This document shows, piece by piece, positions 1 to 64,000 of a stretch of DNA of 64,000 nt. Position 1 is the stretch's first letter; every line of letters begins with the position of its first letter. This DNA is from Saccharopolyspora soli (GTDB lineage Bacteria; Actinomycetota; Actinomycetes; Mycobacteriales; Pseudonocardiaceae), in the NCBI RefSeq assembly GCF_022678645.1, contig NZ_JALBWV010000016.1, positions 62,001-126,000 on the forward strand, written 5' to 3'. The translations under genes and the position numbers were made by a program. The notes below the pieces were generated by a model. That model saw only the letters and a program-made list of their open reading frames with translations, was not told where the DNA came from and did no database searches.

Positions 1-105
1 CGGCGGGTGGATGATGATGCGCAAACCCGGCGAGGGAGGCGCGAATGACCCCGCCAGACGTCCGCTTATCGGGCACCTTTGTTCACTGGCCGATACGGCA
101 TTAGC

Positions 106-981
106 GTGTCTGCCGTGTCAAGCGCTGTTGAGCTTCGCGCGCCCGGTCCGCGCGGCATCCCGCCCCTGTTCGCCCGACTGGTTGACGACGCCGCGCTGTT
201 CCCACCCGGGACCGCGGCGGTGCCGCAGGCGGTGGCCGAGCACCTCGAAGCGCGCGGCGGGGAGTACACGGGTCTGCTCGGGCCGATGCTGTGCCAGGCG
301 TCCAGGCTGGCCGAACTGATCACCGAACTGGCGAAGGTGAAGCCGAGCGCGCCGGTGCCGCTGTCCTTGGTCTGCGACACCGGATTGGGAGGTGTGCCCA
401 AGGCGCTGTCGATCATCGAGGGGCGGCAGGAGCTGCTGGCGCTGCGGATGGTCGAGATGCCAGCGCCGTCGGACGTCGACGACATCTGGCTGGAGCGGGT
501 GTCGGAGTTCGTCCCGGAAGACATCATCCGGGTGGTCGAACCGCGCCGCGGCGGCGACGGCTGGCTGGACGGCATTCGGCGGGTGGCCGAGCACGGCTGC
601 TGGCCGAAGCTGCGCTGCGGCGGGCAGACCGCTGAATCGGTGCCGTCCGTCGACGTGATCACCGACTTCCTCGCGGTGGCTGGCGCCCTCGACGTCCCGT
701 TCAAGGCCACCACCGGCCTGCACACCGCGGTGCGCAGCACCGATCCGGAGACCGGGTTCGTCCACCACGGCTTCCTCAACCTCCTGGTGGCCACGGCGCG
801 TTCGCTGTCCGGCAAGGACGTGCGGGCCGCGTTGGCCAGCACCGACGGCGAGGCGTTGGCGGAGGAGGCGGGTTCCCTCTCCGACGACGCGGCCAACGCG
901 GTGCGCGACGTGTTCGCCTCCTACGGCTCGTGCTCGTTGCAGGACCCGGTCGCCGAACTCGAAGGATTGGGGCTGCTTTGA
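106..981 (+). CDS. Unknown protein translationally coupled to fumarylacetoacetase
   Basis: This is a protein of about 291 residues that I do not recognise. It has no signal peptide, membrane segment or obvious cofactor motif, and it reads as a soluble cytoplasmic protein with alternating hydrophobic strands and helices. Its stop overlaps the start of the fumarylacetoacetase gene in a TTGA quadruplet, so the two are almost certainly co-translated. An IclR regulator follows, which suggests a role in tyrosine/homogentisate breakdown; this is inferred from context only. The start is uncertain: the frame is open from TTG 79, and GTG 106 and GTG 115 are both plausible. A TTGTTC at 79-84 with a TAGCGT 17 bases later would favour a leaderless start near 115. 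Confidence 0.75.
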   Translation: MSAVSSAVELRAPGPRGIPPLFARLVDDAALFPPGTAAVPQAVAEHLEARGGEYTGLLGPMLCQASRLAELITELAKVKPSAPVPLSLVCDTGLGGVPKALSIIEGRQELLALRMVEMPAPSDVDDIWLERVSEFVPEDIIRVVEPRRGGDGWLDGIRRVAEHGCWPKLRCGGQTAESVPSVDVITDFLAVAGALDVPFKATTGLHTAVRSTDPETGFVHHGFLNLLVATARSLSGKDVRAALASTDGEALAEEAGSLSDDAANAVRDVFASYGSCSLQDPVAELEGLGLL

Positions 982-2183
982 CCTGGATCGAGGACCCCGA
1001 GTTCGCCCCGGACAAGCCGTTCGGTCCGCAGACGCTGCCCTACGGGGTGCTGGTGACCGGCGGCGGCCCGGTCGTGGCGGTGCGGGTCGGACGGCATGCG
1101 CTGCCGCTGCGCGGCATCGCCGGGGCGCTGGGTCCTCGACTGGCCGACGTGGTCTCCGGTGGCTCGCTCGACCCGCTGCTGGCGGCGGGCCCCGCGCACT
1201 GGCACGAGCTGCGCAACCGGCTCACCGAGATCGTCACGGCGGACCGGGCGCCGACCGGTGCGGAACTGGTGCGCACCGACTGGCACACCCTGGTGCTGCC
1301 CTTCACCGTCGCCGACTACGTCGACTTCTTCTCGTGCCGGTACCACGCGGAGAACGTCAGCCGCATCCTCCGCCGCGGCGCCGCGCCGCTGGCCGAGAAC
1401 TGGTCGTACCAGCCGGTGGCCAACCACGGCCGGGCGGGCACGGTGTACGTCTCCGGCACGGACATCCACCGGCCGAGCGGGCAGCGCAAGGCCGCCGGTG
1501 ACCTGCAGCCCGCGTTCGGCCCGACCCGGCGGCTGGATTTCGAGGCGGAGGTCGGGTTCGTCTGCGGCGGCGAGCCGGTCAGCCAGGTGTCCACCGCGGA
1601 GTTCGCCGAGCACGTGTTCGGCGTGGCGCTGGTCAACGACTGGTCCGCGCGGGACGTCCAGGTGTGGGAGTCCAAGCCGCTGGGGCCGTTCCTGGCCAAG
1701 TCGTTCGCCACCTCGATCGCCGGGTGGATCACCCCGCTGGCAGCGTTCGAGCACGCGCGGGTGTCCGTGCCCGCGCCGGAGCACGCGTTGCCGTCGTACC
1801 TGGTCGAGGCCGAACCCTGGGGGCTGGACCTGCGGCTGGAGGTGCGGTGCAACGAGACGCTGCTGGCCCGGCCGCGGTTCGAGCACATGGCCTGGTCGCC
1901 AGCGCAGCAGTTGGCGCACCTGACGGTGAACGGGGCGCCGGTGCGGGCGGGTGATCTGTTCGCCTCCGGCACGGTGTCCGGCCCGGAGCGCGACCAGCGC
2001 GGCTGCCTGCTGGAGCTGACCTGGGGCGGTGCGGAACCGATCACGCTGGAAGACGGTGAGCAGCGCACCTTCCTCCAGGACGGGGACCGGGTGACACTGA
2101 GTGGCAGCGCGCCGGGCCCCGACGGGTCGGTCGTCGGGCTCGGTGAGGTGACCGGCACGGTGCTGGCCGCGGCGCGGAGGTGA
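978..2183 (+). CDS. fahA: Fumarylacetoacetase
   Basis: Hydrolyses fumarylacetoacetate to fumarate and acetoacetate, the last step of tyrosine/homogentisate catabolism, in the cytoplasm. The protein of about 401 residues is close to the usual length. Family residues visible are Asp116 and His123 in DYVDFFSCRYHAEN (matching the metal-ligand Asp126 and catalytic His133 of the mammalian enzyme), the two metal-binding glutamates in LDFEAEVGF, the Asp of NDWSARD and the Lys of FLAKSF. I chose TTG 978 because homology begins there and because it overlaps the upstream stop; the open frame extends further upstream but covers the preceding gene. An IclR regulator follows 4 bases downstream and probably controls the unit. 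Confidence 0.93.
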   Translation: MTWIEDPEFAPDKPFGPQTLPYGVLVTGGGPVVAVRVGRHALPLRGIAGALGPRLADVVSGGSLDPLLAAGPAHWHELRNRLTEIVTADRAPTGAELVRTDWHTLVLPFTVADYVDFFSCRYHAENVSRILRRGAAPLAENWSYQPVANHGRAGTVYVSGTDIHRPSGQRKAAGDLQPAFGPTRRLDFEAEVGFVCGGEPVSQVSTAEFAEHVFGVALVNDWSARDVQVWESKPLGPFLAKSFATSIAGWITPLAAFEHARVSVPAPEHALPSYLVEAEPWGLDLRLEVRCNETLLARPRFEHMAWSPAQQLAHLTVNGAPVRAGDLFASGTVSGPERDQRGCLLELTWGGAEPITLEDGEQRTFLQDGDRVTLSGSAPGPDGSVVGLGEVTGTVLAAARR

Positions 2184-2187
2184 CGCG

Positions 2188-2880
2188 ATGGTCCGACCCA
2201 GCCCCGAGCCGATCCGCGCCCCCTTGGGCTTACCGAGGGAGGCCCCACCGGCCACCAAGGAGAGTTCGCTGACCCTGGAGCGCGGGCTCAGCCTGCTGCA
2301 GGCGGTGGCGGACGCGGAGAGCGAGGCACCCAGCATCAGCGACCTGGCGGCGACCGTCGGGGTCAGCCGGGCCGCCGTGTACCGGCTGCTCGGGCCGTTG
2401 CAGAGCCGGGGCCTGGTCCGCCGGGAGGGGTCGAAGGTGCGGCTCGGACTCGGTGTGTTGTGGCTGGCCGGGCGGGTGTTGCCGCAGCTGCGCGTCGCGT
2501 CGCTGCCCGCGCTGCGCGCGCTGGCCGAGAAGGTCGGTGCGACGGTGCACCTGACGGTGGCCGACGGCAGCGAGGCGCAGGCAGTGGCGGTCGTCGAGCC
2601 GTCGTGGACGAGCTACCACGTTTCGTACCGGGTCGGCACCCGGCATCCGGTGCAGCGCGGCGCGGCGGGTCGTGCCGTCGACCTGCCGCCCGGTGGACCG
2701 CGCTGGATCACCAGCAGCGGCGATTTGCAGCCGGGTGCGTTCGGGGTAGCGGCGCCGGTGCGCGGAGTGCCGGGACTGCGCGCCAGCGTCGGCGTGGTGG
2801 CGCTGCAACCGCTGGCGCCGGAGGAGATCGGACCATTGGTGCTGGAAACCGCGGAGGCGGTCGCCGAGGCCCTGCGCTGA
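2188..2880 (+). CDS. IclR-family transcriptional regulator
   Basis: A 230-residue regulator. Residues about 28-85 form the winged HTH typical of IclR (TLERGLSLLQAV, then ISDLAATVGVSRAAVYRLL), followed by a reduced C-terminal effector domain rich in VHLTVAD/AVAVVEPS strands. The C-terminal domain is shorter than usual (IclR proteins are usually about 250 residues) and lacks the full-length ligand pocket sequence, so the effector cannot be guessed. It begins 4 bases after fahA, in the same direction, and is presumably co-transcribed with the two genes it likely regulates. A family A palindromic repeat starts 3 bases after its stop. Confidence 0.85.
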   Translation: MVRPSPEPIRAPLGLPREAPPATKESSLTLERGLSLLQAVADAESEAPSISDLAATVGVSRAAVYRLLGPLQSRGLVRREGSKVRLGLGVLWLAGRVLPQLRVASLPALRALAEKVGATVHLTVADGSEAQAVAVVEPSWTSYHVSYRVGTRHPVQRGAAGRAVDLPPGGPRWITSSGDLQPGAFGVAAPVRGVPGLRASVGVVALQPLAPEEIGPLVLETAEAVAEALR

Positions 2881-2882
2881 TA

Positions 2883-2930
2883 GGTCGTGAGTGCGCAACC
2901 GGGCTCCAACCCGGTTAAGCACTCACGACC
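2883..2930. repeat. Family A palindromic repeat, copy 1 (convergent junction)
   Basis: A 48-bp element with perfect 12-bp outer arms GGTCGTGAGTGC (2883-2894) and GCACTCACGACC (2919-2930). A nested 7-bp stem, AACCGGG (2897-2903) with CCCGGTT (2910-2916), lies inside. It fills the junction between the convergent IclR gene and the PLP-enzyme gene, so it could act as a bidirectional terminator. Related copies are at 9397, 25887, 49483 and 60239; the inner sequence is nearly identical to the copy at 25887. Confidence 0.93.
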
Positions 2931-2941
2931 GTCACCTGCGG

Positions 2942-4102
2942 TCAGCGGTCCAGGGCTTGGGCGAAGTCGGCCCAGATGTCGTCGGGTTCTTCGATGCCGA
3001 TCGAGACGCGGATGATCCCCTCGCCGATACCGACCGCGCGCAGTTGCTCGTCGCTGAGCTGACGGTGCGAGGTGCTGGCCGGGTGCAGCACCAGGGTCTC
3101 GACACCGCCCAGCGACGGACCCAGCGACGCCAGCCGGACCGCCTGCACGAACGCCAGCCCGGCTGCCCTGCTACCCAGGTCGAAGCTCAGCACGCCGCCG
3201 TTGCCGCGCAACAGCTTTCGCGCCAAGTCGTGGTCGGGGCGCGACGGCAGGCCGGGGTAGTGCACCGCCCGCACGGCCGGGTGCGCGGCGAGCCGCTCGG
3301 CGATGAACTGCGCGTTCCCGCAGTGCTGCCGCATCCGCAGCGCGAGCGTCCGAATCCCGCGCAACGTCAACCACGCCGCGAACGGGTCCACCGCCACGCC
3401 GAACTCCACCAGTTCCGGCCAGATCTCGCGGTGCAGCTCCGCATCCGCGAACACCGCGATCCCGCCGACCACGTCGGAGTGGCCACCCAGGTATTTGGTC
3501 GTCGAGTGCACGACGATGTCCGCGCCGTGCTCGATCGGGCGGCACAGCAGCGGCGTGGCGAAGGTGTTGTCCACGACGTTGATCAGTCCGGCCTCGCGGC
3601 CCACCGCGAACAGTCCGGGCAGGTCACCAACCTGGACCATGGGGTTCGAGATCGTCTCCGCGTAGAGCATCCTGGTGTTCGGCCGCAGCGCCTGGCGCGC
3701 CTCGTCCGGCCCGGACACGTAGCTGACCTCGATTCCCCAGCGGTGCACCAGGCTTTCGAAGGCGGCGAAAGTGCCGCCGTAGAGGCTGCGCTGGGCGATC
3801 ACGTGGTCGCCGGTGCGCAGCAGGGTCATCAGCAGCGCGTTGATCGCTCCCATGCCGGACGAGGTCGCGAAGCCGACCGCGCCGCCTTCGAGTTCCGCGA
3901 CGGTGTTCTCCAGCGCCCGCGCGGTCGGGTTGCCCAGGCGGCTGTAGACCGGCTCGCCGTCCGGGCGCGTCATGCCGTCGGCGAAGACGTCGGGATCGGC
4001 GAAGGCGAATCCGGAGGTCTGGTAGATCGGCACGCTCAACGGCTGGGAGTCGGGGATTTCGGGGCTTCGGACGTGGACGCATCGCGTGCTCTCGTGGGTC
4101 AT
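2942..4102 (-). CDS. Trans-sulfuration family PLP enzyme (cystathionine/methionine gamma-lyase or gamma-synthase type)
   Basis: A 386-residue enzyme of the Cys/Met-metabolism PLP family. The PLP-lysine motif STTKYLGGHSD is present, as are YSRLGNPT and the C-terminal LGGVETLVLHPAS segment. The position occupied by the catalytic cysteine of methionine gamma-lyase (LYGCTF) is Gly here (LYGGTF), as in cystathionine gamma-synthases and lyases, so those activities are more likely; the exact substrate cannot be assigned. I chose ATG 4102, where family homology begins, over an upstream extension that runs into the divergent gene. It is divergent from a MocR regulator with only 63 bases between, a common arrangement of regulator and target. 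Confidence 0.88.
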   Translation of the reverse strand: MTHESTRCVHVRSPEIPDSQPLSVPIYQTSGFAFADPDVFADGMTRPDGEPVYSRLGNPTARALENTVAELEGGAVGFATSSGMGAINALLMTLLRTGDHVIAQRSLYGGTFAAFESLVHRWGIEVSYVSGPDEARQALRPNTRMLYAETISNPMVQVGDLPGLFAVGREAGLINVVDNTFATPLLCRPIEHGADIVVHSTTKYLGGHSDVVGGIAVFADAELHREIWPELVEFGVAVDPFAAWLTLRGIRTLALRMRQHCGNAQFIAERLAAHPAVRAVHYPGLPSRPDHDLARKLLRGNGGVLSFDLGSRAAGLAFVQAVRLASLGPSLGGVETLVLHPASTSHRQLSDEQLRAVGIGEGIIRVSIGIEEPDDIWADFAQALDR

Positions 4103-4140
4103 GGCACCAGGCTCGCCGCAGGTGACTGCCGGAGAAAGCG

Positions 4141-4176
4141 CCAATTCCGATAGATTGGATCCTTGATGGACCCAAT
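4141..4176. promoter_or_regulatory. Divergent promoter/operator with three CCAAT/ATTGG boxes
   Basis: CCAAT lies at 4141-4145, ATTGG at 4154-4158 and CCAAT again at 4172-4176, giving two overlapping inverted pairs around the start of the MocR gene. TAGATT (4151-4156) resembles a -10 hexamer 9 bases before ATG 4166, which suggests a leaderless MocR transcript. Binding here would cover the MocR promoter and sit upstream of the divergent PLP-enzyme gene. Operator function is inferred. Confidence 0.5.
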
Positions 4177-5599
4177 CTCGCTGGATCGCCTCGTCGGGCT
4201 GCTCGGGCGCTGGTCGGCGCAGCGCGGCTCGCTGCAAGAGCTGCTCGCCGCCCGGCTGCGGCAGTTGATCGAGGACGGCAGCCTGCCGCCGGACACCGCG
4301 CTACCGCCGGACCGCGCGCTGGCCGGTGCGCTCGCCGTCGGCCGCAACACCGTCGTGGCCGCGTACCGGATCCTGCGCGAACAAGGGCTCCTCGAACGCC
4401 GCCAGGGCAGCGGAACCCGCGTCACCACGGCAATGCTGACCGCCGCGCGGACCGCCGCCGGTTCGGCCAGCCCGCTGTTCCTGCACCTGCTGGAACCCTC
4501 GGACGCCGCGATCCAGCTGACCTGCGCGAGCCCGTGGCTGCCGCCGCCGGAACTCGCCGAACTGCAGCCGGAAGTGACCACTCGGCTCGCCGCCGGGGTC
4601 GCGGACATGGGCTACCACCCGGCGGGCGTGCCCGACCTCCGGCAGGCGCTGGCTGATCGCTACACCTGGCGCGGCGTCCCGACCCGCGCCGAGCAGATCC
4701 TCGTCACCACTGGCGCGCAACAGGCCCTGTCACTGCTGGTCCGCCTGCTGGTCGGCCCCGGCGACGAGGTGCTGTTCGCGGCCCCGACCTATCCGGGCCT
4801 GTTCGAACCGTGCCGGGAGGCCGGTGCTCGGATCCACCCGATCCGCGCCGACGACGGGCTGGACCTGGCCAGCTACCTGCGCGCGATCGCCGACCGCCCG
4901 GCGCTGGCGTACGTGATCGCCACGTTCCACAACCCGACCGGCGAAGTGCTGTCGTCGCTGCAACGCCGTCGGCTGGTCGAAACGTGCCAGCGGCACGACG
5001 TCCCGTTGATCGACGACGAGGTGCTGGCCGAACTCGACCTCGACGAGGCGGCCCCGCCGCCGATGGCCGGTGGTCCGGTAATCAACGTCGGGTCGCTGAG
5101 CAAGCTGGTCTGGGGCGGCCTGCGGGTCGGTTGGGTGCGTGCGCCCGAACCGCTGATCACCAGGCTGGCGCGGGTCAAGGCGGCGCACGATCTCGGCAGT
5201 CCGGTGCTGGATCAATGGCTCGCTGCCGCGCTGCTCCCGCGGCTGGAAGCGGTCCGCGCGCGGCGGATCGCCGAGCTCCGCGCCCAGCGCGATCGGCTGT
5301 GCGCCGAGTTGGCCGCGAACTCGCCGTGGACCTTCCAGGTGCCGCCCGGTGGCCAGACCCTCTGGGTCAGGCTGCCCTACGGCGACGCGAGCGCCTTCGC
5401 CCAGCACGCGCTGCGGTTCGGCGTCGCGGTGCTGCCCGGCCAAACCCTGGATCCCGAGCGCCGCAGCGGCGACTGCCTGCGCATCCCGTTCCTGCTACCA
5501 CCCGCCGAACTCGCGGAGGCGGTGCACCGGCTAGCGGAAGCCTGGCGCTCCTACGACGGAACCGCGGCAGTAGCGGCGGTCAACGCAATGGTGGTCTGA
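4166..5599 (+). CDS. MocR/PdxR-type regulator (GntR HTH fused to aminotransferase fold)
   Basis: A 477-residue protein. Residues about 15-85 are a GntR winged HTH (LQELLAARLRQLIEDG, then LAVGRNTVVAAYRIL); residues about 110-470 are a fold-type I aminotransferase domain. It keeps the PLP-lysine in VGSLSKLVWGGLRVGW, the HNPTGEV segment and the DDEV aspartate. MocR proteins use the PLP domain as a sensor and often control divergent genes, here probably the trans-sulfuration enzyme. I chose ATG 4166 over the adjacent TTG 4163; a TAGATT box 9 bases upstream suggests leaderless translation. Confidence 0.9.
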   Translation: MDPISLDRLVGLLGRWSAQRGSLQELLAARLRQLIEDGSLPPDTALPPDRALAGALAVGRNTVVAAYRILREQGLLERRQGSGTRVTTAMLTAARTAAGSASPLFLHLLEPSDAAIQLTCASPWLPPPELAELQPEVTTRLAAGVADMGYHPAGVPDLRQALADRYTWRGVPTRAEQILVTTGAQQALSLLVRLLVGPGDEVLFAAPTYPGLFEPCREAGARIHPIRADDGLDLASYLRAIADRPALAYVIATFHNPTGEVLSSLQRRRLVETCQRHDVPLIDDEVLAELDLDEAAPPPMAGGPVINVGSLSKLVWGGLRVGWVRAPEPLITRLARVKAAHDLGSPVLDQWLAAALLPRLEAVRARRIAELRAQRDRLCAELAANSPWTFQVPPGGQTLWVRLPYGDASAFAQHALRFGVAVLPGQTLDPERRSGDCLRIPFLLPPAELAEAVHRLAEAWRSYDGTAAVAAVNAMVV

Positions 5600-5624
5600 G
5601 AACCCAACACCGGGCACCATTTCC

Positions 5625-5646
5625 GGCGATTTCGCGCGAAATCGCC
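5625..5646. repeat. Family B palindrome, copy 1
   Basis: A perfect 22-bp palindrome, GGCGATTTCGC and its complement, 25 bases after the MocR stop and about 240 bases before cydA. It is one of eight ATTTC-CG-GAAAT palindromes in the window. In RNA it would form a short stem with almost no loop, so it is a poor classical terminator; a protein-binding or mobile-repeat role is equally possible. Confidence 0.85.
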
Positions 5647-5788
5647 AGTAGTGCTGGTCTCCCGGCCTCGGGAATCCGTTTCGGGAATGCGTGTCGGGTG
5701 GTGCGTTGGATTTTGACTCTGCGTGTTCCTGGCCACTTTCGTAGCATTTGTTTGCCCAGCTAGTTCCGGTGGTATCTCGCGCAGAGTG

Positions 5789-5808
5789 GTCGGGACCAAG
5801 GTCCTGTT
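5789..5808. promoter_or_regulatory. Candidate DevR/DosR-type box upstream of cydA
   Basis: The core GGACCAAGGTCC (5793-5804) is a perfect 12-bp palindrome inside GTCGGGACCAAGGTCCTG. It resembles the mycobacterial DosR consensus (GGGACT-WW-AGTCC) at most conserved positions. It lies about 80 bases upstream of the cydA start, and a DevR-like two-component pair is encoded downstream of the cyd operon. The 5600-5886 interval otherwise holds one family B palindrome and no gene. The assignment is by pattern only. Confidence 0.4.
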
Positions 5809-5886
5809 CCGCAGGGGACCCTCGACTGGGGGAAAGGGGGCCCTTGCCTCTGCGAAACCGGAGGTCGCGACGGCAGGGTGGGAACC

Positions 5887-7389
5887 GTGGATCTGCTCGA
5901 CATCGCCCGCTGGCAATTCGGCATCACCACCGTCTACCACTTCCTGATGGTTCCGCTGACCATCGGACTGGCGGTGCTGGTCGCCGGAATGCAGACCGCG
6001 TGGTACCGCACCGGCAAGCAGCGCTACCTGAAGATGACCAAGTTCTGGGGCAAGCTGCTGCTGATCAACTTCGCGATGGGCGTGGTCACCGGCCTCGTGC
6101 AGGAATTCCAGTTCGGCATGGCCTGGAGTTCCTATTCCCGCTTCGTCGGTGATGTCTTCGGCGCCCCGCTGGCGATGGAGGGACTGCTCGCGTTCTTCGT
6201 CGAATCGACCTTCCTCGGCCTGTGGATCTTCGGCTGGGACCGGCTGTCCAAGGGCGTGCACCTGGCCTGCGCATGGGCGTTCTCGCTGGCCACCGTGCTG
6301 TCCGCGTACTTCATCCTGGCCGCCAACTCGTGGATGCAGCACCCGGTCGGCATCGAGCTGGTCGACGGTCGGCCCCAGTTGACCTCGATCTGGGCGATGC
6401 TGGGCAACAGCACCGTGCTAGCGGCGTTCCCGCACACCGTGTTCGGCTGCTTCGCGGTCGCCGGTTCGTTCCTGGTCGGCATCGCCGCCTGGCAGATCGC
6501 CCGGCACCACCGCAAGTCCGACCCGGGCGACGAGGACCGCCGGGCCTGGCACGGCTCGATGCGGTTGGGCGCGTGGGTCGCGGTGTTCGCCTTCGCGGGT
6601 CTGGCGATCTCCGGGGACATCCAGGGCAAGCTGATGTTCCAGCAGCAGCCGATGAAGATGGCCTCCGCGGAGGCGTTGTGCCACACCGAGGCGCCCGCCA
6701 GCTTCTCGATCTTCGCCATCGGCGACGTCAGCCGCCCCGACTGCGAGAACGTCAAGAGCGTCACGGTGCCCTACATCCTGTCCTACCTCGCGCGGGGCGA
6801 CTTCAACAGCGAGGTGCGCGGGGTGCAGGCACTGCTCCCGGAGTACCAGGCCAAGTACGGCACCCACTACCCGGACGATCCGCGGCTGGGTTCGTTCGCG
6901 GGCCAGCCGATCGACTACGTGCCGCTGCTGCCGGTGACCTACTGGGGCTTCCGGTTCATGATCGGCTTCGGCGGGCTCGCCGCGCTCGGCGCCGTGGTGG
7001 TGCTGTGGCTGACCCGGAAGCGGAGATTCCCCAGCGGCCGCCTGTGGGCGCCGTTGGCGGTGCTGAGCATCGCGCTGCCGTTCCTCGGCAACATCGCCGG
7101 TTGGGTGTTCACCGAGATGGGCCGCCAGCCGTTCGTGGTCGCGCCCAACCCGGACGCGTCGGGCGTCGATGGCGTGTGGATGTTCACCGCCGCGGCGGTG
7201 TCCTCGGGGGTCGCTCCGGGCGAGCTGCTGACCTCGGTGATCACCTTGACCGCGCTGTACGGGGTGCTGGCGGTGGTGGAGATCTTCCTGATCGTGCGCT
7301 TCGTGCGCGGCGGATTCGCCGGGGTGATGCCCCCCGAGCCGCCGGAAGGCGAGCAGAAATCCGGCGAAGCGCTGTCGTTCGCCTACTGA
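5887..7389 (+). CDS. cydA: Cytochrome bd ubiquinol/menaquinol oxidase subunit I
   Basis: Membrane subunit of cytochrome bd, the high-affinity quinol oxidase that reduces oxygen to water. It has 500 residues and about nine membrane helices. Expected haem and proton residues are visible: His18 (haem b595 side), Glu98 and Glu106 in MEGLLAFFVES, His183 in FPHTVFG, and Q-loop Lys257/Glu262 in QQPMKMASAEA. The signature is TEMGRQPF rather than the usual GRQPW, a minor oddity. GTG 5887 is preferred over GTG 5878 because an AGGGTGGG ribosome site lies just before it. It heads the cydA-cydB-cydDC operon and may be controlled by a DevR-like box at 5789. Confidence 0.95.
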   Translation: MDLLDIARWQFGITTVYHFLMVPLTIGLAVLVAGMQTAWYRTGKQRYLKMTKFWGKLLLINFAMGVVTGLVQEFQFGMAWSSYSRFVGDVFGAPLAMEGLLAFFVESTFLGLWIFGWDRLSKGVHLACAWAFSLATVLSAYFILAANSWMQHPVGIELVDGRPQLTSIWAMLGNSTVLAAFPHTVFGCFAVAGSFLVGIAAWQIARHHRKSDPGDEDRRAWHGSMRLGAWVAVFAFAGLAISGDIQGKLMFQQQPMKMASAEALCHTEAPASFSIFAIGDVSRPDCENVKSVTVPYILSYLARGDFNSEVRGVQALLPEYQAKYGTHYPDDPRLGSFAGQPIDYVPLLPVTYWGFRFMIGFGGLAALGAVVVLWLTRKRRFPSGRLWAPLAVLSIALPFLGNIAGWVFTEMGRQPFVVAPNPDASGVDGVWMFTAAAVSSGVAPGELLTSVITLTALYGVLAVVEIFLIVRFVRGGFAGVMPPEPPEGEQKSGEALSFAY

Positions 7390-7404
7390 CCGAGGGGACC
7401 TGCG

Positions 7405-8415
7405 ATGGACCTGCCCACCTTCTGGTTCTGCGTGATCGCCCTGTTCTGGCTGGGCTACCTGTTCCTGGAGGGATTCGACTTCGGGGTCGGCATGCTGCTG
7501 CCGATCCTGGGCCGCGACGAGACCGAACGGCGGGTGCTGATCAACACCATCGGCCCGGTGTGGGACGGCAACGAGGTGTGGCTGATCGTCGCTGGCGGCG
7601 CCACCTTCGCCGCTTTCCCGGGCTGGTACGCGTCCCTGTTCAGCACGGCCTACCTGCCGTTCTTGCTGCTGCTGGTGGTGCTGATCGGGCGCGGTGTGGC
7701 GTTCGAGTACCGCGGCAAGGTGGACACCCGGCGGTGGCGGCGGAACTGGGACGTCGTGATCGTGCTGGCGTCGTGGATCGCCCCGCTGGTGGTGGGCCTG
7801 GTGCTGGCCGCGAACGTGTTCGGCCTGCCGTTGGACGCCAACGGGGACCGGGTCGGCGGCTGGTGGACGATCTTCAGCGTGCCCAGCGTCGTCGGTGCGC
7901 TGGCGGTGTGCGGGTTCGCCCTGCTGCACGGCGCGATCTTCCTCGCGCTCAAGACCGAGGGCGAGATCCGGGAGCGGGCCCGGCGGTTCGCGCTGCGGGC
8001 GGGGGTGCCGTTGCTGCTTCCGGTGATCGCGCTGGTGCTGATCGCGCAGTTCTCGGAGGGCTCGACGTGGACCTGGGTGCCGCTGGTGATCGCGCTGGTG
8101 GCGGCGTTGGTCGGGCTCGGTCGGCTGCTGCGGGGCCGGGAAGGCCAGGCGTTCGCGCTGCAGGGCGTGGCGTTGACCGGAGTGGCGGTGACCCTGTTCG
8201 GCGCGCTGTGGCCGAACGTGATCCCGTCCACTTTGGACCCCGCGTGGTCGTTGTCGATCGCGGACACCGCCTCCAGCCCGTACACCCTGACCGTGATGAC
8301 CTGGGTCGCCGCGATCGGCGCCCCGGCGGTGCTGGTCTACCAGGGCTGGACCTACTGGGTGTTCCGCAAGCGCATCGGCACCAAGCACATCCCGCCGGTG
8401 CACGTCCCGTCGTAG
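7405..8415 (+). CDS. cydB: Cytochrome bd oxidase subunit II
   Basis: Second membrane subunit of cytochrome bd, pairing with CydA. The 336-residue length fits the short actinobacterial form, and it has about eight hydrophobic helices. Family hallmarks seen are the N-terminal FLEGFDFGVGMLLP segment and WDGNEVWLIVAGGATFAAFP. The gene begins 15 bases after cydA with a GAGGGGA ribosome site and is followed after 45 bases, which hold a family B palindrome, by cydDC. Operon membership is clear from spacing and direction. Confidence 0.95.
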   Translation: MDLPTFWFCVIALFWLGYLFLEGFDFGVGMLLPILGRDETERRVLINTIGPVWDGNEVWLIVAGGATFAAFPGWYASLFSTAYLPFLLLLVVLIGRGVAFEYRGKVDTRRWRRNWDVVIVLASWIAPLVVGLVLAANVFGLPLDANGDRVGGWWTIFSVPSVVGALAVCGFALLHGAIFLALKTEGEIRERARRFALRAGVPLLLPVIALVLIAQFSEGSTWTWVPLVIALVAALVGLGRLLRGREGQAFALQGVALTGVAVTLFGALWPNVIPSTLDPAWSLSIADTASSPYTLTVMTWVAAIGAPAVLVYQGWTYWVFRKRIGTKHIPPVHVPS

Positions 8416-8423
8416 CCAGCCGC

Positions 8424-8441
8424 CGATTTCGCGCGAAATCG
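8424..8441. repeat. Family B palindrome, copy 2 (inside cyd operon)
   Basis: A perfect 18-bp palindrome, CGATTTCGC plus its complement, between cydB and cydDC, ending 8 bases before the cydDC ribosome site at 8450. Because it lies inside an operon, a strong terminator role is unlikely; it might tune the ratio of oxidase to transporter message. Confidence 0.85.
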
Positions 8442-8460
8442 TCCACCGCAGGAGTGCGTG

Positions 8461-11400
8461 ATGAGCCCGTTGGGAGCGTTGCCCCGGTTGTCGGGGTCGG
8501 CTCGCCGTGCGCTCGTCGGAGCTGGGCTGCTGTCGGTTGGCAACGCGGTCGCGTTGATCGTGCAGGCATGGGCGTTGGGCAGCGCGCTGGCGGCGGTGGT
8601 GGCCCGAGGCGCGGCGCCGGAGGCGATCAGCGGCTACCTCGTGGTGTTGGCTGTCGCGGTGGTCGCACGGGCCGGGCTGGGATGGGCGACCGAAGCGGTG
8701 TCCGCACGAGCGGCCGCGGGCGCCAAGGAGGAATTGCGCGGGCTGCTGCTGGATTCCGCGCTGCGGCGCGGACCGGAGTGGATCCAGGGGCGCGGCCCGG
8801 CGGAACTGACCGCGCTGGCCACCAAGGGCCTCGACGCGCTCGACGCGTACTTCACCAAGTACCTGCCCGCGTTGGTGACCGCCGCGGTCGTTCCGCCGCT
8901 GGTGGGTGCCTGGATCCTGTTCTCCGACTGGGTTTCCGCCCTGGTCATCGGGATCACCGTGCCGCTGATCCCGCTGTTCGCGTGGCTCGTCGGCAAGTAC
9001 ACCGAGCAGCGCACCTCGCGCGCCGCCGACGCGGTGCAACGACTGTCCGGGCAGCTGTTGGAGCTGATCCGCGCACTGCCGGTGTTGACGGCGTTCGGGC
9101 GGGCGCAGGCGCAGGGCGAGGTGGTCCGCCGGGTCAGCGACGCGCACCGCCGCACCACGATCGCGACGCTGCGCATCGCCTTCCTCTCCGCGCTGGTGCT
9201 GGAACTGCTCTCGTCGCTGTCGGTGGCGATGGTGGCCGTCGGCATCGGTCTGCGGTTGGTCTCCGGTGATCTGGACCTGGCCACCGGGCTGCTCGTGCTG
9301 GTGCTGGCTCCCGAGTGCTACCTACCGCTGCGCGCGGCCGGAGCGGCTCACCACGCCAGCGAGGACGGCATCGAAGCGGTCCGCCGCGTCGAAGAAGTCG
9401 TGAGTGGCAATGGTCGCTCTGGCGACCACAACCACTCACGACTGCTGCGGGACACGACGTTGCGGGTGGTGGGGCTGCGGGTTCGGCGGCGTGACGGGTT
9501 CGCGCCTGGCGGGTTGAGCTTCGTCGCGCGCCCCGGCGAGATCCTGCGGCTGGAGGGCTTCGACGGGATCGGCCCGAGCGGCAGCGGCAAGTCGACGACG
9601 ATGTCGGTGCTGCTCGGCTTCACCAGCCCGGAAAGCGGCACGATCACCTGCGGTGACGTGGACATCGCCGACCTCGACCCGGCCGACTGGCGACGCCGCA
9701 TCGCATGGGTGCCGCAGCGCCCCACCTTCACCGGCGGCACTGTCGCCGACGAGCTAGCGGTCGCCACCGCCGACCAACCCGACCTGGCGGAACATCTGGC
9801 GACGGCGCTCGACGAGGCGGCCGCCACGCACCTCCGCGACCGCCGCATCGACGAACTGTCCACAGGGGAACGTCAACGGGTCGCGGTAGCGCGCGCCCTG
9901 CTGCGGCTGCGCGGTGACGCGACGATCCTGCTGCTCGACGAGCCGACCGCCCACCTGGACACCGCGACAGCGCACCGGATCAACGCCGCCATCCGCCGCG
10001 CCGCTGACGCGGGCGCGACCGTCGTGCTTGCCAGCCACCGGCCGGAGGCCGTCGCGACGGAGCCCGAACCGGTCCTCGCGGCCGTCCCGGCCGCTGCGGC
10101 CGACCTGCCAGCGGCGCACGGTCGCATCCGCGACCTGATCACGCCGCGCACGCTCCTCGGCGTCGGCCTCGGCGCGCTCTCGCTGCTCTCCGGCCTCGCG
10201 CTGACCGCGACCTCGGCCTGGCTGATCGCTCGCGCTTCGCAACAACCGCCGATCCTCACGCTGTCCGTCGCGGTCGTCGGCGTGCGCACCTTCGCGCTGT
10301 CGCGCGCGGTGCTCCGCTACGCCGAGCGGCTCGTCACGCACGACGCCGCCTTCCGGCTCTCCGGCCGCCTCCGGCGGCGGCTGTGGGATGCCCTCGTGCG
10401 ACTCGGGCCGGTGCGCACCGCCGGGCTTCGCCGCGGCGAGGGGGTGGCCCGACTCGTCGACGATGTCGACGCCGTCCGCGACCTGGAGCCGCGCGTGATC
10501 CTCCCGCCGCTGGTCGCGGCGGTCGTCGTGCTCGCGGCCGTGGTGCTCCAGGCGCTGGTGCTCCCCGAGGCGGGCGCGGTTCTCGCAGCTGCGCTGCTCG
10601 TCGCCTGCTTCGCGAGTCCGCTCGCGGCGCTCGCGGCCGAGCGCCGCGCGACCACTGCCGTGGTCGAAGGGCGGCGCCGCGTGGCTGCTCGCGTCCTCGC
10701 GCTGCTCGACGGCTCGGCGGAGTTGCTCGCCTTCGGCGCGCACTCACTCCGCCGCGCCGAACTCGCGGCCGAGGACGCGCGGCTGGCTGCCCGTGCTCGG
10801 CACGCTGCCTTCGGTGCGGGCACTGCTACTGCTGTCAACACGCTTCTCGTTGGTATCGCCGTGCTTGGTGGCGCCTGGTTCGGGGCGTCGGCGGTGGCCG
10901 ATGGCCGTCTGGCACCGGAGCTCGCGCCGCTGCTCGGGTTGGTGCCGTTGGCAGCGGCGGAAGCCATTGCGCTGTTGCCTCCAGCGGCGCAGCAGTGGCG
11001 CTCGCTGCGCGCGGCGCAGGCGCGGTTGGCGCCGCTGTTGGCGGCCGATGCCGCTGGCGGAGCCGCGCCGATCGAGGCCCGTGGCGTTGAGCTGGTCGGG
11101 GTCGACGTGCGGTGGCCGGGAGCGCCGGAGGCGGCGTTGCGCGGCGCGAGCGTGCGAGTGCCGGTCGGGGCGCACGTTGCGGTGGTTGGTCCGTCTGGCG
11201 GTGGCAAGTCGACACTTTTGGCGCTGTTGCTGGGGTTCTTGCGCGCGGAGCGGGGCGAGGTGCGGGTGCCGCAGCGGGTCGCCTGGTGCCCGCAGGAACC
11301 GCAGCTGGTGTCGACGACGGTGCGGGAGAACCTGCGGCTCGCCGCGCCCGAGGCGAGCGACGGGCAGCTGGTCGAGGCGCTCCGGTTGGCCGGGCTGCCG

Positions 11401-11721
11401 GGGTGGGGCGAGCGGCTGGACACCGTGGTCGGTGGCGGCGGCACGGCGCTGTCTGGCGGCGAAGCGCAGCGGCTCGCGCTGGCGCGAGCGCTGCTGGTCG
11501 AGGACGCGGAGCTGGTGCTGCTCGACGAGCCGACGGCGCACCTGGACGTGCCGACCGCCGAGGACTTGCTCGACCGGCTGCGGCACACCCTGCGGGGCCG
11601 CACCACGATCCACGTGACGCACCGCTGGTCGGAGACCGAATTCGCGGACGTCGTCCTGCGCGTCGAGGGCGGCGAGATCACCGTGGTCCGCGAGCCGCAA
11701 CGCACGGGTGCGAACCTATGA
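8461..11721 (+). CDS. cydDC: Fused CydD-CydC thiol-reductant ABC exporter
   Basis: A 1086-residue fusion of the two half-transporters that export cysteine/glutathione-type reductants needed for cytochrome bd assembly. Order: CydD membrane domain (about 10-310), first nucleotide-binding domain (Walker A GPSGSGKST near 370, signature LSTGERQRVAVARAL, Walker B LLLDEPTAHLD near 490), CydC membrane domain (about 560-860), second NBD (GPSGGGKST near 910, LSGGEAQRLALARAL, LLDEPTAHLD). Two oddities are seen. A family A palindrome is read in frame as residues about 312-327, in the linker between the first membrane domain and NBD1. The strand leading into the first P-loop carries about five extra residues (RLEGFDG). 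ATG 8461 is chosen because AGGAG at 8450 is well spaced for it. Confidence 0.93.
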   Translation: MSPLGALPRLSGSARRALVGAGLLSVGNAVALIVQAWALGSALAAVVARGAAPEAISGYLVVLAVAVVARAGLGWATEAVSARAAAGAKEELRGLLLDSALRRGPEWIQGRGPAELTALATKGLDALDAYFTKYLPALVTAAVVPPLVGAWILFSDWVSALVIGITVPLIPLFAWLVGKYTEQRTSRAADAVQRLSGQLLELIRALPVLTAFGRAQAQGEVVRRVSDAHRRTTIATLRIAFLSALVLELLSSLSVAMVAVGIGLRLVSGDLDLATGLLVLVLAPECYLPLRAAGAAHHASEDGIEAVRRVEEVVSGNGRSGDHNHSRLLRDTTLRVVGLRVRRRDGFAPGGLSFVARPGEILRLEGFDGIGPSGSGKSTTMSVLLGFTSPESGTITCGDVDIADLDPADWRRRIAWVPQRPTFTGGTVADELAVATADQPDLAEHLATALDEAAATHLRDRRIDELSTGERQRVAVARALLRLRGDATILLLDEPTAHLDTATAHRINAAIRRAADAGATVVLASHRPEAVATEPEPVLAAVPAAAADLPAAHGRIRDLITPRTLLGVGLGALSLLSGLALTATSAWLIARASQQPPILTLSVAVVGVRTFALSRAVLRYAERLVTHDAAFRLSGRLRRRLWDALVRLGPVRTAGLRRGEGVARLVDDVDAVRDLEPRVILPPLVAAVVVLAAVVLQALVLPEAGAVLAAALLVACFASPLAALAAERRATTAVVEGRRRVAARVLALLDGSAELLAFGAHSLRRAELAAEDARLAARARHAAFGAGTATAVNTLLVGIAVLGGAWFGASAVADGRLAPELAPLLGLVPLAAAEAIALLPPAAQQWRSLRAAQARLAPLLAADAAGGAAPIEARGVELVGVDVRWPGAPEAALRGASVRVPVGAHVAVVGPSGGGKSTLLALLLGFLRAERGEVRVPQRVAWCPQEPQLVSTTVRENLRLAAPEASDGQLVEALRLAGLPGWGERLDTVVGGGGTALSGGEAQRLALARALLVEDAELVLLDEPTAHLDVPTAEDLLDRLRHTLRGRTTIHVTHRWSETEFADVVLRVEGGEITVVREPQRTGANL
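9397..9442. repeat. Family A palindromic repeat, copy 2, embedded in cydDC coding sequence
   Basis: Outer arms GTCGTGAGTGG (9397-9407) and CCACTCACGAC (9432-9442) are perfect over 11 bp. A nested stem TGGTCGC (9411-9417) pairs with GCGACCA (9422-9428). The element keeps the cydDC frame open, encoding a Gly/Asn/Asp/His-rich stretch that begins VVSGNGRSG. It shares the inner GGCGACCA sequence with the copy at 60239. The other four copies lie between genes, so this one is exceptional. Confidence 0.93.
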
Positions 11722-11806
11722 GCGCCCCCAGCGCAGCAGCGCCGTCGCATCCAGCTCTCGGGCCTGCCGTCGAACTCGTCTCGCGCGTCGCCGCGGGCGG
11801 CGGCGT

Positions 11807-11871
11807 TGGCAATTTTTCGCGAAATTGCCACGTTCTCCCCACGGGAAGCGCCAATTTCTCGCGAAATTGCC
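11807..11871. repeat. Composite family B element: two palindromes 42 bases apart
   Basis: TGGCAATTT...AAATTGCCA (11807-11830) and CAATTTC...GAAATTG (core 11852-11869) have centres about 42 bases apart and flank a CCCCACGGGAAG spacer. A structurally matching pair in the opposite orientation, with a related spacer, is at 16067-16128. The element lies in the 291-base interval between cydDC and the histidine kinase, in which no gene is supported. An open frame runs through it into the kinase but is probably untranslated there. Confidence 0.82.
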
Positions 11872-12012
11872 CGCGCCATCCGGGCGGAGATGCCACCCGG
11901 CGCCCGATGCGACGGTGCTGGTCGGGCGGGATCGGTGTCCGGCCGGAGTGCTGTGACCTGCGTCGTCCGAACCCGACGTCACGCTTGCGGGAGCTATAGC
12001 CTCGTGCATGTC

Positions 12013-13176
12013 ATGGAATCCACCCTCGCCAGGCGAATGTTGGCGGCGTCCACCGAGATCACCAGGTTGGCGCTGTCCGCGGAAGACCCGGAGGCCGTCC
12101 TCCCGCTGGTGGTCCGGCGCGCCGCCGAACTCGCCGAGGCCGACCTCGGCGTGGTCACCGTGCGGGCCGACGACGGCCGCCTGACCGTCGAAGCCGCTTA
12201 CGGCGCACCGACCGCCACCGGCCCGCTCGGCGACCCGGTGGGCACGGTCCTGTCGTCGCGTTCCGCCGCGGCGCGGGTCGCCCGCAGCGGGGTGCCGGTG
12301 GTCGTCGACGACCTAATCGACGACCCGTTGACCGCCCCGTACGTCCCTGCGGCGCTGCGGGTTTACGGCCCGTTCGCGGTCGCGCCGTTCGGCACCCGCG
12401 AACGTCGGCTCGGCGCGCTGGCCGTCTACCGGCGGCGCGGCGCGAGCACTTTCACCCGCGTCGCGGTGGACGTGCTGACGTCGTTCGCGGCGCAGGCCGG
12501 TCTCGCGCTGGTGCTCGCGGAGGGCTCCACGGCTCGCCAGCGCATCGCGGTCTACCAGGAGCGGGAACGCATCGCGCGTGATCTGCACGACGTGATCGTG
12601 CAGCGGCTCTACGCCACCGGGGTGCAGTTGGAGGTCCTGGAACGGCGGCTGTCCGGCCGGTTGGAGCCTGCCGACGCGGCCCGGCTGGCCGAGACGATGG
12701 AGCAGATCGACCAGGCCATCGCCGAGGTCCGCGCGACCGCCCGCACGCTGCGTTCGGCGGACCCGGAATCCCCCGCGCACGCGCCCGCGCTCGACGATTC
12801 GATGCGGTCCGAGGTGCAGATCGCCGGGGAGCTGCTGGGGCGTCCGCCGCAGTTGGAGATCGATGGCGATCTCAGCGCCGTCCCGGTGCCGGTGGCCGAC
12901 CACGCCCGCGCCGCGCTCCGCGAAGCGCTGTCCAATGTGGTCAGACATGCCGGGGCGCAGACGGTGCTGGTGCGGGTGCGGCGCTCGGAGTCCGGGCTGT
13001 TGCTGCAAGTCGTCGATGACGGCTGCGGAATTCCCCGCGACGTGAGCAAACGCGGGCTGCGCAACCTCGAAGAGCGGGCGGTAGCGGCGGGCGGTCGCTG
13101 CGCGATCACTTCGTCCCCGGACAGCGGCACAACGGTCACCTGGGAAGTTCCGCTCACCGCGAATCCACATGAGTAG
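12013..13176 (+). CDS. GAF-domain sensor histidine kinase (NarL/DevS class)
   Basis: A 387-residue soluble sensor kinase. Residues about 15-175 form one GAF domain, about 185-250 the HisKA_3 dimerisation helix with the phospho-acceptor in ERERIARDLHDVIVQRL, and about 280-385 the ATPase domain (N box EALSNVVRHA, G box DDGCGIP). The kinase core resembles DevS/DosT, but there is a single GAF domain without any His or Cys, so the haem ligation used by DosS is not possible. The start is ATG 12013 or GTG 12004; TATAGC just upstream suggests a short or absent leader. The open frame upstream to 11806 crosses repeats and is not counted. The cognate regulator is convergent at 13313. Confidence 0.88.
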   Translation: MESTLARRMLAASTEITRLALSAEDPEAVLPLVVRRAAELAEADLGVVTVRADDGRLTVEAAYGAPTATGPLGDPVGTVLSSRSAAARVARSGVPVVVDDLIDDPLTAPYVPAALRVYGPFAVAPFGTRERRLGALAVYRRRGASTFTRVAVDVLTSFAAQAGLALVLAEGSTARQRIAVYQERERIARDLHDVIVQRLYATGVQLEVLERRLSGRLEPADAARLAETMEQIDQAIAEVRATARTLRSADPESPAHAPALDDSMRSEVQIAGELLGRPPQLEIDGDLSAVPVPVADHARAALREALSNVVRHAGAQTVLVRVRRSESGLLLQVVDDGCGIPRDVSKRGLRNLEERAVAAGGRCAITSSPDSGTTVTWEVPLTANPHE

Positions 13177-13192
13177 CCCCGTGCCATCCTCA

Positions 13193-13221
13193 GTCCCCTG
13201 CTCAACCGCACCTCAGGGGAC
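13193..13221. terminator. Stem-loop between convergent kinase and regulator genes
   Basis: GTCCCCTG (13193-13200) and CAGGGGAC (13214-13221) form a perfect 8-bp stem with a 13-base loop. It begins 17 bases after the kinase stop and about 90 bases beyond the regulator stop, so it can serve mainly the kinase transcript. Confidence 0.55.
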
Positions 13222-13312
13222 CGTGACGCAAGCCAGCCACCAGAAACCGCGAAACGCGAGATTCGTGCTGCACGCAACCACCACTGAGAATCGCGGAGAG
13301 GCGGGACAGTGG

Positions 13313-13954
13313 TCAGGGCTGGCTCTGGCGGCGGGCGACCCAGGCCGCGGCCTGGGTCCGGCGCTCCATGCCGAGCTTGGCCAGCACCGAGGTCACGTAG
13401 TTCTTCACCGTCTTCTCCGCCAGGAACAGCCGCTCGGCGATCTGCCGGTTCGTCAAGCCCTCGCCGATCAATTCGAGCACCTTGCGTTCCCGCTCGGTCA
13501 AGGCGGCGAGCTCGTCCGGCTCGGGACTGGCGGACTCGCGCAACTTCGCCAGCACCCGCCCGGTGGTGATCGGATCCAGCAGGGATCGCCCGGCGGCGAC
13601 CTCTCGCACGGCGTTGACCAGGTCCTGCCCGCGCACCTGCTTGAGCAGATAACCGGACGCACCGGCGTTGATCGCCCCGACCAGCGCGCTCTCGTCGTCG
13701 AAGGCCGTGAGCACCAGGCAGTGCGGCGGCTCGGGCAAGGCGCGCAGCTGGCGGCACAGCTCCAAGCCGTCGCCGTCGGGCAGGCGCATGTCGATCACCG
13801 CGACGTCGGGCCGCGTTGCCTGCGCGCGTACCAGGGCCTCGCCGACCCCACCGGCCTCGGCCACGATCGCCACGTCTTCCTCGGTGTCCAACAGGTCGCG
13901 CAGACCGCGCCGGACCACCTCATGATCATCGACAAGCAGCACCCTCACTGGCAC
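13313..13954 (-). CDS. LuxR/NarL-family response regulator, DevR-like
   Basis: A response regulator of about 213 residues. It has an N-terminal receiver (VLLVDDHEVVRRGL; phospho-acceptor Asp in VAVIDMRLPDGDG; conserved Thr in VLTAFDD; Lys in YLLKQ) and a C-terminal LuxR HTH (LTERERKVLELIGEGLTNRQ, then KTVKNYVTSVLAKLGMERR). The recognition helix closely follows mycobacterial DevR. It is convergent with the GAF kinase, its probable partner. Start codons GTG 13960, 13954 and 13948 are all possible and none has a strong ribosome site; 13954 is chosen arbitrarily. An inverted repeat covers the start region. Confidence 0.88.
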   Translation of the reverse strand: MPVRVLLVDDHEVVRRGLRDLLDTEEDVAIVAEAGGVGEALVRAQATRPDVAVIDMRLPDGDGLELCRQLRALPEPPHCLVLTAFDDESALVGAINAGASGYLLKQVRGQDLVNAVREVAAGRSLLDPITTGRVLAKLRESASPEPDELAALTERERKVLELIGEGLTNRQIAERLFLAEKTVKNYVTSVLAKLGMERRTQAAAWVARRQSQP

Positions 13955-13976
13955 GTACACCACGCTACGTACGTGC
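13951..13976. promoter_or_regulatory. Inverted repeat over the response-regulator start
   Basis: GCACGTAC (13951-13958) and GTACGTGC (13969-13976) are a perfect 8-bp inverted repeat with a 10-base spacer. It lies over the first codons and immediate upstream region of the regulator gene. Autoregulation is an inference. Confidence 0.45.
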
Positions 13977-14022
13977 CCATCACCCGATGCGCTGAGGGTC
14001 GCCTGACGACCGGGAATCCGGG

Positions 14023-14517
14023 CTACTTCTTCTTGACCTTCCCGGCGCGCTTGGTCTGCGCGGCCACCTCGTGGGCTCGGCGTTTGGCGCGGTAGCCGAC
14101 GGACGGCTTGCCCCCGGTGTCGACGGCCGTGATCAGCAACCCGCCCAGCAGTCCGATGTTCTTGATGAAGTGCACCTGCTGGTCGGCCCGCTTCTCGGGG
14201 TCGTCGATCTCCCAGAACGCGTGCCCCACCAGCGTGGTCGGCACGATGCTCCCGGCCAGCAGCAGCGCGGCCAGTCGGGGGAACTTGCCCAGCGCCAGCA
14301 GGGTTCCGGCCCCGATCTTCACCGCGGCGTCGATGCGCACCAGGGTTTCCGGATCGGTCGGGAGCCGCTCCGGCAGCGAGTCCTTGATCGGGCCGGTGGT
14401 CTTCTCCAGCAGGGGCGCGGCCGCCTTGGCATGGCTCGGCGTATCGCGCAACACCCCGATGCCGCCGTAGATGAAGACCGCGGCGAGCATCGGCCGGGCC
14501 AAACGGCGAATGAGCAT
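14023..14517 (-). CDS. DoxX-family membrane protein
   Basis: A 164-residue protein with four hydrophobic helices (starting at MLAAVFIYGGIGVL, then KIGAGTLLALGKF, LAALLLAGSIVP and IGLLGGLLITAV) and a Lys-rich C-terminus. This is the DoxX layout; DoxX-like proteins in actinobacteria are linked to thiol/redox membrane complexes. The start ATG 14517 has a strong GAGGAGGT ribosome site. It is upstream of and co-directional with the response regulator, separated by about 60 bases that hold the inverted repeat. A redox role fits its place between cyd, the two-component pair and Hsp20, but its substrate is unknown. Confidence 0.85.
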   Translation of the reverse strand: MLIRRLARPMLAAVFIYGGIGVLRDTPSHAKAAAPLLEKTTGPIKDSLPERLPTDPETLVRIDAAVKIGAGTLLALGKFPRLAALLLAGSIVPTTLVGHAFWEIDDPEKRADQQVHFIKNIGLLGGLLITAVDTGGKPSVGYRAKRRAHEVAAQTKRAGKVKKK

Positions 14518-14712
14518 CTGGGACCTCCTCGATCGGCTGCCGGTGCGCCCCGACGGTACTCACTTCCACCCAGGTCCGCTTGATCATCGAAACCTGCGTC
14601 GAAGAGACTCAAGTTTTATCCGTCGATGGGGAACAAGAAGCATCGCAGCTCCGTTGGAAGGGGTGTAAGCCTGCAGCGCAGGGCTCAGGCTGAAGCTAGG
14701 AGGGATTGCACG

Positions 14713-15174
14713 ATGACCCTGGTTCGCCGGTCCACGTGGGACCCGTTCAACAGCCTGGTCCGGCAGCTCGACCGCGACCTCGATCTCTTCGGCCGCCGGT
14801 TCTTCGCCGCGCCGAACGGCGGCGCGTTCGTGCCCGCCGCGGACATCGAGCGAGACGGTTCGGACGTGGTGATCAAGCTGGATCTGCCTGGCGTGGACAT
14901 CGCCAAGGACGTCAACGTCGAGGTCGCCGACGGTCGGTTGGCCATCAGCGGCCAGCGCAGCAGCGACGAGACCCGCGAGGCGGACAACGTGGTGGTGCGG
15001 GAGGTCCGCAAGGGCTCCTTCCGCCGCGAGTTCGACCTGCCCGAGGGTGTCGGCGCCGAGCAGGTGACAGCCGACTACGACCGCGGCGTGCTGCGCGTGC
15101 GCGTGCGCGAGGTCAACAAGCCGAGCAGCGGTCCGGCCAAGATCGAAATCCGCGACACTGCCCAGGAGCAGTGA
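14713..15174 (+). CDS. Hsp20/alpha-crystallin small heat-shock protein
   Basis: A 153-residue ATP-independent chaperone that holds unfolding proteins in the cytoplasm. The alpha-crystallin domain spans about residues 40-140 (starting FVPAADIERDGSDVVIKLDLPG, ending YDRGVLRVRVRE), with the WDPF-type N-terminus (STWDPFNSLVRQLDRDLDLF). ATG 14713 follows an AGGAGG site. Upstream at 14606 is ACTCAAG, one half of a HAIR (HspR) operator; no matching half is seen, so HspR control is doubtful. A perfect 11-bp stem-loop follows the gene. Confidence 0.92.
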   Translation: MTLVRRSTWDPFNSLVRQLDRDLDLFGRRFFAAPNGGAFVPAADIERDGSDVVIKLDLPGVDIAKDVNVEVADGRLAISGQRSSDETREADNVVVREVRKGSFRREFDLPEGVGAEQVTADYDRGVLRVRVREVNKPSSGPAKIEIRDTAQEQ

Positions 15175-15183
15175 CCAGGTGCG

Positions 15184-15214
15184 GCAGGGGCCCGTCCACT
15201 CGGCGGGCCCCTGC
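15184..15214. terminator. Bidirectional terminator between hsp20 and macro-domain gene
   Basis: GCAGGGGCCCG (15184-15194) pairs perfectly with CGGGCCCCTGC (15204-15214) around a 9-base loop. It starts 9 bases after the hsp20 stop and lies 33 bases before the end of the convergent macro-domain gene. There is no U-tract, as is usual in high-GC actinobacteria. Confidence 0.8.
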
Positions 15215-15247
15215 TCGTGTCTGGGCCAATCGCTGCGGAAGCGGCCT

Positions 15248-15859
15248 CTAGAGCTGTTCGACGCGGGCGAACGCTTCGTCCCACGCCGCGGCGACCTGCC
15301 GTGCGCACAGCTCCGGCGACACCCCGCCGATACCGGTGCCCAGGCCGGGCATCGCGACCGAGCGGACCACCTGCCGGACCGGCGCGCCGTTGTCCAACAC
15401 CCCGCTCGACCACAGGCGCAGCACGGCCCGCGCCGCGAGGTAGGGGTGCACCGTGTCGACCGGTAGCCGTTCGCCCGGTTCCCGCATGGTGGGTGCGCTG
15501 ATCAACCAGATCGGGTTCGGCGCTCCGGTGGGCACCAGCAGCGCCTCACCGACCGGCAGCTCACCGCCGTGGTAGGCCAGCACCGCGCTGCGCACCTGCT
15601 CCTCGACGGCGGGGAACGCGTCGGCGTACACGGCGTCGATGCCACCGCGCATCCAGCCGTAGGAGTTCGCCGGGCTCACCACCGCATCCACCCGCAGGTC
15701 CAGCACCGAACCCTGGTGAACGGTGAGGCCAGCGCGGCTGTCGGCGATCTCGTGCCAGGCGGCGGCCAGCGGCTCGTCCAACGCGCACAGGACGAGCTGC
15801 AGCTCCGGCTCCGCTCCCTCCGCTGAGCGCTCCGAATCTGCGGTCACGCCCCACAGCAT
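15248..15859 (-). CDS. Macro-domain protein (ADP-ribose binding/hydrolase type)
   Basis: A 203-residue protein dominated by one macro domain. The ligand loop VDAVVSPANSYGWMRGGIDA (about residues 58-77) and the second glycine-rich loop MPGLGTGIGGVSPELCARQV (about 167-186) are characteristic. Macro domains bind or remove ADP-ribose and related nucleotides; the SPANS form with YGWMRGGID places it in a subfamily near phage-type macro domains, whose substrate is unknown. The start is ATG 15859, with GTG 15847 as the alternative. No partner gene is nearby, so the biological role is open. Confidence 0.85.
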   Translation of the reverse strand: MLWGVTADSERSAEGAEPELQLVLCALDEPLAAAWHEIADSRAGLTVHQGSVLDLRVDAVVSPANSYGWMRGGIDAVYADAFPAVEEQVRSAVLAYHGGELPVGEALLVPTGAPNPIWLISAPTMREPGERLPVDTVHPYLAARAVLRLWSSGVLDNGAPVRQVVRSVAMPGLGTGIGGVSPELCARQVAAAWDEAFARVEQL

Positions 15860-16066
15860 CGCAGGAATGCGTGGCGTAGTGGCATTGGGTAGGTCACACC
15901 TCCGCCGTTTTGACGGCCCGAGCCCCCGGTGGTCCGGCCGACAGCGCAGTGGCCTTGGTGTTTGCTTTTCGAGGCAGCCCGGCCGTCCCCGCCGCGCCGG
16001 GTTTCTCGGGACGATCCGCCCCTACTTGGCGTATCGGTCCCGCGCGCCGGTGCGTCCGGTGGAATT

Positions 16067-16128
16067 GCCGATTTGGCGCGAAACCGGCACTTCCCGTGCG
16101 GGGCGGGTGACGGTTTCGCGAAATCGCC
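16067..16128. repeat. Composite family B element, inverted relative to the copy at 11807
   Basis: A degenerate palindrome GCCGATTTGG...AAACCGGC (16067-16088) and a cleaner one with core TTTCGCGAAA (16114-16123) have centres about 42 bases apart, around a CTTCCCGTGCGGGG spacer. Reversing the 11807 element gives the same order and a similar spacer start (CTTCCCGTGGGG). It sits in the 351-base divergent gap 15860-16210 between the macro-domain gene and pheA; no gene is supported in that gap. Confidence 0.75.
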
Positions 16129-16210
16129 CACCGCGAAGGCGGGCGCCGAGATTCCGCTACCGGCGCCGCCCCGCAAAACGAGTTCAACGACGGGCTCCTA
16201 ATCTGGGCGG

Positions 16211-17134
16211 GTGCCACACATCGCGTATCTCGGCCCGCCGGGCACCTTCACCGAACAGGCCACTCGGCTGTTGACCAACGGATTCGACGCCGAACTCGTG
16301 CCGTACGAGACCGTGCCGTTGGCCTTAGCCGCGGTGCGGGCCGGTGAGGTGCTGGCCGCCGGGGTTCCGGTGGAGAACTCCGTCGAAGGTTCGGTGCCAG
16401 CCACGCTGGACTCGCTGACCGTCGGCGAACCGCTGGTCGCGGTGCAGGAAGCGGTGCTGCCGGTGCAGTTCGACCTGCTCGCCAAACCCGGCATCGCGCT
16501 GACCGAGATCGACACGGTGGCCAGTCACCCGCACGCCCTCGCGCAGGTCCGCGGCTGGTTGGCCGCCAACCTGCCCGGTGCCCAGACCCGCGCGACCAGC
16601 TCCACCGCTGCCGCGGCCGCCGCAGCGGCGGCCGGTGAGTTCGATGCGGCGATCTGCGCGCCGGTGGCGCTGGAGCACTACCCCTCGCTGGCGCGGATCG
16701 CCGATGGGCTGGCCGACGTGCGCGACGCGGTCACCCGCTTCCTGCTGGTGCGGCGACCCGGCGTGCTGCCGGAACCGACCGGCGCCGACCGGACCTCGGT
16801 GTGCGCGGTGATCAGCGACGAGGTCGGCACGTTGGCCGAAATGCTGGCCGAGCTCTCGCTGCGCGGGATCAACCTCAGCCGCATCGAGTCCCGTCCGATC
16901 AAGGACCGCTTCGGCGAGTACCGGTTCTTCCTCGACTTCGACGGGCACGTCGCCGATGCCCGGATCGGTGACGCGTTGACGGCGCTGCGCCGCCGCTGCA
17001 GCGCGGTCCGGTTCCTCGGGTCCTACCCGAAGGCGGACCGCTCACCGGCCAGCGTGCGCCCGTCCGCCTCGGAGCAGGCGTTCCAAGCCGCCGCGAAGTG
17101 GCTGGAAGACCTGCGCGCAGGGCGGCTGGCATGA
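16211..17134 (+). CDS. pheA: Prephenate dehydratase
   Basis: Converts prephenate to phenylpyruvate in phenylalanine synthesis. It has 307 residues: a periplasmic-binding-protein-like catalytic domain (about 1-180; YLGPPGTFTEQA, VPVENSVEGSVPATLD, catalytic TRF in DAVTRFLLV) and a C-terminal ACT domain (about 198-275) with the phenylalanine-binding motif ESRPIKDRFGEYRFF. It is a monofunctional enzyme without chorismate mutase. The start is GTG 16211; TAATCT ends 6 bases before it, suggesting a leaderless transcript. The stop overlaps the next gene in ATGA. Confidence 0.95.
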   Translation: MPHIAYLGPPGTFTEQATRLLTNGFDAELVPYETVPLALAAVRAGEVLAAGVPVENSVEGSVPATLDSLTVGEPLVAVQEAVLPVQFDLLAKPGIALTEIDTVASHPHALAQVRGWLAANLPGAQTRATSSTAAAAAAAAAGEFDAAICAPVALEHYPSLARIADGLADVRDAVTRFLLVRRPGVLPEPTGADRTSVCAVISDEVGTLAEMLAELSLRGINLSRIESRPIKDRFGEYRFFLDFDGHVADARIGDALTALRRRCSAVRFLGSYPKADRSPASVRPSASEQAFQAAAKWLEDLRAGRLA

Positions 17135-17778
17135 CCGACTTGCGACTGGCGGCGCCGACCGGTGTGCGCCTGGTCCTCGCCCGTCACGGGCAGACCCCGG
17201 CCAACGTGCACCACGTGCTCGACACCCTGCCGCCGGGGCCGGGCCTGACCGAACTGGGCCAGCAGCAGGCGGACCAGTTGGCCGGGCGGCTGGCCGAGGA
17301 GAAGATCATCTCGGTGCACGCGAGCCGCGCACTGCGCGCGCAGCAGACGGCGCAGCCGTTGGCCCAGCGGCACCGGCTGCCGGTCGAGATCGTCGACGGC
17401 ACGCACGAGATCTACGTCGGTGAGCTGGAAGGCCGCGGCGATCCGGCGGCGTTGCGGACCTTCGAGGACATCTACGCGAGCTGGCACGCCGGACGGCTCG
17501 ACGTGCCGATGCCGGGCGGCGAAACCGGCCATGACGCGCTGGCCCGCTTCTTCGCCGGTGCGCGCAGCGCCGTGGACGGCGCCAGCGCCGGTGCGGTGGC
17601 GCTGATCAGCCACGGTGCGATGCTGCGGCTCGCGGCCAGCGCCCTGGTGCCGGACATCGAAGGCACCGAGGCCAACTCGACGTACCTGCCCAACACCGGC
17701 GTGATCGTCCTGGAAGCCGACCCCGACTCGCGAACCGGCTGGCGCTGCCTGTCCTGGGACGGCCTCGACCGCAGCTGA
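17131..17778 (+). CDS. Histidine phosphatase (phosphoglycerate mutase-like)
   Basis: A 215-residue member of the branch-1 histidine phosphatase superfamily. The phospho-acceptor motif LARHGQTPAN (about residues 16-25), the second conserved Arg in ASRALRAQQTAQPL and the late catalytic His in ALISHGAML are all present. Such small proteins are usually phosphatases rather than true mutases, and the substrate is unknown. It is translationally coupled to pheA by ATGA, an arrangement frequent in actinobacteria. It ends only 3 bases from the convergent metallopeptidase gene. Confidence 0.88.
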   Translation: MTDLRLAAPTGVRLVLARHGQTPANVHHVLDTLPPGPGLTELGQQQADQLAGRLAEEKIISVHASRALRAQQTAQPLAQRHRLPVEIVDGTHEIYVGELEGRGDPAALRTFEDIYASWHAGRLDVPMPGGETGHDALARFFAGARSAVDGASAGAVALISHGAMLRLAASALVPDIEGTEANSTYLPNTGVIVLEADPDSRTGWRCLSWDGLDRS

Positions 17779-17781
17779 TGG

Positions 17782-18132
17782 TCAGGCCCAGCCCAGGGCG
17801 TGCAACTGCTCGTCGTCGATGCCGAAGTGGTGCGCGATCTCGTGCACCACTGTCACGGCGACCTCGTCGACCACTTCGGCCTCGTCCGCGCACATGTCCA
17901 ACAGCGGTTCGCGGTAGATCGTGATGCGGTCCGGCAGCACCCCGCTGTAGGTGCTGTCCCGCTCGGTCTGCGCGATGCCTTCGTACAACCCGAGCAGCGA
18001 CGGATCGTCGGCGTTGGCGTCCTCGACCAGCACCACGACGTTGTTCATCGCGGTCGCGAACTCCGCGGGCACCAGGTCGAGGGCATCGGCCACGAGTTCC
18101 TCGAACCGAGCACGGGTCATGTCCACCGGCAT
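17782..18132 (-). CDS. Small zincin-like metallopeptidase-family protein
   Basis: A 116-residue cytoplasmic protein with the zinc motif HEIAHHFGIDDEQL near its C-terminus; HExxH plus a downstream acidic residue gives a minimal zincin site. It matches the short actinobacterial metallopeptidase family with an N-terminal MTRARFEELVADALDLVP helix. Protease activity has not generally been shown for the family. The start is ATG 18132 or ATG 18120. It is followed, in the opposite orientation, by the pheA operon. Confidence 0.85.
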   Translation of the reverse strand: MPVDMTRARFEELVADALDLVPAEFATAMNNVVVLVEDANADDPSLLGLYEGIAQTERDSTYSGVLPDRITIYREPLLDMCADEAEVVDEVAVTVVHEIAHHFGIDDEQLHALGWA

Positions 18133-18163
18133 GACCCCGTTCTACCGCATGACCAGGCGCAAG

Positions 18164-19165
18164 TCAGCGAGGTTCGGTGGCGGGCACGCCCGGTTCGACC
18201 GGGACGGTGCCGTGTGGTGCTGGAGCCGTGCCGACCTGCACCTGTCCCTTGACGCCACCGGTCACCGGGGCCAGTCCGCTGCCGTCCGGCAGTTGCGCGC
18301 TCACCTTGCAGTTGACCTGCCGCGAACCGGCGTCCCAGCTCTCCTGCGTCAACGTGTCCCAGTAGGTGACCAGGCCCTTGTCCTTGGCCACCGTCGGGCC
18401 TCCGGCGTACTGCGCGGTCAGGTCGGCGCACCTGGTCGCCAGGAAGCCGTCCTGATCAGCTTCCGCCGGAAAGCCGCCGGGGAACTGCTCGCCGAGGTTG
18501 ACCACGCCGGTGATCTCCACCGCGTGCGGCCGGGCGCAGTCCACCGGATCCCACACCGCGGTGCCGTTGATGCCCAGGCAGCGCCCGGCCGGGTAGGTGT
18601 TGGACTGGTCCAGCTGGGCCGCGCTGCCGGTGATCGGGTAGAGCTTGCCGGAGGGTCCGGGCTGCTGCAGGCCGCAGTGCAGCACCCGGTCGCCGTTGGC
18701 CCAACCGTCCTCGCTCGGGGTGAACGCCCCGACGCTGAACCGGCCGTGCGGGTCGAACCGGTTGGCCAAGAACTGGTTCGACACCTGGATGCAGCGCTGC
18801 TGCTTGATCTGCTGCCACTGCTCGGTGCTCGGGAAGGGGACGTTGCCGCCGAACTCGTCGCGCAGGTCCGCGGTGCCGGTAACCTCGAAGAGGTGCCGCT
18901 CGGCGCAGGTGACCTGGCTGATGTCGGCGGCATCCGGCTCGGTCCAGTTCAGGCAGGTACCCGGTTCGGCCTCGAACACCACGCGCGGCGCCGGAGCCGA
19001 ACCGATCTGGCCGGGCCCGCCCACCCCGGTCTCACCGCCGGTCGGCCAGTTCAGCACCGCGCTGATCACCAGGATCAACATGGCGCCGATGGCAGCTGAA
19101 ATCATCACGAGCCGGGTGTTGGACTTGTTCCGGCTGGATCTTGTGGGCGGTGCGGACGTGGGCAT
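18164..19165 (-). CDS. Septum-formation family membrane-anchored protein
   Basis: A 333-residue protein with a short cytoplasmic N-terminus, one membrane helix (LVMISAAIGAMLILVISAVL, about 19-38) and a large external region. That region contains two similar modules, each with a Gly-Thr/Arg-Cys-Leu motif and a Cys-xx-(P)H segment (GTCLNWTEPD...CAERHLFEV and GRCLGINGT...CARPHAVEI). This repeated pattern is that of the actinobacterial septum-formation domain. The role in division is by family name only. The C-terminus is Pro/Thr/Gly-rich. Confidence 0.75.
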   Translation of the reverse strand: MPTSAPPTRSSRNKSNTRLVMISAAIGAMLILVISAVLNWPTGGETGVGGPGQIGSAPAPRVVFEAEPGTCLNWTEPDAADISQVTCAERHLFEVTGTADLRDEFGGNVPFPSTEQWQQIKQQRCIQVSNQFLANRFDPHGRFSVGAFTPSEDGWANGDRVLHCGLQQPGPSGKLYPITGSAAQLDQSNTYPAGRCLGINGTAVWDPVDCARPHAVEITGVVNLGEQFPGGFPAEADQDGFLATRCADLTAQYAGGPTVAKDKGLVTYWDTLTQESWDAGSRQVNCKVSAQLPDGSGLAPVTGGVKGQVQVGTAPAPHGTVPVEPGVPATEPR

Positions 19166-19290
19166 CGATCACATCATGCCTCCCCATGACCAGGACTGCG
19201 CGATGCCTGTCGATCAAGCAGTGCGGGAAATATGCGGTGACCGGAGCTGGCGTCCGGCGACCGGCGAAGCCACCTCGCGACGCGCGGCTC

Positions 19291-19321
19291 GCATGCCGAT
19301 TTTCGCGCGAAATCGGCATGC
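19291..19321. repeat. Family B palindrome, copy 7, extended arms
   Basis: GCATGCCGATTT (19291-19302) and AAATCGGCATGC (19310-19321) form perfect 12-bp arms around a TCGCGCG centre. It lies in the divergent 274-base gap between the septum-formation gene and the DUF1190-like gene, in which no other gene is seen. Confidence 0.88.
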
Positions 19322-19439
19322 AGGTCGAGGCCAAGGGCGGCTGGATGCGTGAGTTCGCACGCCTTTCCAGGGGCTTCGGAACCGATTCGTTGCCGCGCCC
19401 GTCGCTGGTATGGGTAATGTTGCTCTTGGGAGTGGGGCT

Positions 19440-20144
19440 ATGACGGAAGATGGCAAGCCAGTGGCAGACGACGACCGGCCGCAGCGGGCCGAGGAGACCC
19501 CGCAACGCCCGCTGGAGCAACCAACTGAACCGGTGCAGGCCGAGGCCGCCGAAGAGGCGGGCCGCGGCCGGATCCGCTACCAGGATCCAGAGCACACAAC
19601 CCCGCGCGAACCGACGCTCGCCGAACAGCGCGCCCGCGTAGCCGCCGAGAAGCGGCGCGAGGAGCAGCGCAAGGCCGAGGTCGAAGCTGCCGCGCGCAAG
19701 ACGCAGAAGCGGCGCCGGATCATGATCGGCGGCGGCGCGACGGTCGGCGTCGTGGCGCTGGTGGCGGCGATGTATTCCGCTTCGGAGATCAGCAACGAGG
19801 CCAACGCCAGCGAGCAGTACTGCGCTACGGAGCAGTCGGGGCAGCCCGGCGTCCGAGACCAAGACCAGTACTGCGACGAGAACTACGTGAACTCCCACCA
19901 GGGCTATACCAGCGGTGGGATGTTCTTCATGCCGATCTTCCTGCCCGGCGGCGGTATCGGCGGCTACAACTCCTACCGCTACGCCTACACACCGGCCGGT
20001 GTCTCGGCACCGCCGGTGGGCTCGCCCTCGTCCGGCTCGTCCTTCACCAGGCCGAGCGGTTCGACGATCAAGGACACCAGCGGCAGGACCGTCCAGCGCG
20101 GTGGGTTCGGCATCAGCAGCAAGACCGGCAGCGGCGGGAGCTGA
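19440..20144 (+). CDS. DUF1190/YgiB-like membrane-anchored protein
   Basis: A 234-residue protein with an acidic N-terminus, a charged helix (about 60-98, possible coiled coil), one membrane segment (IMIGGGATVGVVALVAAMY, about 101-119) and an external region with Cys in QYCATEQ and QYCDEN. It then has a glycine/aromatic segment (GGMFFMPIFLPGGG) and ends with RGGFG. E. coli YgiB, as known, has the same order: an anchor, Cys pairs, a FWMP-like segment and a terminal RGGFG. The next gene, 3 bases on, is YgiC-like, matching the E. coli ygiBC pairing. The start is ATG 19440, with a purine-rich site before it. The function is unknown. Confidence 0.72.
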   Translation: MTEDGKPVADDDRPQRAEETPQRPLEQPTEPVQAEAAEEAGRGRIRYQDPEHTTPREPTLAEQRARVAAEKRREEQRKAEVEAAARKTQKRRRIMIGGGATVGVVALVAAMYSASEISNEANASEQYCATEQSGQPGVRDQDQYCDENYVNSHQGYTSGGMFFMPIFLPGGGIGGYNSYRYAYTPAGVSAPPVGSPSSGSSFTRPSGSTIKDTSGRTVQRGGFGISSKTGSGGS

Positions 20145-20147
20145 CGG

Positions 20148-21317
20148 GTGCGGCGCAGGACCACAGCACGACGGCCCGACTGGCAGGCCAAGGTCGAAGA
20201 ACTGGGGCTGGTCTTCGGCACTCCGGCACGCGCGGCGGACGGGACGGCGCGGCCCTACTGGGACGAGGGCGTGCACTACGAGTTCAGCCTCGACGAAGTG
20301 CTGTCGTTGGAGGCCGACGTCGAGCTGCTGCACTCGATGTGCCTGGACGCTGTCGATCACGTCGTCACCACCGAGCGCTACAAGGACTTCGGCATCCCGG
20401 AGTGGGTTTGGCCGCACATCGCGGAGTCCTGGAAGCGGCACGACCCGCACCTCTACGGCCGGTTCGACCTGCGCTACGACGGCACCGGCCCCGCGAAGCT
20501 GCTGGAGTACAACGCCGACACCCCGACCTCGCTGCTGGAGGCGGCGGTCGTGCAGTGGCACTGGCTGACCGACTGCCACGAGGGCGACGACCAGTGGAAC
20601 TCCATCCACGAGAAGCTCGTCGAGCGCTGGAGCGAGATCAGCGAGCAGCTGGCTACGAACGAGGTGCACTTCACCTGGTCGTCAGCGGACGTCACTGGCG
20701 AGGACAACCTCACCGCGGCCTACCTGCAGGAAACTGCGGCGGAGGCCGGAATGGACACCGTCGGTCTGCCCATCGAGGAGATCGGCTGGGACAGCCTGCT
20801 GGAGCGCTTCGTCGATCTGGAAGAAGCGCCGATGAACTCGGTCGTCAAGATCTACCCCTGGGAGTGGATGGTCGACGACGAGTTCGGCAAGCACGCCATC
20901 AAGACCCTGCCAGCCACCCAGTGGGTCGAACCGCTGTGGAAGATGCTGCTGTCCAACAAGGCGCTGCTGGCGATCCTGTGGGAGATGCATCCGGGCCACC
21001 CCAACCTGCTGCCGACCTTCCTGGACCAGCCCGGCCTGCTCACCGAGTACGTGCGCAAACCCAGGTTGGGGCGGGAGGGCAACAACATCGCGGTCGTCGC
21101 GCCGGGCTGGGAGACCGAGACCGGTGGCGTCTACGGCGAGGAGGGCTACGTCTACCAGGCGTTCGACCCGCTGCCGGAGTTCGACGGGATGCGTCCGGCC
21201 CTCGGTGCCTGGGTGGTCGGCGACTCCTCGGCGGGCCTCGGCATCCGCGAGACGGCGGGCCTGATCACCGACGACGGCGCGGCCTTCATCCCGCACCGCA
21301 TCCCCGCCACCTCCTGA
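20148..21317 (+). CDS. Glutathionylspermidine synthase-like ATP-grasp protein (YgiC/YjfC type)
   Basis: A 389-residue ATP-grasp ligase of the glutathionylspermidine synthase C-terminal family. Diagnostic stretches are the tyrosine/tryptophan-rich YWDEGVHYEF, FDLRYDGTGPAKLLEYNADT, IYPWEWMVDDEF, a nucleotide segment KPRLGREGNNI and the terminal IRETAGLITDDGAAFIPHRI. Actinobacteria make mycothiol rather than glutathione, so the substrate is probably a different peptide or amine. The GTG start 3 bases after the YgiB-like gene implies a two-gene operon with a shared role at the envelope, as for ygiBC. Confidence 0.85.
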   Translation: MRRRTTARRPDWQAKVEELGLVFGTPARAADGTARPYWDEGVHYEFSLDEVLSLEADVELLHSMCLDAVDHVVTTERYKDFGIPEWVWPHIAESWKRHDPHLYGRFDLRYDGTGPAKLLEYNADTPTSLLEAAVVQWHWLTDCHEGDDQWNSIHEKLVERWSEISEQLATNEVHFTWSSADVTGEDNLTAAYLQETAAEAGMDTVGLPIEEIGWDSLLERFVDLEEAPMNSVVKIYPWEWMVDDEFGKHAIKTLPATQWVEPLWKMLLSNKALLAILWEMHPGHPNLLPTFLDQPGLLTEYVRKPRLGREGNNIAVVAPGWETETGGVYGEEGYVYQAFDPLPEFDGMRPALGAWVVGDSSAGLGIRETAGLITDDGAAFIPHRIPATS

Positions 21318-21361
21318 CCACCACGGGCACTGCCTGAAACTGGCACCGGCAACCTTCCGCA

Positions 21362-21378
21362 CCGACCCTGCGGGTCGG
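21362..21378 (+). terminator. Short hairpin before serS
   Basis: CCGACCC (21362-21368) and GGGTCGG (21372-21378) make a 7-bp stem with a 3-base loop, 45 bases after the ATP-grasp gene and 33 bases before serS. It is likely the terminator of the preceding operon. Confidence 0.5.
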
Positions 21379-21410
21379 CTGGTGCGCGGCGCGGACTACG
21401 CTGACCAGCT

Positions 21411-22676
21411 GTGATCGACCTGAAGACGCTACGCGAAGATCCGGAAGCCGTGCGCGCTTCGCAGCGCGCGCGAGGAGAAGACGTGTCCCTGGTGGACGCG
21501 CTGCTGTCCGCCGCCGAGCGTCGCAGGTCCGCGGTGTCCCGCGCCGACAACCTGCGCGCCGAGCAGAAGCAGCTCGGCAAGCAGGTCGGCAAGGCCAAGG
21601 GCCCGGAGCGCGACACCCTGCTGGCCCAGGCCAAGGACCTCGCCGCGCAGGTCAAGGAGGCCGAGGCGGAGCAGGCGGCGGCCGAGGACGAGCTGCTGCG
21701 GTCGCACAAGGCCGTCTCCAACATCATCGAACCCGAGACCCCGCCCGGCGGCGAGGACGACTACGCGGTGCTCAAGCACGTCGGCGTGCCGCCGGAGTTC
21801 GACTTCGAGATCTCCGACCACGTGGACCTGGGCACCGCGCTCGGCGCCTTCGACATGGAGCGCGGCGCGAAGGTCTCCGGCGCGCGCTTCTACTTCCTGA
21901 CCGGCATCGGCGCGCAGCTGGAGCTGGCGCTGCTGAACATGGCGGCCGCGCAGGCCACGGCCGCCGGTTTCAGCCTGGTCGTGCCGCCGGTGCTGGTCCG
22001 CCCGGAGATCATGGACGGCACCGGGTTCCTCGGCGCGCACGCCACCGAGGTGTACCGGTTGGAGGAGGACGACCTCTACCTGGTCGGCACCTCCGAGGTC
22101 CCGCTGGCCGGGTACCACTCGGGCGAGATCCTCGACTTCTCCGCCGGTCCGCTGCGCTACGCGGGCTGGTCGACGTGCTTCCGCCGAGAGGCCGGTTCCT
22201 ACGGCAAGGACACCCGCGGCATCATCCGCGTGCACCAGTTCAACAAGCTGGAGATGTTCGTCTACTGCCCGGCGGAGCAGGCCCGCGACGAGCACCAGCG
22301 GCTGCTGGCCTGGGAAGAGGAGATGCTCGCCAAGATCGAGGTGCCGTACCGGGTGATCGACACCGCGGCCGGGGATCTGGGTGCCAGCGCGGCCCGCAAG
22401 TTCGACTGCGAGGCGTGGGTGCCGAGCCAGCAGACCTACCGCGAGCTGACCTCGACCTCGAACTGCACCACGTTCCAGGCGCGTCGGTTGAACACCCGCT
22501 ACCGCGACGCGGACGGCCGCACCCAGACCGCGGCCACGCTCAACGGCACGCTGGCCACCACCCGCTGGATCGTCGCGATCCTGGAGAACCACCAGCAGCC
22601 GGACGGCTCGGTCCGCGTGCCCGAAGCCCTGCGCCCCTTCCTCGGCGGCCGCGAACTCCTCGAACCGATCAGGTAG
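21411..22676 (+). CDS. serS: Seryl-tRNA synthetase
   Basis: A cytoplasmic class II synthetase charging tRNA-Ser, 421 residues. The N-terminal antiparallel coiled coil (about 30-100, rich in Lys/Glu/Ala), motif 2 ([20 protein letters not shown]), the serine-binding TSEVPL segment and motif 3 ([16 protein letters not shown]) are all present. The start is GTG 21411. There is no strong ribosome site and a TACGCT lies 8 bases upstream, so a leaderless start is plausible. No tRNA or T-box leader is seen nearby. A 14-bp perfect stem-loop follows the stop. Confidence 0.96.
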
Positions 22677-22678
22677 GA

Positions 22679-22724
22679 GTGAAGGGCACCTTCGACGGCA
22701 TAGTCGGTGAAAGGTGCCCTTCAC
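22679..22724. terminator. Long perfect terminator between serS and HhH-GPD gene
   Basis: GTGAAGGGCACCTT (22679-22692) and AAGGTGCCCTTCAC (22711-22724) pair perfectly over 14 bp. The 18-base loop holds a small inner stem (CGAC/GTCG). It begins 2 bases after the serS stop and ends 22 bases from the convergent gene's stop, so it probably terminates both transcripts. Confidence 0.85.
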
Positions 22725-22746
22725 TCGTACTCGAACGGAGCGAACG

Positions 22747-23382
22747 TCACGCTGCTTTGGTGATCTCGGCGGCTAGGCCGCGGTCGAGCGTGGCGCGGAC
22801 CAGGGCGGCGGCCAGCCGGGCGAGGTCGGGACCTTCGACGAGTTCGGCGAGCCGGTCCGGGTCCGGTGGCAGGCCGAGTTTTTCCGCACCACCCAGCGCC
22901 TTCTTGTCGAAGAACGGCCGGAGTTCCGGCCACACCAGCTGCACCTCCCGGCAGAAGATGTCAGCACCCACCGGCCCGAGCCGGGGCAGCTCGGTGAGCT
23001 TCGCCTGCAGCAGTTCGACGTCCCCGTCGACCTTCGCGCGCAACCGCCGGAGATCGCCGTGGTACTGGTCGAGCAGCAGTTGCGCGCCCTTGCCCAGCGC
23101 GGTGGACGTGCTCTCGTCGTACCGGGCGTAGTGCCCGCGGTCGAGGGCTTCGACCCGCTGCTGCCAGGTCGCGTCGAACATCTTCTGCGGGGTGCCGAAC
23201 TCGGCGAGTTCACGAGCCGCGGAAACCGCCAGCTCGGCCTTGATCCGGGTGGACATCAGCACGGCCAGCACCAACAACCGGTACAGCGGGGCGGGCTTGT
23301 TCGCCATCGAGATCCCGGACTGCTCGGCGTAGGTGATGCCTGCCTCGTCCAGCAGACAACGCACGATGTTCTGCGCCGACAT
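22747..23382 (-). CDS. HhH-GPD-type DNA repair family protein
   Basis: A 211-residue protein resembling the endonuclease III/HhH-GPD fold: N-terminal helices, then a helix-hairpin-helix LPRLGPVGADIF near residue 135 and ADIFCREVQLVWP. I see no C-terminal four-cysteine iron-sulfur motif and cannot identify the catalytic Lys/Asp pair with confidence, so this may be a non-canonical glycosylase or a DNA-binding relative. The start ATG 23382 is set by a strong GGAGG site just before it; the longer open frame upstream belongs to no protein. Confidence 0.7.
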   Translation of the reverse strand: MSAQNIVRCLLDEAGITYAEQSGISMANKPAPLYRLLVLAVLMSTRIKAELAVSAARELAEFGTPQKMFDATWQQRVEALDRGHYARYDESTSTALGKGAQLLLDQYHGDLRRLRAKVDGDVELLQAKLTELPRLGPVGADIFCREVQLVWPELRPFFDKKALGGAEKLGLPPDPDRLAELVEGPDLARLAAALVRATLDRGLAAEITKAA

Positions 23383-23478
23383 CACCACCACCTCCTGCCG
23401 CGACAGGCGTACCCGGCGACTTCCGGGGACACACCTGCTGTCACAGCGCCGCTCGTGGCACCGACTTATGGTTGGGGC

Positions 23479-24072
23479 GTGTCCGATATCCCCGGTGGCG
23501 CGTTGGCCGGTCTCGGCGACCGGATCCGCCGGTTGCGCGTGGCCCGCGGTCTGGATCAGGTCGAGTTGGCCGAGCGGGCCGAACTCGACGTCGCGCACCT
23601 GGTGAACGTCGAACGCGGCGACGCGACACCGTCCCTGGACGTGCTGGCGCAGGTCGCGACGGCGTTGGACGTCGGGCTGTCGGAGCTGTTCACCGACAGC
23701 AAACCCGGACCGGCAGTGGTCGTGTTGCGCGGCGACGAGGTGCCGACCGTCGACACCGACGGCATGGCGTTGCAGGTGCTCACCCCGCGCGCGGTGGTTC
23801 CCGGCCTGTACGCCGCGCGCTACCGAATCTCGGCGACCGGCGAGGGCGTGCGCCCGGTCCGGCACGAGGGCCACGACTGGCTTTTCGTGCTCGGCGGGCA
23901 GTTGCTCGTCGAGTTCGACCAGGAGTCGACGACCCTGCGCGCCGGGGACAGCGTCAGCTTCAGCGCCAGCGTCCCGCACCGGCTCTCGGCGTTGGGCGAG
24001 CAGCCCGCCGAGTTCCTCGCGGTCGGTGCGACGCTGCTGGCCCCGCCCCGGTACGCCGACGGTCCAGGTTGA
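23479..24072 (+). CDS. XRE-family regulator with C-terminal cupin domain
   Basis: A 197-residue regulator. Residues about 12-66 are a Cro/C1-type HTH (IRRLRVARGLDQVELAER, then PSLDVLAQVATALDVGLSELF); residues about 100-185 are a cupin fold with HEGHDWLFVLGGQLLVEF and VPHRLSALG. This is the layout of small-ligand sensors such as PuuR-like proteins. The start is GTG 23479, with TTATGG 7 bases upstream suggesting a leaderless transcript. Its stop abuts the stop of the convergent LLM oxidoreductase with no bases between, so the two transcripts must overlap. Confidence 0.88.
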   Translation: MSDIPGGALAGLGDRIRRLRVARGLDQVELAERAELDVAHLVNVERGDATPSLDVLAQVATALDVGLSELFTDSKPGPAVVVLRGDEVPTVDTDGMALQVLTPRAVVPGLYAARYRISATGEGVRPVRHEGHDWLFVLGGQLLVEFDQESTTLRAGDSVSFSASVPHRLSALGEQPAEFLAVGATLLAPPRYADGPG

Positions 24073-24945
24073 TCACAGCTCCGGGAGCACCTCGGAGGCG
24101 ATCTCCTCGACGGTGGATTCCTTGCCCGAGTAGGGCCCGTCGGCCCGCGGCCAGTGCGTGATCACATCGGTGAAGCCGAGTTCCGCGGCCCGGTCCACCA
24201 CCTCCCGGAAGTGCTCCACTGTGGACAGCGAGTAGACCGGCGCGGCGTCCACTTGCAGGTAGCGGTCCACCTTCGTCGGATTCCGGCCCTGCTCGGCGAG
24301 TACTTCGGCGAACCGCAGCGACAGTTCGGCGACCGTCCGCCACCAGGTCTCCAAGTCGTCGGCCCGCCCGCCGGTGGTCACCCAGCCCTGGCCGTACCGG
24401 GCCGCCAACCGCATCGATCGCGGCCCGTTCGCGGCGACCACGAACGGAAGTCGGGGCAGCTGCACGCAACCGGGCGCCCGGTGTGCTCGGACCGCCGTGT
24501 AGTACTCGCCGGAGTAGTCGGTGCAGTCCTGGGTGAGGATCTGGTCGAGCAGTTCGGTGAACTCGGTGAACCGGTCGACGCGCTGCCTGGCGGACAGTTC
24601 GGGATAACCCAGCACGTGCGCGTCGAAGCCGACGCCGCCCGCGCCGATGCCGAGGGTGATCCGGCCGTCGGAGATGTCGTCCAGCGCGGTCAGCTCCCGC
24701 GCGAAGTGCGCCGGATGCCGGAAGTTCGGCGACGCGACCAGGGTGCCGAGCCGGATCGTCGAGGTGACCGTGGCGGCGGCGGTCAACGTCGGCACCGCGT
24801 CGAACCACGGTTTGTCCACAAGGGACCGCCAACCGAGGTGGTCGTAGGTCCAGGCGTGGGCGAAGCCGTACTCCTCGGCCATCCGCCACATCGGTTCGGC
24901 GGCCCACCACCGATGTTCGGGCAGTATCACGATCCCAACTCGCAC
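24073..24945 (-). CDS. LLM-class (F420-dependent-type) oxidoreductase
   Basis: A 290-residue luciferase-like TIM-barrel protein: N-terminal VGIVILPEHRWWAAEP, the conserved TYDHLGWRSL region, RLGTLVASPNFRHPA and LDDISDGRITLGIGAGG, with FVVAANGPRSMRLAARYGQGW late. These are typical of the actinobacterial LLM class, usually F420-dependent. Cofactor F420 is therefore likely but not proven, and the substrate is unknown. The stop codon touches that of the convergent XRE-cupin gene. There are 124 bases between its start and the HAD gene start. Confidence 0.85.
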   Translation of the reverse strand: MRVGIVILPEHRWWAAEPMWRMAEEYGFAHAWTYDHLGWRSLVDKPWFDAVPTLTAAATVTSTIRLGTLVASPNFRHPAHFARELTALDDISDGRITLGIGAGGVGFDAHVLGYPELSARQRVDRFTEFTELLDQILTQDCTDYSGEYYTAVRAHRAPGCVQLPRLPFVVAANGPRSMRLAARYGQGWVTTGGRADDLETWWRTVAELSLRFAEVLAEQGRNPTKVDRYLQVDAAPVYSLSTVEHFREVVDRAAELGFTDVITHWPRADGPYSGKESTVEEIASEVLPEL

Positions 24946-25069
24946 GCCATCGACCGTACTGGTCGTCTCCCGGCGCCATCGACCCGATCGGGTGACGGCG
25001 GAGTGGCGCGGGTCGCGTCAACGGGCGCTCGGTGCTGGCCGGGCCGCTCGGACCAGGCAGGATGACGAG

Positions 25070-25882
25070 GTGCGCAAACCTGGCCTGGTGGCATCGGACG
25101 TGGACGGAACGCTGCTCGACCCGATGGAGCGGGTGAGCTCGCGCACCGCGCGGACGGTGCGCCGAGTGGTGGCCTCCGGCACGCCGTTCGTGCTGGTCAC
25201 CGGGCGTCCGCCGCGTTGGATGCCGCAGGTGGTCGACGGACTCGGGGTGACCGGCGTGGCCGTGTGCGCGAACGGAGCGGTGCTCTACGACACCGCTGCC
25301 GACAAGGTGCTGCGCAGCCACCCGATCGACCCGATGCTGCTGCACGACGTGTCGCGCGAGCTGCGGCGCGAGCTGCCGGGTTGCGCGTTCGCGGTGGAAC
25401 GGACCACCGACGGTGCGCGGGACCGGCTGCACGAGCAGTTCCTCGCGGAGGCCGACTTTCGCCGGGCGTGGATGAATTCGGACATCCGGGTGGTCGGTAC
25501 CGACGAGCTGACCGGCAAGCCCGCGGTCAAGCTGCTGGTCCTGCACGAGCAGCTGACCAGCGCGGAGATGACCGCGGTGGCCGGTGAGGTGATCGGCTCC
25601 GAGCTGCAGCTGACCTATTCGACCAGCTCCGGGCTGATCGAGCTGTCCGCGGCGGGCGTGGACAAGGCGACCGGGCTGGCGGCGGTTGCCGAGCAGCTCG
25701 GCGTCGACCAGGCCGACGTGATCGCCTTCGGCGACATGCCCAACGACGTGCCGATGCTGGAGTGGGCGGGCCACGGGGTGGCGATGCGCAACGCCCACCC
25801 CGCGGCCCTGGCGGTCGCCGACGAGGTCACCGCCACCAACGCCGAAGACGGCGTGGCCCACCTCCTCGACCGCTGGTGGTGA
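25070..25882 (+). CDS. HAD-IIB (Cof-type) phosphatase
   Basis: A 270-residue cytoplasmic sugar-phosphate-type phosphatase. The nucleophile motif is SDVDGTLLDP (about residues 8-17), the second motif is VLVTGRPPRW, and the late acidic motif is FGDMPNDVPMLEW, with a Lys in VDKATGL before it. The central cap between the motifs is the type IIB fold. The physiological substrate cannot be predicted. GTG 25070 is chosen because homology begins there. A family A repeat starts 5 bases after the stop. Confidence 0.9.
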   Translation: MRKPGLVASDVDGTLLDPMERVSSRTARTVRRVVASGTPFVLVTGRPPRWMPQVVDGLGVTGVAVCANGAVLYDTAADKVLRSHPIDPMLLHDVSRELRRELPGCAFAVERTTDGARDRLHEQFLAEADFRRAWMNSDIRVVGTDELTGKPAVKLLVLHEQLTSAEMTAVAGEVIGSELQLTYSTSSGLIELSAAGVDKATGLAAVAEQLGVDQADVIAFGDMPNDVPMLEWAGHGVAMRNAHPAALAVADEVTATNAEDGVAHLLDRWW

Positions 25883-25886
25883 CGCT

Positions 25887-25928
25887 CGTGAGTGCGCAAC
25901 CGGGCTCCAACCCGGCTACGCACTCACG
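25887..25928. repeat. Family A palindromic repeat, copy 3 (convergent junction)
   Basis: Arms CGTGAGTGCG (25887-25896) and CGCACTCACG (25919-25928) are perfect. The inner AACCGGGCTCCAACCCGG is the same as in the copy at 2883. It lies in the 54-base junction between the convergent HAD phosphatase and amidase genes. Confidence 0.92.
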
Positions 25929-25936
25929 ACCCGTCG

Positions 25937-26971
25937 TCACGGTTGGGCGTCGCGTTGCAGCGTGGTGGCTCGGGACCGGATCGCGCTGAGCTGGTCGTAG
26001 CCGCGTTGACCTGGGCAGGCGGTCTTGCTGACGTCCCGGTGGCCGAAGATCGTCGGCAGCTTGACCTCGGTGCCGGGCGGGAAGTTGGCGTTGTCCGCTG
26101 GCTCGGCGATCAGCGTGGTGCGCCCGTCCGCCGACACGTCCGCGGTGTCCAGCTTCCACGCGCTGATCTTCGCCACCGACTCGACGGTGCTCTTGGACGG
26201 CGCGACGCCGTCGTAGTTGCCCAACATCGCCACCCCGAAGGTGTTGCGGTTGAAGCCCCGCGCGTGGCCGCCGATGACATCGTCGTCCAGCCCGCCAGCG
26301 CGCCCCTCGAAAATCGTGCCGCACTTGTCGACCAACGCGTGGTAACCGATGTCGCCCCACTTCAGCTCGACGGCGTGGTAGTGGTAGATCGCCCGCACGA
26401 TGCCAGCCGACTGGTCGCAGCTGTAGTCGTTGGACTCGGCGGTGTGGTGCACCGTGACGGCCTTGGTCTCGGTGCGCTCCGGTGGCCAGGTCATCAGCTT
26501 CTCGTCGGCGGCCCACTGCGCGCGGCTGACGATCGGCGGCTGACCGGCGATCCGCGACTGGGGCACCGCGCTCGGCCCGTCGCCGGGGTTGATCGCGACG
26601 AGCTCCAGCTCACCGGTCACGTCCGAGCTGCCCCTGGTAGCGCGCACCTGGGCATCGCTGGTGCGGCCGGTCCACAGGGGCTCGCTGGCCTGCGTCGCGT
26701 CGATCGGTTCCAGCGGCGTCCACTGGCCCCATCCGGCGGCGTTTCGGGTCCGCACCTCGATGTGTTCCGGAGCGGCCCCGTGCCAGGTGAGACCGACGAG
26801 GTCAAAAGGGGTGTCGGCATGCACTTCGCGCGTTGCTGCGGAGCGGTCCAGCGGCGCGTCGCGCAACGCGATGTGCGTGCTGGTGGTCTCAGGGACGGAT
26901 GTCGCGTTGGCAGTGGACGGCACGGTGGCGGCCAGCAACAGGGCGATCGGGAAACCCAGCCGGAGACGCAT
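25937..26971 (-). CDS. Secreted PGRP/N-acetylmuramoyl-L-alanine amidase
   Basis: A 344-residue exported peptidoglycan amidase. Signal peptide about 1-23 (RLRLGFPIALLLAATVP, cleavage after TANA), a beta-rich region about 30-150 with a WGQWTPLE motif, then an amidase_2/PGRP domain. Zinc ligands are visible: His in TVHHTAES, and His and Cys in FGHRDVSKTACPG, plus the Tyr of GYHALVD. The ATG is preceded by GAGGT. The domain cleaves the bond between MurNAc and L-Ala. In this wall type it may remodel peptidoglycan at growth sites. Confidence 0.92.
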   Translation of the reverse strand: MRLRLGFPIALLLAATVPSTANATSVPETTSTHIALRDAPLDRSAATREVHADTPFDLVGLTWHGAAPEHIEVRTRNAAGWGQWTPLEPIDATQASEPLWTGRTSDAQVRATRGSSDVTGELELVAINPGDGPSAVPQSRIAGQPPIVSRAQWAADEKLMTWPPERTETKAVTVHHTAESNDYSCDQSAGIVRAIYHYHAVELKWGDIGYHALVDKCGTIFEGRAGGLDDDVIGGHARGFNRNTFGVAMLGNYDGVAPSKSTVESVAKISAWKLDTADVSADGRTTLIAEPADNANFPPGTEVKLPTIFGHRDVSKTACPGQRGYDQLSAIRSRATTLQRDAQP

Positions 26972-27139
26972 TGGCGATACCTCGCTTCCGCGCGGCGGCG
27001 CCGATCCAAAATGGACCAACACCTGGTTCGGGGAAACCTACGAGAGGCGAGTATGCGGCGGGCCCGGATCATCCGCTGGTCAACTGCGCTGGACGAGTGA
27101 CCGCAGTGCCTGTCCGCTGTGGACGATCGGCGGGGCCGG

Positions 27140-28411
27140 TCAGCGGAAGTCGGCCGACGAGACCTGCGCGGGCTCCGCAGCGCCGTGGCCGCGGGGCGGG
27201 AAGCGGTAGTAGGCGATGGCCGCGGCGACCAGGAAGCCGATGCCGATCAGCGTGTAGGCGTTGCCGACGACCTGCTGCGAGAACGTCCAGTCCAGCTCGC
27301 GGTCGTCGGTGTTCGGCAGGTACCACTGCGGTCCGACGAGCACCGTCACCGCGCACAACCCCACGGTCAACAACACGCCGTACCAACGATGCCGCAACGA
27401 CATGGCGAACAGCAGCGCCAGCGTCGGCGCGGCCCACACCCAGTGGTGCGACCACGAGATCGGCGAGACGAGCAGCACCAGCACGGCGTTGAGCATCAAC
27501 GCCAGCGGCACGTTGGCCACTCCCAGCGCATACCGCATGCCGAACACCGCCAGCACGAGCAGCAGCACCGAGCCGGTCAGCCACAGCGAGTTCAGCGCGA
27601 GACCGGTCAGCTCCTGCTTCGCCAGCAAGCTCCGCAACGTGAGGTTGCCCGCGTAGACGGTGCCGAAGGAGTCCCCAGTGGACAGCATCTTGTCCAGCCA
27701 CCAGTCCGCCGAGTCCTTCGGCGCGGCGAGCAATCCGATCAGCACCGTGGCGGCGAAGGTCGCACCGCTGACGGCCATCGCCCGGAAGTCCCGGCGCAGC
27801 AGGAACAGCAGCAAGAACCCCAGCGGGGTCAGCTTGATCGCCGCCGCGATGCCCACCAGCAGCCCGCGTGGCCACCTGGTGCGCGGCAGCAGGCAGTCGG
27901 CCGCGACCAGCGCCATCAGCACCAGGTTGATCTGCCCGTAGTTGATCGTCTCCCGAGCCGGTTCGATCACCGTCAGCCACGGCATCAGCAGCGCGGTGGC
28001 CACCGCCACCTGCCCGGCGCGGGGCGCGAGGTAGCTCGACGAGCGGGCCAACGAATAGGCCGTGACCAGGATCGAGACGTGCGAGAGGACGGCCACCAGC
28101 ACCACCGCACCGTCGGCCGACAGCCAGGTCAGCGGGACGAACAGCAGTGCCGCGAAGGGCGGGTAGATGAACGGCAGGGTGCCGCTGTCCGGCGTCTCCG
28201 GGGTCAGGTCGTCGCCGTACACCTGGTAACCGTTCAGCCACGCGCGGGCACCAAGCCGGTAAATCTCGGTGTCCAGGTAGCCGCGGGTGTCGATCCAGTG
28301 CACGAACCAGATCGCGAGGATCTCGATGATGATCGCCGCTACCAGCAGGTATCGCCCATCACGCGCGCGTGCCAACCCGTTGCTCACCACCTGAGAATCC
28401 GGCGCCCGCAC
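27140..28411 (-). CDS. GT87-family polyprenol-dependent mannosyltransferase-like membrane protein
   Basis: A 423-residue integral membrane protein with about ten or more helices. The acidic first loop DTEIYRLGARAWLNGYQVYG and the YPPFAALLFVPL motif are those of GT-C family 87 (PimE-like alpha-1,2-mannosyltransferases). It probably uses polyprenyl-phosphate-mannose to extend a phosphatidylinositol mannoside, lipoglycan or related envelope glycan; the acceptor is unknown. The start is GTG 28411, or GTG 28390/28387 downstream. It is divergent from glf with 278 bases between, in which I see no gene. Confidence 0.8.
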   Translation of the reverse strand: MRAPDSQVVSNGLARARDGRYLLVAAIIIEILAIWFVHWIDTRGYLDTEIYRLGARAWLNGYQVYGDDLTPETPDSGTLPFIYPPFAALLFVPLTWLSADGAVVLVAVLSHVSILVTAYSLARSSSYLAPRAGQVAVATALLMPWLTVIEPARETINYGQINLVLMALVAADCLLPRTRWPRGLLVGIAAAIKLTPLGFLLLFLLRRDFRAMAVSGATFAATVLIGLLAAPKDSADWWLDKMLSTGDSFGTVYAGNLTLRSLLAKQELTGLALNSLWLTGSVLLLVLAVFGMRYALGVANVPLALMLNAVLVLLVSPISWSHHWVWAAPTLALLFAMSLRHRWYGVLLTVGLCAVTVLVGPQWYLPNTDDRELDWTFSQQVVGNAYTLIGIGFLVAAAIAYYRFPPRGHGAAEPAQVSSADFR

Positions 28412-28632
28412 TCCGGCCGAACACCGGCACGCGGCGCGAGTGGGGCGCGTCGACGCCGGGGGCGATGCTACCGAAACACGACTCGCCAGACGGGTCGCTC
28501 GATGGGTAATAACAATGGTGAATAGCTGCGAACGGTACTCGCTGGGTAACCCGATGTGGCGAGAAATGCCTGATCAAAGGCGGGAAAGGGGCCTACTGAG
28601 GCGATATCGACACTCCTCGTAGCGATGCGTAG

Positions 28633-29877
<1,245 letters not shown>

Positions 29878-29878
29878 C

Positions 29879-31840
29879 GTGACCGACCGGATCCCCCGAG
29901 AGGACCGCTCCGCCGCCGCGGGCGAGAGCAAGCTCAGCGACGTGACCTCGATGCGCTCCGGGACCGCCGACGCGGCGCCCGAACAGGTGCTGCAGCGCGT
30001 CGTCTTCCCACGCGGTGAGGACCCGCTGGACGTGCGCGCGCTGTACATCGACGAGCCCTCGGCGCTGAACAGCTCCGCGACTGTCGTGTCCCGGCGCCGT
30101 CTTGCGGTGCCCGCGCACAGCAAGATCTCGCTCGCGTCCTACTTCAACGCCTTCCCGGCCAGCTACTGGAAGCGTTGGACCAAGGTCGACGAGGTCGTGC
30201 TGCGGCTGAAGGTCAAGGGGGCCGGTCGGCTCGACGTCTACCGCTCGAAGGCCAACGGCGACAGCGTCCACCTGCAGGGCACCCCGGTGGACAGCGCGGA
30301 CTGGACGTCGCTGGAGTTCCGAGTGGCGCTGACGCCGTTCGAGGACGGCGGCTGGATCTGGTTCGACCTGTTCACCAACGACGTCGCGCTGGAGATCGAC
30401 GAGGCGGCCTGGACCACCGACTTGCCGCTGCCCAAGCAGAAGGTGCTGGTCGGCACCACCACGATCCGGCCAGCGGACTGCGTGCTCGCGCTGCAGACGC
30501 TGGGCGAGGACCCGCAGGTGATGGACGTCGTGGAGCGGGTCGTGGTGGCCGACCAGGGCCCGCAGAAGATCCGCGACACCGAGGGCTTCGACGAGGCCGC
30601 CCGGCGGATCGGCGACAAGCTGCACGTGATCGAGCAGGACAACCTCGGCGGTTCCGGCGGCTTCACCAGGGTGATGTACGAGGGCGTCTACAACTCGGAC
30701 GCCGCGCAGGTCATGGTCATCGACGACGACATCGCGCTGGAGCCGGACGGCGTGCTGCGGGCGAACGCGTTCGCCCGCGCGGCCACCCACCCGGTGATCG
30801 TCGGCGGCCAGATGCTCAACCTGCAGGCCCGCTCGCGGCTGCACACCATGGGTGAGGTGGTCGACCTCGTGCAGGGCATCTGGCGGGCCGCGCCGGGCGC
30901 GGTCACCGACCACGACTTCGCGCGGAAACCGCTGCGCAAGTCCACCAAGCTGCACCAGCGCGTCCACTCCACCTACAACGGCTGGTGGATGTGCCTGTTC
31001 CCGCGCGAGGTCATCGAGCGCACCGGGCTGCCGCTGCCGCTGTTCATCAAGCACGACGACTCGGAGTACTCGCTGCGTGCGGGCGGCCACGGGTTCCCGA
31101 CGGTGACGCTGCCGGGCGCGGCGATCTGGCACATGCCGTGGACCGACAAGAACGACGCCACCGACTGGACCGCGTACTTCCACACCCGCAACCGGCTGAT
31201 CCTGGCCGCGCTGCACAGCCCGGAGGAAGTCAAGACCAACATCATCAAGCAGGGCCTCAAGCTCACCCTCCGGCACCTGCTGTCGATGGAGTACTCGACG
31301 GTCGCGGTGCAGCAGAAGGCGATCGAGGACTTCATGGCGGGCCCGGACGGCCTGTTCGACAGCCTGCGGACAGCGCTGCCGGACGTGCGCGAGCTGCGCA
31401 AGGACTACGCCGACGCCAAGACGCTGCCGTCGGCCCGCGAGTTCCCGCCGCCGTCGGCGGACCCGATCATGGCCGAGGGCCTGCTCAAGCCGCCGGTGAA
31501 TCCGGCGGTGATCGCGGCGCGCGCGTCGAAGGCGCTGCTGCACAACCTCAAGGAGCCGTCGAAGACGGCCACGGACCGCCCGCAGCTGAACGTACCGGCC
31601 GCCAGTGCCCGGTGGTTCCTGCTGGGCAACCTGGACAGCGCGACCGTGTCGAACGCCGACGGCAGCGGGGTGGCATTCCGCCGCCGCGACCCGGAGGAGT
31701 TCCGGCGGCTCGGCATGCGCGCGCTTGCGAACTACAAGCGGTTGGGCCAGGAATGGGCCCGGCTGCGGGCCGCCTACCGCACGGCGTTGCCCGAGCTGAC
31801 CAGCGCGGAGACCTGGAAGCAGGTCTTCGACCAGAAGTGA
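29879..31840 (+). CDS. glfT2: Galactofuranosyltransferase GlfT2
   Basis: Polymerises the alternating beta-1,5/beta-1,6 galactofuran chain of arabinogalactan. It has 653 residues: an N-terminal beta-barrel (to about 190), a GT-A domain with the metal motif DDD at 282-284 (VIDDDIALEPD), catalytic Asp393/Asp394 in KHDDSEYS and metal-ligand His418 in AIWHMPW, then a C-terminal helical bundle. These match the known GlfT2 residues Asp256/258, Asp372 and His396 with a near-constant offset. The GTG start 1 base after the glf stop has GGAGG inside the end of glf. Membrane association is peripheral. Confidence 0.95.
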   Translation: MTDRIPREDRSAAAGESKLSDVTSMRSGTADAAPEQVLQRVVFPRGEDPLDVRALYIDEPSALNSSATVVSRRRLAVPAHSKISLASYFNAFPASYWKRWTKVDEVVLRLKVKGAGRLDVYRSKANGDSVHLQGTPVDSADWTSLEFRVALTPFEDGGWIWFDLFTNDVALEIDEAAWTTDLPLPKQKVLVGTTTIRPADCVLALQTLGEDPQVMDVVERVVVADQGPQKIRDTEGFDEAARRIGDKLHVIEQDNLGGSGGFTRVMYEGVYNSDAAQVMVIDDDIALEPDGVLRANAFARAATHPVIVGGQMLNLQARSRLHTMGEVVDLVQGIWRAAPGAVTDHDFARKPLRKSTKLHQRVHSTYNGWWMCLFPREVIERTGLPLPLFIKHDDSEYSLRAGGHGFPTVTLPGAAIWHMPWTDKNDATDWTAYFHTRNRLILAALHSPEEVKTNIIKQGLKLTLRHLLSMEYSTVAVQQKAIEDFMAGPDGLFDSLRTALPDVRELRKDYADAKTLPSAREFPPPSADPIMAEGLLKPPVNPAVIAARASKALLHNLKEPSKTATDRPQLNVPAASARWFLLGNLDSATVSNADGSGVAFRRRDPEEFRRLGMRALANYKRLGQEWARLRAAYRTALPELTSAETWKQVFDQK

Positions 31841-31862
31841 CCCCGACTTTTCCGGAGACGAT

Positions 31863-32444
31863 GTGGCAGAGCTGACGACGGCGACCGCCCCCGAAGAACC
31901 GGTCGCCGCACACGCCGACGAAGCACCCGCGGCCGTCACCCCCGAGACCGTCGCACTGCGCAGGGTGCAGGGCGTGTTGGCAAAACCAGCAGTGGTCAAG
32001 ACCGCGCAGGCGATGTCGCTGTTCGGCGAGCACGCTGGCGGCTGGCTGGCCATCGGCGCGGTCGGCGCACTGGTGGACCGCAAGCGCCGCGGCGAGTGGC
32101 TCACCGCCGCCGCCGGGGTCGCCGTCGCGCACGGGGCCTCGATCGCGGTCAAGCGGGTGGTGCGTCGGCGTCGGCCGTCCGACCCGGATGTGCAGGTCCT
32201 GGTGGGCACGCCGAGCCAGTTGAGCTTCCCGTCCTCGCACGCGACGTCCACGACGGCCGCCGCGGTGCTCTACGGCGGGTTGGTGGGCAAGAAGCTGACC
32301 CCGGCGCTGGTACCGCCGATGATGGTCAGCCGACTTGTCCTGGGGGTTCATTATCCGAGCGATGTGGTCGCCGGCTCGGCGCTCGGCGGTGCCGTGGCGT
32401 GGGGCGTGCGGCGATTCATGAGACGGCGGAGGAACCGTGCCTGA
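31863..32444 (+). CDS. PAP2-family decaprenylphosphoryl-5-phosphoribose phosphatase-like protein
   Basis: A 193-residue membrane phosphatase. The PAP2 motifs are spread as KRVVRRRRP (first), PSSHATS (second) and SRLVLGVHYPSDVVAGS (third), with about four hydrophobic segments. By its place between glfT2 and ubiA, and by comparison with Rv3807c, it should remove the 5-phosphate from decaprenylphosphoryl-phosphoribose. GTG 31863 has a GGAG site. Its stop lies 8 bases inside the next gene, so translation is coupled. Confidence 0.88.
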   Translation: MAELTTATAPEEPVAAHADEAPAAVTPETVALRRVQGVLAKPAVVKTAQAMSLFGEHAGGWLAIGAVGALVDRKRRGEWLTAAAGVAVAHGASIAVKRVVRRRRPSDPDVQVLVGTPSQLSFPSSHATSTTAAAVLYGGLVGKKLTPALVPPMMVSRLVLGVHYPSDVVAGSALGGAVAWGVRRFMRRRRNRA

Positions 32445-33639
32445 CAACAAGCAACCCGAGGCCGACGTAGCTCCGGTCGAGGCCGATACGACGAGCAGCA
32501 ACGGCGCCGGGGTCGGCGAAGCCGTGCTGACGGAGCCGGACGAGTCCCGCGCGAATGGCGCCAAGACCGACGCCGGTAAGTCCGGGGACGTCGTCGAGTC
32601 CGGCTCCGAGGATGCGACCAAGCAGGCGGAGGTCGAAGCGGACGCGGAAGGCACCATCGGTGCCGAGTTCGGCGACGAGGTGCTGGAGGCCGAGCCGAAG
32701 AAGTCCGACGACATCAAGGACAAGTCCTCGGACGCCTACCACGCGAAGGTGACCGCGAAGGCGGGCACCACGGCGGGCCTGGTCACCGGCCTGGTCAAGG
32801 AGCTGCGCCCCAAGCAGTGGGTGAAGAACGTCCTGGTGCTGGCCGTGCCGTTCGCGGCGGGCGAGATCCTGGACCCGGTCGTGCTGGGGCACGCGGTCAT
32901 CGCGTTCATCGTGTTCTCGATGGCCGCGTCCGGCATCTACTTCGTCAACGACGCCATCGATGTCGAGGCCGACCGGCAGCACCCGACGAAGCGCAACCGG
33001 CCGATCGCGGCGGGCCTGATCCCGGTGCCGATCGCGTACGCGGTGTGCGCCGTGCTGCTCGGCGGTTCGCTGCTGATCTCGGGTCTGACCAGCTTGCAGC
33101 TGCTCGTGGTGATGGCGGTCTACATCCTGGTGCAGCTGGGTTACTGCTTCGGCCTGAAGCACCAGCCGGTGATCGACCTGTGCATCGTGGCGTCCGGCTT
33201 CCTGCTGCGCGCCATCGCCGGTGGTGCCGCCGCGAACCTGGTGATCACGCAGTGGTTCTACCTGATCGTGGCGTTCGGCTCGCTGTTCATGGTGGCGGGC
33301 AAGCGCTATGCCGAGGTGAAGCTGGCGATGGAGACCGGCGCGAAGATCCGCAAGTCGCTGAAGGCGTACTCGCCGTCCTACCTGCGGTTCGTGTGGGCCA
33401 TCGCGGCGGCGATCACGATCATGTGCTACGCCCTGTGGGCGTACGACATCCGGGAGTTCGAGCCGTCCCGCTGGGGCCTGATCTCGATCATCCCGATGGT
33501 CGTCGCGATCCTGCGGTACGCGGTGGACATCGACAAGGGAGTGGCGGGCGAACCCGAGGAAGTGGTCCTCAAGGACAAGGTCCTGATGGTCCTGGGCTTG
33601 ATCCTCGCAGGCTGCCTGTTCCTGGCGTTCTACCTGTAA
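32437..33639 (+). CDS. ubiA: Decaprenyl-phosphate phosphoribosyltransferase (UbiA superfamily)
   Basis: Transfers 5-phosphoribose from PRPP to decaprenyl phosphate, the first committed step to the arabinose donor. It has 400 residues. The catalytic core (about 112-400) has nine or so helices, the Mg-binding motif NDAIDVEADRQHPTKRNRPI and a second acidic loop near AYDIREFEP. Residues 1-105 are an unusual acidic, Ala/Glu/Asp/Ser-rich and probably disordered extension not found in the short Rv3806c-type enzyme. The core begins at VKELRPKQWVKNVL. The GTG start overlaps the PAP2 gene. A perfect terminator follows. Confidence 0.93.
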   Translation: MPDNKQPEADVAPVEADTTSSNGAGVGEAVLTEPDESRANGAKTDAGKSGDVVESGSEDATKQAEVEADAEGTIGAEFGDEVLEAEPKKSDDIKDKSSDAYHAKVTAKAGTTAGLVTGLVKELRPKQWVKNVLVLAVPFAAGEILDPVVLGHAVIAFIVFSMAASGIYFVNDAIDVEADRQHPTKRNRPIAAGLIPVPIAYAVCAVLLGGSLLISGLTSLQLLVVMAVYILVQLGYCFGLKHQPVIDLCIVASGFLLRAIAGGAAANLVITQWFYLIVAFGSLFMVAGKRYAEVKLAMETGAKIRKSLKAYSPSYLRFVWAIAAAITIMCYALWAYDIREFEPSRWGLISIIPMVVAILRYAVDIDKGVAGEPEEVVLKDKVLMVLGLILAGCLFLAFYL

Positions 33640-33650
33640 GACGACGCACC

Positions 33651-33683
33651 AGCGCCCCCGACCGCATTCCGGTCGGGGGCGCT
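33651..33683 (+). terminator. Terminator of the glf-glfT2-PAP2-ubiA operon
   Basis: AGCGCCCCCGACCG (33651-33664) and CGGTCGGGGGCGCT (33670-33683) form a perfect 14-bp stem with a 5-base loop, 11 bases after the ubiA stop. A TGTCGTTGTTG stretch follows in place of a U-tract. Confidence 0.9.
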
Positions 33684-33741
33684 GTCGTTGTTGCTGGACT
33701 GGGCTTGAAAAAGGGACGTATTGCGCGCTGAGGTACAGGTT

Positions 33742-33763
33742 GTTCATTTCTTGATCACCGGGA
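33742..33763 (+). promoter_or_regulatory. Candidate PHO box upstream of phoD
   Basis: GTTCATTTCTT (33742-33752) and GATCACCGGGA (33753-33763) are two adjacent 11-base units that fit the Streptomyces PhoP direct-repeat pattern (G-T/G-TCAYYYR-C/G-G) with a few mismatches. A third, weaker unit, CTTCACCGTTC, is at 33775. They precede phoD, a known phosphate-regulon gene in Streptomyces. The call rests on pattern only. Confidence 0.4.
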
Positions 33764-33827
33764 AGGCAGCGGGTCTTCACCGTTCGGGGTAAGAGTTTGG
33801 ACATTTCCCCGAATTCTGGAGGTCGTT

Positions 33828-35402
33828 GTGCCTGAACCCACCACCGTCTCGCGGCGCAGCGTGCTGCTGGGCGGAACCCTGGTCGGTGCTGCCACACTGT
33901 CCACTGTGGCTTCTTTCCCCGCGGCGGCGCTGCCCGGAGCCGGTGCGGCCCGGCGCGGCGAGGTCTTCACCCTTGGCGTCGCATCCGGTGATCCCGCGCC
34001 CGACGGCGTCGTGCTGTGGACTCGGCTGGCGACGAATCCGCTGGCCGAGGACGGCATGGGGGGCATGCCGAACAAGGCCCTGCCGGTGCAGTGGGAGGTC
34101 GCCGAGGACGAGCAGTTCAAGCGCGTCGTGCGGCGCGGCGAGGCGCAGGCCGCGCCCGAGTTGGGCCACAGCGTGCACGTCGAGCTGGCCGGGCTGCGCC
34201 CGGACCGCGAGTACTTCTACCGCTTCCACGCCGAGGGCTCGGTCTCGCCCACCGGCCGCACCCGCACCACCCCGTTGCCCGGCGCACTGACCAGCCTGTC
34301 GATGGCGTTCGCGTCCTGCGCGCAGTACGAGCACGGCTACTTCACCGCCTACCGGCACCTCGGCGAGGAGCACCCCGACCTGGTGCTGCACCTGGGCGAC
34401 TACCAGTACGAGTACCAGGCGGGCGATTACGTCGCGCCGGGTGGCAACCCGCGCGACCACGCCGGGCCGGAGACCGAGACGCTGGCCAACTACCGGCAGC
34501 GGCACGCCCAGTACAAGTCCGACCCGGACCTGCAGTTCGCGCACTCGATGGCGCCATGGGTCGTGGTGTGGGACGACCACGAGGTGGACAACAACTGGGC
34601 CGACGAGATCTACGAGAAGCCGGAGATCCCGCAGCCGGACTTCCTGGCGCGCCGCAAGGCTGCTTTCCAGGCGTACTACGAGAACATGCCGTTGCGCCGC
34701 GCGCAGGTCCCGCACGGCATCGACCTGCGGCTGTACCGCCGGGTCCAATGGGGACGGTTGGCGACCTTCCACATGCTCGACACCCGCCAGTACCGCGACG
34801 ACCAGGTCGGCGGCGACAAGTTCCCGAACGACGACCCGGCCCGCCTCGACCCGAAGCGCAGCCTGACCGGTGCGGAGCAGGAACGCTGGTTGCTGCAGGG
34901 CCTGCGGAGCTCGAAGGCCACCTGGGACGTGCTCGGCCAGCAAGTCATGTTCGCCCCGATCGACTACGCCAACGGCGAGACCAAGGCGTACAACCCGGAC
35001 GCCTGGGACGGCTACGTCGGCTCCCGGCAGCGCGTCATCCAGGGCTGGGAGCAGGCGAAGGTCCGCAACCCCGTGGTGCTGACCGGTGACGTGCACAGCA
35101 ACTGGGCCAACGACATCCACGACGGCGACGCGGTGGTGGGCACCGAGCTGACCACCACCTCGATCACCAGCGGCGGCGACGGCTCGGCGAACCTGACGGA
35201 CAAGGAGAAGGCGTACCTGGCGGAGAACCCGCACGTCCGGCTGTACAACAACCAGCGCGGCTACATCCGCACCAAGTTCACCGCGGGTGAGCTGCGCGCG
35301 GACTACCGGGTCGTCCCGTACGTCTCGAAGCCGGGAGCCCCGGTGGAAACCCTCGCCTCCTTCGTCGTCGAAGACGGCGAACCCGGTCTGCACGAAGCCT
35401 GA
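33828..35402 (+). CDS. phoD: PhoD-family alkaline phosphatase/phosphodiesterase, Tat-exported
   Basis: A 524-residue secreted phosphomonoesterase/diesterase for phosphate scavenging. The Tat signal SRRSVLLGGTLVGAATLSTV is at residues 8-27, with a PhoD N-terminal domain to about 125. The metallophosphatase core follows: GDYQYEYQ, the PhoD signature VVWDDHEVDNNWAD and the late metal-binding GDVHSNW. These residues usually bind Ca and Fe. The GTG start has GGAGGT before it. A PHO-box-like repeat upstream suggests control by PhoP. It is monocistronic: a terminator lies before it and a family B hairpin after it. Confidence 0.93.
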   Translation: MPEPTTVSRRSVLLGGTLVGAATLSTVASFPAAALPGAGAARRGEVFTLGVASGDPAPDGVVLWTRLATNPLAEDGMGGMPNKALPVQWEVAEDEQFKRVVRRGEAQAAPELGHSVHVELAGLRPDREYFYRFHAEGSVSPTGRTRTTPLPGALTSLSMAFASCAQYEHGYFTAYRHLGEEHPDLVLHLGDYQYEYQAGDYVAPGGNPRDHAGPETETLANYRQRHAQYKSDPDLQFAHSMAPWVVVWDDHEVDNNWADEIYEKPEIPQPDFLARRKAAFQAYYENMPLRRAQVPHGIDLRLYRRVQWGRLATFHMLDTRQYRDDQVGGDKFPNDDPARLDPKRSLTGAEQERWLLQGLRSSKATWDVLGQQVMFAPIDYANGETKAYNPDAWDGYVGSRQRVIQGWEQAKVRNPVVLTGDVHSNWANDIHDGDAVVGTELTTTSITSGGDGSANLTDKEKAYLAENPHVRLYNNQRGYIRTKFTAGELRADYRVVPYVSKPGAPVETLASFVVEDGEPGLHEA

Positions 35403-35429
35403 CCCCGACCTTCCCGTCACCCGGGTGGG

Positions 35430-35461
35430 GCTGTGGCAATTTCTCGTGAAATTGCCACAGC
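35430..35461. repeat. Family B palindrome, copy 8, acting as convergent-junction hairpin
   Basis: GCTGTGGCAATTTC (35430-35443) and GAAATTGCCACAGC (35448-35461) are perfect 14-bp arms around TCGT. It lies between the convergent phoD and oxidoreductase genes and is well placed as a bidirectional terminator. It is the only family B copy in a convergent junction. Confidence 0.9.
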
Positions 35462-35478
35462 TCCATCGCCTGGGTGAC

Positions 35479-36747
35479 TCAGTCGCCGTCGAGGCCGAGG
35501 TGGTGGATCACGTCGTGGGCCATCGCGATGGCGTAGGACTGGCCGCGGTCCTGCGGATAGATCTGGGACATCGTGGCCAGCGTGACGCCGGGCATCGAGG
35601 TGCGGTGGCCGGGGATCAGGGCTCGGTACCGCGGGGTGACGATCGGCTGCGCGAAGCCCGCCTTGGAGAAGTGCCAGTCCCGGATCCAGGACCGGTCGAA
35701 GTCCGGGTTCAGCTTGCGCAGCCAGGGAATGTAGCGCTCCAGCAGTTCGGCGGGCTCGGTCGTGAACCGCCAGTCCTCGCGCGGCACGTAGTTGCCGACG
35801 TACACCACGTGCCGACCGCCGTACTCGCTGTGGTCGACCATGTTGGTGTGCTCGACGACCGCCAGGAACGGGAACGCCGGATCGTTGATGTTCAGCCAGT
35901 AGTACGGGATGACGCTGCGGTCGCACTCCAGGATGAAGCACGTCGCCCCGAGGTACTGGTTGCGCCAGAGCACGTGATCGGCTTCGATCCCGGCCGCCTT
36001 CGCGAACACGGGCTGCGGCACCGTCACGATCAGCTGGTCGAACTCGTAGCTGCTGCCGTCCCCGGTGCCCACCAGCACGGTCGCGCCGGGCTGGCGGATC
36101 GTCGCCACCGGCTTGCTGAACTCGACCTTGCCGCCGCGCTCGGTCACCGCGTCCAGCAATGCCTGGTACACCTGGTCGAATCCGCCGTGCACGTAACCGA
36201 GTTCGAAGGTGCGGTAGTGGATCCGCGCCCACAGCCAGGCCATCGAGATCTGCTCCGCGTTGGCACCGAACTTCCCGGTCAGCAGCGGTTCCCAGATCGT
36301 CTCGGTGACCCGCGGCCCGGCCCACCGGCGCATCCAGTCCAGCGCTCGCACCGAGTTGAACCGCTGTCCATTCCGGACCGCCTTCAGCGCCGCCGCCGAC
36401 GCCCCGAAGCGGATCCGGTCCAGCAGCGAGAACTTCGGGAACCGCAGCATCTCCTGCGGGGTGCCGAAGTCGTGGAGCTGCCCGTCGACGTACACGCCGG
36501 TGCTGGGTCGGTGGAACCGCATCAGGTGCCCGAGTCCGAGCTCCTCGACCAGCTCGATCATCGCCCGGTCGGTCCGGAAGCTGTGGTGGTAGAAGCGCTC
36601 CAGCGGGGTGCCGCCCACCTCGATCGAAGCCGCCAGCCCGCCGAGTTCGGCGGATGCCTCCAGCACCGTCACGTCGTGCCCGGCCTTGACCGCGTCGAAC
36701 GCCGCGGTCAACCCGGTCGCGCCAGCGCCGACGACGCCCAGTCTCAT
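35479..36747 (-). CDS. FAD-dependent amine-oxidase-like oxidoreductase
   Basis: A 422-residue flavoprotein. The N-terminal Rossmann motif is RLGVVGAGATGLTAAFDAVK, with VLEASAELGGLAASI following and a C-terminal FAD segment around TLATMSQIYPQDRGQSYA. It resembles protoporphyrinogen-oxidase/amine-oxidase relatives and, more loosely, UDP-galactopyranose mutase. Its start overlaps the end of the upstream GtrA gene (ATGA), and that gene overlaps a polyprenol GT2 gene, so the three form an operon next to the emb genes. A role in modifying a lipid-linked sugar is inferred from context; the substrate is unknown. Confidence 0.8.
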   Translation of the reverse strand: MRLGVVGAGATGLTAAFDAVKAGHDVTVLEASAELGGLAASIEVGGTPLERFYHHSFRTDRAMIELVEELGLGHLMRFHRPSTGVYVDGQLHDFGTPQEMLRFPKFSLLDRIRFGASAAALKAVRNGQRFNSVRALDWMRRWAGPRVTETIWEPLLTGKFGANAEQISMAWLWARIHYRTFELGYVHGGFDQVYQALLDAVTERGGKVEFSKPVATIRQPGATVLVGTGDGSSYEFDQLIVTVPQPVFAKAAGIEADHVLWRNQYLGATCFILECDRSVIPYYWLNINDPAFPFLAVVEHTNMVDHSEYGGRHVVYVGNYVPREDWRFTTEPAELLERYIPWLRKLNPDFDRSWIRDWHFSKAGFAQPIVTPRYRALIPGHRTSMPGVTLATMSQIYPQDRGQSYAIAMAHDVIHHLGLDGD

Positions 36748-37151
36748 CCGAAGCTCCACTTCTTGTTGATCGTGTATTGGAAGATCAGCACCACCGGTAG
36801 CGAACCGGCCTTGACCAGGTTCGGGTCCATGCCCAGCCACCCGGAGAACACCTGCAGCAGCAGAAAGGTCAGCGCGATCCCGGCCAATCCGACGGCGTAG
36901 AACCGCAGGAACCGCACCACGACCCGGTCCCGCTTGCGGAAGTTGAACAACGCGTTCAGCACGAAGTTGTTGGTGATCCCGGCCGTCGTGCTGATCGCGT
37001 TCGCCAGCTGCGGGTGCAGCCCGAACACGTTGAACAGCAGCAGGAACAGCAGGTAGTCCAACAGCACACCGCTCGCACCGATCACCGCGTAGCGAAGCAG
37101 CGACCTGCTGATCAGCCGGTCGCGGCCGACGAGCGGTTCAATCTTCGTCAT
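36744..37151 (-). CDS. GtrA-family membrane protein
   Basis: A 135-residue protein with four membrane helices (YAVIGASGVLLDYLLFLLLF; ANAISTTAGITNNFVLNALF; FYAVGLAGIALTFLLLQVF; VVLIFQYTINKKWSF). GtrA proteins are thought to flip or help translocate polyprenyl-linked sugars. The gene overlaps the GT2 gene at its start by 14 bases and the oxidoreductase at its end by 4, indicating tight coupling. This is the classical GtrA/GtrB-type pairing. Confidence 0.88.
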   Translation of the reverse strand: MTKIEPLVGRDRLISRSLLRYAVIGASGVLLDYLLFLLLFNVFGLHPQLANAISTTAGITNNFVLNALFNFRKRDRVVVRFLRFYAVGLAGIALTFLLLQVFSGWLGMDPNLVKAGSLPVVLIFQYTINKKWSFG

Positions 37152-38142
37152 GCGAGATCACATTCCGCACGATGTACAAGGGGCGTTGTTGCACCTCGTG
37201 GTAGATGCGGCCGACGTAGCTGCCGATCACCCCCAGCGACAGCATCTGCAACCCGCCGAGGAACAGCATCGCGACCATCAGCATGGTCCACCCGGAGACG
37301 GTGATCGCGGGGAAGAAGAGCCGGAGTGTTACCGCGTAGATGATGCCCAGCATCGCCAAGCCCAGGCTGATGAACCCCATCCGGGTGATCAGTTTGAGCG
37401 GCACCGTGGAGAAGCTGGTGACCCCGTCGGCGGCCAGTCGCAGCATCTTGCGCATCGGGTACTTGGTCTCGCCCGCGACCCGCTCGTCCCGGTCGAAGAG
37501 CACCTCCTGCTGCTGGAACCCCATCGAGGCGACCATGCCGCGGATGAACCGGCTGCGTTCCCGGAAGCCACGCAGTTCCTCGGCGGCCCGCTTGTCGAGC
37601 AGCCGGAAGTCGCCGGTGTCCACCGGGATGTCCACCTCGGCGCAACGCCGCAGCACCCGGTAGTAGGTGTGCGCGGTGGCCCGCTTGAACGCGGTGTCGC
37701 GGCGGGTGCGCCGCCGCGCGGACACGATCTCCGCCCCGCCCAGCCACGCGTCGATCAGCTCCAGGCTGACCCGCGGTGGATCCTGCAGGTCGGTGTCCAT
37801 CACGATCACCGCATCGCCTCCGGCGTGGTCCAGCCCGGCGGTGATGGCGATCTGGTGGCCGAAGTTGCGGGCGAAGTCCACCACCCGCGTCCGCGGGTCG
37901 TTCTTGGCGAGGTCCTGCAGGATGCCCAGCGAGCCGTCGGTGGAGCCGTCGTTGACGTAGATGAACTCGTAGTCGAACTCCGGGCGGGTGGCCACCGTCG
38001 AGACGAGTTCCTCGTGGAACTGGCGGATGCCGTCGACCTCGTTGTAGACCGGCAGCACGTACGAGATCAACGGCGGCGCGCCCTCGCTGGTGGCCTGTTG
38101 CTGCACCGGAACCGGGACCTGGTGGCTCATCGTGTCGGCCAT
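37138..38142 (-). CDS. Polyprenyl-phosphate glycosyltransferase (GT2, GtrB/DPM-like)
   Basis: A 334-residue GT2 enzyme with a cytoplasmic catalytic domain and two C-terminal membrane helices. The motifs are SYVLPVYNEVDGIRQF, the nucleotide-sugar motif YVNDGSTDGS, the acidic MDTDLQDPP and RSRFIRGMVASMG, typical of GtrB/YfdH-like polyprenyl-phosphate sugar synthases. It should load a sugar onto decaprenyl phosphate; the GtrA partner downstream would then help flip it. The ATG has a GAGGGGAG site; a second ATG is at 38130. It starts 2 bases after the emb gene stop, so it may be in the emb operon. Confidence 0.88.
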   Translation of the reverse strand: MADTMSHQVPVPVQQQATSEGAPPLISYVLPVYNEVDGIRQFHEELVSTVATRPEFDYEFIYVNDGSTDGSLGILQDLAKNDPRTRVVDFARNFGHQIAITAGLDHAGGDAVIVMDTDLQDPPRVSLELIDAWLGGAEIVSARRRTRRDTAFKRATAHTYYRVLRRCAEVDIPVDTGDFRLLDKRAAEELRGFRERSRFIRGMVASMGFQQQEVLFDRDERVAGETKYPMRKMLRLAADGVTSFSTVPLKLITRMGFISLGLAMLGIIYAVTLRLFFPAITVSGWTMLMVAMLFLGGLQMLSLGVIGSYVGRIYHEVQQRPLYIVRNVISHDED

Positions 38143-38144
38143 GG

Positions 38145-41100
38145 TCACTCCCCTCGCCAACCCCACCGTGGAAAAGGAACGCTCTGTACGTCGAAGTCGT
38201 TGCCTGGCAGCGGGTAATCCACCACGATCAGGTGGCCCCAATCGGCGTAATCGGGGGTCTTTTCAACCCCGAGTAGTCGAGTCGGTATCTCTTCCCGGGT
38301 GCCGACCTCCGACACCCCGGCGAAAGTTCCGCCGATGCCGCGCTGGTAGGCGGCGGTTCCGCCGAAGCCCAGCTCGGCGGACGGGTTGAGCAGGTACGCG
38401 GGCGGTTCCACCAGGCCACCGGCCACCCGCGGCATGTCCCGCACGCACGGCACGTTCCAGGTCATCGACCAATCCACCAGGACCGGTGCCTTGCCGCGCA
38501 GGTATTCGGCGAGCGGGACGACGTCGCGGACGCGCGGCCCGGCCACCGCGACCCAGCCAGCCGGATCGGTGGTGTCATCGACTGCCCGGATCCGCACCCG
38601 CTCCGCCCCGCTCGGCACGTCGTGCGCGGAAACGTGCAGGTCGCGCCACGCCGGATGATCCTGCGGGCGGTCCTCGACGATGCGTTCGGTCGGGTATTCG
38701 GGGCGTTCGTCGGAGTCCAGCCAGGTGTCGTCGAGGACGTGTTCGCCGACGATGCCGGTGGCGGAGGCGAATTCGAGCGTGATCAGGTTGCCGTCGCCGC
38801 TGCGCCCCGCGACCGCGACGGCGAGTTCCTGGTTCGCGGCCAGCAGCGGCAGCGCGTACCAGCCGGTGGTCAGCGTGCCGGTGGAGATCTGGCCGCTCTG
38901 CAGACTGCCCCACAGCTCCCGAACGCCTTCCGGCGGATCGAAGCCCGGTGCGTAGCCGGTCCCGGCGGTGAAGCCGACCGCCTCTGCCGGACCGCGCGAG
39001 GTCGGCGTGCCGCCGGGCACGTCCGGGGTGACGACCACGTGGTCCGCGATGCCGCAACTGCCGCCTTCGACGGCAGCGAGGTTCTGCGCGCCGATGGAAT
39101 AGCCCCCGGCTTGCCGGATCGGCGCGGCGATGAACGAGTAGAGCAGGATCGCCACCGTCACCCCCACTGCTCCCGCGCTGATCACGGCGGGCATCCCGAT
39201 GAGCATTCGCCGAGGTCGGCCTTCTCGCGCGCGTCCAGGTAGGACGGAAGCCGCCAGCAGCACGCCTACCGCGAGCAGCCACCACTCGGGGCCGTTCAGC
39301 GGCCGCACCGGCTGCTCTCCCCAAGGCACCCCGTACTGCGAGTGCAGGAACCAGTTGTTCTTTCCAGCGAATGTGAGCGCCGCTGCGAACACGGCGAGTG
39401 CGGTGCACAGCACCCCGGCCACCAGCACGACCCGATCACGGGCCAACTGCCGGGCACCGATTGCGATCAGCACCACACCTGCGGTCAGGGTAGCGGCTCC
39501 GACCCCGACCAGCGCGCCGAAGTAGTGCGTCCATTTGGACGGTGTCACGGTCATCAGCCCGAAGCTGATCAGCAGGCAGAGCGGCGGCACGTACCCGAGC
39601 CGGAGGCCGGGCAGCCTCCCCGCGCCGCGCAACAACAGCAGTCCGGTGTAGACGACGACCACCAGCGTCAGCAGCACCGGAGCACGCCGTGCCACGTCGC
39701 CTTGCAGGTCGAAGCCCAGCAGGTACTCGTAGCGCACGATCTCCTGGAACCACGGCACGTCCGGGCCGTAGAAGGTGTGCAGTTCGGTGGCTTTCCGGAC
39801 ACCGAACAGGGACTGGTCGGCGAACATGGCCACCACACCGGTGGCCGCGATGCCCACCAGCAGCGCCGCGGTCGACACCCTGAGCAGCCGCCAGACCTGC
39901 GGCAGGAGCGCGACGAACGGCGCGATCGCGGCGATGCCCATCGGGTTCATCGCCACCGAAAGCCCGCCCGCGAGCGCCGCCAACCCGAGCCAGCTGACCT
40001 GCCCGCGCCGGAGGGCTTGCAGCACGCACGCGAGCACGGTCGCCAGTCCCACCGCTACGAACGGTTCTGGGCGGATGCCCAGTCCGAAGGGCAACCACCA
40101 GGCCAGGAAGCTCACCGCCGCCAGCAGCCGGATCGCGCCGCGTCGGCCGTGCTCCGGCAGCACCGCGCCGAGGATGCCGCGGCTGAGCACGAACCAGGTC
40201 AGCACGGCTGCGAGCACGCTGGGGATCCGCATGGCGAGCGGGTTGGCGTTCCACTCGGCCACCGGCGCCAGGAGTTGCTGGACCAGCGTGAACGGTGCTT
40301 CGGAGGCGTTCTCCCAGCGGTAGTAGTTGCTGACATCGCCGGTTTGCAGGCTGTTCCGAACGGTCATCGCCGCGAACGAGTCGTCCGGCGTCGTGGGCCC
40401 CAGCACCCACCAGCCGCCGAGCACCACGAGCACCGCGAGATCGATGAGGTAGCGCAGCACGCTGCCCCGGCGGCGAGCAGTGCGGACCGGCGCCCTCCGG
40501 CGGCTCCGGTCCTGCGCGATGAGCAGTGCGAAAGCCAGTACGACCAGCAGGATTTGGGCCGCGATGAGGAGTTTCTTGGTCTCGGTGGGGGAGTTCTCGA
40601 ACCAGTTCGCGGTAATGACCCGCACCTGGAGTCCAGCGGCCTGTTGCGGACCCAGGTCGGTGGCGAAGGCGACGATGTCGCGGATCCGCTCGCCCGGCAG
40701 TTCGACCACCCGATCGCCGATCCGCGCGCGGCTGCCGGTGGCATCGGCGTCGATCGCGACGTCGCAGGCCGTGGGGATCGGCGCGCGCAGCACCTCGACG
40801 CCCGCGACCAGGGCAATCACGTGATCGTTCGCGGTGGTGACGGCGAAGCCCTCGGTGGGCTGGCCGGGCAGCCGACTGGCCACCAGCGTGGTCGGGGTGT
40901 CACGCTGCTGCCCGGCCCGCACCACCTGGCAGGGCACGTGGACGTGCACCTCGGTCGGCTCGTAGGGCACGAAGAAAGCCAGCGTGCTCTCCGGCAGTTG
41001 CCCGGCCCGCGGCCAGGTCACCGCGACTTGCTGGGTGATCACCGGCGCGAGTGGAACGGCGATCGCGGCCAGCAGGGCCAGCGTCCCGACGATGAAACTG

Positions 41101-41204
41101 ACAACAGTGGACAGTGGACGCTTCGGCTTGCCGGTGGGGTCGTCGGCGGCCGTGGGCGTCGGGTCGTCCCGCTTCGCGGAAGTCTGTCCGATCCCGTCCG
41201 GCAC
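38145..41204 (-). CDS. Emb-type arabinosyltransferase (first copy)
   Basis: A GT-C membrane transferase of 1019 residues using decaprenyl-phosphoryl-arabinofuranose. It has the Emb layout: one helix, an N-terminal extracellular carbohydrate-binding-like domain (to about 240), a multi-helix core with the catalytic acidic loop TTPDDSFAAMTVRN (DD codons near 40380-40385) and the conserved LGIRPEPFVA and TPSKWTHYFGA segments, then a C-terminal external domain. EmbA, EmbB and EmbC cannot be told apart reliably by eye. GTG 41204 is chosen for the AGGGGGAA site; 196 bases without a gene separate it from the second copy. Confidence 0.92.
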   Translation of the reverse strand: MPDGIGQTSAKRDDPTPTAADDPTGKPKRPLSTVVSFIVGTLALLAAIAVPLAPVITQQVAVTWPRAGQLPESTLAFFVPYEPTEVHVHVPCQVVRAGQQRDTPTTLVASRLPGQPTEGFAVTTANDHVIALVAGVEVLRAPIPTACDVAIDADATGSRARIGDRVVELPGERIRDIVAFATDLGPQQAAGLQVRVITANWFENSPTETKKLLIAAQILLVVLAFALLIAQDRSRRRAPVRTARRRGSVLRYLIDLAVLVVLGGWWVLGPTTPDDSFAAMTVRNSLQTGDVSNYYRWENASEAPFTLVQQLLAPVAEWNANPLAMRIPSVLAAVLTWFVLSRGILGAVLPEHGRRGAIRLLAAVSFLAWWLPFGLGIRPEPFVAVGLATVLACVLQALRRGQVSWLGLAALAGGLSVAMNPMGIAAIAPFVALLPQVWRLLRVSTAALLVGIAATGVVAMFADQSLFGVRKATELHTFYGPDVPWFQEIVRYEYLLGFDLQGDVARRAPVLLTLVVVVYTGLLLLRGAGRLPGLRLGYVPPLCLLISFGLMTVTPSKWTHYFGALVGVGAATLTAGVVLIAIGARQLARDRVVLVAGVLCTALAVFAAALTFAGKNNWFLHSQYGVPWGEQPVRPLNGPEWWLLAVGVLLAASVLPGRAREGRPRRMLIGMPAVISAGAVGVTVAILLYSFIAAPIRQAGGYSIGAQNLAAVEGGSCGIADHVVVTPDVPGGTPTSRGPAEAVGFTAGTGYAPGFDPPEGVRELWGSLQSGQISTGTLTTGWYALPLLAANQELAVAVAGRSGDGNLITLEFASATGIVGEHVLDDTWLDSDERPEYPTERIVEDRPQDHPAWRDLHVSAHDVPSGAERVRIRAVDDTTDPAGWVAVAGPRVRDVVPLAEYLRGKAPVLVDWSMTWNVPCVRDMPRVAGGLVEPPAYLLNPSAELGFGGTAAYQRGIGGTFAGVSEVGTREEIPTRLLGVEKTPDYADWGHLIVVDYPLPGNDFDVQSVPFPRWGWRGE

Positions 41205-41400
41205 CGACGTTCCCCCTGGGCAACTCAGCTGAATTGTGGTGGCGTCCAGTTTTGGGCAACACGGTCGATCCCGCAGCACATGAACGGGCGTGGCGCGGGC
41301 AAAAGCTGATCTTGACCCGCGTTTTCACCCGATAGGTACAGGCGCACGGCCCTGGAAGTCAGTACCTGTCCACTCGATTGCAGCGTTTCGCTCTGCGGAG

Positions 41401-44400
41401 TCAGTGCTCTTCGAAGGGGTAGGCGGTGTCGCCGTCGGCTCCGGTTATGCGTTCGCGGTGCTGCGTCGTGGTATATGCGTCGCGTTCCGCCTCGTAGCGC
41501 ACCGCGTAGAGGTGGCCCCAAACGGTGCCGGGGGCATTTCGCAGGCGGCTAGGCAGCTCGAACCGGCGGGACAGCATCGGCACCCCGGCGAACACCCCGC
41601 CGATGGCGGGCCCGAACGCCATCGACGCTTCGCCGCCGGGCGGCGTGACCAGCATCCGCGGACTGGCCGCGGTGCCGTGCGAGACCTGCGGATAGTCGAA
41701 CAGGCAGGGGAACACGAAGCTCATCGGCCAGTCGATCAACACCGGTTGCTGGCCGTCTAGCGCCTGCCGCAGCGGCACCACGTCCCGCACCACCGGGCCG
41801 CCGATCGCGAGCCAGCCCTGCTCGTCGCTGGTGCGGTCCTCGGCGAGCACCCGAACCCGGTCGGCACCAGCCGGGATCTGCGCGGCCTCGACGGTCAGCA
41901 GCCGCCAGGCGCGGAAGTCCCGCCAGTCGATCGGTCGGCCGTGGCGCGGGTCGTCGAACGGCAGGTCCGTCGGCGGCGGATCGCGCAACTCGCGCGCGCC
42001 AACCGACCGCACCAGCCGGTGTTGCGCGGTGCCGAATTCCAGGGTCAGCGAGTTGCCCTGCTCGGGCCGTCCGGAGACCCACACCGACAACGTCTGGTCG
42101 CCGGTGAGCTGCGGCAGGCCGAACCAGCGCGAGGTCAGCGAGCCGGTCGTCTGCGGCCCGCCCACCTGGCTGGTCCAGGCGAACTGGCTGGCCGACGTCG
42201 GCGCCACCGCGTCCTCGGGGGCTTTCGGATCGGGCGGCTGCGTCGGTCGCAACGGCTCGCCGGGGTGTTCCTCGCGCAGGTCGGGCTCCTGCGGCGGCGC
42301 GCCACCGACGGCGAATCCGTCGAGCTCAGCGGCTCCGTCCACCGGCACCAGCGAGGCGGCGATGGGCAGCGTCTCCACCTCGTTCTCCATCCCGCAGCTG
42401 CTCGCCCGGATGCTCTGCGAGTTCATCCGCGCGATGGAGAACCGGTCTCCCATCGCCTGCGGAGCCGAGACGAACGACCCGATCAACACCAGCACGGACG
42501 CCAGCGCCGCCAACCCGAGCACCGAGCTGGGCACGGCAGGCCACATCAGACTGTTGGGCTTGCGGTGCGACACCATCGCGCGGATCCGGATGAAGCCGAA
42601 GGTGAGCAGCCCGATCGCCACGCCGGTGCTCAGCCAAAGCACCGGATCGTCCAGCGGCAGATCGGGTTGCACCGGCGTGTCGGACCACGGCATCCCGAAG
42701 TCGGACTGCATCGGCCAGATGTTCGGACCCATGAACGCCAGGGCCGCGGCGACCGACGCGGCGATCCCGCCGAACACGCCGAGCAGCCGCGCTTCCCGCT
42801 TGGCATGGCCGAGTTTGCCGACCCGGGCCAGCAGCACCACGGTCACCGCGAGCAGCGCCGAGCCGACCCCGGCGAACGCACCGAAGTGATGGGACCACTT
42901 CGACGGCGTCAACCACAGCCCCGCCAGGATCGCCGCGACGGAGCCGAGCAGCACCGGCAGGTCGGTCATCCCGGTCCACCGGTGCACCTGCCGCATCGCG
43001 CACGACGCGGCGATCAGCACGGCCGTCACCACCAGGAAAACAGCCAGCCGCTTGGCGGAAGAGCCCCAGATGGTCGTGCTGAGCAGGCCCGCGTACCGGT
43101 CGATCTCCTGGTACCAGCCGAGGCTCGGCCCGAACTCGTCGTGCAGGTCGGTCGCCTGCTGGACGCCGTTGAGCGTCGAGTCGGCGAACATCGCCACCAA
43201 ACCCACCGCGCTCAGGCATCCGACCAGCACAACCCTGGTCGGCACGCTGATCCAGCGCGGCACCGCGCCGCGTTGCGCCAGCACCCGACCGATGCGCGGC
43301 GCGAACACGAGCACGATGAGCAGCGCGCTGATCCCGGTCGGCGTGATCGCCACGGTCAGCCCGGCGATCAGCGCGGCGACGCCGAGCCAGAAATGCGGTG
43401 CCCGCGTCCGGCTGATCTTCAGCAACGCCGCTACCAGCGCCGAAGTGCCGAGCGCGACGAACGGTTCCGGCCGGATCCCTAGTCCGAACGGCAGCCAGCA
43501 GGCCAGGAAGAACACCGCGGTGAGCAGGTGCAGCGGTAGCCGCCGGGTGCCCCGGCACACCGGCGCGACGATGCCGCGGCTGACGATGATCCAGGTCAGC
43601 AGCCCGGCGATCGCGCTGGGCACGCGCAGCCAGGCGGGCGCGAGGCTGTATTCCGACACCCAGCGCATCAGGTGCTGCACCAGGGTGAACGGCGTTTCCG
43701 AGGAGTTGAACCAGCGGTAGTAGTTGCCGATGTCGCCCGCGCTGTCGTAGTTGCGGATGGTCATCATCGCGAAGCCGTCGTCGTCCGTGAGCGGCCCGAT
43801 GACCAACCAACCCGCCAGCACCGCGGCGACCGCGGCATCGACCGGCAGGAGCAGTGGGCGCAGTCGCACCGCGGCGAGGGCGGGCGGCGCGTGGACGAAC
43901 AGCAGCACCAGCGATGCGAGGGCGAGCAGCAGGGCGGTGCTGATCAGGGTGTGCTTGACATCGGTCGGCTCGGTGTCGAACCACGAATACGTGCGGGCGG
44001 TGACCGAAAGCCCAGCCGCCTGCGGCGGTTCGAGGTCGGTGGCGAAGGTGAAGATCTCCGGCGCGGCGATGCCGGGCAGCGTGATCGGCGGGTGGTTGTC
44101 GACGGTCACCACCGTCTGCCACGAGTCGGCGTGGATCGCCAGCTCGCAGGCACCGGGCGGCAGCGGCACCTCCTGCTGGCCGAGCACCAGTTCGGGTTCG
44201 CCGAGACGGGCGGTCAGCACCAGTCCCTCGCGGTCGCTGCCCCGCGGCAGGGTGCTCAGAACCGTGGTCCGGTCCGGTCTGTTGAGCGCGGCGCGCAACA
44301 CCGGGCACGGCACGGACGCGTCGAACGAAGCCGGTCGGTAGGGCGCGAAGAACGCGGTCGTGGATTCGGCTTCGACCGCTGGCCAGTGCACTTCGGTCCG

Positions 44401-44586
44401 GTCCACGAAGACGGGCGCGAACGGCAAGGCCAGTGCGCAGGCGAGTCCGACGATCCCGACGCAGAACGCGATCAGGTGCGCCAACCACTGCCCGAACCGC
44501 AATCGCCTCGGACGTGCGTCCTCGGCCCCGGTGGGCTGCGGCTCGGCGGGCAGGTCGAGTTGCGGCGGACTGCTCCAGTACTTCAC
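41401..44586 (-). CDS. Emb-type arabinosyltransferase (second copy)
   Basis: A 1061-residue Emb paralogue with the same order of domains. The catalytic acidic loop is GPLTDDDGFAMMTIRN (near 43777-43785), followed by YYRWFNSSETPFTLVQH and the LGIRPEPFVA and TPSKWSHHFGA segments. The C-terminal domain has the long LDGQQPVLIDWPMSFVFPC region. It is co-directional with the first copy, with 196 bases between, so they may share a transcript. GTG 44586 is set by a GAGGAG site. The pair may act as a heteromer, as EmbA-EmbB does in mycobacteria; this is inferred. Confidence 0.92.
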   Translation of the reverse strand: MKYWSSPPQLDLPAEPQPTGAEDARPRRLRFGQWLAHLIAFCVGIVGLACALALPFAPVFVDRTEVHWPAVEAESTTAFFAPYRPASFDASVPCPVLRAALNRPDRTTVLSTLPRGSDREGLVLTARLGEPELVLGQQEVPLPPGACELAIHADSWQTVVTVDNHPPITLPGIAAPEIFTFATDLEPPQAAGLSVTARTYSWFDTEPTDVKHTLISTALLLALASLVLLFVHAPPALAAVRLRPLLLPVDAAVAAVLAGWLVIGPLTDDDGFAMMTIRNYDSAGDIGNYYRWFNSSETPFTLVQHLMRWVSEYSLAPAWLRVPSAIAGLLTWIIVSRGIVAPVCRGTRRLPLHLLTAVFFLACWLPFGLGIRPEPFVALGTSALVAALLKISRTRAPHFWLGVAALIAGLTVAITPTGISALLIVLVFAPRIGRVLAQRGAVPRWISVPTRVVLVGCLSAVGLVAMFADSTLNGVQQATDLHDEFGPSLGWYQEIDRYAGLLSTTIWGSSAKRLAVFLVVTAVLIAASCAMRQVHRWTGMTDLPVLLGSVAAILAGLWLTPSKWSHHFGAFAGVGSALLAVTVVLLARVGKLGHAKREARLLGVFGGIAASVAAALAFMGPNIWPMQSDFGMPWSDTPVQPDLPLDDPVLWLSTGVAIGLLTFGFIRIRAMVSHRKPNSLMWPAVPSSVLGLAALASVLVLIGSFVSAPQAMGDRFSIARMNSQSIRASSCGMENEVETLPIAASLVPVDGAAELDGFAVGGAPPQEPDLREEHPGEPLRPTQPPDPKAPEDAVAPTSASQFAWTSQVGGPQTTGSLTSRWFGLPQLTGDQTLSVWVSGRPEQGNSLTLEFGTAQHRLVRSVGARELRDPPPTDLPFDDPRHGRPIDWRDFRAWRLLTVEAAQIPAGADRVRVLAEDRTSDEQGWLAIGGPVVRDVVPLRQALDGQQPVLIDWPMSFVFPCLFDYPQVSHGTAASPRMLVTPPGGEASMAFGPAIGGVFAGVPMLSRRFELPSRLRNAPGTVWGHLYAVRYEAERDAYTTTQHRERITGADGDTAYPFEEH

Positions 44587-45001
44587 CCGCGCTCCTCGGA
44601 AGTTCGAAAAAACGTCGCCGAATCATCGTGACGAATTCGGCGTGCCGCCCGTGGCGGCGGCACGCCGAATTCGTCCAGCCGATTGACGATCGAAGTAAGA
44701 ACGTGCGCGGATTGTGGCGTGACCGCAGGTAGTCGTCAGGCAAGCGGCGTGAGCCGCTTCTTCCCAGCCTCGCAGCTTGCACCGCCGCGGGTTCTCAGAG
44801 GTGTTCTCGCGAGGACAGCCCCGGCGCCGCGTATTGGACATACATAAGTCGGGGATCCCGGAGTCGAGAAGACCTCTGAGGTTCCGCCACTTGCACCGCC
44901 ACGCAAACCAACCCGCGCACCCTCTAATGCGAAGGTTGTCCGCGTTTGGCAACGCTTCTGATCCGTTCGGCGTGCATGGGTCGAGCAGACAGGAGTGACG
45001 C
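44587..45001. other. Divergent intergenic region, no gene seen
   Basis: These 415 bases separate the divergent emb and GT-C genes. I see no coding region. The interval contains a 20-bp perfect hairpin (44630-44675) and an imperfect inverted pair, CTCAGAGGTGTTCTC near 44792-44806 and GAGAAGACCTCTGAG near 44868-44882, each next to a CTTGCACCGCC box (near 44775 and 44891). TCTAAT near 44922 could be a -10 element for the rightward gene. It probably holds both promoters. Confidence 0.6.
44630..44675. repeat. 20-bp perfect stem-loop in divergent promoter region
   Basis: GACGAATTCGGCGTGCCGCC (44630-44649) pairs without mismatch with 44656-44675 around a 6-base loop. It lies 44 bases upstream of the second emb gene's start. 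Because no gene ends here, it is not an ordinary terminator; a 5'-leader hairpin, an operator or a relic repeat are all possible. Confidence 0.9.
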
Positions 45002-46474
45002 GTGCTTGTTGCGGAGATTGCGGTCGCGCCGGTGGAGCCGGAGCGGGTGCGGACCAGGCCGCCGGTCTGGCCGCTGGGGATCGGTGCGGTGGCGGCCGGG
45101 GTGTTCTGGATCATCCACGGTTCGTTGATAGACGACAGCTATATCACGCTGAGCTACGCCCGGAACCTGGCGTTGCACGGGCATTGGGGGCTGATCGGCG
45201 CCGAGGTCTCGAACTCGGCGACCGCGCCGCTGAACGTGCTGGTCCTCGCCGCGTTCACAACGGTGGTGCGGCAACCCGTGGTGGCGTTGGGCGTGGTGTT
45301 CGCGCTGGCCAACATCGCACTCGCGGTGTTCCTCCGCGCTGCGGCGGTCTCCAGTGGATTTCCGGGGTGGACCGGCGCGGTCGGGGCACTGCTGATCATG
45401 GTCAATCCGCTGGTGCTGTCCACGGTGGGCCTGGAGATGACGCTGGCCTCGGCCTTGCTTGGCTTGTTGCTGCTCGCGGCGGTGCGGCGTCAGCCGGTGC
45501 TGTTCGGCGTCGCGGCCGGGCTGCTCGCTCTGACCAGGCTCGACCTCGGGGTGTTCGTGCTGGTCGTGCTGATCGGTCGGCCGAGCCTGTGGCGCAGTTG
45601 GTGGCGGTGGATGCTGACGGCGGCGGCGATCGCCCTGCCGTGGTTCACCTTCAGCTGGTTCTACTTCGGATCGGCGGTCCCGGACACGCTGGTGATCAAA
45701 CAGCTGCAGAGGTCCTGGGGAGACTGGGACTTCAGCAACGGACTGGTGCTCTACCACCAGGTTTTCCCGACAGCGGTGGTGGTTTCGCTGATTCCGGCGC
45801 TGCTCGGCCTGGTGTGCCTGCTGGTCGCGTGCGTGCTGCGGGCGTTTCGCCGCGCGGTGTCGCTCTGGCCGTGGGCGCTGATCGGGCTCGGCGCTCTCGC
45901 GCACTACTACGTCTACACGTCGCTGGGCGTTCCGCCGTACCACTGGTACTACGCACCGAGCATGATCGGTCTTTCCTTGCTGTTAGCCGGTGGTATCGGT
46001 GTGCTTGCCGCTCGCCGAAAGCTGTTGGCCGCAGTGGTGGGTTGCGCCGTGGTGGCAACGCAGGTCTGGTTCATCGGGCAGCACGGCTTACCGTGGCGCG
46101 AAGCGGCGATCATGTCGAACTGGGCTAGCTCGGCTGAATACGCCCGCATCGGCGCCGAAGTCGGACGGCTCGTCGGCACCGAAACGGTGGCGAGCCCCGG
46201 CGAAATCGGGGCCCTCGCCTACTACTGCGACTGCGCGATCGCGGACAACTTCTCGGACCGCGGCTACCTGGCGGGACAGATCCGACAACGCCTGGCCGAA
46301 GCCACCCCGCTGGTCCGCGAACTGCTGGAACTCAACTACCGCTTCTTCGTCCCGACCGAACCCCGCCCGATCGACGACGTCCTCCGCCGCGAACCCGGCC
46401 CCGGCCCGGACCCGCTGTGGAACATCGGCTCCACCTGGGCCGAACCGGGCCACCTGGTCCTGGAAAACCGGTGA
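45002..46474 (+). CDS. GT-C family membrane glycosyltransferase
   Basis: A 490-residue protein with about eleven membrane helices. The first external loop has the GT-C acidic motif LIDDSYITLSYARNLALHG, as in AftB-type and related polyprenol-dependent transferases, and the C-terminal third is external. Adjacent emb genes suggest it adds arabinose or mannose to the cell-wall polysaccharide; in mycobacteria AftB is next to ubiA. The exact orthology is uncertain. GTG 45002 follows an AGGAG site. A strong hairpin lies about 105 bases after the stop. Confidence 0.78.
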   Translation: MLVAEIAVAPVEPERVRTRPPVWPLGIGAVAAGVFWIIHGSLIDDSYITLSYARNLALHGHWGLIGAEVSNSATAPLNVLVLAAFTTVVRQPVVALGVVFALANIALAVFLRAAAVSSGFPGWTGAVGALLIMVNPLVLSTVGLEMTLASALLGLLLLAAVRRQPVLFGVAAGLLALTRLDLGVFVLVVLIGRPSLWRSWWRWMLTAAAIALPWFTFSWFYFGSAVPDTLVIKQLQRSWGDWDFSNGLVLYHQVFPTAVVVSLIPALLGLVCLLVACVLRAFRRAVSLWPWALIGLGALAHYYVYTSLGVPPYHWYYAPSMIGLSLLLAGGIGVLAARRKLLAAVVGCAVVATQVWFIGQHGLPWREAAIMSNWASSAEYARIGAEVGRLVGTETVASPGEIGALAYYCDCAIADNFSDRGYLAGQIRQRLAEATPLVRELLELNYRFFVPTEPRPIDDVLRREPGPGPDPLWNIGSTWAEPGHLVLENR

Positions 46475-46579
46475 GGCTCACCTGCGGGTTCGGCCGATCG
46501 CCATGATGTGCGGGCTCGCACAACGAGGAGTTCCGGCACCGCTTCAACCCGTCGAAGGGCGCTACGCAGGCCCGCAAGA

Positions 46580-46613
46580 GGAATTTCCCGCCCCCGAGCG
46601 GGCGGGAAATTCC
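46580..46613. terminator. 14-bp perfect hairpin after the GT-C gene
   Basis: GGAATTTCCCGCCC (46580-46593) and GGGCGGGAAATTCC (46600-46613) pair perfectly around a 6-base loop. Its outer AATTTC/GAAATT resembles family B. It marks the edge between the arabinan locus and the accessory insert. Confidence 0.75.
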
Positions 46614-46644
46614 ACTTCCTCAGCTGGTCGCCGCTGGTGGGCGG

Positions 46645-46905
46645 GTGACCAGCAGGGTCACGCCCGCTTCGCGGCCGCAGTCGACGAAGACCGGGCCGAC
46701 TCCCGCGCCCACCGTTTCGGACAGCCGGGCTTTCGCCACGAACCCGTTCGGGTTGTCGGTCGACGGCGGGCGGCAGGTGTTCCGGGGGACCACGACCGAG
46801 CTCGCCGAAGCTGGCGATGGGGGGAACCATCCTGGCGACAGCTCCATCGAGCGGGGATATTCGGCGCTGCTGGCCCAGCACGGGCGGTCGGCGGGTGCCT
46901 GGTGA
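46645..46905 (+). pseudogene. Possible C-terminal remnant of an ABC-transporter ATPase
   Basis: An 86-codon frame whose second half (GGRQVFRGTTTELAEAG, then SSIERGYSALLAQHG) looks like the tail of an actinobacterial ABC ATPase. It overlaps the next gene in GTGA, as ATPase/permease pairs often do. No nucleotide-binding motifs are present, so if real it is a remnant. The opposite strand is also open here (46620-46844) with similarly high third-position GC, so direction is not certain. The wider interval 46475-46901 contains nothing else convincing beyond the hairpin. Confidence 0.35.
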
Positions 46906-47282
46906 AGGTCGAGTTGCGGCGTTCGAGCGTCCTGATGACCGGGGCGGTGATCTTCGCGATCGCAGTGGGGATGTTGTACCTCGTGGGCAACGCGCCGTGG
47001 CAGAAGTCCACCGGCGCGTGGAACTTGCAGTGGGATTCCTTCGCCTACTACCTGCGTTTCCTGCACAACTTGCTGTTTCCCGTGGCGCTGGGCGGCGGAG
47101 CGCTGTTCGGTTTGCGCGATAGCCGCTGCGGCGTGGCGGAGTTGTTCGCCTCGGTGCCGCGTCCGCCGTGGCAGCGCCTGGCGCGGTCGGCTGCGGCATT
47201 CGGTCTGGCGATGGTCGCGTCCTCGGTCGCGATCGTGGTCGCTGGCGGCAAACCTGCCAGCCCGACCCGCTCGCCACCCTGA
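46902..47282 (+). pseudogene. Truncated ABC-2-type permease remnant
   Basis: A 126-codon frame with an N-terminal VELRRSSVLMTG, one helix (GAVIFAIAVGMLYLVG), WDSFAYYLRFLHNLLFPVALGGG as a second, then the cytoplasmic motif VAELFASVPRPPWQRLARSAAAF and a third helix. This is the beginning of the actinobacterial ABC permease that follows an ATPase with an ERGY-type tail. Full-length proteins have several hundred residues, so most of the gene is missing. The remainder is not found downstream, where an NB-ARC gene starts at 47376. Confidence 0.55.
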
Positions 47283-47375
47283 CGCGATCCCGTTAGCCGT
47301 TGTACCGGATCGCCGCATGGATCAGTTGGTGCGGCTCTGGCAGGCTGGTCGAGTTGGCCGACGAGGGGACGAATC

Positions 47376-49490
47376 GTGGGTTCGAACCACCGGGTGCACA
47401 ACGATTCGGCATCCGCAGTCGCCGGACACAGCGTGCAGGCTGGGCAGATCCACGGCGATGTGCGCTTGTACCAATCCCTGGGCGACCAGGTGGTGCCGAG
47501 GCAGCTGCCGGTCGCGGCGCGGCACTTCGTCGATCGGGCGGTCGAACAGGACGCCTTGACGATGCTGTTGAGCGGCGCGAACACCGAGGGTTTCGTGCTG
47601 ATCTCGACGCTCGACGGAGTGGCCGGAGTCGGCAAGTCGACCTTGGCGGTGTACTGGGCGCACCGCGTGCGAGACCGCTTCCCGGACGGCGAGCTGTACG
47701 TGAACCTGCGCGGCTTCGATCCCGTTGCCGAGCCGATGAAACCCACCGAAGCGCTGGCCTCTTTCCTCACGGCGCTTGGTGTTTCGGGTGAGCGGATGCC
47801 GCAGCACGTCGAAGACCGAGCGGCCATGTTCCGCAGCCTGGTGCACGACAAGCGCATGCTGATCCTGCTGGACAACGCCCTGACAGCCGACCAGGTGCGG
47901 CCGTTGTTGCCGAGCAGCCCGAGCTGCCTGGTACTGGTCACCAGCCGGAACCGGCTGCACGAGTTGGTGGTCCGGGAAGGCGCATCGCGCATCACGCTCG
48001 AAGTGCTGACCGACGACGAAGCCGAGGAACTGCTCGTCCGCTACCTCGGCGCGGACCGGGTGGCGACCGAACCAGAAGCGGTGCGAAGCCTGGTCAGCCA
48101 CTGCGCCGGACTCCCGCTAGCACTGGGCATCGCTGCGGTGCGAGCCGCGGAGAACCCGGATTTCCCACTGGACGAACTGGTTTTGGAGCTCCAGGACGAA
48201 CGAGACCGACTGGATGCCCTGGACGCGGGCGGAGTGACGGGGGTCCGCGCGGTCTTCTCCTGGTCCTACCGGTCACTGACCCCGGAAGCAGCCCGGATGT
48301 TCCGCCTCCTCGGCCTGCCGACCGGCCCGGACATCAGCCTCGCCGCCGTAGCGGACCTCGCCGGGCTCCCGCCGCGCGAAGCCCGAGCCCTGCTCGCCGA
48401 ACTGTCCCGAGCCAACCTCATCGACCAGCACAAACCAGGCCGCTACCAGTTCCACAACCTGATCCGCGCGTACGCGGCGGAATGCGCCGCGAAGGACGAG
48501 CAACCGGAAGATCGCCGAGCCGCCATCCGCCGCCTCCTGGACCACTACCTCCGCACCTGCGACACGATCGACCGGGTCTTGCTCGGCCGCTGGCGATTCG
48601 CGCCGGAGCTACCCGATTCGACGGTGTCCGGTCTCTCCTTCGAGACCGAGTCGGCCATGTTGAGCTGGTGGGAAGCCGAATACGCGAACCTCGTGGCGGC
48701 TGTGCGAAACGCGGCGAACGTCGGACTGCCCGTGCACGCCTGGCAGCTCACGTACAAGCTGATGTACCTCTTCAAACTTCGCGGCCAGACGGATGACTGG
48801 ATCGCCAGCTACGAGTTCGCGCTCGGCGTGGCACGCGGGCTGGGCGATCGGGTTGCCGAGGCGCAGCTCCGCTACTACCTGGGCATGCCCTACTTCGGGC
48901 TCAAGCAGTACGAGATCGCGTTGCACTACCAGGAAAGCGCGCTGGAGCTGTTCGAAGCCGCTGGTGACCGCTACTCGACCGGCCTGGCACTGACGGTGCT
49001 CGCCGAGATCTACATCGAGCTGGGAAAACTCGACGACGCCCAGCAATGCTTGCTCCGCGGCCTGGCGGTGCAACGCGAAGAGGCCAATCGATATGGCCAG
49101 GGCTACGCGAACCACATTCTCGGCATCCTGCACATCCGCCGTGGTGAGCTGGAGAAAGCCCTTGCGCACCTGTCGACGGCTTTGGTGCTGTTCCGGGAGG
49201 ACGGCTGGAAGTTCGACGAGGCATTCGTCCTGCACCAGCTGGCAGGCGTCCACCTCCGAACGGATCATTCGACCGAAGCGCTGAACCTGTACCGGCGCGC
49301 CGTCGAACTGCGGCGCGAGATCGGCCATCGCCCAGGGGAAGCCCATAGCCTCCGCGGCCTGGGGGCCGCCCTTCACGCCGCGGGGGATCTCGACGGCTCT
49401 CGTACCTGCTGGCAGCAGGCCCTCGTCATCTTCGAGGAACTTGGTGATCCCGAAGCCGATGAGGTTCGGCAGGAGCTGGAAAGGTCGTGA
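47376..49490 (+). CDS. NB-ARC (STAND) NTPase with TPR repeats
   Basis: A 704-residue signal-transduction ATPase. The N-terminus has a short motif, AGHSVQAGQIHGDV (about 17-30), seen ahead of many actinobacterial NB-ARC proteins. The NB-ARC module follows: Walker A VAGVGKSTLAV (about 81-91), Walker B RMLILLDNA, sensor VTSRNR and CAGLPLALGI. A winged-helix/linker region (to about 430) precedes five or six TPRs (about 440-690). It lacks a SARP or other N-terminal effector domain. Such proteins act as regulators or in defence; the target is unknown. GTG 47376 is chosen for homology. A family A repeat supplies its stop codon. Confidence 0.88.
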   Translation: MGSNHRVHNDSASAVAGHSVQAGQIHGDVRLYQSLGDQVVPRQLPVAARHFVDRAVEQDALTMLLSGANTEGFVLISTLDGVAGVGKSTLAVYWAHRVRDRFPDGELYVNLRGFDPVAEPMKPTEALASFLTALGVSGERMPQHVEDRAAMFRSLVHDKRMLILLDNALTADQVRPLLPSSPSCLVLVTSRNRLHELVVREGASRITLEVLTDDEAEELLVRYLGADRVATEPEAVRSLVSHCAGLPLALGIAAVRAAENPDFPLDELVLELQDERDRLDALDAGGVTGVRAVFSWSYRSLTPEAARMFRLLGLPTGPDISLAAVADLAGLPPREARALLAELSRANLIDQHKPGRYQFHNLIRAYAAECAAKDEQPEDRRAAIRRLLDHYLRTCDTIDRVLLGRWRFAPELPDSTVSGLSFETESAMLSWWEAEYANLVAAVRNAANVGLPVHAWQLTYKLMYLFKLRGQTDDWIASYEFALGVARGLGDRVAEAQLRYYLGMPYFGLKQYEIALHYQESALELFEAAGDRYSTGLALTVLAEIYIELGKLDDAQQCLLRGLAVQREEANRYGQGYANHILGILHIRRGELEKALAHLSTALVLFREDGWKFDEAFVLHQLAGVHLRTDHSTEALNLYRRAVELRREIGHRPGEAHSLRGLGAALHAAGDLDGSRTCWQQALVIFEELGDPEADEVRQELERS

Positions 49491-49530
49491 GTGCGAAAGC
49501 CGGTTCCAGCCGTTTTTCGCACTCACGACC
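49483..49530. repeat. Family A palindromic repeat, copy 4, overlapping a stop codon
   Basis: GGTCGTGAGTGCGAAA (49483-49498) and TTTCGCACTCACGACC (49515-49530) are perfect 16-bp arms, the longest of the family. The TGA stop of the NB-ARC gene (49488-49490) lies inside the left arm. The right arm ends 2 bases from the stop of the convergent DUF397 gene. Confidence 0.93.
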
Positions 49531-49532
49531 CA

Positions 49533-49727
49533 CTAGCTGCGCTTTAGCCCGGTGACGAACGTGTGCCACCGGTCGGCGGCGAAGGTCAGGGTGCCGCCGC
49601 CGCGGTCTTTGCTGTCGCGGACGCCGATGACCTGCCGGGTCAGCGCGACCTCGACGCAGTTCCCGCCGTAGCCGTTGCTACGGCTGGATTTGCGCCAATC
49701 GGTGGTGGATAAGTCGTAGTCCTGCAT
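49533..49727 (-). CDS. DUF397 small protein
   Basis: A 64-residue protein with the full DUF397 pattern: the WRKSSRSNGYGGNCVEVAL start, IGVRDSKDRGGGTLTF and a terminal W-x-x-F helix. DUF397 proteins form partner or antitoxin-like pairs with DUF5753 XRE regulators in actinobacteria; BldB-like developmental roles are known for some. It lies 16 bases downstream of the XRE gene in the same direction, which fits that pairing. Confidence 0.92.
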   Translation of the reverse strand: MQDYDLSTTDWRKSSRSNGYGGNCVEVALTRQVIGVRDSKDRGGGTLTFAADRWHTFVTGLKRS

Positions 49728-49743
49728 CCGACGTCACCCCTTG

Positions 49744-50583
49744 CTACGCGAGGTCCCTGATCACCTGTTCGAGCATATCTAGGGACCCCGTTTCGTCGGT
49801 AGCTGTGCTTCGGAGTCGCTCGAAGATCAGGGAGTACTGGCTGACCGCCGCTGCTCCGTCGAGGTAATCGCCGCTGGTGAGCCCGTCGAGATAGACCACC
49901 TTGGCGGAAGCGGGTTTCCGGATTTCCAAGAAGTGGAACGACGCTCCCATCGCGGCATGGGCGCCGGTGCTGAACGGGATCACCTGGAACGTGATGTTGG
50001 GAAGTTCTGCCAGTTCGCGCAAGTGCCTGAGTTGATCGGCCATGACATCGGGGCCGCCAACGCAACGGCGGAGCACAGCTTCGTTGACCACTGCCGAAAA
50101 CCGCATGGACTTGTCGTTGTGAAGTCGAGCCCGTCGCTCGGCCCGGACTGCCACCATCTGCTCTGGATCTGCACTGCCCTGCACGGGAGCTGCCGCCTGC
50201 GCGGCTGCCCTCGTGTACTCCTCGGTCTGCATGAGGCCTGGGACGAGTTCGGTTTCGTAGCTCTGGATCGCGGACGCGATGCTCTCCAACGCGACGTAGC
50301 GTTGGGCCCAGTCGGGGACTCGGAGGGGACTGCGTTTTCGGGCTTCGCGGGCTAGTTGGATCACCGTCTTCGAAGTCTTGGCGTTCGCTCCGTAGAGGTC
50401 GATCAGCAGGCGGACGTCACCCGCGCTGATCGTTGCCTTGCCGGTTTCGATCTTGCTGATCTTCGGCTTCTGGCATTCGAGGACTTCGGCCGCCGCGTCC
50501 TGCGTCTTGCCTGATTTCTCGCGTAGCTCACGTAGCAGTTGGCCGAGTTGGAGGCGGGCAACAGGTGGGCTGCTGGCAGTCAT
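49744..50583 (-). CDS. XRE-family regulator with DUF5753 domain
   Basis: A 279-residue protein. Residues about 10-70 are a Cro/C1 HTH (LGQLLRELREKSGKTQDAAA, then PKISKIETGKATISAG). Residues about 95-275 are the DUF5753 domain (VALESIASAIQSYETELVPG, MQTEEYTRA, VNEAVLRRCVGGP and ITFQVIPFSTGAHAAM). The start ATG 50583 is set by GAGGAAG and by the start of HTH homology, not the longer frame. It forms a unit with the DUF397 gene and is divergent from two small genes, which it may control. Confidence 0.92.
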   Translation of the reverse strand: MTASSPPVARLQLGQLLRELREKSGKTQDAAAEVLECQKPKISKIETGKATISAGDVRLLIDLYGANAKTSKTVIQLAREARKRSPLRVPDWAQRYVALESIASAIQSYETELVPGLMQTEEYTRAAAQAAAPVQGSADPEQMVAVRAERRARLHNDKSMRFSAVVNEAVLRRCVGGPDVMADQLRHLRELAELPNITFQVIPFSTGAHAAMGASFHFLEIRKPASAKVVYLDGLTSGDYLDGAAAVSQYSLIFERLRSTATDETGSLDMLEQVIRDLA

Positions 50584-50793
50584 TGGGAGCTTCCTCTGCG
50601 AGGGTGAGTTTCCTTTCAGTTGGCCATTTTTCGGTAGTTGCACAACAACTGGCAACCGTGATCATCCGTTTGTGTAATTTCGGTGCGGAAACTTCCGGTT
50701 CTACAGTGGATCTGGACGGCGGTCGGGTTTCGCAACCCCCTATCCCCCGGCCCGGCCGCCGTCTTCCTTGAAACAGTTTCCCCTTTGGAGGCA

Positions 50794-51030
50794 ATGGTGT
50801 TCGGGTTGGTTTCGCCTGGTCCTGTGGTGTATTGGCGGCCTCATGGTGGGCAGCGGCATGCTTTGTGGCCGATGGAATTGCCTCGGGCTGGGCAGGAACG
50901 CGAGACCGTTTGCGGTGACACCATTACTTTGATCGAACCGTCCGAAGTAGACTGGCTTGATCCGACTTGCGAATTCTGCATGACCCGAGCCCGAGAACTC
51001 CGCGATGCGCGGGAAAGGGGATCGACATGA
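50794..51030 (+). CDS. Small putative zinc-binding protein
   Basis: A 78-residue protein with possible zinc ligands His22, Cys40, Cys59 and Cys62 (HALWPMELPRAG, VCGDTITL, DPTCEFCM). Similar short proteins are encoded beside XRE/DUF397 modules in Pseudonocardiaceae and Streptomyces. ATG 50794 has a GGAGG site. It is divergent from the XRE gene (210 bases) and coupled to the next gene by ATGA. The function is unknown; the zinc call is from spacing only. Confidence 0.75.
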   Translation: MVFGLVSPGPVVYWRPHGGQRHALWPMELPRAGQERETVCGDTITLIEPSEVDWLDPTCEFCMTRARELRDARERGST

Positions 51031-51350
51031 CCGGCGTGGTTTGGATATCCGTGGCCGCAGTTCTGCTCGTGGCGCTGGGACTCTTCCCGCTGCGCGGCGG
51101 AAACGGCCAGCACGCGCACGCGGGTCCCGGCACTGTGAGTGTTTGGCAACTGCGCGAGAGCATTCTCGCCGCGCAGGAGCAGGAGGCCATCGTGTGGCCG
51201 ACCGAGGATCCTGACCGGGGTCGCCACCACATGCGCAACGTCGACATGCTGTGCCACCGGCTCGCCACGGTGATCCTCGAACACGGCGCGGTCCGCTCCC
51301 CAATACGGCTCGACGTGTGCCCGCCACGAATCAACATCGCGCTCGGGTGA
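51027..51350 (+). CDS. Small single-pass membrane protein of unknown function
   Basis: A 107-residue protein with one N-terminal helix (VVWISVAAVLLVALGLFPL, about 4-22) and a polar remainder containing WPTEDPDRGRHHMRNVDML and a Cys near the C-terminus. I do not recognise the family. It overlaps the stop of the zinc-type gene in ATGA, so the two are co-translated. Convergent downstream is the LGFP-repeat gene, with 51 bases between. Confidence 0.65.
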   Translation: MTGVVWISVAAVLLVALGLFPLRGGNGQHAHAGPGTVSVWQLRESILAAQEQEAIVWPTEDPDRGRHHMRNVDMLCHRLATVILEHGAVRSPIRLDVCPPRINIALG

Positions 51351-51401
51351 AAGCAAAAGCGCGGACACCCGGTGCCCCGGATGCCCGCGCCTCTGCTGCG
51401 G

Positions 51402-52607
51402 TCAGCGCTTCAGGTAGTCGACCACGTCACCGCTGCCGCGGTGCCATTCGATGAACCCGCGCTCGAACTCGCTCGTCCGGCCCAGCGGGAAGTCGGACTC
51501 GCCCGTCACCGGATATCCCAGGTAGGAGCGCTCCCAACCGAGCTGCGCCCAGCGCGCGCGGATCCCGCCGTACACCTCGTGCGCGCTGGTCCACGGCGCC
51601 CAGTAGATCGACGCTCCGCCAGCACCGGTGAAGTGGTTGTAGCGCCCGAAGCCGTCCGGCGTGGTCAGCTGGTCGGTGGTCGGGTAGCCGAGCACGCCGC
51701 CCGGACCGCTCAGCTCGATGTACCGCTTCGCGATGACACCCTGGACCGAGTGCGCACCCGTCTGCGGGCTCCACACGATTCCGGCCGGGTACCTGCCGTC
51801 GCCGTTGAACTGGTTGTAGCGCCCGATGCCGTCCGGTGCGGCGAGTTCGTCGCTGGTCGGGTAGCCGAACGGACCGCGTTCCCAGCCGGAAGCCGCCCAC
51901 TTCTCCCGGATCGCGCCCTGCACCGCGTTCGGGCCGGACGGCTGGGTCCAGTAGATCGACGCGTCCTCGCGCTGGGCGTTCGGGGTGAGGAAGTGGTTGT
52001 AGGCGCCGAAACCGTCCGGGGTGAGCCGGGTGTCCGTCGATGGGTAGCCGAAGGTGGCATCCTCGCCGAGTTCGCGGAAGTGGTCCAGGATCCGGCCCAC
52101 GACCAGGTGCGCGCCCGTTCGCGTCGACCAGTAGATCGCCGAGTGGACCGCGCCGTCGCGGGTGCGGAAGTCGCTGTACCGACCGCCGCCGCTGCTGGCC
52201 AGTTCGCCGGTGATCGGCACGCCGAGCTCGTGGTGCCCGCCCAGTTCGAGGAATCGGCTGTAGATCATCCCGCGGACGACCGTCACCTCGGTGTCCGGCG
52301 TCCAGTAGAACCGGGCGTGCGTGAAGGGCTGCCAGCGCAGGCCTTCGTCCTCAACGACCTCCAGGCCGATCGGCTCGCCGACCTGCGCCCGCTCCTCCGG
52401 GGACATCGACTCGTAGCGCTGTTGGATCTCGCCCTCGCCGGGATCGTCCTCGGTCGGCTCCGGGGTCGGTGCTGCCGATCTCGGCTCGGCGGATGTGCTC
52501 GGTGCCGAGGTCGTCGGTTCGGTTTGCGCTGCGGCCGGTGCGGTCGCGGTCAGGCCGAGAACCGCTGCGGTGGCGGCGATCGCCGCCGCGAATCGTTTGG
52601 CGTTCAC
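51402..52607 (-). CDS. Secreted LGFP-repeat cell-wall protein
   Basis: A 401-residue exported protein. It has a signal peptide (about 1-27, ending APAAA), a Pro/Thr/Ser/Glu-rich linker (about 28-62), then five LGFP-type repeats recognised by GxPxT/S cores: GVPITGE, GYPSTDT, GYPTSDE, GYPTTDQ and GYPVTGE, each followed by a R/AYNHF-like segment. LGFP repeats are thought to bind the mycolyl-arabinogalactan/peptidoglycan wall. The location beside arabinan genes fits a wall role. No catalytic domain is seen. Confidence 0.9.
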   Translation of the reverse strand: MNAKRFAAAIAATAAVLGLTATAPAAAQTEPTTSAPSTSAEPRSAAPTPEPTEDDPGEGEIQQRYESMSPEERAQVGEPIGLEVVEDEGLRWQPFTHARFYWTPDTEVTVVRGMIYSRFLELGGHHELGVPITGELASSGGGRYSDFRTRDGAVHSAIYWSTRTGAHLVVGRILDHFRELGEDATFGYPSTDTRLTPDGFGAYNHFLTPNAQREDASIYWTQPSGPNAVQGAIREKWAASGWERGPFGYPTSDELAAPDGIGRYNQFNGDGRYPAGIVWSPQTGAHSVQGVIAKRYIELSGPGGVLGYPTTDQLTTPDGFGRYNHFTGAGGASIYWAPWTSAHEVYGGIRARWAQLGWERSYLGYPVTGESDFPLGRTSEFERGFIEWHRGSGDVVDYLKR

Positions 52608-52961
52608 TCGAAACCCTTTCGGTCAGTGACATCTGTTGATCGCTGCTGAGCGGCCAAAAGTTGCCACCGTTTCGGGTGATCTTTTGTTTGATCGAAAGGG
52701 TGCCGCCTTTTTCCGGGCATGCGAAAAGACCGCGGTTCCGGTTGGAAATGCGAGCGCTGCCGTGGGTCCTCCGAATTCCGGGCAGGCGGAGGACCCACGG
52801 ACACGGCACCCGGTGAACCCCACTCCACCAGATATCCGCGCTTCCTCTGCGCGCAGCGCGTCGGGAAGTCGTAATCCGGGCGGAACTCCGACAGGACCGC
52901 CATGTTGTCATCGCCGCAGCGGGCCGAAACGTTGCCCGGCGCCGGAATCTCACCGCTGCCG
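52608..52961. other. Intergenic region after the frameshifted emb gene, no gene seen
   Basis: These 354 bases separate the LGFP-repeat gene start from the end of the third emb gene. I see no coding region. The stretch contains one strong hairpin (52760-52800). It also holds GATCTTTTGTTTGATC at 52678-52693, a perfect inverted repeat upstream of the LGFP gene that may be a binding site, and the likely LGFP promoter. The region is more AT-rich near 52660-52740 than its neighbours. Confidence 0.55.
52760..52800 (-). terminator. Terminator after third emb gene
   Basis: CCGTGGGTCCTCCG (52760-52773) and CGGAGGACCCACGG (52787-52800) pair perfectly over 14 bp with a 13-base loop, about 160 bases beyond the emb stop. 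Confidence 0.75.
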
Positions 52962-55900
52962 TTACCGATCCGCGACCTGGTGGTCGTCGTCCTCGCGGGG
53001 CGCCTGCGTGCCCGCGTTGCGCTCGATCACCGGGTAGTCGTTGCGCGCCAAGGTCGGCAGCCGCGTCCAACCCCACCTGGACTCCCGCGAAACGGTCAGG
53101 TCGTAGCGGCCGACCGGATGCTGATAGCGGATCACGAAGACGTTTCCCCAGGTCAGTCGGGGAGGTCCGCCGGGCAGTTCGGCGGCCAGCCGGGTCTGCG
53201 TCCACTGCCGGGTCGTCTGCACCCACGCGCCGCCCCACTCCAGGTAGCTGATGTTGTCCAGCCATTCCGGCGGCAGCGTCTCGAATTCGGTGAGCCGCAC
53301 CGTCGGGGGTGTCGGTGATGCCATCCCGCACGCCGACCTGGTCCACGCACGGCCACAGCGGCGCGTTCACGTGGTTGGCCAGCACCGGTTGGCCGCGGGT
53401 GAGTTCGGTGATCGGGCGGGCTTCGGTCAGCTTCGGCTCGGCGACGGCCAACCACGACTGCGCCCCGGTGACCTGGTCGACCGCGACCACTCGCGCGGAC
53501 CTCGCACCTGCCGGGATCGCAACCGCGAGTTGCTGCCACTCCCGCATCGCGGACCTGCGCAGTTCGGGGTGCAATTCCGCGGTGACAACGCCATCCGCAA
53601 CCGCGAACTCCACCCGGAGTTCCTGACCAGCGAGGCGACCCGCCACCGGCACGGTCAGGTGCGTGCCCGGCCCAGACAGTGCGTACCAACCGGTGACGAG
53701 CCGACCCACACCAGGCGTTGTGCCGTCCGGTCGGTCGTCGTGCCAGATCGTCGTCGGCTCCGACCAGGGTTCGGCGGGCAGTGGTGGGGGACCGGCTTGG
53801 AAATCGCCGGAGAGTTCCGGTTGTGTCGGCGGACCGAGGCGTCCGGACGGCAGTTGCACCTGGACGTCGCTGGCCAGACCGCAACCGCCTGCGAACAGGG
53901 TTTGCCAACCAGAACGCCCCACCGTCCAACCGGGAGCCTGTCCGATCGGCGCGTAGCAGAACAGGGCGACCAGCAGCAGCACCGAACCGATCGAGGCAAC
54001 CCCCAACACCGCGCGGTCCGGAACCAGGCGCACCAACCTGCCGTGCCGACGATTCCAGCGCGCCCACAGGTAGGCGACCAGCGCGACGCCGATCCACAGC
54101 AACGGATTCCGCAGGTAGAGCGGGCCGAAGTGCGGTTCCAGGTTGTTGGTCTGCTGGTCCGGGTTGAGGTGTTCGCCGAAGCGCTGCCCGGCGTCGGAGA
54201 ACGGCACCCACCAGTTGTCGCCAGCGAAGCTCAGCGAGATCGCTCCGATGACCAGCACCATGCTTGCACCGACGACCACCGGACCGGCTCGTCGCGGCAA
54301 CGGCGAACGCAGCAGCGCCGCAGCCAGCAGAACCGTTGGCGCGGCGGCGACCGCGTGGAAGTGGCTGACCCACTTCGTCGGGCTGAACGCGATCAGCAGC
54401 AACGCCGCAGTCGTCGTGATCGCGCTGCTGATCAACAGGCGCCGAACCGGATCGCGGCCCATGCCGCCGCGTCCGCTGGCCAACGCGACGACCGCGACGA
54501 GCGCGAGCGCCAGCAGGACCGGTAGTCGCCGCGCCCACCCGGCGGTGTCCAGCAGCGTGTTGTAGTGCTCGAACTCCTCGTACCAGGGGAATGACAAGTA
54601 GTACCAGCGGTGGATATCGGTGGCTTCGAGCACGTCGCCCAGCGTCGCGTCGGCGAAACCGACGGGCACGACGACTGTCGCCGAGGCGATCGCCAACAGC
54701 AGCACAGCGATGCGGCCCGACCAGGGCTGGTTTCGCAACCAGCGCAGCAACCACGGCACGCTGAGCACCAGGGGAGCGGCTGCGACCAGGCCGGATGGCG
54801 AAGCCGTCAACGCCAACGCGGCGACTGTCGCCGCCACCGCCAACGCGCCGATCGAACGGCGCAGGTTCGCGGCTTCGACGAAGAGCAGCGTTGCCGCCGC
54901 GCAGACCACGATCACCGGCTCCGGACGCAACGACATGCCGTACGACAGGAACCAGACCAGATGCGCGACGAGCAGCGCCCACGGCACCGCGCGGAACCTC
55001 GCCGCCCGGCCCAGCATCGTCGCGAACACGACGCGCAGCAGCGCCCACGTCACGAGCCCGCAGAACATCGGGACCAGCCGCATCCACCACAGCGACCAAC
55101 CGCCGAGCTCGCCCCACCACTGCAACAGGTATTGGCTGAGCACGAACGGGTTCTCCGTCGCGTTGAACATGTAGACGAAGTTCCCGAGATAACCGGTCCC
55201 GCCCGCGTTGCGGGCCATCATCAGGTACCAGCCGTCGTCCATGTTGACCGGTCCGAGCACCACCCACGCCGCAGCGACCACCACCATGACCGCGTCGGCG
55301 GCGGACAGTCGGGGCATGGTCAGGACCCGCATCGACTGCCGTCCTCGCCAGCGCCGCCAGGCGAGCACCAGCAGCGCGATCAGGCATGCGAGGTGCGCCA
55401 GCAGGAGCGCGATCTTCCAAGCGCTGGGCGAGGATTCGTAGCGCGCATCGGTGTGCAGCGCGACCTCCAGGCCGTCCAGCGAGCCGGTCGTGGACAGCTC
55501 CGAGACCTGCGGTGGGAGCAGGTCAGGGCGACTCACCAGGAGCGTGCCGTCGCGGAAGATCCGAATGCCCGCGGCATCGGCCTGAACCCGGTAATCGCAG
55601 TTCGCGTGCAGCGGATCGAGGAGGATTTCCGCGCCATCGACCAGGAAACGCGCCTGGTCGGCCTGCACCACCACATCCAGGCCCGGCGTGTCCGGGGCGT
55701 GCGTGCGCAGCGCCGCTCCGGAACTCGTGCGCAGCGTTTCGCACGGGATCGTGGCGTCGAAATCCAGCGGTCGGTACGGCGACAGCGGCAACACTGTCGA
55801 GGGCGTCGCATCCCCGGCCTTCGGCCAGGTGACCAGCGGCATGTCGGCGTTGACCGGCGCGAGCACCGCGAGCAGCCCGAGCAGGATCGTCAGCCCGGCG

Positions 55901-55971
55901 AGCACGGTCATGCCGCGGTTGCCCCAAATACTGGGGGATCGACCGTGAAGGGCTGGCGGAACAACTCCCAT
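52962..55971 (-). pseudogene. Emb-type arabinosyltransferase (third copy), one-base frameshift
   Basis: The gene encodes the full Emb layout of about 1000 residues: one helix, an external domain, the catalytic loop NMDDGWYLMMARN (near 55234-55239), SLRPEPVIV and SPTKWVSHFHA, then the C-terminal domain. The main frame leaves homology after GITDTP at about 53310. The expected C-terminus (TVRLTEFETLPPEW, then a final SRESRWGWTRL) continues in the next frame. The shift falls in a run of five G (53305-53309, C on the coding strand); removing one base restores a continuous gene to stop 52962. It could be a sequencing error, a real mutation or slippage. The start is probably ATG 55971. It may be in one operon with dprE2. 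Confidence 0.85.
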
Positions 55972-56097
55972 ACCCTGTGGACATTTGACCGGGCGAGTAG
56001 GTTTACCGACCCACGTCACGAGTCGATCACAACTGGTCAGGCCGTCGCCGCAGCCGAAAACGCGGTGAACTGCCGGTGAAGGTGGCGACTACGAGAA

Positions 56098-56129
56098 CGG
56101 GGCCGCCGGAGATGGTTCCGACGGCCCCG
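56098..56129 (-). terminator. Hairpin after dprE2
   Basis: CGGGGCCG (56098-56105) and CGGCCCCG (56122-56129) make an 8-bp stem; the 16-base loop holds an inner CGGA/TCCG pairing. It begins 12 bases beyond the dprE2 stop (in the gene's direction), so emb transcription probably starts anew after it. Confidence 0.6.
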
Positions 56130-56140
56130 CGGAAGACCGA

Positions 56141-56902
56141 TCAGATCGGCAGGCGGCGGAAGATGGCGCGCGGCACGTGCCGCAGGATCGACATCACGAA
56201 TCGGAACTGCGCCGGGGCGTACACCAGCGGACTGCCCTTGCGGACGCCGTCCACGATCACCTTGGCGACGCTCTCCGGGGTGTTCGCCATCGGCGCAGCT
56301 TTCATGCCTTCGGTCAGCTTGGTGTGGGTGAAGTTCGGCCGCACGACGGTCACCTTGACCCCGTGCTCCTCCAGCGCGTAGCCCAAGCCGGAGAAGAACA
56401 CGTCCAACCCGGCCTTGGACGAGCCGTAGACGAAGTTCGACCGCCGCGCGCGCTCACCGGCGGGGGAGGACATCACCGCGACGTGGCCGTGGCCCTGCTT
56501 GCGCAGCTTCCCGGCCAGCAGCACACCCAGCGACACCGGGGCGACGTAGTTGACGTCGGCCACCGCGCGGGCCGCCTCGACGTCGGTCCAGCCCTTCTCG
56601 TTGTCGCCCTGGATGCCGAAGGCGATCAGCGTGACGTCGACGTCGCCGTCGGCGAACGCCTTGTCGATGACCTCGGCGTGCGTATCGGGCTTGCGGGCGT
56701 CGAAGGTCAGGATCGAGACCGTGCTGCCGGTCTTGCGCAGCTTCTCGGCGGCCTCGTTCAGGCGGTCGGATTCCTCGGGGCGATCCGCGAGGATGATCCG
56801 CAGCGGGCGGGTCTCGGCGTACTGCGTCGCAGTCGCCAGCGCGATGTCCGAGGTGCCGCCCAGCACCAGCAGGGATTGGGGATTTCCAACGGCGTCGATC
56901 AA
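56141..56902 (-). CDS. dprE2: Decaprenylphosphoryl-2-keto-ribose reductase (DprE2)
   Basis: A short-chain dehydrogenase of 253 residues that reduces the keto intermediate to decaprenylphosphoryl-arabinose with NADH. The N-terminal cofactor motif is [13 protein letters not shown], followed by ADRPEE; the catalytic Ser/Tyr/Lys set is SSPAGE and YGSSKAG. The start is TTG 56902, overlapping the stop of dprE1 in TTGA, with GGAGG 8 bases upstream. Function follows from family and from the direct coupling to dprE1, as in Rv3790-Rv3791. Confidence 0.93.
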
Positions 56903-58263
56903 AGCTCAAGCCTCCGGCTCATGTCTGAGGCGAAAATGCCTTCGGGGTCAACGGATTGGCGGATCTTGCGGAACTCGTCGACTCGCGGGTACATCTTGTG
57001 GAACGTCTCCGCCGTGGTCCGCGAGTCCTTCGCGGTGTACAGCCGACCGCCGATTTCGAGCACCATCTCGTCGAGATCGGTGCAGAACCGGCCGAGTCCG
57101 TCGACGATCGGGAAGTCCAGGCACACCATCCAGCCCGGATGCGGGTAGGACAGCGGCGCCCGATTGCCCTCGCCCATCTTCTTGATGACGTTGAGGAACG
57201 AGACGTGCCCGGAGTGCGCGATCTTGCGGATGATCCGCTTGAGCTCCTCCTCCTTGCCGTAGGGCACGGAGAACTGGTACTGCGCGAAGCCCTGCGAACC
57301 GTACGCCCTGCTCCACTCGCCGATGAGGTCGAGCATGTGGTAGAAGCCGCTGATGTTCTGGATCAGGTCCCGGCCGCGCTTCGGCGTCTTCCGGTAGTAC
57401 AGCTCACCGATCGCGCTGAACGTCAGCTTGTTGCCCAGCCGCGGCGGGAACACGTCCGGCAGGGTCAGCAGTTGCGGCGCGTCGAACTTGAGCGGATCCG
57501 CGCGCAGCTTCGGCGGCAGCTGGTCGACCGTGGCGAGCGAGCCGCGGCCGAACGCGCCGCGGCCCAACTTCGGCCCGGTGGAGATCGAGTCGAACCACGC
57601 CGAGGAGTACGTGTACCTGTCGTCGGAACCGTCGTCGAACAGCGCGATCGTCTCGTCCAGATCGGCGGTCCGATCGGTGTCCGCGATGAAGTACGCGCTC
57701 TCCGTCCTGGTCATCCGGATCGCGGCGCGCAAGATGACGCCGGTGAGACCGATGCCCGCCACGGTCGCCCAGAACAGCTCGGAGTCGGGGCCGTCGGGCG
57801 TCAGCGTCCGGATCTCGCCGTCCGCGGTGAGCAGGTCCATCGTCACCACGTGGTTGCCGAAACTCCCGGCGCTGTGGTGGTTCTTGCCGTGGATGTCGTT
57901 GGCGATCGCGCCGCCGACGGTGACCTGCCGGGTGCCCGGCAGCACCGGCACCCACAGGCCGTGGGGCAGCGCCGCCCGCATCAGCTGGTCCAGGCTGACC
58001 CCGGCGTCGACGTCGACGATCGCGTTGTCCGGGTCGATGTGGTGGATGCGGTTCAGCGCGGTCATGTCGATGACCACACCGCCAGCGTTCTGCGCGACAT
58101 CGCCGTAGCTGCGGCCCAGGCCGCGGGCGATGACGCCGCGCTCGTCGGCGGTGCGCACCGCCTCGGCGATCGCATCGGTGTCGGTCGTGCGCAGCACACG
58201 CGCCCGCGATGGCGCGGTCCGGGCCCAGCCGGTCAGCTTGCGGTACTCCATTGCGGCGGTCAC
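56899..58263 (-). CDS. dprE1: Decaprenylphosphoryl-ribose oxidase (DprE1)
   Basis: A FAD enzyme of 454 residues that oxidises decaprenylphosphoryl-ribose at C2. It has an N-terminal VAO-type FAD domain ([36 protein letters not shown], including the equivalent of His132) and a C-terminal substrate domain. Cys381 in [10 protein letters not shown] is the equivalent of Cys387 of M. tuberculosis, the residue attacked by benzothiazinones; the conserved Lys of [10 protein letters not shown] is also present. It starts at GTG 58263 (or ATG 58251), overlapping the paralogue's stop by 4 bases, and ends overlapping dprE2. Of the two paralogues this is the closer to the mycobacterial enzyme. Confidence 0.93.
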
Positions 58264-59624
58264 AGGCTCAGCCTCCGGGCCAGGTCGGAGCGGAAGATGC
58301 CTTCCGGGTCGACCGTGGCGCGGATCTTGCGCCACTCGTCGATCCGCGGGTACATCTGCTCGATCATCTCGGGCGACGTGCGGGACTCCTTGGCCAGGTA
58401 CAACCGGCCGCCCGCGCCCAGCACCATCTCGTCGAGCTCCTGGCACAACCGGTCCAGGCCCGGCGTGATCGGGATGTCGACGGTCAGCGTCCAGCCCTTG
58501 CGCGGGAAGGACATCGGCGCCTGGTTGCCCTGCCCGAAGGTCTTGAGCACGTTCAGGAACGACACGTGGCCCGACGAGCTGATCTTGTCGATCGAGCGGC
58601 GGAACATCGTCTCCTGCCCGAACGGCACCATGAACTGGTACTGCAGGAAGCCGTTGGGGCCGTAGACCCGGTTCCACTCGCCGACCAGGTCCAGCGGGTG
58701 GAAGAACTGGGTGATGTTCTGCACCATGCCGAACTTCGTCGGCGCCTTGCGGTACCAGACCTCGTTGAACGCGGTGATGGTGAACTTGTTCACCAGACCG
58801 TTGGGGAAGATCGGCGGGGCGGTCATCAGCTGCGGCGCGTTGAACTTCAGCGGGTCCTTGCGCAGCTTCTTCGGCAGGTCCTCGACCTTGGCCGAGTTGC
58901 CGCGGGTCAGCAGCGCGCGGCCCATCTTCTCGCCGCGGGCCAGCGAGTCGAACCAGGCGACCGAGTAGACGTAGTTGTCGTCCGAGCCGTCGGTGAAGTG
59001 CTCGATCAGCTCGTCGAGGTTCTTGGTCTGGACGTTGTCGACCAGGAAGTACGCGGTTTCGACGCGCTTGAGCTGGACTGTCGCGCCCAGGATGATGCCG
59101 GTCAGGCCCATCCCGCCGACGGTCGCCCAGAACAATTCGGCGTGCTCGCCGTCCGGGGTCAGGGTGCGGACCTCGCCGTCGGCGGTGAGCAGGTCGAGGG
59201 ACCGCACGTGGCTGCCGAACGAGCCCTGCGAATGGTGGTTCTTGCCGTGGATGTCCGAACCGATCGCGCCACCGATGGTGACCTGCCTGGTGCCCGGCAG
59301 CACCGGGATCCACAGCCCGTACGGGAGCAGTCGGCGCATCAGCGTGTCCAGCGACACGCCCGCGTCCACGACCACCGTCGCGTTGTCCACGTCGACTTGG
59401 TGCACCCGGTCGAGGGCGGTCATGTCGATGACGGTGCCGCCCGCGTTCTGCGACGGGTCGCCGTAGCTGCGACCGAGGCCGCGCGCGATGACGCCCCGAC
59501 CACCGGCCTCGCGGACCGCCTTGGCGATCGCCTCGACGTCCGGGGTGCTGACGACATGCGCCCTGGTCGGGGCGGTGCGCCCCCAGCCGGTCAGCGTCTG
59601 AAGCTCGTCCTTTACCGATCCCAC
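58260..59624 (-). CDS. DprE1 paralogue with Thr at the benzothiazinone cysteine
   Basis: A second 454-residue DprE1-like FAD oxidase in tandem with dprE1. It keeps [33 protein letters not shown] and the active Lys in [10 protein letters not shown], but the position of Cys381/Cys387 is Thr381 ([10 protein letters not shown]). Its loop and C-terminal sequences diverge more from mycobacterial DprE1. It may be a functional backup, act on a different polyprenyl sugar, or be a non-catalytic partner. The GTG start at 59624 is preceded at 7 bases by TAGACT, suggesting a leaderless transcript. It is the first gene of the leftward operon. Confidence 0.9.
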
Positions 59625-59794
59625 CCAGCGGAGTCTATCCGCGATGTGGACACCGATTCGGCCGGGTGCACCCGGTCCCCGGATGGGTGCGATGGGTCGC
59701 CGCTACACTCGCTGGGGACGTGTGTGTGGAAGTGGTTCCCCGCGTCTTCGGCGTCTAGCCGGGTGCCCCTGTCGTCGGACCCAGAGGTGAACCA

Positions 59795-60232
59795 GTGGCC
59801 GTGGCCGAACCCGCAGCCCAGACCGAACCGAAGCGCCTAGGCGTGGTCAACCAACTGTTCCGTTTCGTAGCGATCGGTGGCTTCTGCGCCATCATCGATG
59901 CCGGGGTCTACGCGATCCTGCTCTCGCTGGGGTTGCCGAACTGGACCTCCAAAGCAGTGTCGTTCATCCTCGGCACCACGGCTTCCTATCTGATCAACCG
60001 GAAGTTCACGTTCAGCGGTGCGAGCACGGGCAATGCCAAGGCGAAGGCCATCGGGTTCGCCATCGTCTACACCGCGACGTTCTTCGTCAACGTGGGCACC
60101 AACCAGCTGCTCTACCTGACGCTGCCGGACTTCAACGACCAGCTTCGCTACGGCGTGTGCTGGGTCGTCGCGCAGGGCCTCGGCACCTTGATCAACTTCG
60201 TGATGCTCAAGTGGGTCGTCTTCCGCGAGTGA
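59795..60232 (+). CDS. GtrA-family membrane protein (Rv3789-like position)
   Basis: A 145-residue protein with four membrane helices (FRFVAIGGFCAIIDAGVYAI; SFILGTTASYLINRKFTF; IVYTATFFVNVGTNQLLYL; WVVAQGLGTLINFVMLKWVV). It stands next to dprE1, as Rv3789 does, but is divergent. Rv3789 has been proposed to help flip decaprenylphosphoryl-arabinose or to anchor AftA; the same role is possible here. GTG 59795 has a GAGGTGA site. It differs in sequence from the GtrA at 36744, so two GtrA proteins may serve two lipid-linked sugars. Confidence 0.85.
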   Translation: MAVAEPAAQTEPKRLGVVNQLFRFVAIGGFCAIIDAGVYAILLSLGLPNWTSKAVSFILGTTASYLINRKFTFSGASTGNAKAKAIGFAIVYTATFFVNVGTNQLLYLTLPDFNDQLRYGVCWVVAQGLGTLINFVMLKWVVFRE

Positions 60233-60238
60233 CCCCGA

Positions 60239-60285
60239 GGTCGTGAGTGGTAACGGCCGTTATGGCGACCATCGCCACTCACGAC
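60239..60285. repeat. Family A palindromic repeat, copy 5 (convergent junction)
   Basis: Arms GTCGTGAGTGG (60240-60250) and CCACTCACGAC (60275-60285) are perfect. The centre contains TAACGGCCGTTA (60251-60262), itself a palindrome, and the GGCGACCA string shared with copy 2 in cydDC. It starts 6 bases after the gtrA stop; the next gene is convergent. Confidence 0.92.
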
Positions 60286-60312
60286 GCAAAACGAGTTCGA
60301 AGGCAGGCTGCT

Positions 60313-60579
60313 TCAGTTGCGGAAGCCGGTGCCTCGGGCTGGGGCTCCGTAGGCGTTGGCGTCGGAGCGGGTTGTTTCGATGTGCGCCGTTGCCACGTGC
60401 GCGAAATTCACCGCGAAACGGCCGCCGTCGGCGGTGGTGAGCGACTTCGTGTGGCCGTTGGTCATCAGGTCGGCGATCACGTCGCGGAGCGCGTCGGCTT
60501 CCGCCGGGTCGAGCGCGATGTGCAGCGGCTGGCTGACCCCGGCGATGTGCAGCACAAGTCCGGGTCGCGTGTCGGGCAT
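60313..60579 (-). CDS. Conserved-looking small hypothetical protein
   Basis: A protein of about 88 residues with the pattern GLVLHIAGVSQPLHIALDPA, then a DALRDVIADLM helix and RFAVNFAHVATAHIE. It looks like a compact beta-alpha fold. I do not recognise the family. ATG 60579, with a GGGAG site, is preferred over a TTG at 60627. It is convergent with gtrA across the family A repeat and divergent from the protease. Confidence 0.6.
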   Translation of the reverse strand: MPDTRPGLVLHIAGVSQPLHIALDPAEADALRDVIADLMTNGHTKSLTTADGGRFAVNFAHVATAHIETTRSDANAYGAPARGTGFRN

Positions 60580-60760
60580 CAGGTCTCCCAATCGCAGCGG
60601 TTCCTTGACGTTCAAAGAACTCGTCAACCAAGAGCATCACGAACGCACCGGCCCTGGCACCCGTTTTCGCCCTCGGCAGAGGAACTACCAAGCACGACCT
60701 GTGGCGGAGTTGTGACATATCGATCATGGCGTGCGGAAATCGGCTCGCCACGGTGGCCGC

Positions 60761-62290
60761 ATGCGAATCCGCTTCCCATTTCTGGTCGCCGCCCTGGCGC
60801 TCGCCGCGACCGCCGTGAGCGTCACCCCGGCGCTGGCCATCAAAGGTGGTACCGAGTCCCCCGAGCCCTACTCGTTCATGGGTTCCCTGCAACGACCCGA
60901 CGACGCAGGTGTCAGTCCGAAGGAGGGCCATGCGTGCGGGGTGATGGTCCTCGCCCCGCAGTGGGTGCTGACCAGCAGCCACTGCGCCCGCAACCCCAAC
61001 CTGGCGAAGGTCGGCACCCCGCGCAATTGGCGGGTCCGGATCGGCTCGCTGAACCTGGCGTCCGGCGGTGAGGTCGCCGAGGTCGACAAGTTCTACCGGC
61101 TCGCCAACGAGCCCGAGGGCTACTTCGGCAAGGACGTCGCGCTGCTGCACCTGCGGACCCCGGTGCGGGCCGAGCCGGTGCGGATCGCGACGGGAACACC
61201 GGCGGAAAACACCCCCGCGCGATTCCTCGGCTGGGGTATGACCTGCGACGACAGGAACAATCCCGAGTGCTTCCCCGAGCGGCTGCGGGAAGCCGACACC
61301 GTGGTGCAACCGCCCGCGGCATGCCCGGAAGCCGTTCTGGGAGCAGAACTGTGCATCGGCCCCCGCGACGGCAGCATCGGGGCCACCAACATGGACTCCG
61401 GCGGGCCCGCGCTGGTGCGCGACGGCGATCGGTGGGCGGTGGCCGGTACGGTCACCGGCCCGAGCACCGGCGGTCCGACGCTGTTCACCGACGTCACCAA
61501 GCACACCGACTGGATCAACGGCATGGTCACCGGCACCTCGGTGCCGCCGGAAGTTCCGATCCCGTCCCTGGAAGGCCGGGTGGACCTGGTCACCTGCGTG
61601 GGCTCGGTGGTCCGCACTGCCACCTCCCAGCCGGAGGATCCGGCTCTGCTGCTGACCAACGGCCACTGCGTCGAGGGCCAGCGGCCCGCACCGGGATCGG
61701 CGCTGGTGGACCAGCCCGCCGACCGCGCGGTGGAAGTCGGCGACCGCGAGGGCTACCCCCAGGCCACGGCCCGAGCCAACCGGCTGGTGTACGCGACCAT
61801 GACCGGCACCGACATCGCGCTGTACCGGCTGGACAAGAGCTACGGACAGCTGGCCGCCGAGGGCGCGAAGGTCTTCCAGCTCGCCACCACGCCCACGGTC
61901 GCGGGTGAACAGGTGGACGCGATCACCGGGGCCCGCCGCTACAGCTGCAACGTGGAGGCTGTGGTGCCGCACCTGCGCGAGGACGGTTACCAGATGGACA
62001 ATTCCCTGCGCTACACGGCCAACGACGACTGCGGCCTCACTTTCGGCACTTCCGGCAGCCCGCTGGTGACCTCCGACGGCAACACCGTGGTCGGGGTGCA
62101 CAACACGCACAACCAGGACGGCGAGCAGTGCACGGCCAACAATCCCTGCGAGGTGGCCGAGGACGGCACGGTGACCGCCGAACGCGGCCGCAGCTACGGC
62201 CAGCGAGTCGACATGATCACAGCCTGCCTGACCACCGGTTCCGCGCTGGACCTGTCCCGCCCGGAGTGCACCCTGACGCGCCCCGCCTGA
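60761..62290 (+). CDS. Secreted protease with two tandem trypsin-like domains
   Basis: A 509-residue exported protein. The signal peptide is about 1-26 (RIRFPFLVAALALAAT, ending ALA). The first S1 domain starts IKGGTESPEPYS; its triad is His74 (SSHCA), Asp125 (KDVALLHL) and Ser213 (NMDSGGP). The second domain starts near residue 270, with His302 (TNGHC), Asp351 (GTDIALYRL) and Ser431 (GTSGSP). Both sites look complete, which is unusual since most S1 proteases have one. The first has Met in place of Gly in GDSGGP. I chose ATG 60761 because the signal peptide starts there. Its target is unknown; Cys pairs suggest disulfides in both domains. Confidence 0.85.
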   Translation: MRIRFPFLVAALALAATAVSVTPALAIKGGTESPEPYSFMGSLQRPDDAGVSPKEGHACGVMVLAPQWVLTSSHCARNPNLAKVGTPRNWRVRIGSLNLASGGEVAEVDKFYRLANEPEGYFGKDVALLHLRTPVRAEPVRIATGTPAENTPARFLGWGMTCDDRNNPECFPERLREADTVVQPPAACPEAVLGAELCIGPRDGSIGATNMDSGGPALVRDGDRWAVAGTVTGPSTGGPTLFTDVTKHTDWINGMVTGTSVPPEVPIPSLEGRVDLVTCVGSVVRTATSQPEDPALLLTNGHCVEGQRPAPGSALVDQPADRAVEVGDREGYPQATARANRLVYATMTGTDIALYRLDKSYGQLAAEGAKVFQLATTPTVAGEQVDAITGARRYSCNVEAVVPHLREDGYQMDNSLRYTANDDCGLTFGTSGSPLVTSDGNTVVGVHNTHNQDGEQCTANNPCEVAEDGTVTAERGRSYGQRVDMITACLTTGSALDLSRPECTLTRPA

Positions 62291-62303
62291 CCGGCGCTCG
62301 TGC

Positions 62304-63152
62304 TCAGAAGCCGTAGAGCGCGACCGGGTTGTCGACGAGGATCTTGCGTCCCGCCTCGGGACCGGTCCAGTCGAGCAGCCGGTCGAGGGCTCCCGCGTCG
62401 TCCACCGCTTGGAACGGCTCCACGGTCCGCCGGTTGGCGGTGGTGCGAGCCCGGCCGCCGGTGTGCGGCCAGTCGGTGCCCCACAGCAATCGCTCCGGTG
62501 CGGCACCGACCAGGGCGCGGACCAGCGGGGCGACATCAGCTTGGTCGGGAACGCTGGAAATCCGGTGCGGCGCGGACAGTTTGACGAACGCCGCACCGGA
62601 TCGCAGGAGGTCGACCAGCTCGGCGAAGCCGGGCTGGTCGAGGCCCGCCGCCGCGTTGGCGAGGGCGAAGTGGTCGAGCACCACCGGCACCGGCAGCCGG
62701 GCGAGCTCGTCGGCCAGTGCGGCCACCACGGGCAGTCCGGTGAAAACCTGCAGGTGCCAGCCCAGATCCGCGATCGCGGCGGCGGTCGCCCGCAACGGCG
62801 CGACCGCCACCTCGGGGTCGTCAACCGCGAAGGTCGCCAGGTTGACCCGAGCTCCGCGCACTCCCGCGGCGTGCCACTCGCGCAGCGGCGGTTCGGCCGC
62901 CGGATCGAACACCACCACTCCTCGGGCGCGGTCGTCCCGCTCGCGCAACTGCCGCAGCAGGCACGAGTTGTCGGTGCCGTACGGGCTGGGCTGCACGAGA
63001 ACGGCGCGGCTGACTCCCAGCCGCCAGTGCAACTCGTCCAGCTGCGCTCCGCTGGCCTCGCCCGGCGTGTACGTCCGGTCGGCGGCGAACGGGAACTCCG
63101 GGTCGAACACGTGGACGTGGCAGTCGCACGCGCCGGGCGGCACGCCCGTCAC
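62304..63152 (-). CDS. Amidohydrolase-2 (2-pyrone-4,6-dicarboxylate hydrolase-like) protein
   Basis: A 282-residue TIM-barrel hydrolase. The N-terminal metal or substrate motif is DCHVHVFDPEFPF; later motifs are VVLDHFALAN and WGTDWPHTGG. This matches the family of 2-pyrone-4,6-dicarboxylate lactonase and gamma-resorcylate decarboxylase relatives. The substrate is probably a lactone or aromatic-derived acid. GTG 63152 overlaps the stop of the upstream dehydrogenase gene (GTGA), so the two form an operon. It ends 13 bases from the convergent protease gene. Confidence 0.82.
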   Translation of the reverse strand: MTGVPPGACDCHVHVFDPEFPFAADRTYTPGEASGAQLDELHWRLGVSRAVLVQPSPYGTDNSCLLRQLRERDDRARGVVVFDPAAEPPLREWHAAGVRGARVNLATFAVDDPEVAVAPLRATAAAIADLGWHLQVFTGLPVVAALADELARLPVPVVLDHFALANAAAGLDQPGFAELVDLLRSGAAFVKLSAPHRISSVPDQADVAPLVRALVGAAPERLLWGTDWPHTGGRARTTANRRTVEPFQAVDDAGALDRLLDWTGPEAGRKILVDNPVALYGF

Positions 63153-64000
63153 CGCTGGGCACCCGCCAGGTCGGACACCTGCGCCAGCACTTCGGAGTCC
63201 ACGGCCACGCCATCGCGCAACTGCCGGTGGTAGCGCGCGAGCTCCAGCTCTCCCGGCAGGCGCACGGGCTGCGCCGGGTCCGCGGCCGGGGTGCTGCGCA
63301 GAATCCCGGCGAAGTCCGCCATCCGCTCGTCCAGCGTCGCGGCGGGCAGCAGCTTCGAGGTGTCGATCAGGAAGAACACGTGCCCGAGGTTCTGCGGGCG
63401 CTCCGGGTCCTCGCTCCACGAGCTGATGCGCGTGAGGTATCCCGCTCCCGACAGCAGTCCCGCGTACAGGTCGACCATCACGGACAGCCCGTACCCCTTG
63501 TGCCCGCCGAGCGGCTGGAGGAACCCGTCGAGCGCGGCGGTCGGGTCGCTGGTCGGCCGCCCGTCCCGGTCGGTGGCCCAGGTGTCCGGAATGGACTGCC
63601 CGGCTGCGGCGGCTGCTCGGATCTTCGCCCGAGCCGCGACGCTCATCGCGATGTCCAGCAGCACCGGGTCACCCGCCGCAGCGGGCACCCCGATCCCGAG
63701 CGGGTTGTTGCCCAGCCGGGCCTCCCGCCCGCCCCACGGCGCGATCGTGGTGGTCGCGTTGCTGGCGATGATGGCCGCGAAACCCTGCTCCGCAGCCCGG
63801 AACAGGTACGGCATCACCGGTCCGAAGTGGTTGCTGCCGCGCACGAAAGCCGCCCCCAGACCGGTCTCGCGGGCTCCGACCAGCGCTGCGTCGAGCGCGT
63901 GCGAGCCGACGAGCGGGCCGATGCCGTTGGCACCGTCCACTCGGGACAACGCCGGGGTGACCTGTGCGACCACCACCTTCGCGGCGACATCGACGCCGCC
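63149..64000 (-). CDS. Malate/L-lactate (Ldh_2) family dehydrogenase, 5' end outside window
   Basis: At least 283 residues are encoded, open to the window end. The Ldh_2 motifs are present: VRGSNHFGPVMPYL with its catalytic His, NATTTIAPWGG, NNPLGIGVP and PLGGHKGYGLSVMVDLYAGLLSG. This family reduces 2-keto acids with NAD(P)H without the Rossmann fold and acts on malate, lactate, ureidoglycolate or dehydro-gulonate. Coupling to the amidohydrolase suggests a shared catabolic pathway. The missing start is beyond 64000. Confidence 0.88.
   Translation of the reverse strand, partial: GGVDVAAKVVVAQVTPALSRVDGANGIGPLVGSHALDAALVGARETGLGAAFVRGSNHFGPVMPYLFRAAEQGFAAIIASNATTTIAPWGGREARLGNNPLGIGVPAAAGDPVLLDIAMSVAARAKIRAAAAAGQSIPDTWATDRDGRPTSDPTAALDGFLQPLGGHKGYGLSVMVDLYAGLLSGAGYLTRISSWSEDPERPQNLGHVFFLIDTSKLLPAATLDERMADFAGILRSTPAADPAQPVRLPGELELARYHRQLRDGVAVDSEVLAQVSDLAGAQR

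Follow-up and report, generated by a model that had tools for sequence, protein, structure and literature searches.

The question raised by this locus is why one palindromic repeat should occur five times in the window (the whole 64,000-nucleotide stretch of DNA that was analysed), mostly where two genes converge. All five predicted palindromes are present as shared 46-mers, at 2884-2929, 9397-9442, 25885-25930, 49484-49529 and 60240-60285, against one in total across 100 first-order Markov surrogates, and the window has no Rfam match at the gathering score. The repeat has a fixed length of 46 bp, with constant outer arms TCGTGAGTG/CACTCACGA at a fixed spacing of 26 nt. The original prediction held these arms to be perfect, which is not true of copy 3, whose outermost left base is C, not G (CTCGTGAGTG). 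The two inner subtypes it described were borne out: copies 1 and 3 share CGnAACCGGGC, and copies 2 and 5 share GnnATGGTCGC in part. Copy 4 has an inner stem of its own. These are probably REP-like palindromes of the Pseudonocardiaceae that are kept mainly as a two-way 3'-end hairpin following stop codons.

By the gene calls, four of the five copies lie in convergent junctions, as had been claimed. The calls come from a purpose-written caller, not from annotation; stops are exact if the gene is real, and starts are approximate. Copy 1 lies between an IclR-type regulator (2188-2880, + strand), with its stop 3 bp before the copy, and a Cys/Met PLP enzyme (2942-4033, - strand), with its stop 12 bp away. 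Copy 3 separates a HAD hydrolase (25070-25882, +) from an amidase_2 protein (25937-26971, -), and copy 5 a GtrA-like protein (59795-60232, +) from a conserved protein with no Pfam match (60313-60555, -). Support for this last, weakly predicted gene comes from 33 homologues; of those with a name, most are from Saccharopolyspora. The further claim that the junction copies start within 6 bases of a stop codon needs correcting for copy 4, which overlaps the stop of its left neighbour: its left arm provides the TGA (49488-49490) of a gene for an NB-ARC/TPR protein (47433-49490, +). The gene on its right (49533-49727, -), also weakly predicted, is backed by a DUF397 match and has its stop 3 bp from the copy. 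No strand is assigned to these four copies. Copy 2, on the + strand, is not at a gene end at all. It lies in frame within a 1053-aa ORF for a CydDC-like ABC exporter (8560-11721), where it separates the first membrane domain from the first ATPase domain, with ABC-exporter domains on both sides.

The five copies belong to a large dispersed family. The own Saccharopolyspora genome (9.35 Mb) has 156 exact matches to the pattern and two to a reversed-pattern control, and at least one match is found in 222 of 390 Pseudonocardiaceae genomes, the highest count being 497. The idea of a dispersed element is thus strongly supported, and the genome-wide search that had been proposed for it shows many copies; those whose contexts were analysed are in non-random places, with an excess after stops and in convergent gaps. 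Genomes sampled outside the Pseudonocardiaceae are nearly empty of matches. The outer arms and exact spacing are identical in hundreds of copies across several genera (the searches required these arms). Gaps hold 48 of 55 own copies, making the repeat a high-copy, short, extragenic palindrome like the REPs. Called genes hold three of 53 own copies and two of 131 at the named loci, in a count limited to copies with at least 6 of 11 inner pairs; copies lying at the edge of a locus (4 own, 10 named) are treated separately. Many genomes of Saccharopolyspora and other Pseudonocardiaceae have no matches, so the repeat is dispensable, a point against the preferred explanation. The original prediction knew of no named family, and no paper naming the motif was found among those listed from the open-access literature, judged largely by title and with most subscription journals outside its scope. 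The repeat would thus be a common feature of gene ends in a family that is a major source of antibiotics, and one of which we could not find a description in that literature.

The placement of the copies follows gene ends. Under a null of uniform placement in emptied gaps (2000 simulations, no inner-pairing filter), every observed value is above all 2000 simulated ones. In the own genome, where contexts were taken from the places that come first by contig number (about 50 of 156 copies, not a random draw), 31 of 48 copies lie within 15 bp of a stop (null 5.6+-2.3) and 21 of 48 in convergent gaps (null 8.3+-2.6). The corresponding figures are 14/21 (1.8+-1.3) and 12/21 (4.3+-1.9) in a continuous 400 kb of genome G155, 21/33 (5.0+-2.1) and 14/33 (4.8+-2.0) in a continuous 400 kb of genome G164, and 64/123 (17.2+-3.9) and 70/123 (20.2+-4.1) at the named loci, which are taken from among the matches listed and were each selected for holding a copy. 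The called stop codon is the arm's own TGA in 10 of 48 own copies. The preference for convergent ends is supported in all four sets, yet roughly 40-50% of the copies in gaps have neighbours in tandem (own 25/48, G155 8/21, G164 16/33, named loci 47/123 by subtraction). Divergent gaps hold few (2, 1, 3 and 6, respectively). Genome G353, for which there are context counts outside the placement null, has seven copies, three convergent and four tandem. In tandem gaps, too, many copies are no more than 15 bp from the stop of the upstream gene (own 13/23, G155 5/8, named loci 22/46). Two-way termination is not obviously useful for tandem, divergent or in-gene copies, a point against the preferred explanation.

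The inner stem varies in sequence between genomes, and its pairing is kept in 93% of cells. Among 41 distinct copies hand-picked by the analyst from several genera, 180 cells carry double changes, compared with 68.3+-5.8 after shuffling. The number of pairs with double changes is a weak measure of covariation, at 12 versus 10.8+-0.5, with 20 of 500 shuffles reaching 12. The likeness of the inner arms within a copy is 0.788 versus 0.774+-0.024 for random arms in G155, and 0.826 versus 0.799+-0.014 in G164. In these two genomes, which have the highest copy numbers of those sampled, the arms are barely above random, so pairing of the full stem is not tightly kept there, which counts against the preferred explanation. 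The mean predicted RNA energy of the 46-mer is -31.8 to -34.3 kcal/mol. The palindrome is near-symmetric, and its centre has no clear orientation preference in tandem contexts, as expected for a two-way device.

Transcribed from either side, the repeat would form a very stable hairpin directly after the stop codon, and this hairpin would fix the 3' ends of both converging messages. It may halt RNA polymerase without a U-tract, block 3'-exonucleases after Rho-dependent termination, or do both. A stable hairpin soon after the coding sequence is a feature of intrinsic terminators, and action as a terminator is plausible from the sequence. The U-tract is absent: six or more T in 10 nt occur in 0/110 own, 0/42 G155 and 3/270 named-locus flanks (3/422 overall), and the mean of 1.5-1.6 T in 10 nt equals background. 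A terminator scan of window positions 2000-12000 reported neither of the two copies there. The mapped terminators of Streptomyces are similar in being long, very stable, U-poor hairpins soon after the coding sequence, as described in part of PMC12207403. The 3-4 U reported for them exceed the T content of the repeat's flanks, and that part of the source does not portray them as members of a scattered family whose arms are constant. Other hairpins also gather at convergent ends. In a survey limited to gaps of up to about 400 bp, a stem score of at least 12 is reached in 56 of 173 element-free convergent gaps (own 12/33, G155 13/45, G164 14/40, G353 17/55), compared with 0/173 coding controls, 7/188 divergent gaps and 53/725 tandem gaps. 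The best reading is that the repeat would set transcript ends, as a terminator, a transcript stabiliser, or both.

Copies turn over rapidly between related species. At the copy 3 junction the repeat is absent from 15 related genomes, at least five of which bear unrelated palindromes after the same stop; several relatives are without a clear hairpin by eye. Of the 19 G155 copies in the span aligned with G164, 11 lack a G164 counterpart within 700 bp of the position to which they map, a position that is extrapolated where it falls inside a large unaligned gap. The original description of the repeat as co-opted, implying a mobile origin, fits this turnover, but the moving agent was not found and there is no RAYT in 35 family genomes. 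The set of hundreds of placed variants, with presence and absence between related species, suits tests of U-tract-free transcript ending in GC-rich actinobacteria and of palindrome spread without RAYT, and the repeat could mark gene 3' ends in sequence annotation.

The turnover, with the missing G164 counterparts and the in-frame copies within genes, also accords with a selfish palindromic transposon lacking any host function, whose copies survive after stops and in convergent gaps by breaking neither promoter nor protein; we regard this as a doubtful but serious alternative. The TGA of the arm would make insertion at a 3' end tolerable, and the stop-proximal excess could be imitated by purifying selection that acts more strongly within gaps. 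However, that excess is greater than uniform gap placement gives and extends to tandem gaps, and unrelated hairpins likewise concentrate in convergent gaps. Nor is there a transposase or a demonstrated target duplication: one fairly clean presence/absence pair (G164 versus G155) permits at most an ambiguous 2 bp, and at the other such sites inspected the difference exceeds the element itself. MITEs are likewise short, non-coding and dispersed with inverted repeats. For the repeat, no autonomous partner with the same ends was recognised among the single arms in the DNA stretches examined (parts of genomes). In Amycolatopsis, most single arms look, on inspection, like one half of a palindrome that has been interrupted. 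A long parent element ending in such halves was considered and rejected; the interrupting insert has its own ends, TTGAGGGG...CCCCTCAA, with TA repeated on both sides (by eye), and at one of these sites the palindrome is intact in the G164 relative, so the interruption is read as an insertion that entered the centre of the palindrome later.

REP/REPIN-RAYT systems also consist of extragenic palindromes that are dispersed in high copy number close to the ends of genes and have genome-specific variants, and roles in termination and mRNA stability have been proposed for REPs, as partly described in PMC3733652. The repeat differs in its 46-bp near-symmetric form, its constant outer arms and its lack of a GTAG tag: only 3/55 own, 2/21 G155, 1/33 G164 and 0/135 named-locus copies have GTAG no more than 8 nt from an end. 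The Y1 (RAYT-type) transposase PF01797 has no match in 35 family genomes, of which 17 carry 68-497 copies and 18 carry 0-2, and the single PF01797 match of the own genome lies in a 3.35-kb locus (L016) without a repeat copy. The tag and transposase tests rule out identity with REP/RAYT. CGTC-tagged palindromes and Rickettsia palindromic elements are alike in having no dedicated transposase and, for some REPs, in lying inside genes (PMC3733652, in part), and CGTC is not constant at the ends here (own 9/55, G155 1/21, G164 1/33, named loci 16/135). With no T-tract, no GTAG or CGTC tag and no Y1 transposase in the 35 family genomes, the repeat is not a described REP system; the main text of PMC3733652 does not mention Actinobacteria, Amycolatopsis, Saccharopolyspora or Streptomyces.

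A tentative extension is a REP system independent of RAYT. A putative trans-acting protein specific to the Pseudonocardiaceae would recognise the 9-10-bp outer arms at their fixed spacing and copy or convert palindromes within a genome, with modular exchange of inner arms. The host would use the post-stop hairpins, even as a source of stop codons, as a standard two-way end-of-gene part. The constancy of the arms is most likely due to a trans-acting protein that reads them; no candidate was found. A terminator role leaves the constancy of the outer arms across genera unexplained, which counts against the preferred explanation.

The constant arms and spacing across genera (from searches that required the arms) might instead mark a binding site, read as duplex DNA by a chromosome-organising or nucleoid protein. 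This is improbable, since the inner 11 bp change in sequence yet keep their complementarity, which duplex binding does not need, while placement tracks gene ends and many family genomes have no copies. A DNA-uptake signal, often arranged as a terminator-forming inverted pair as in Neisseria, is more improbable by far. Uptake signals are also widespread as single copies, coding DNA included, whereas unpaired nine-base arms of the repeat are rare, at 1/104 in own stretches (mostly picked for containing a copy, which favours paired arms) and 0/16 in G353 stretches (not so picked), with 9/48 in G155 and 17/282 at the named loci. Their scarcity disfavours this reading. Neisserial uptake sequences do resemble the repeat in having a short constant arm in terminator-like inverted pairs after genes (described in part of PMC2397512), but the repeat differs in its fixed 26-nt spacing, its covarying inner stem and arms that are almost never single in own stretches. 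Independent ordinary terminators, alike by chance or convergent evolution, can be dismissed: convergent ends do have hairpins of other kinds, but the match counts against the control, and the same arms and spacing in so many copies and genera, refute them.

The sequences around the copies were also compared. Palindromes extended past the element at particular loci, as a fold-back origin would give, were rejected, the paired fractions outside the element being near shuffled-partner values. Amycolatopsis sp. WAC 01376 has identical asymmetric copies at L039, L115 and L129, but these give no clean evidence of dispersal, because the sequences flanking them are alike too. Among 51 own copies, 37 share no flanking repeat and 14 share some.

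The five copies in the window are part of something much larger. The original prediction was of a five-copy palindromic repeat that is dispersed in the genome, and both points are borne out. The motif search recovers 46-bp copies at 2884-2929, 9397-9442, 25885-25930, 49484-49529 and 60240-60285 (the window being contig C77, 62001-126000), and in the 9.35-Mb genome the pattern CGTGAGTG-N5..35-CACTCACG has 156 matches, compared to two for the reversed pattern used as a control for chance. With a spacing of exactly 26 bases between the arms, there are 145 matches and none for the control.

The element is also found in relatives. Saccharopolyspora and Amycolatopsis both belong to the Pseudonocardiaceae, and at least one match is present in 222 of 390 genomes of this family, with a maximum of 497; many of these genomes hold a single match or two, possibly by chance. 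Reversed-pattern counts are also high in two genomes, G323 (75) and G386 (32), where a face-value reading is unsafe, and their excess suggests that another, related palindrome family is present there. The carriers named among the matches listed are Amycolatopsis, Saccharopolyspora, Lentzea, Haloechinothrix, and Qaidamihabitans. Copy number is sharply variable within a genus, with about 156-157 in S. soli versus 0 to 93 in 21 other Saccharopolyspora. A 42-bp form is found in one of 396 genomes sampled from the phylum, S. soli itself, and in 11 of 200 genomes sampled from the order, nine of them family members (S. soli included) and two outside the family, G529 with 16 copies and G507 with one. 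The G529 copies, in another family of the same order, have their own inner arms and were possibly acquired by transfer.

The two halves of the palindrome pair, and the inner arms are specific to genus and genome. Among 41 distinct copies, hand-chosen from several genera, pairing is kept in 93.0% of 861 cells. The constant arms contribute nine pairs, invariant because the search patterns demanded them; each of the 12 remaining pairs has some double change, a weak excess over the 10.8±0.5 in shuffled sets (20 of 500 shuffles reach 12). Changes on both sides occur in 180 cells versus 68.3±5.8 in shuffles, and pairing falls to 25-44% when the partner is slid along. G-U pairs make up 15 of the 861 cells, and the pair adjoining the centre (20-27) is G-C in 39 of the 41 copies. 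Over both strands, the five copies in the window have predicted energies of -25.5 to -40.0 kcal/mol. The two arms of one copy agree at 0.698 of positions in S. soli (shuffled arms, 0.495±0.031) and at 0.947 in A. orientalis (0.663±0.052). In G155 and G164, the highest-copy genomes sampled, agreement is no or little better than in shuffled arms, so the mid-stem is not kept there. In G267 (genus group g31), CGTGAGTG...CACTCACG has 259 matches versus one for TCGTGAGTG...CACTCACGA, so the next outward pair differs genome-wide.

The predicted placement at convergent gene ends holds beyond the window. Genes were called with a codon-usage caller written by the authors, and the null was uniform placement in gaps after element removal (2000 simulations). 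The number of copies in convergent gaps and the number close to a stop codon are both above all 2000 simulations in S. soli, G155, G164, and the named loci, which were chosen for holding a copy (matches listed). The 53 S. soli copies classified, taken from those listed first by contig number, comprise 21 in convergent gaps, 23 in tandem gaps, two in divergent gaps, three inside called genes, and four at locus edges; the upstream stop is at most 15 bp away in 13 of the 23 tandem cases. The commonest single stop distance is -7, at which the called stop codon is the TGA that lies within the arm GTCGTGAGTG. This is the case for 10 of 48 copies in S. soli, 6 of 21 in G155, 7 of 33 in G164, and 19 of 123 in the named loci among the matches listed.

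This element probably acts on transcript ends. A 46-nt hairpin beginning 0-15 nt past a stop ends 46-61 nt beyond the coding sequence, and a Streptomyces study gives medians of 66-76 nt for mapped ends (PMC12207403). General support for such a role comes from gaps of up to about 400 bp: other strong hairpins are found in 56 of 173 element-free convergent gaps, 53 of 725 tandem gaps (S. soli 7/122, G155 11/171, G164 15/208, G353 20/224), 7 of 188 divergent gaps (2/45, 3/48, 2/46, and 0/49, respectively), and 0 of 173 coding controls. Within the window, convergent gaps have strong hairpins unrelated in sequence at 22673-22730, 35426-35465, 46576-46617, and 15184-15214, and some of these may be further dispersed families. 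Termination is the best supported reading, short of proof. A barrier to exonucleases after Rho termination fits equally well. The lack of a T-tract argues against a classical intrinsic terminator.

Copies turn over between relatives. The junction of copy 3 (25885-25930), between a HAD hydrolase gene and an amidase_2 gene, is alignable on both sides in 20 of 29 relatives' loci (15 genomes), and the copy is absent from all 20. By eye, the same stop (GGTGGTGA) is followed by a different palindrome, TGACCGCAGTTTC...GAAACTGCGGTCA, in G351 and G363, in G350 and G355 by long palindromes of the form GTTTTAGCCATAA...TTATGGCTAAAAC, and by another, distinct one in G347; the remaining relatives have shorter hairpins or none clear. 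At the Amycolatopsis junction L100:6194, the aligned ends are separated by 136 bp in A. azurea, a copy included, and by just 4-6 bp in five of the 18 loci examined. Of the 19 G155 copies that lie in the span aligned to G164, eight have a G164 counterpart at most 700 bp from the mapped place, and 11 have none. At the position of one copy in G164, whose flanks are short and GC-rich, G155 has a 1-bp gap. The sole intergenic stretch compared between G348 and G363, which are about 97% identical, differs wholly, so exact insertion borders were seldom readable. G348, from the same genus group as S. soli, shares a 100% identical stretch with Saccharopolyspora elongata (L104).

Copy 2 (9397-9442) is in frame within a CydDC-like ORF, with membrane and ATPase domains on either side, and encodes VVSGNGRSGDHNHSR. 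In A. anabasis, another linker of the homologous gene carries a copy in the same reading frame, so protein linkers tolerate the element where the frame avoids its TGA. At the copy-2 linker, G352, G345, and G354 have apparent decayed versions by eye (GTGAGCGGCGATGG or similar), and in other relatives the linker is unrelated or contains another repeat (GAACGGTCCGTTC). In six of the relatives' loci (L142-L145, L150, and L156), the CydDC-like coding sequence at this position contains GAACGGnCCGTTC, a repeat unlike the element and frequently present in several copies.

As to kind, the element is a REP-like palindrome. The tags of both described REP classes are not constant in it, and membership in either class was rejected on testing. 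Y1_Tnp (PF01797) is found in none of 35 family genomes (17 high-copy, 18 with 0-2 copies), and the 3.35-kb locus around the single Y1 gene of S. soli has no copy.

The palindrome centre (TTAGAA/TTCTAA) is itself an insertion target. Some Amycolatopsis copies are interrupted, by eye, by an insertion that has TTGAGGGG ends and is accompanied by a repeated TA. Insertions with TA repeats and termini resembling TTGAGGGG...CCCCTCAA lie in palindrome centres at L074:987-1868, L076:4633-4968, and G155 C1 ~1,228,250-1,228,670; those in L074 and L076 hold another whole palindrome. Another copy is interrupted by a transposase-like gene, putatively IS66-like, with an 8-bp repeat apparent by eye.
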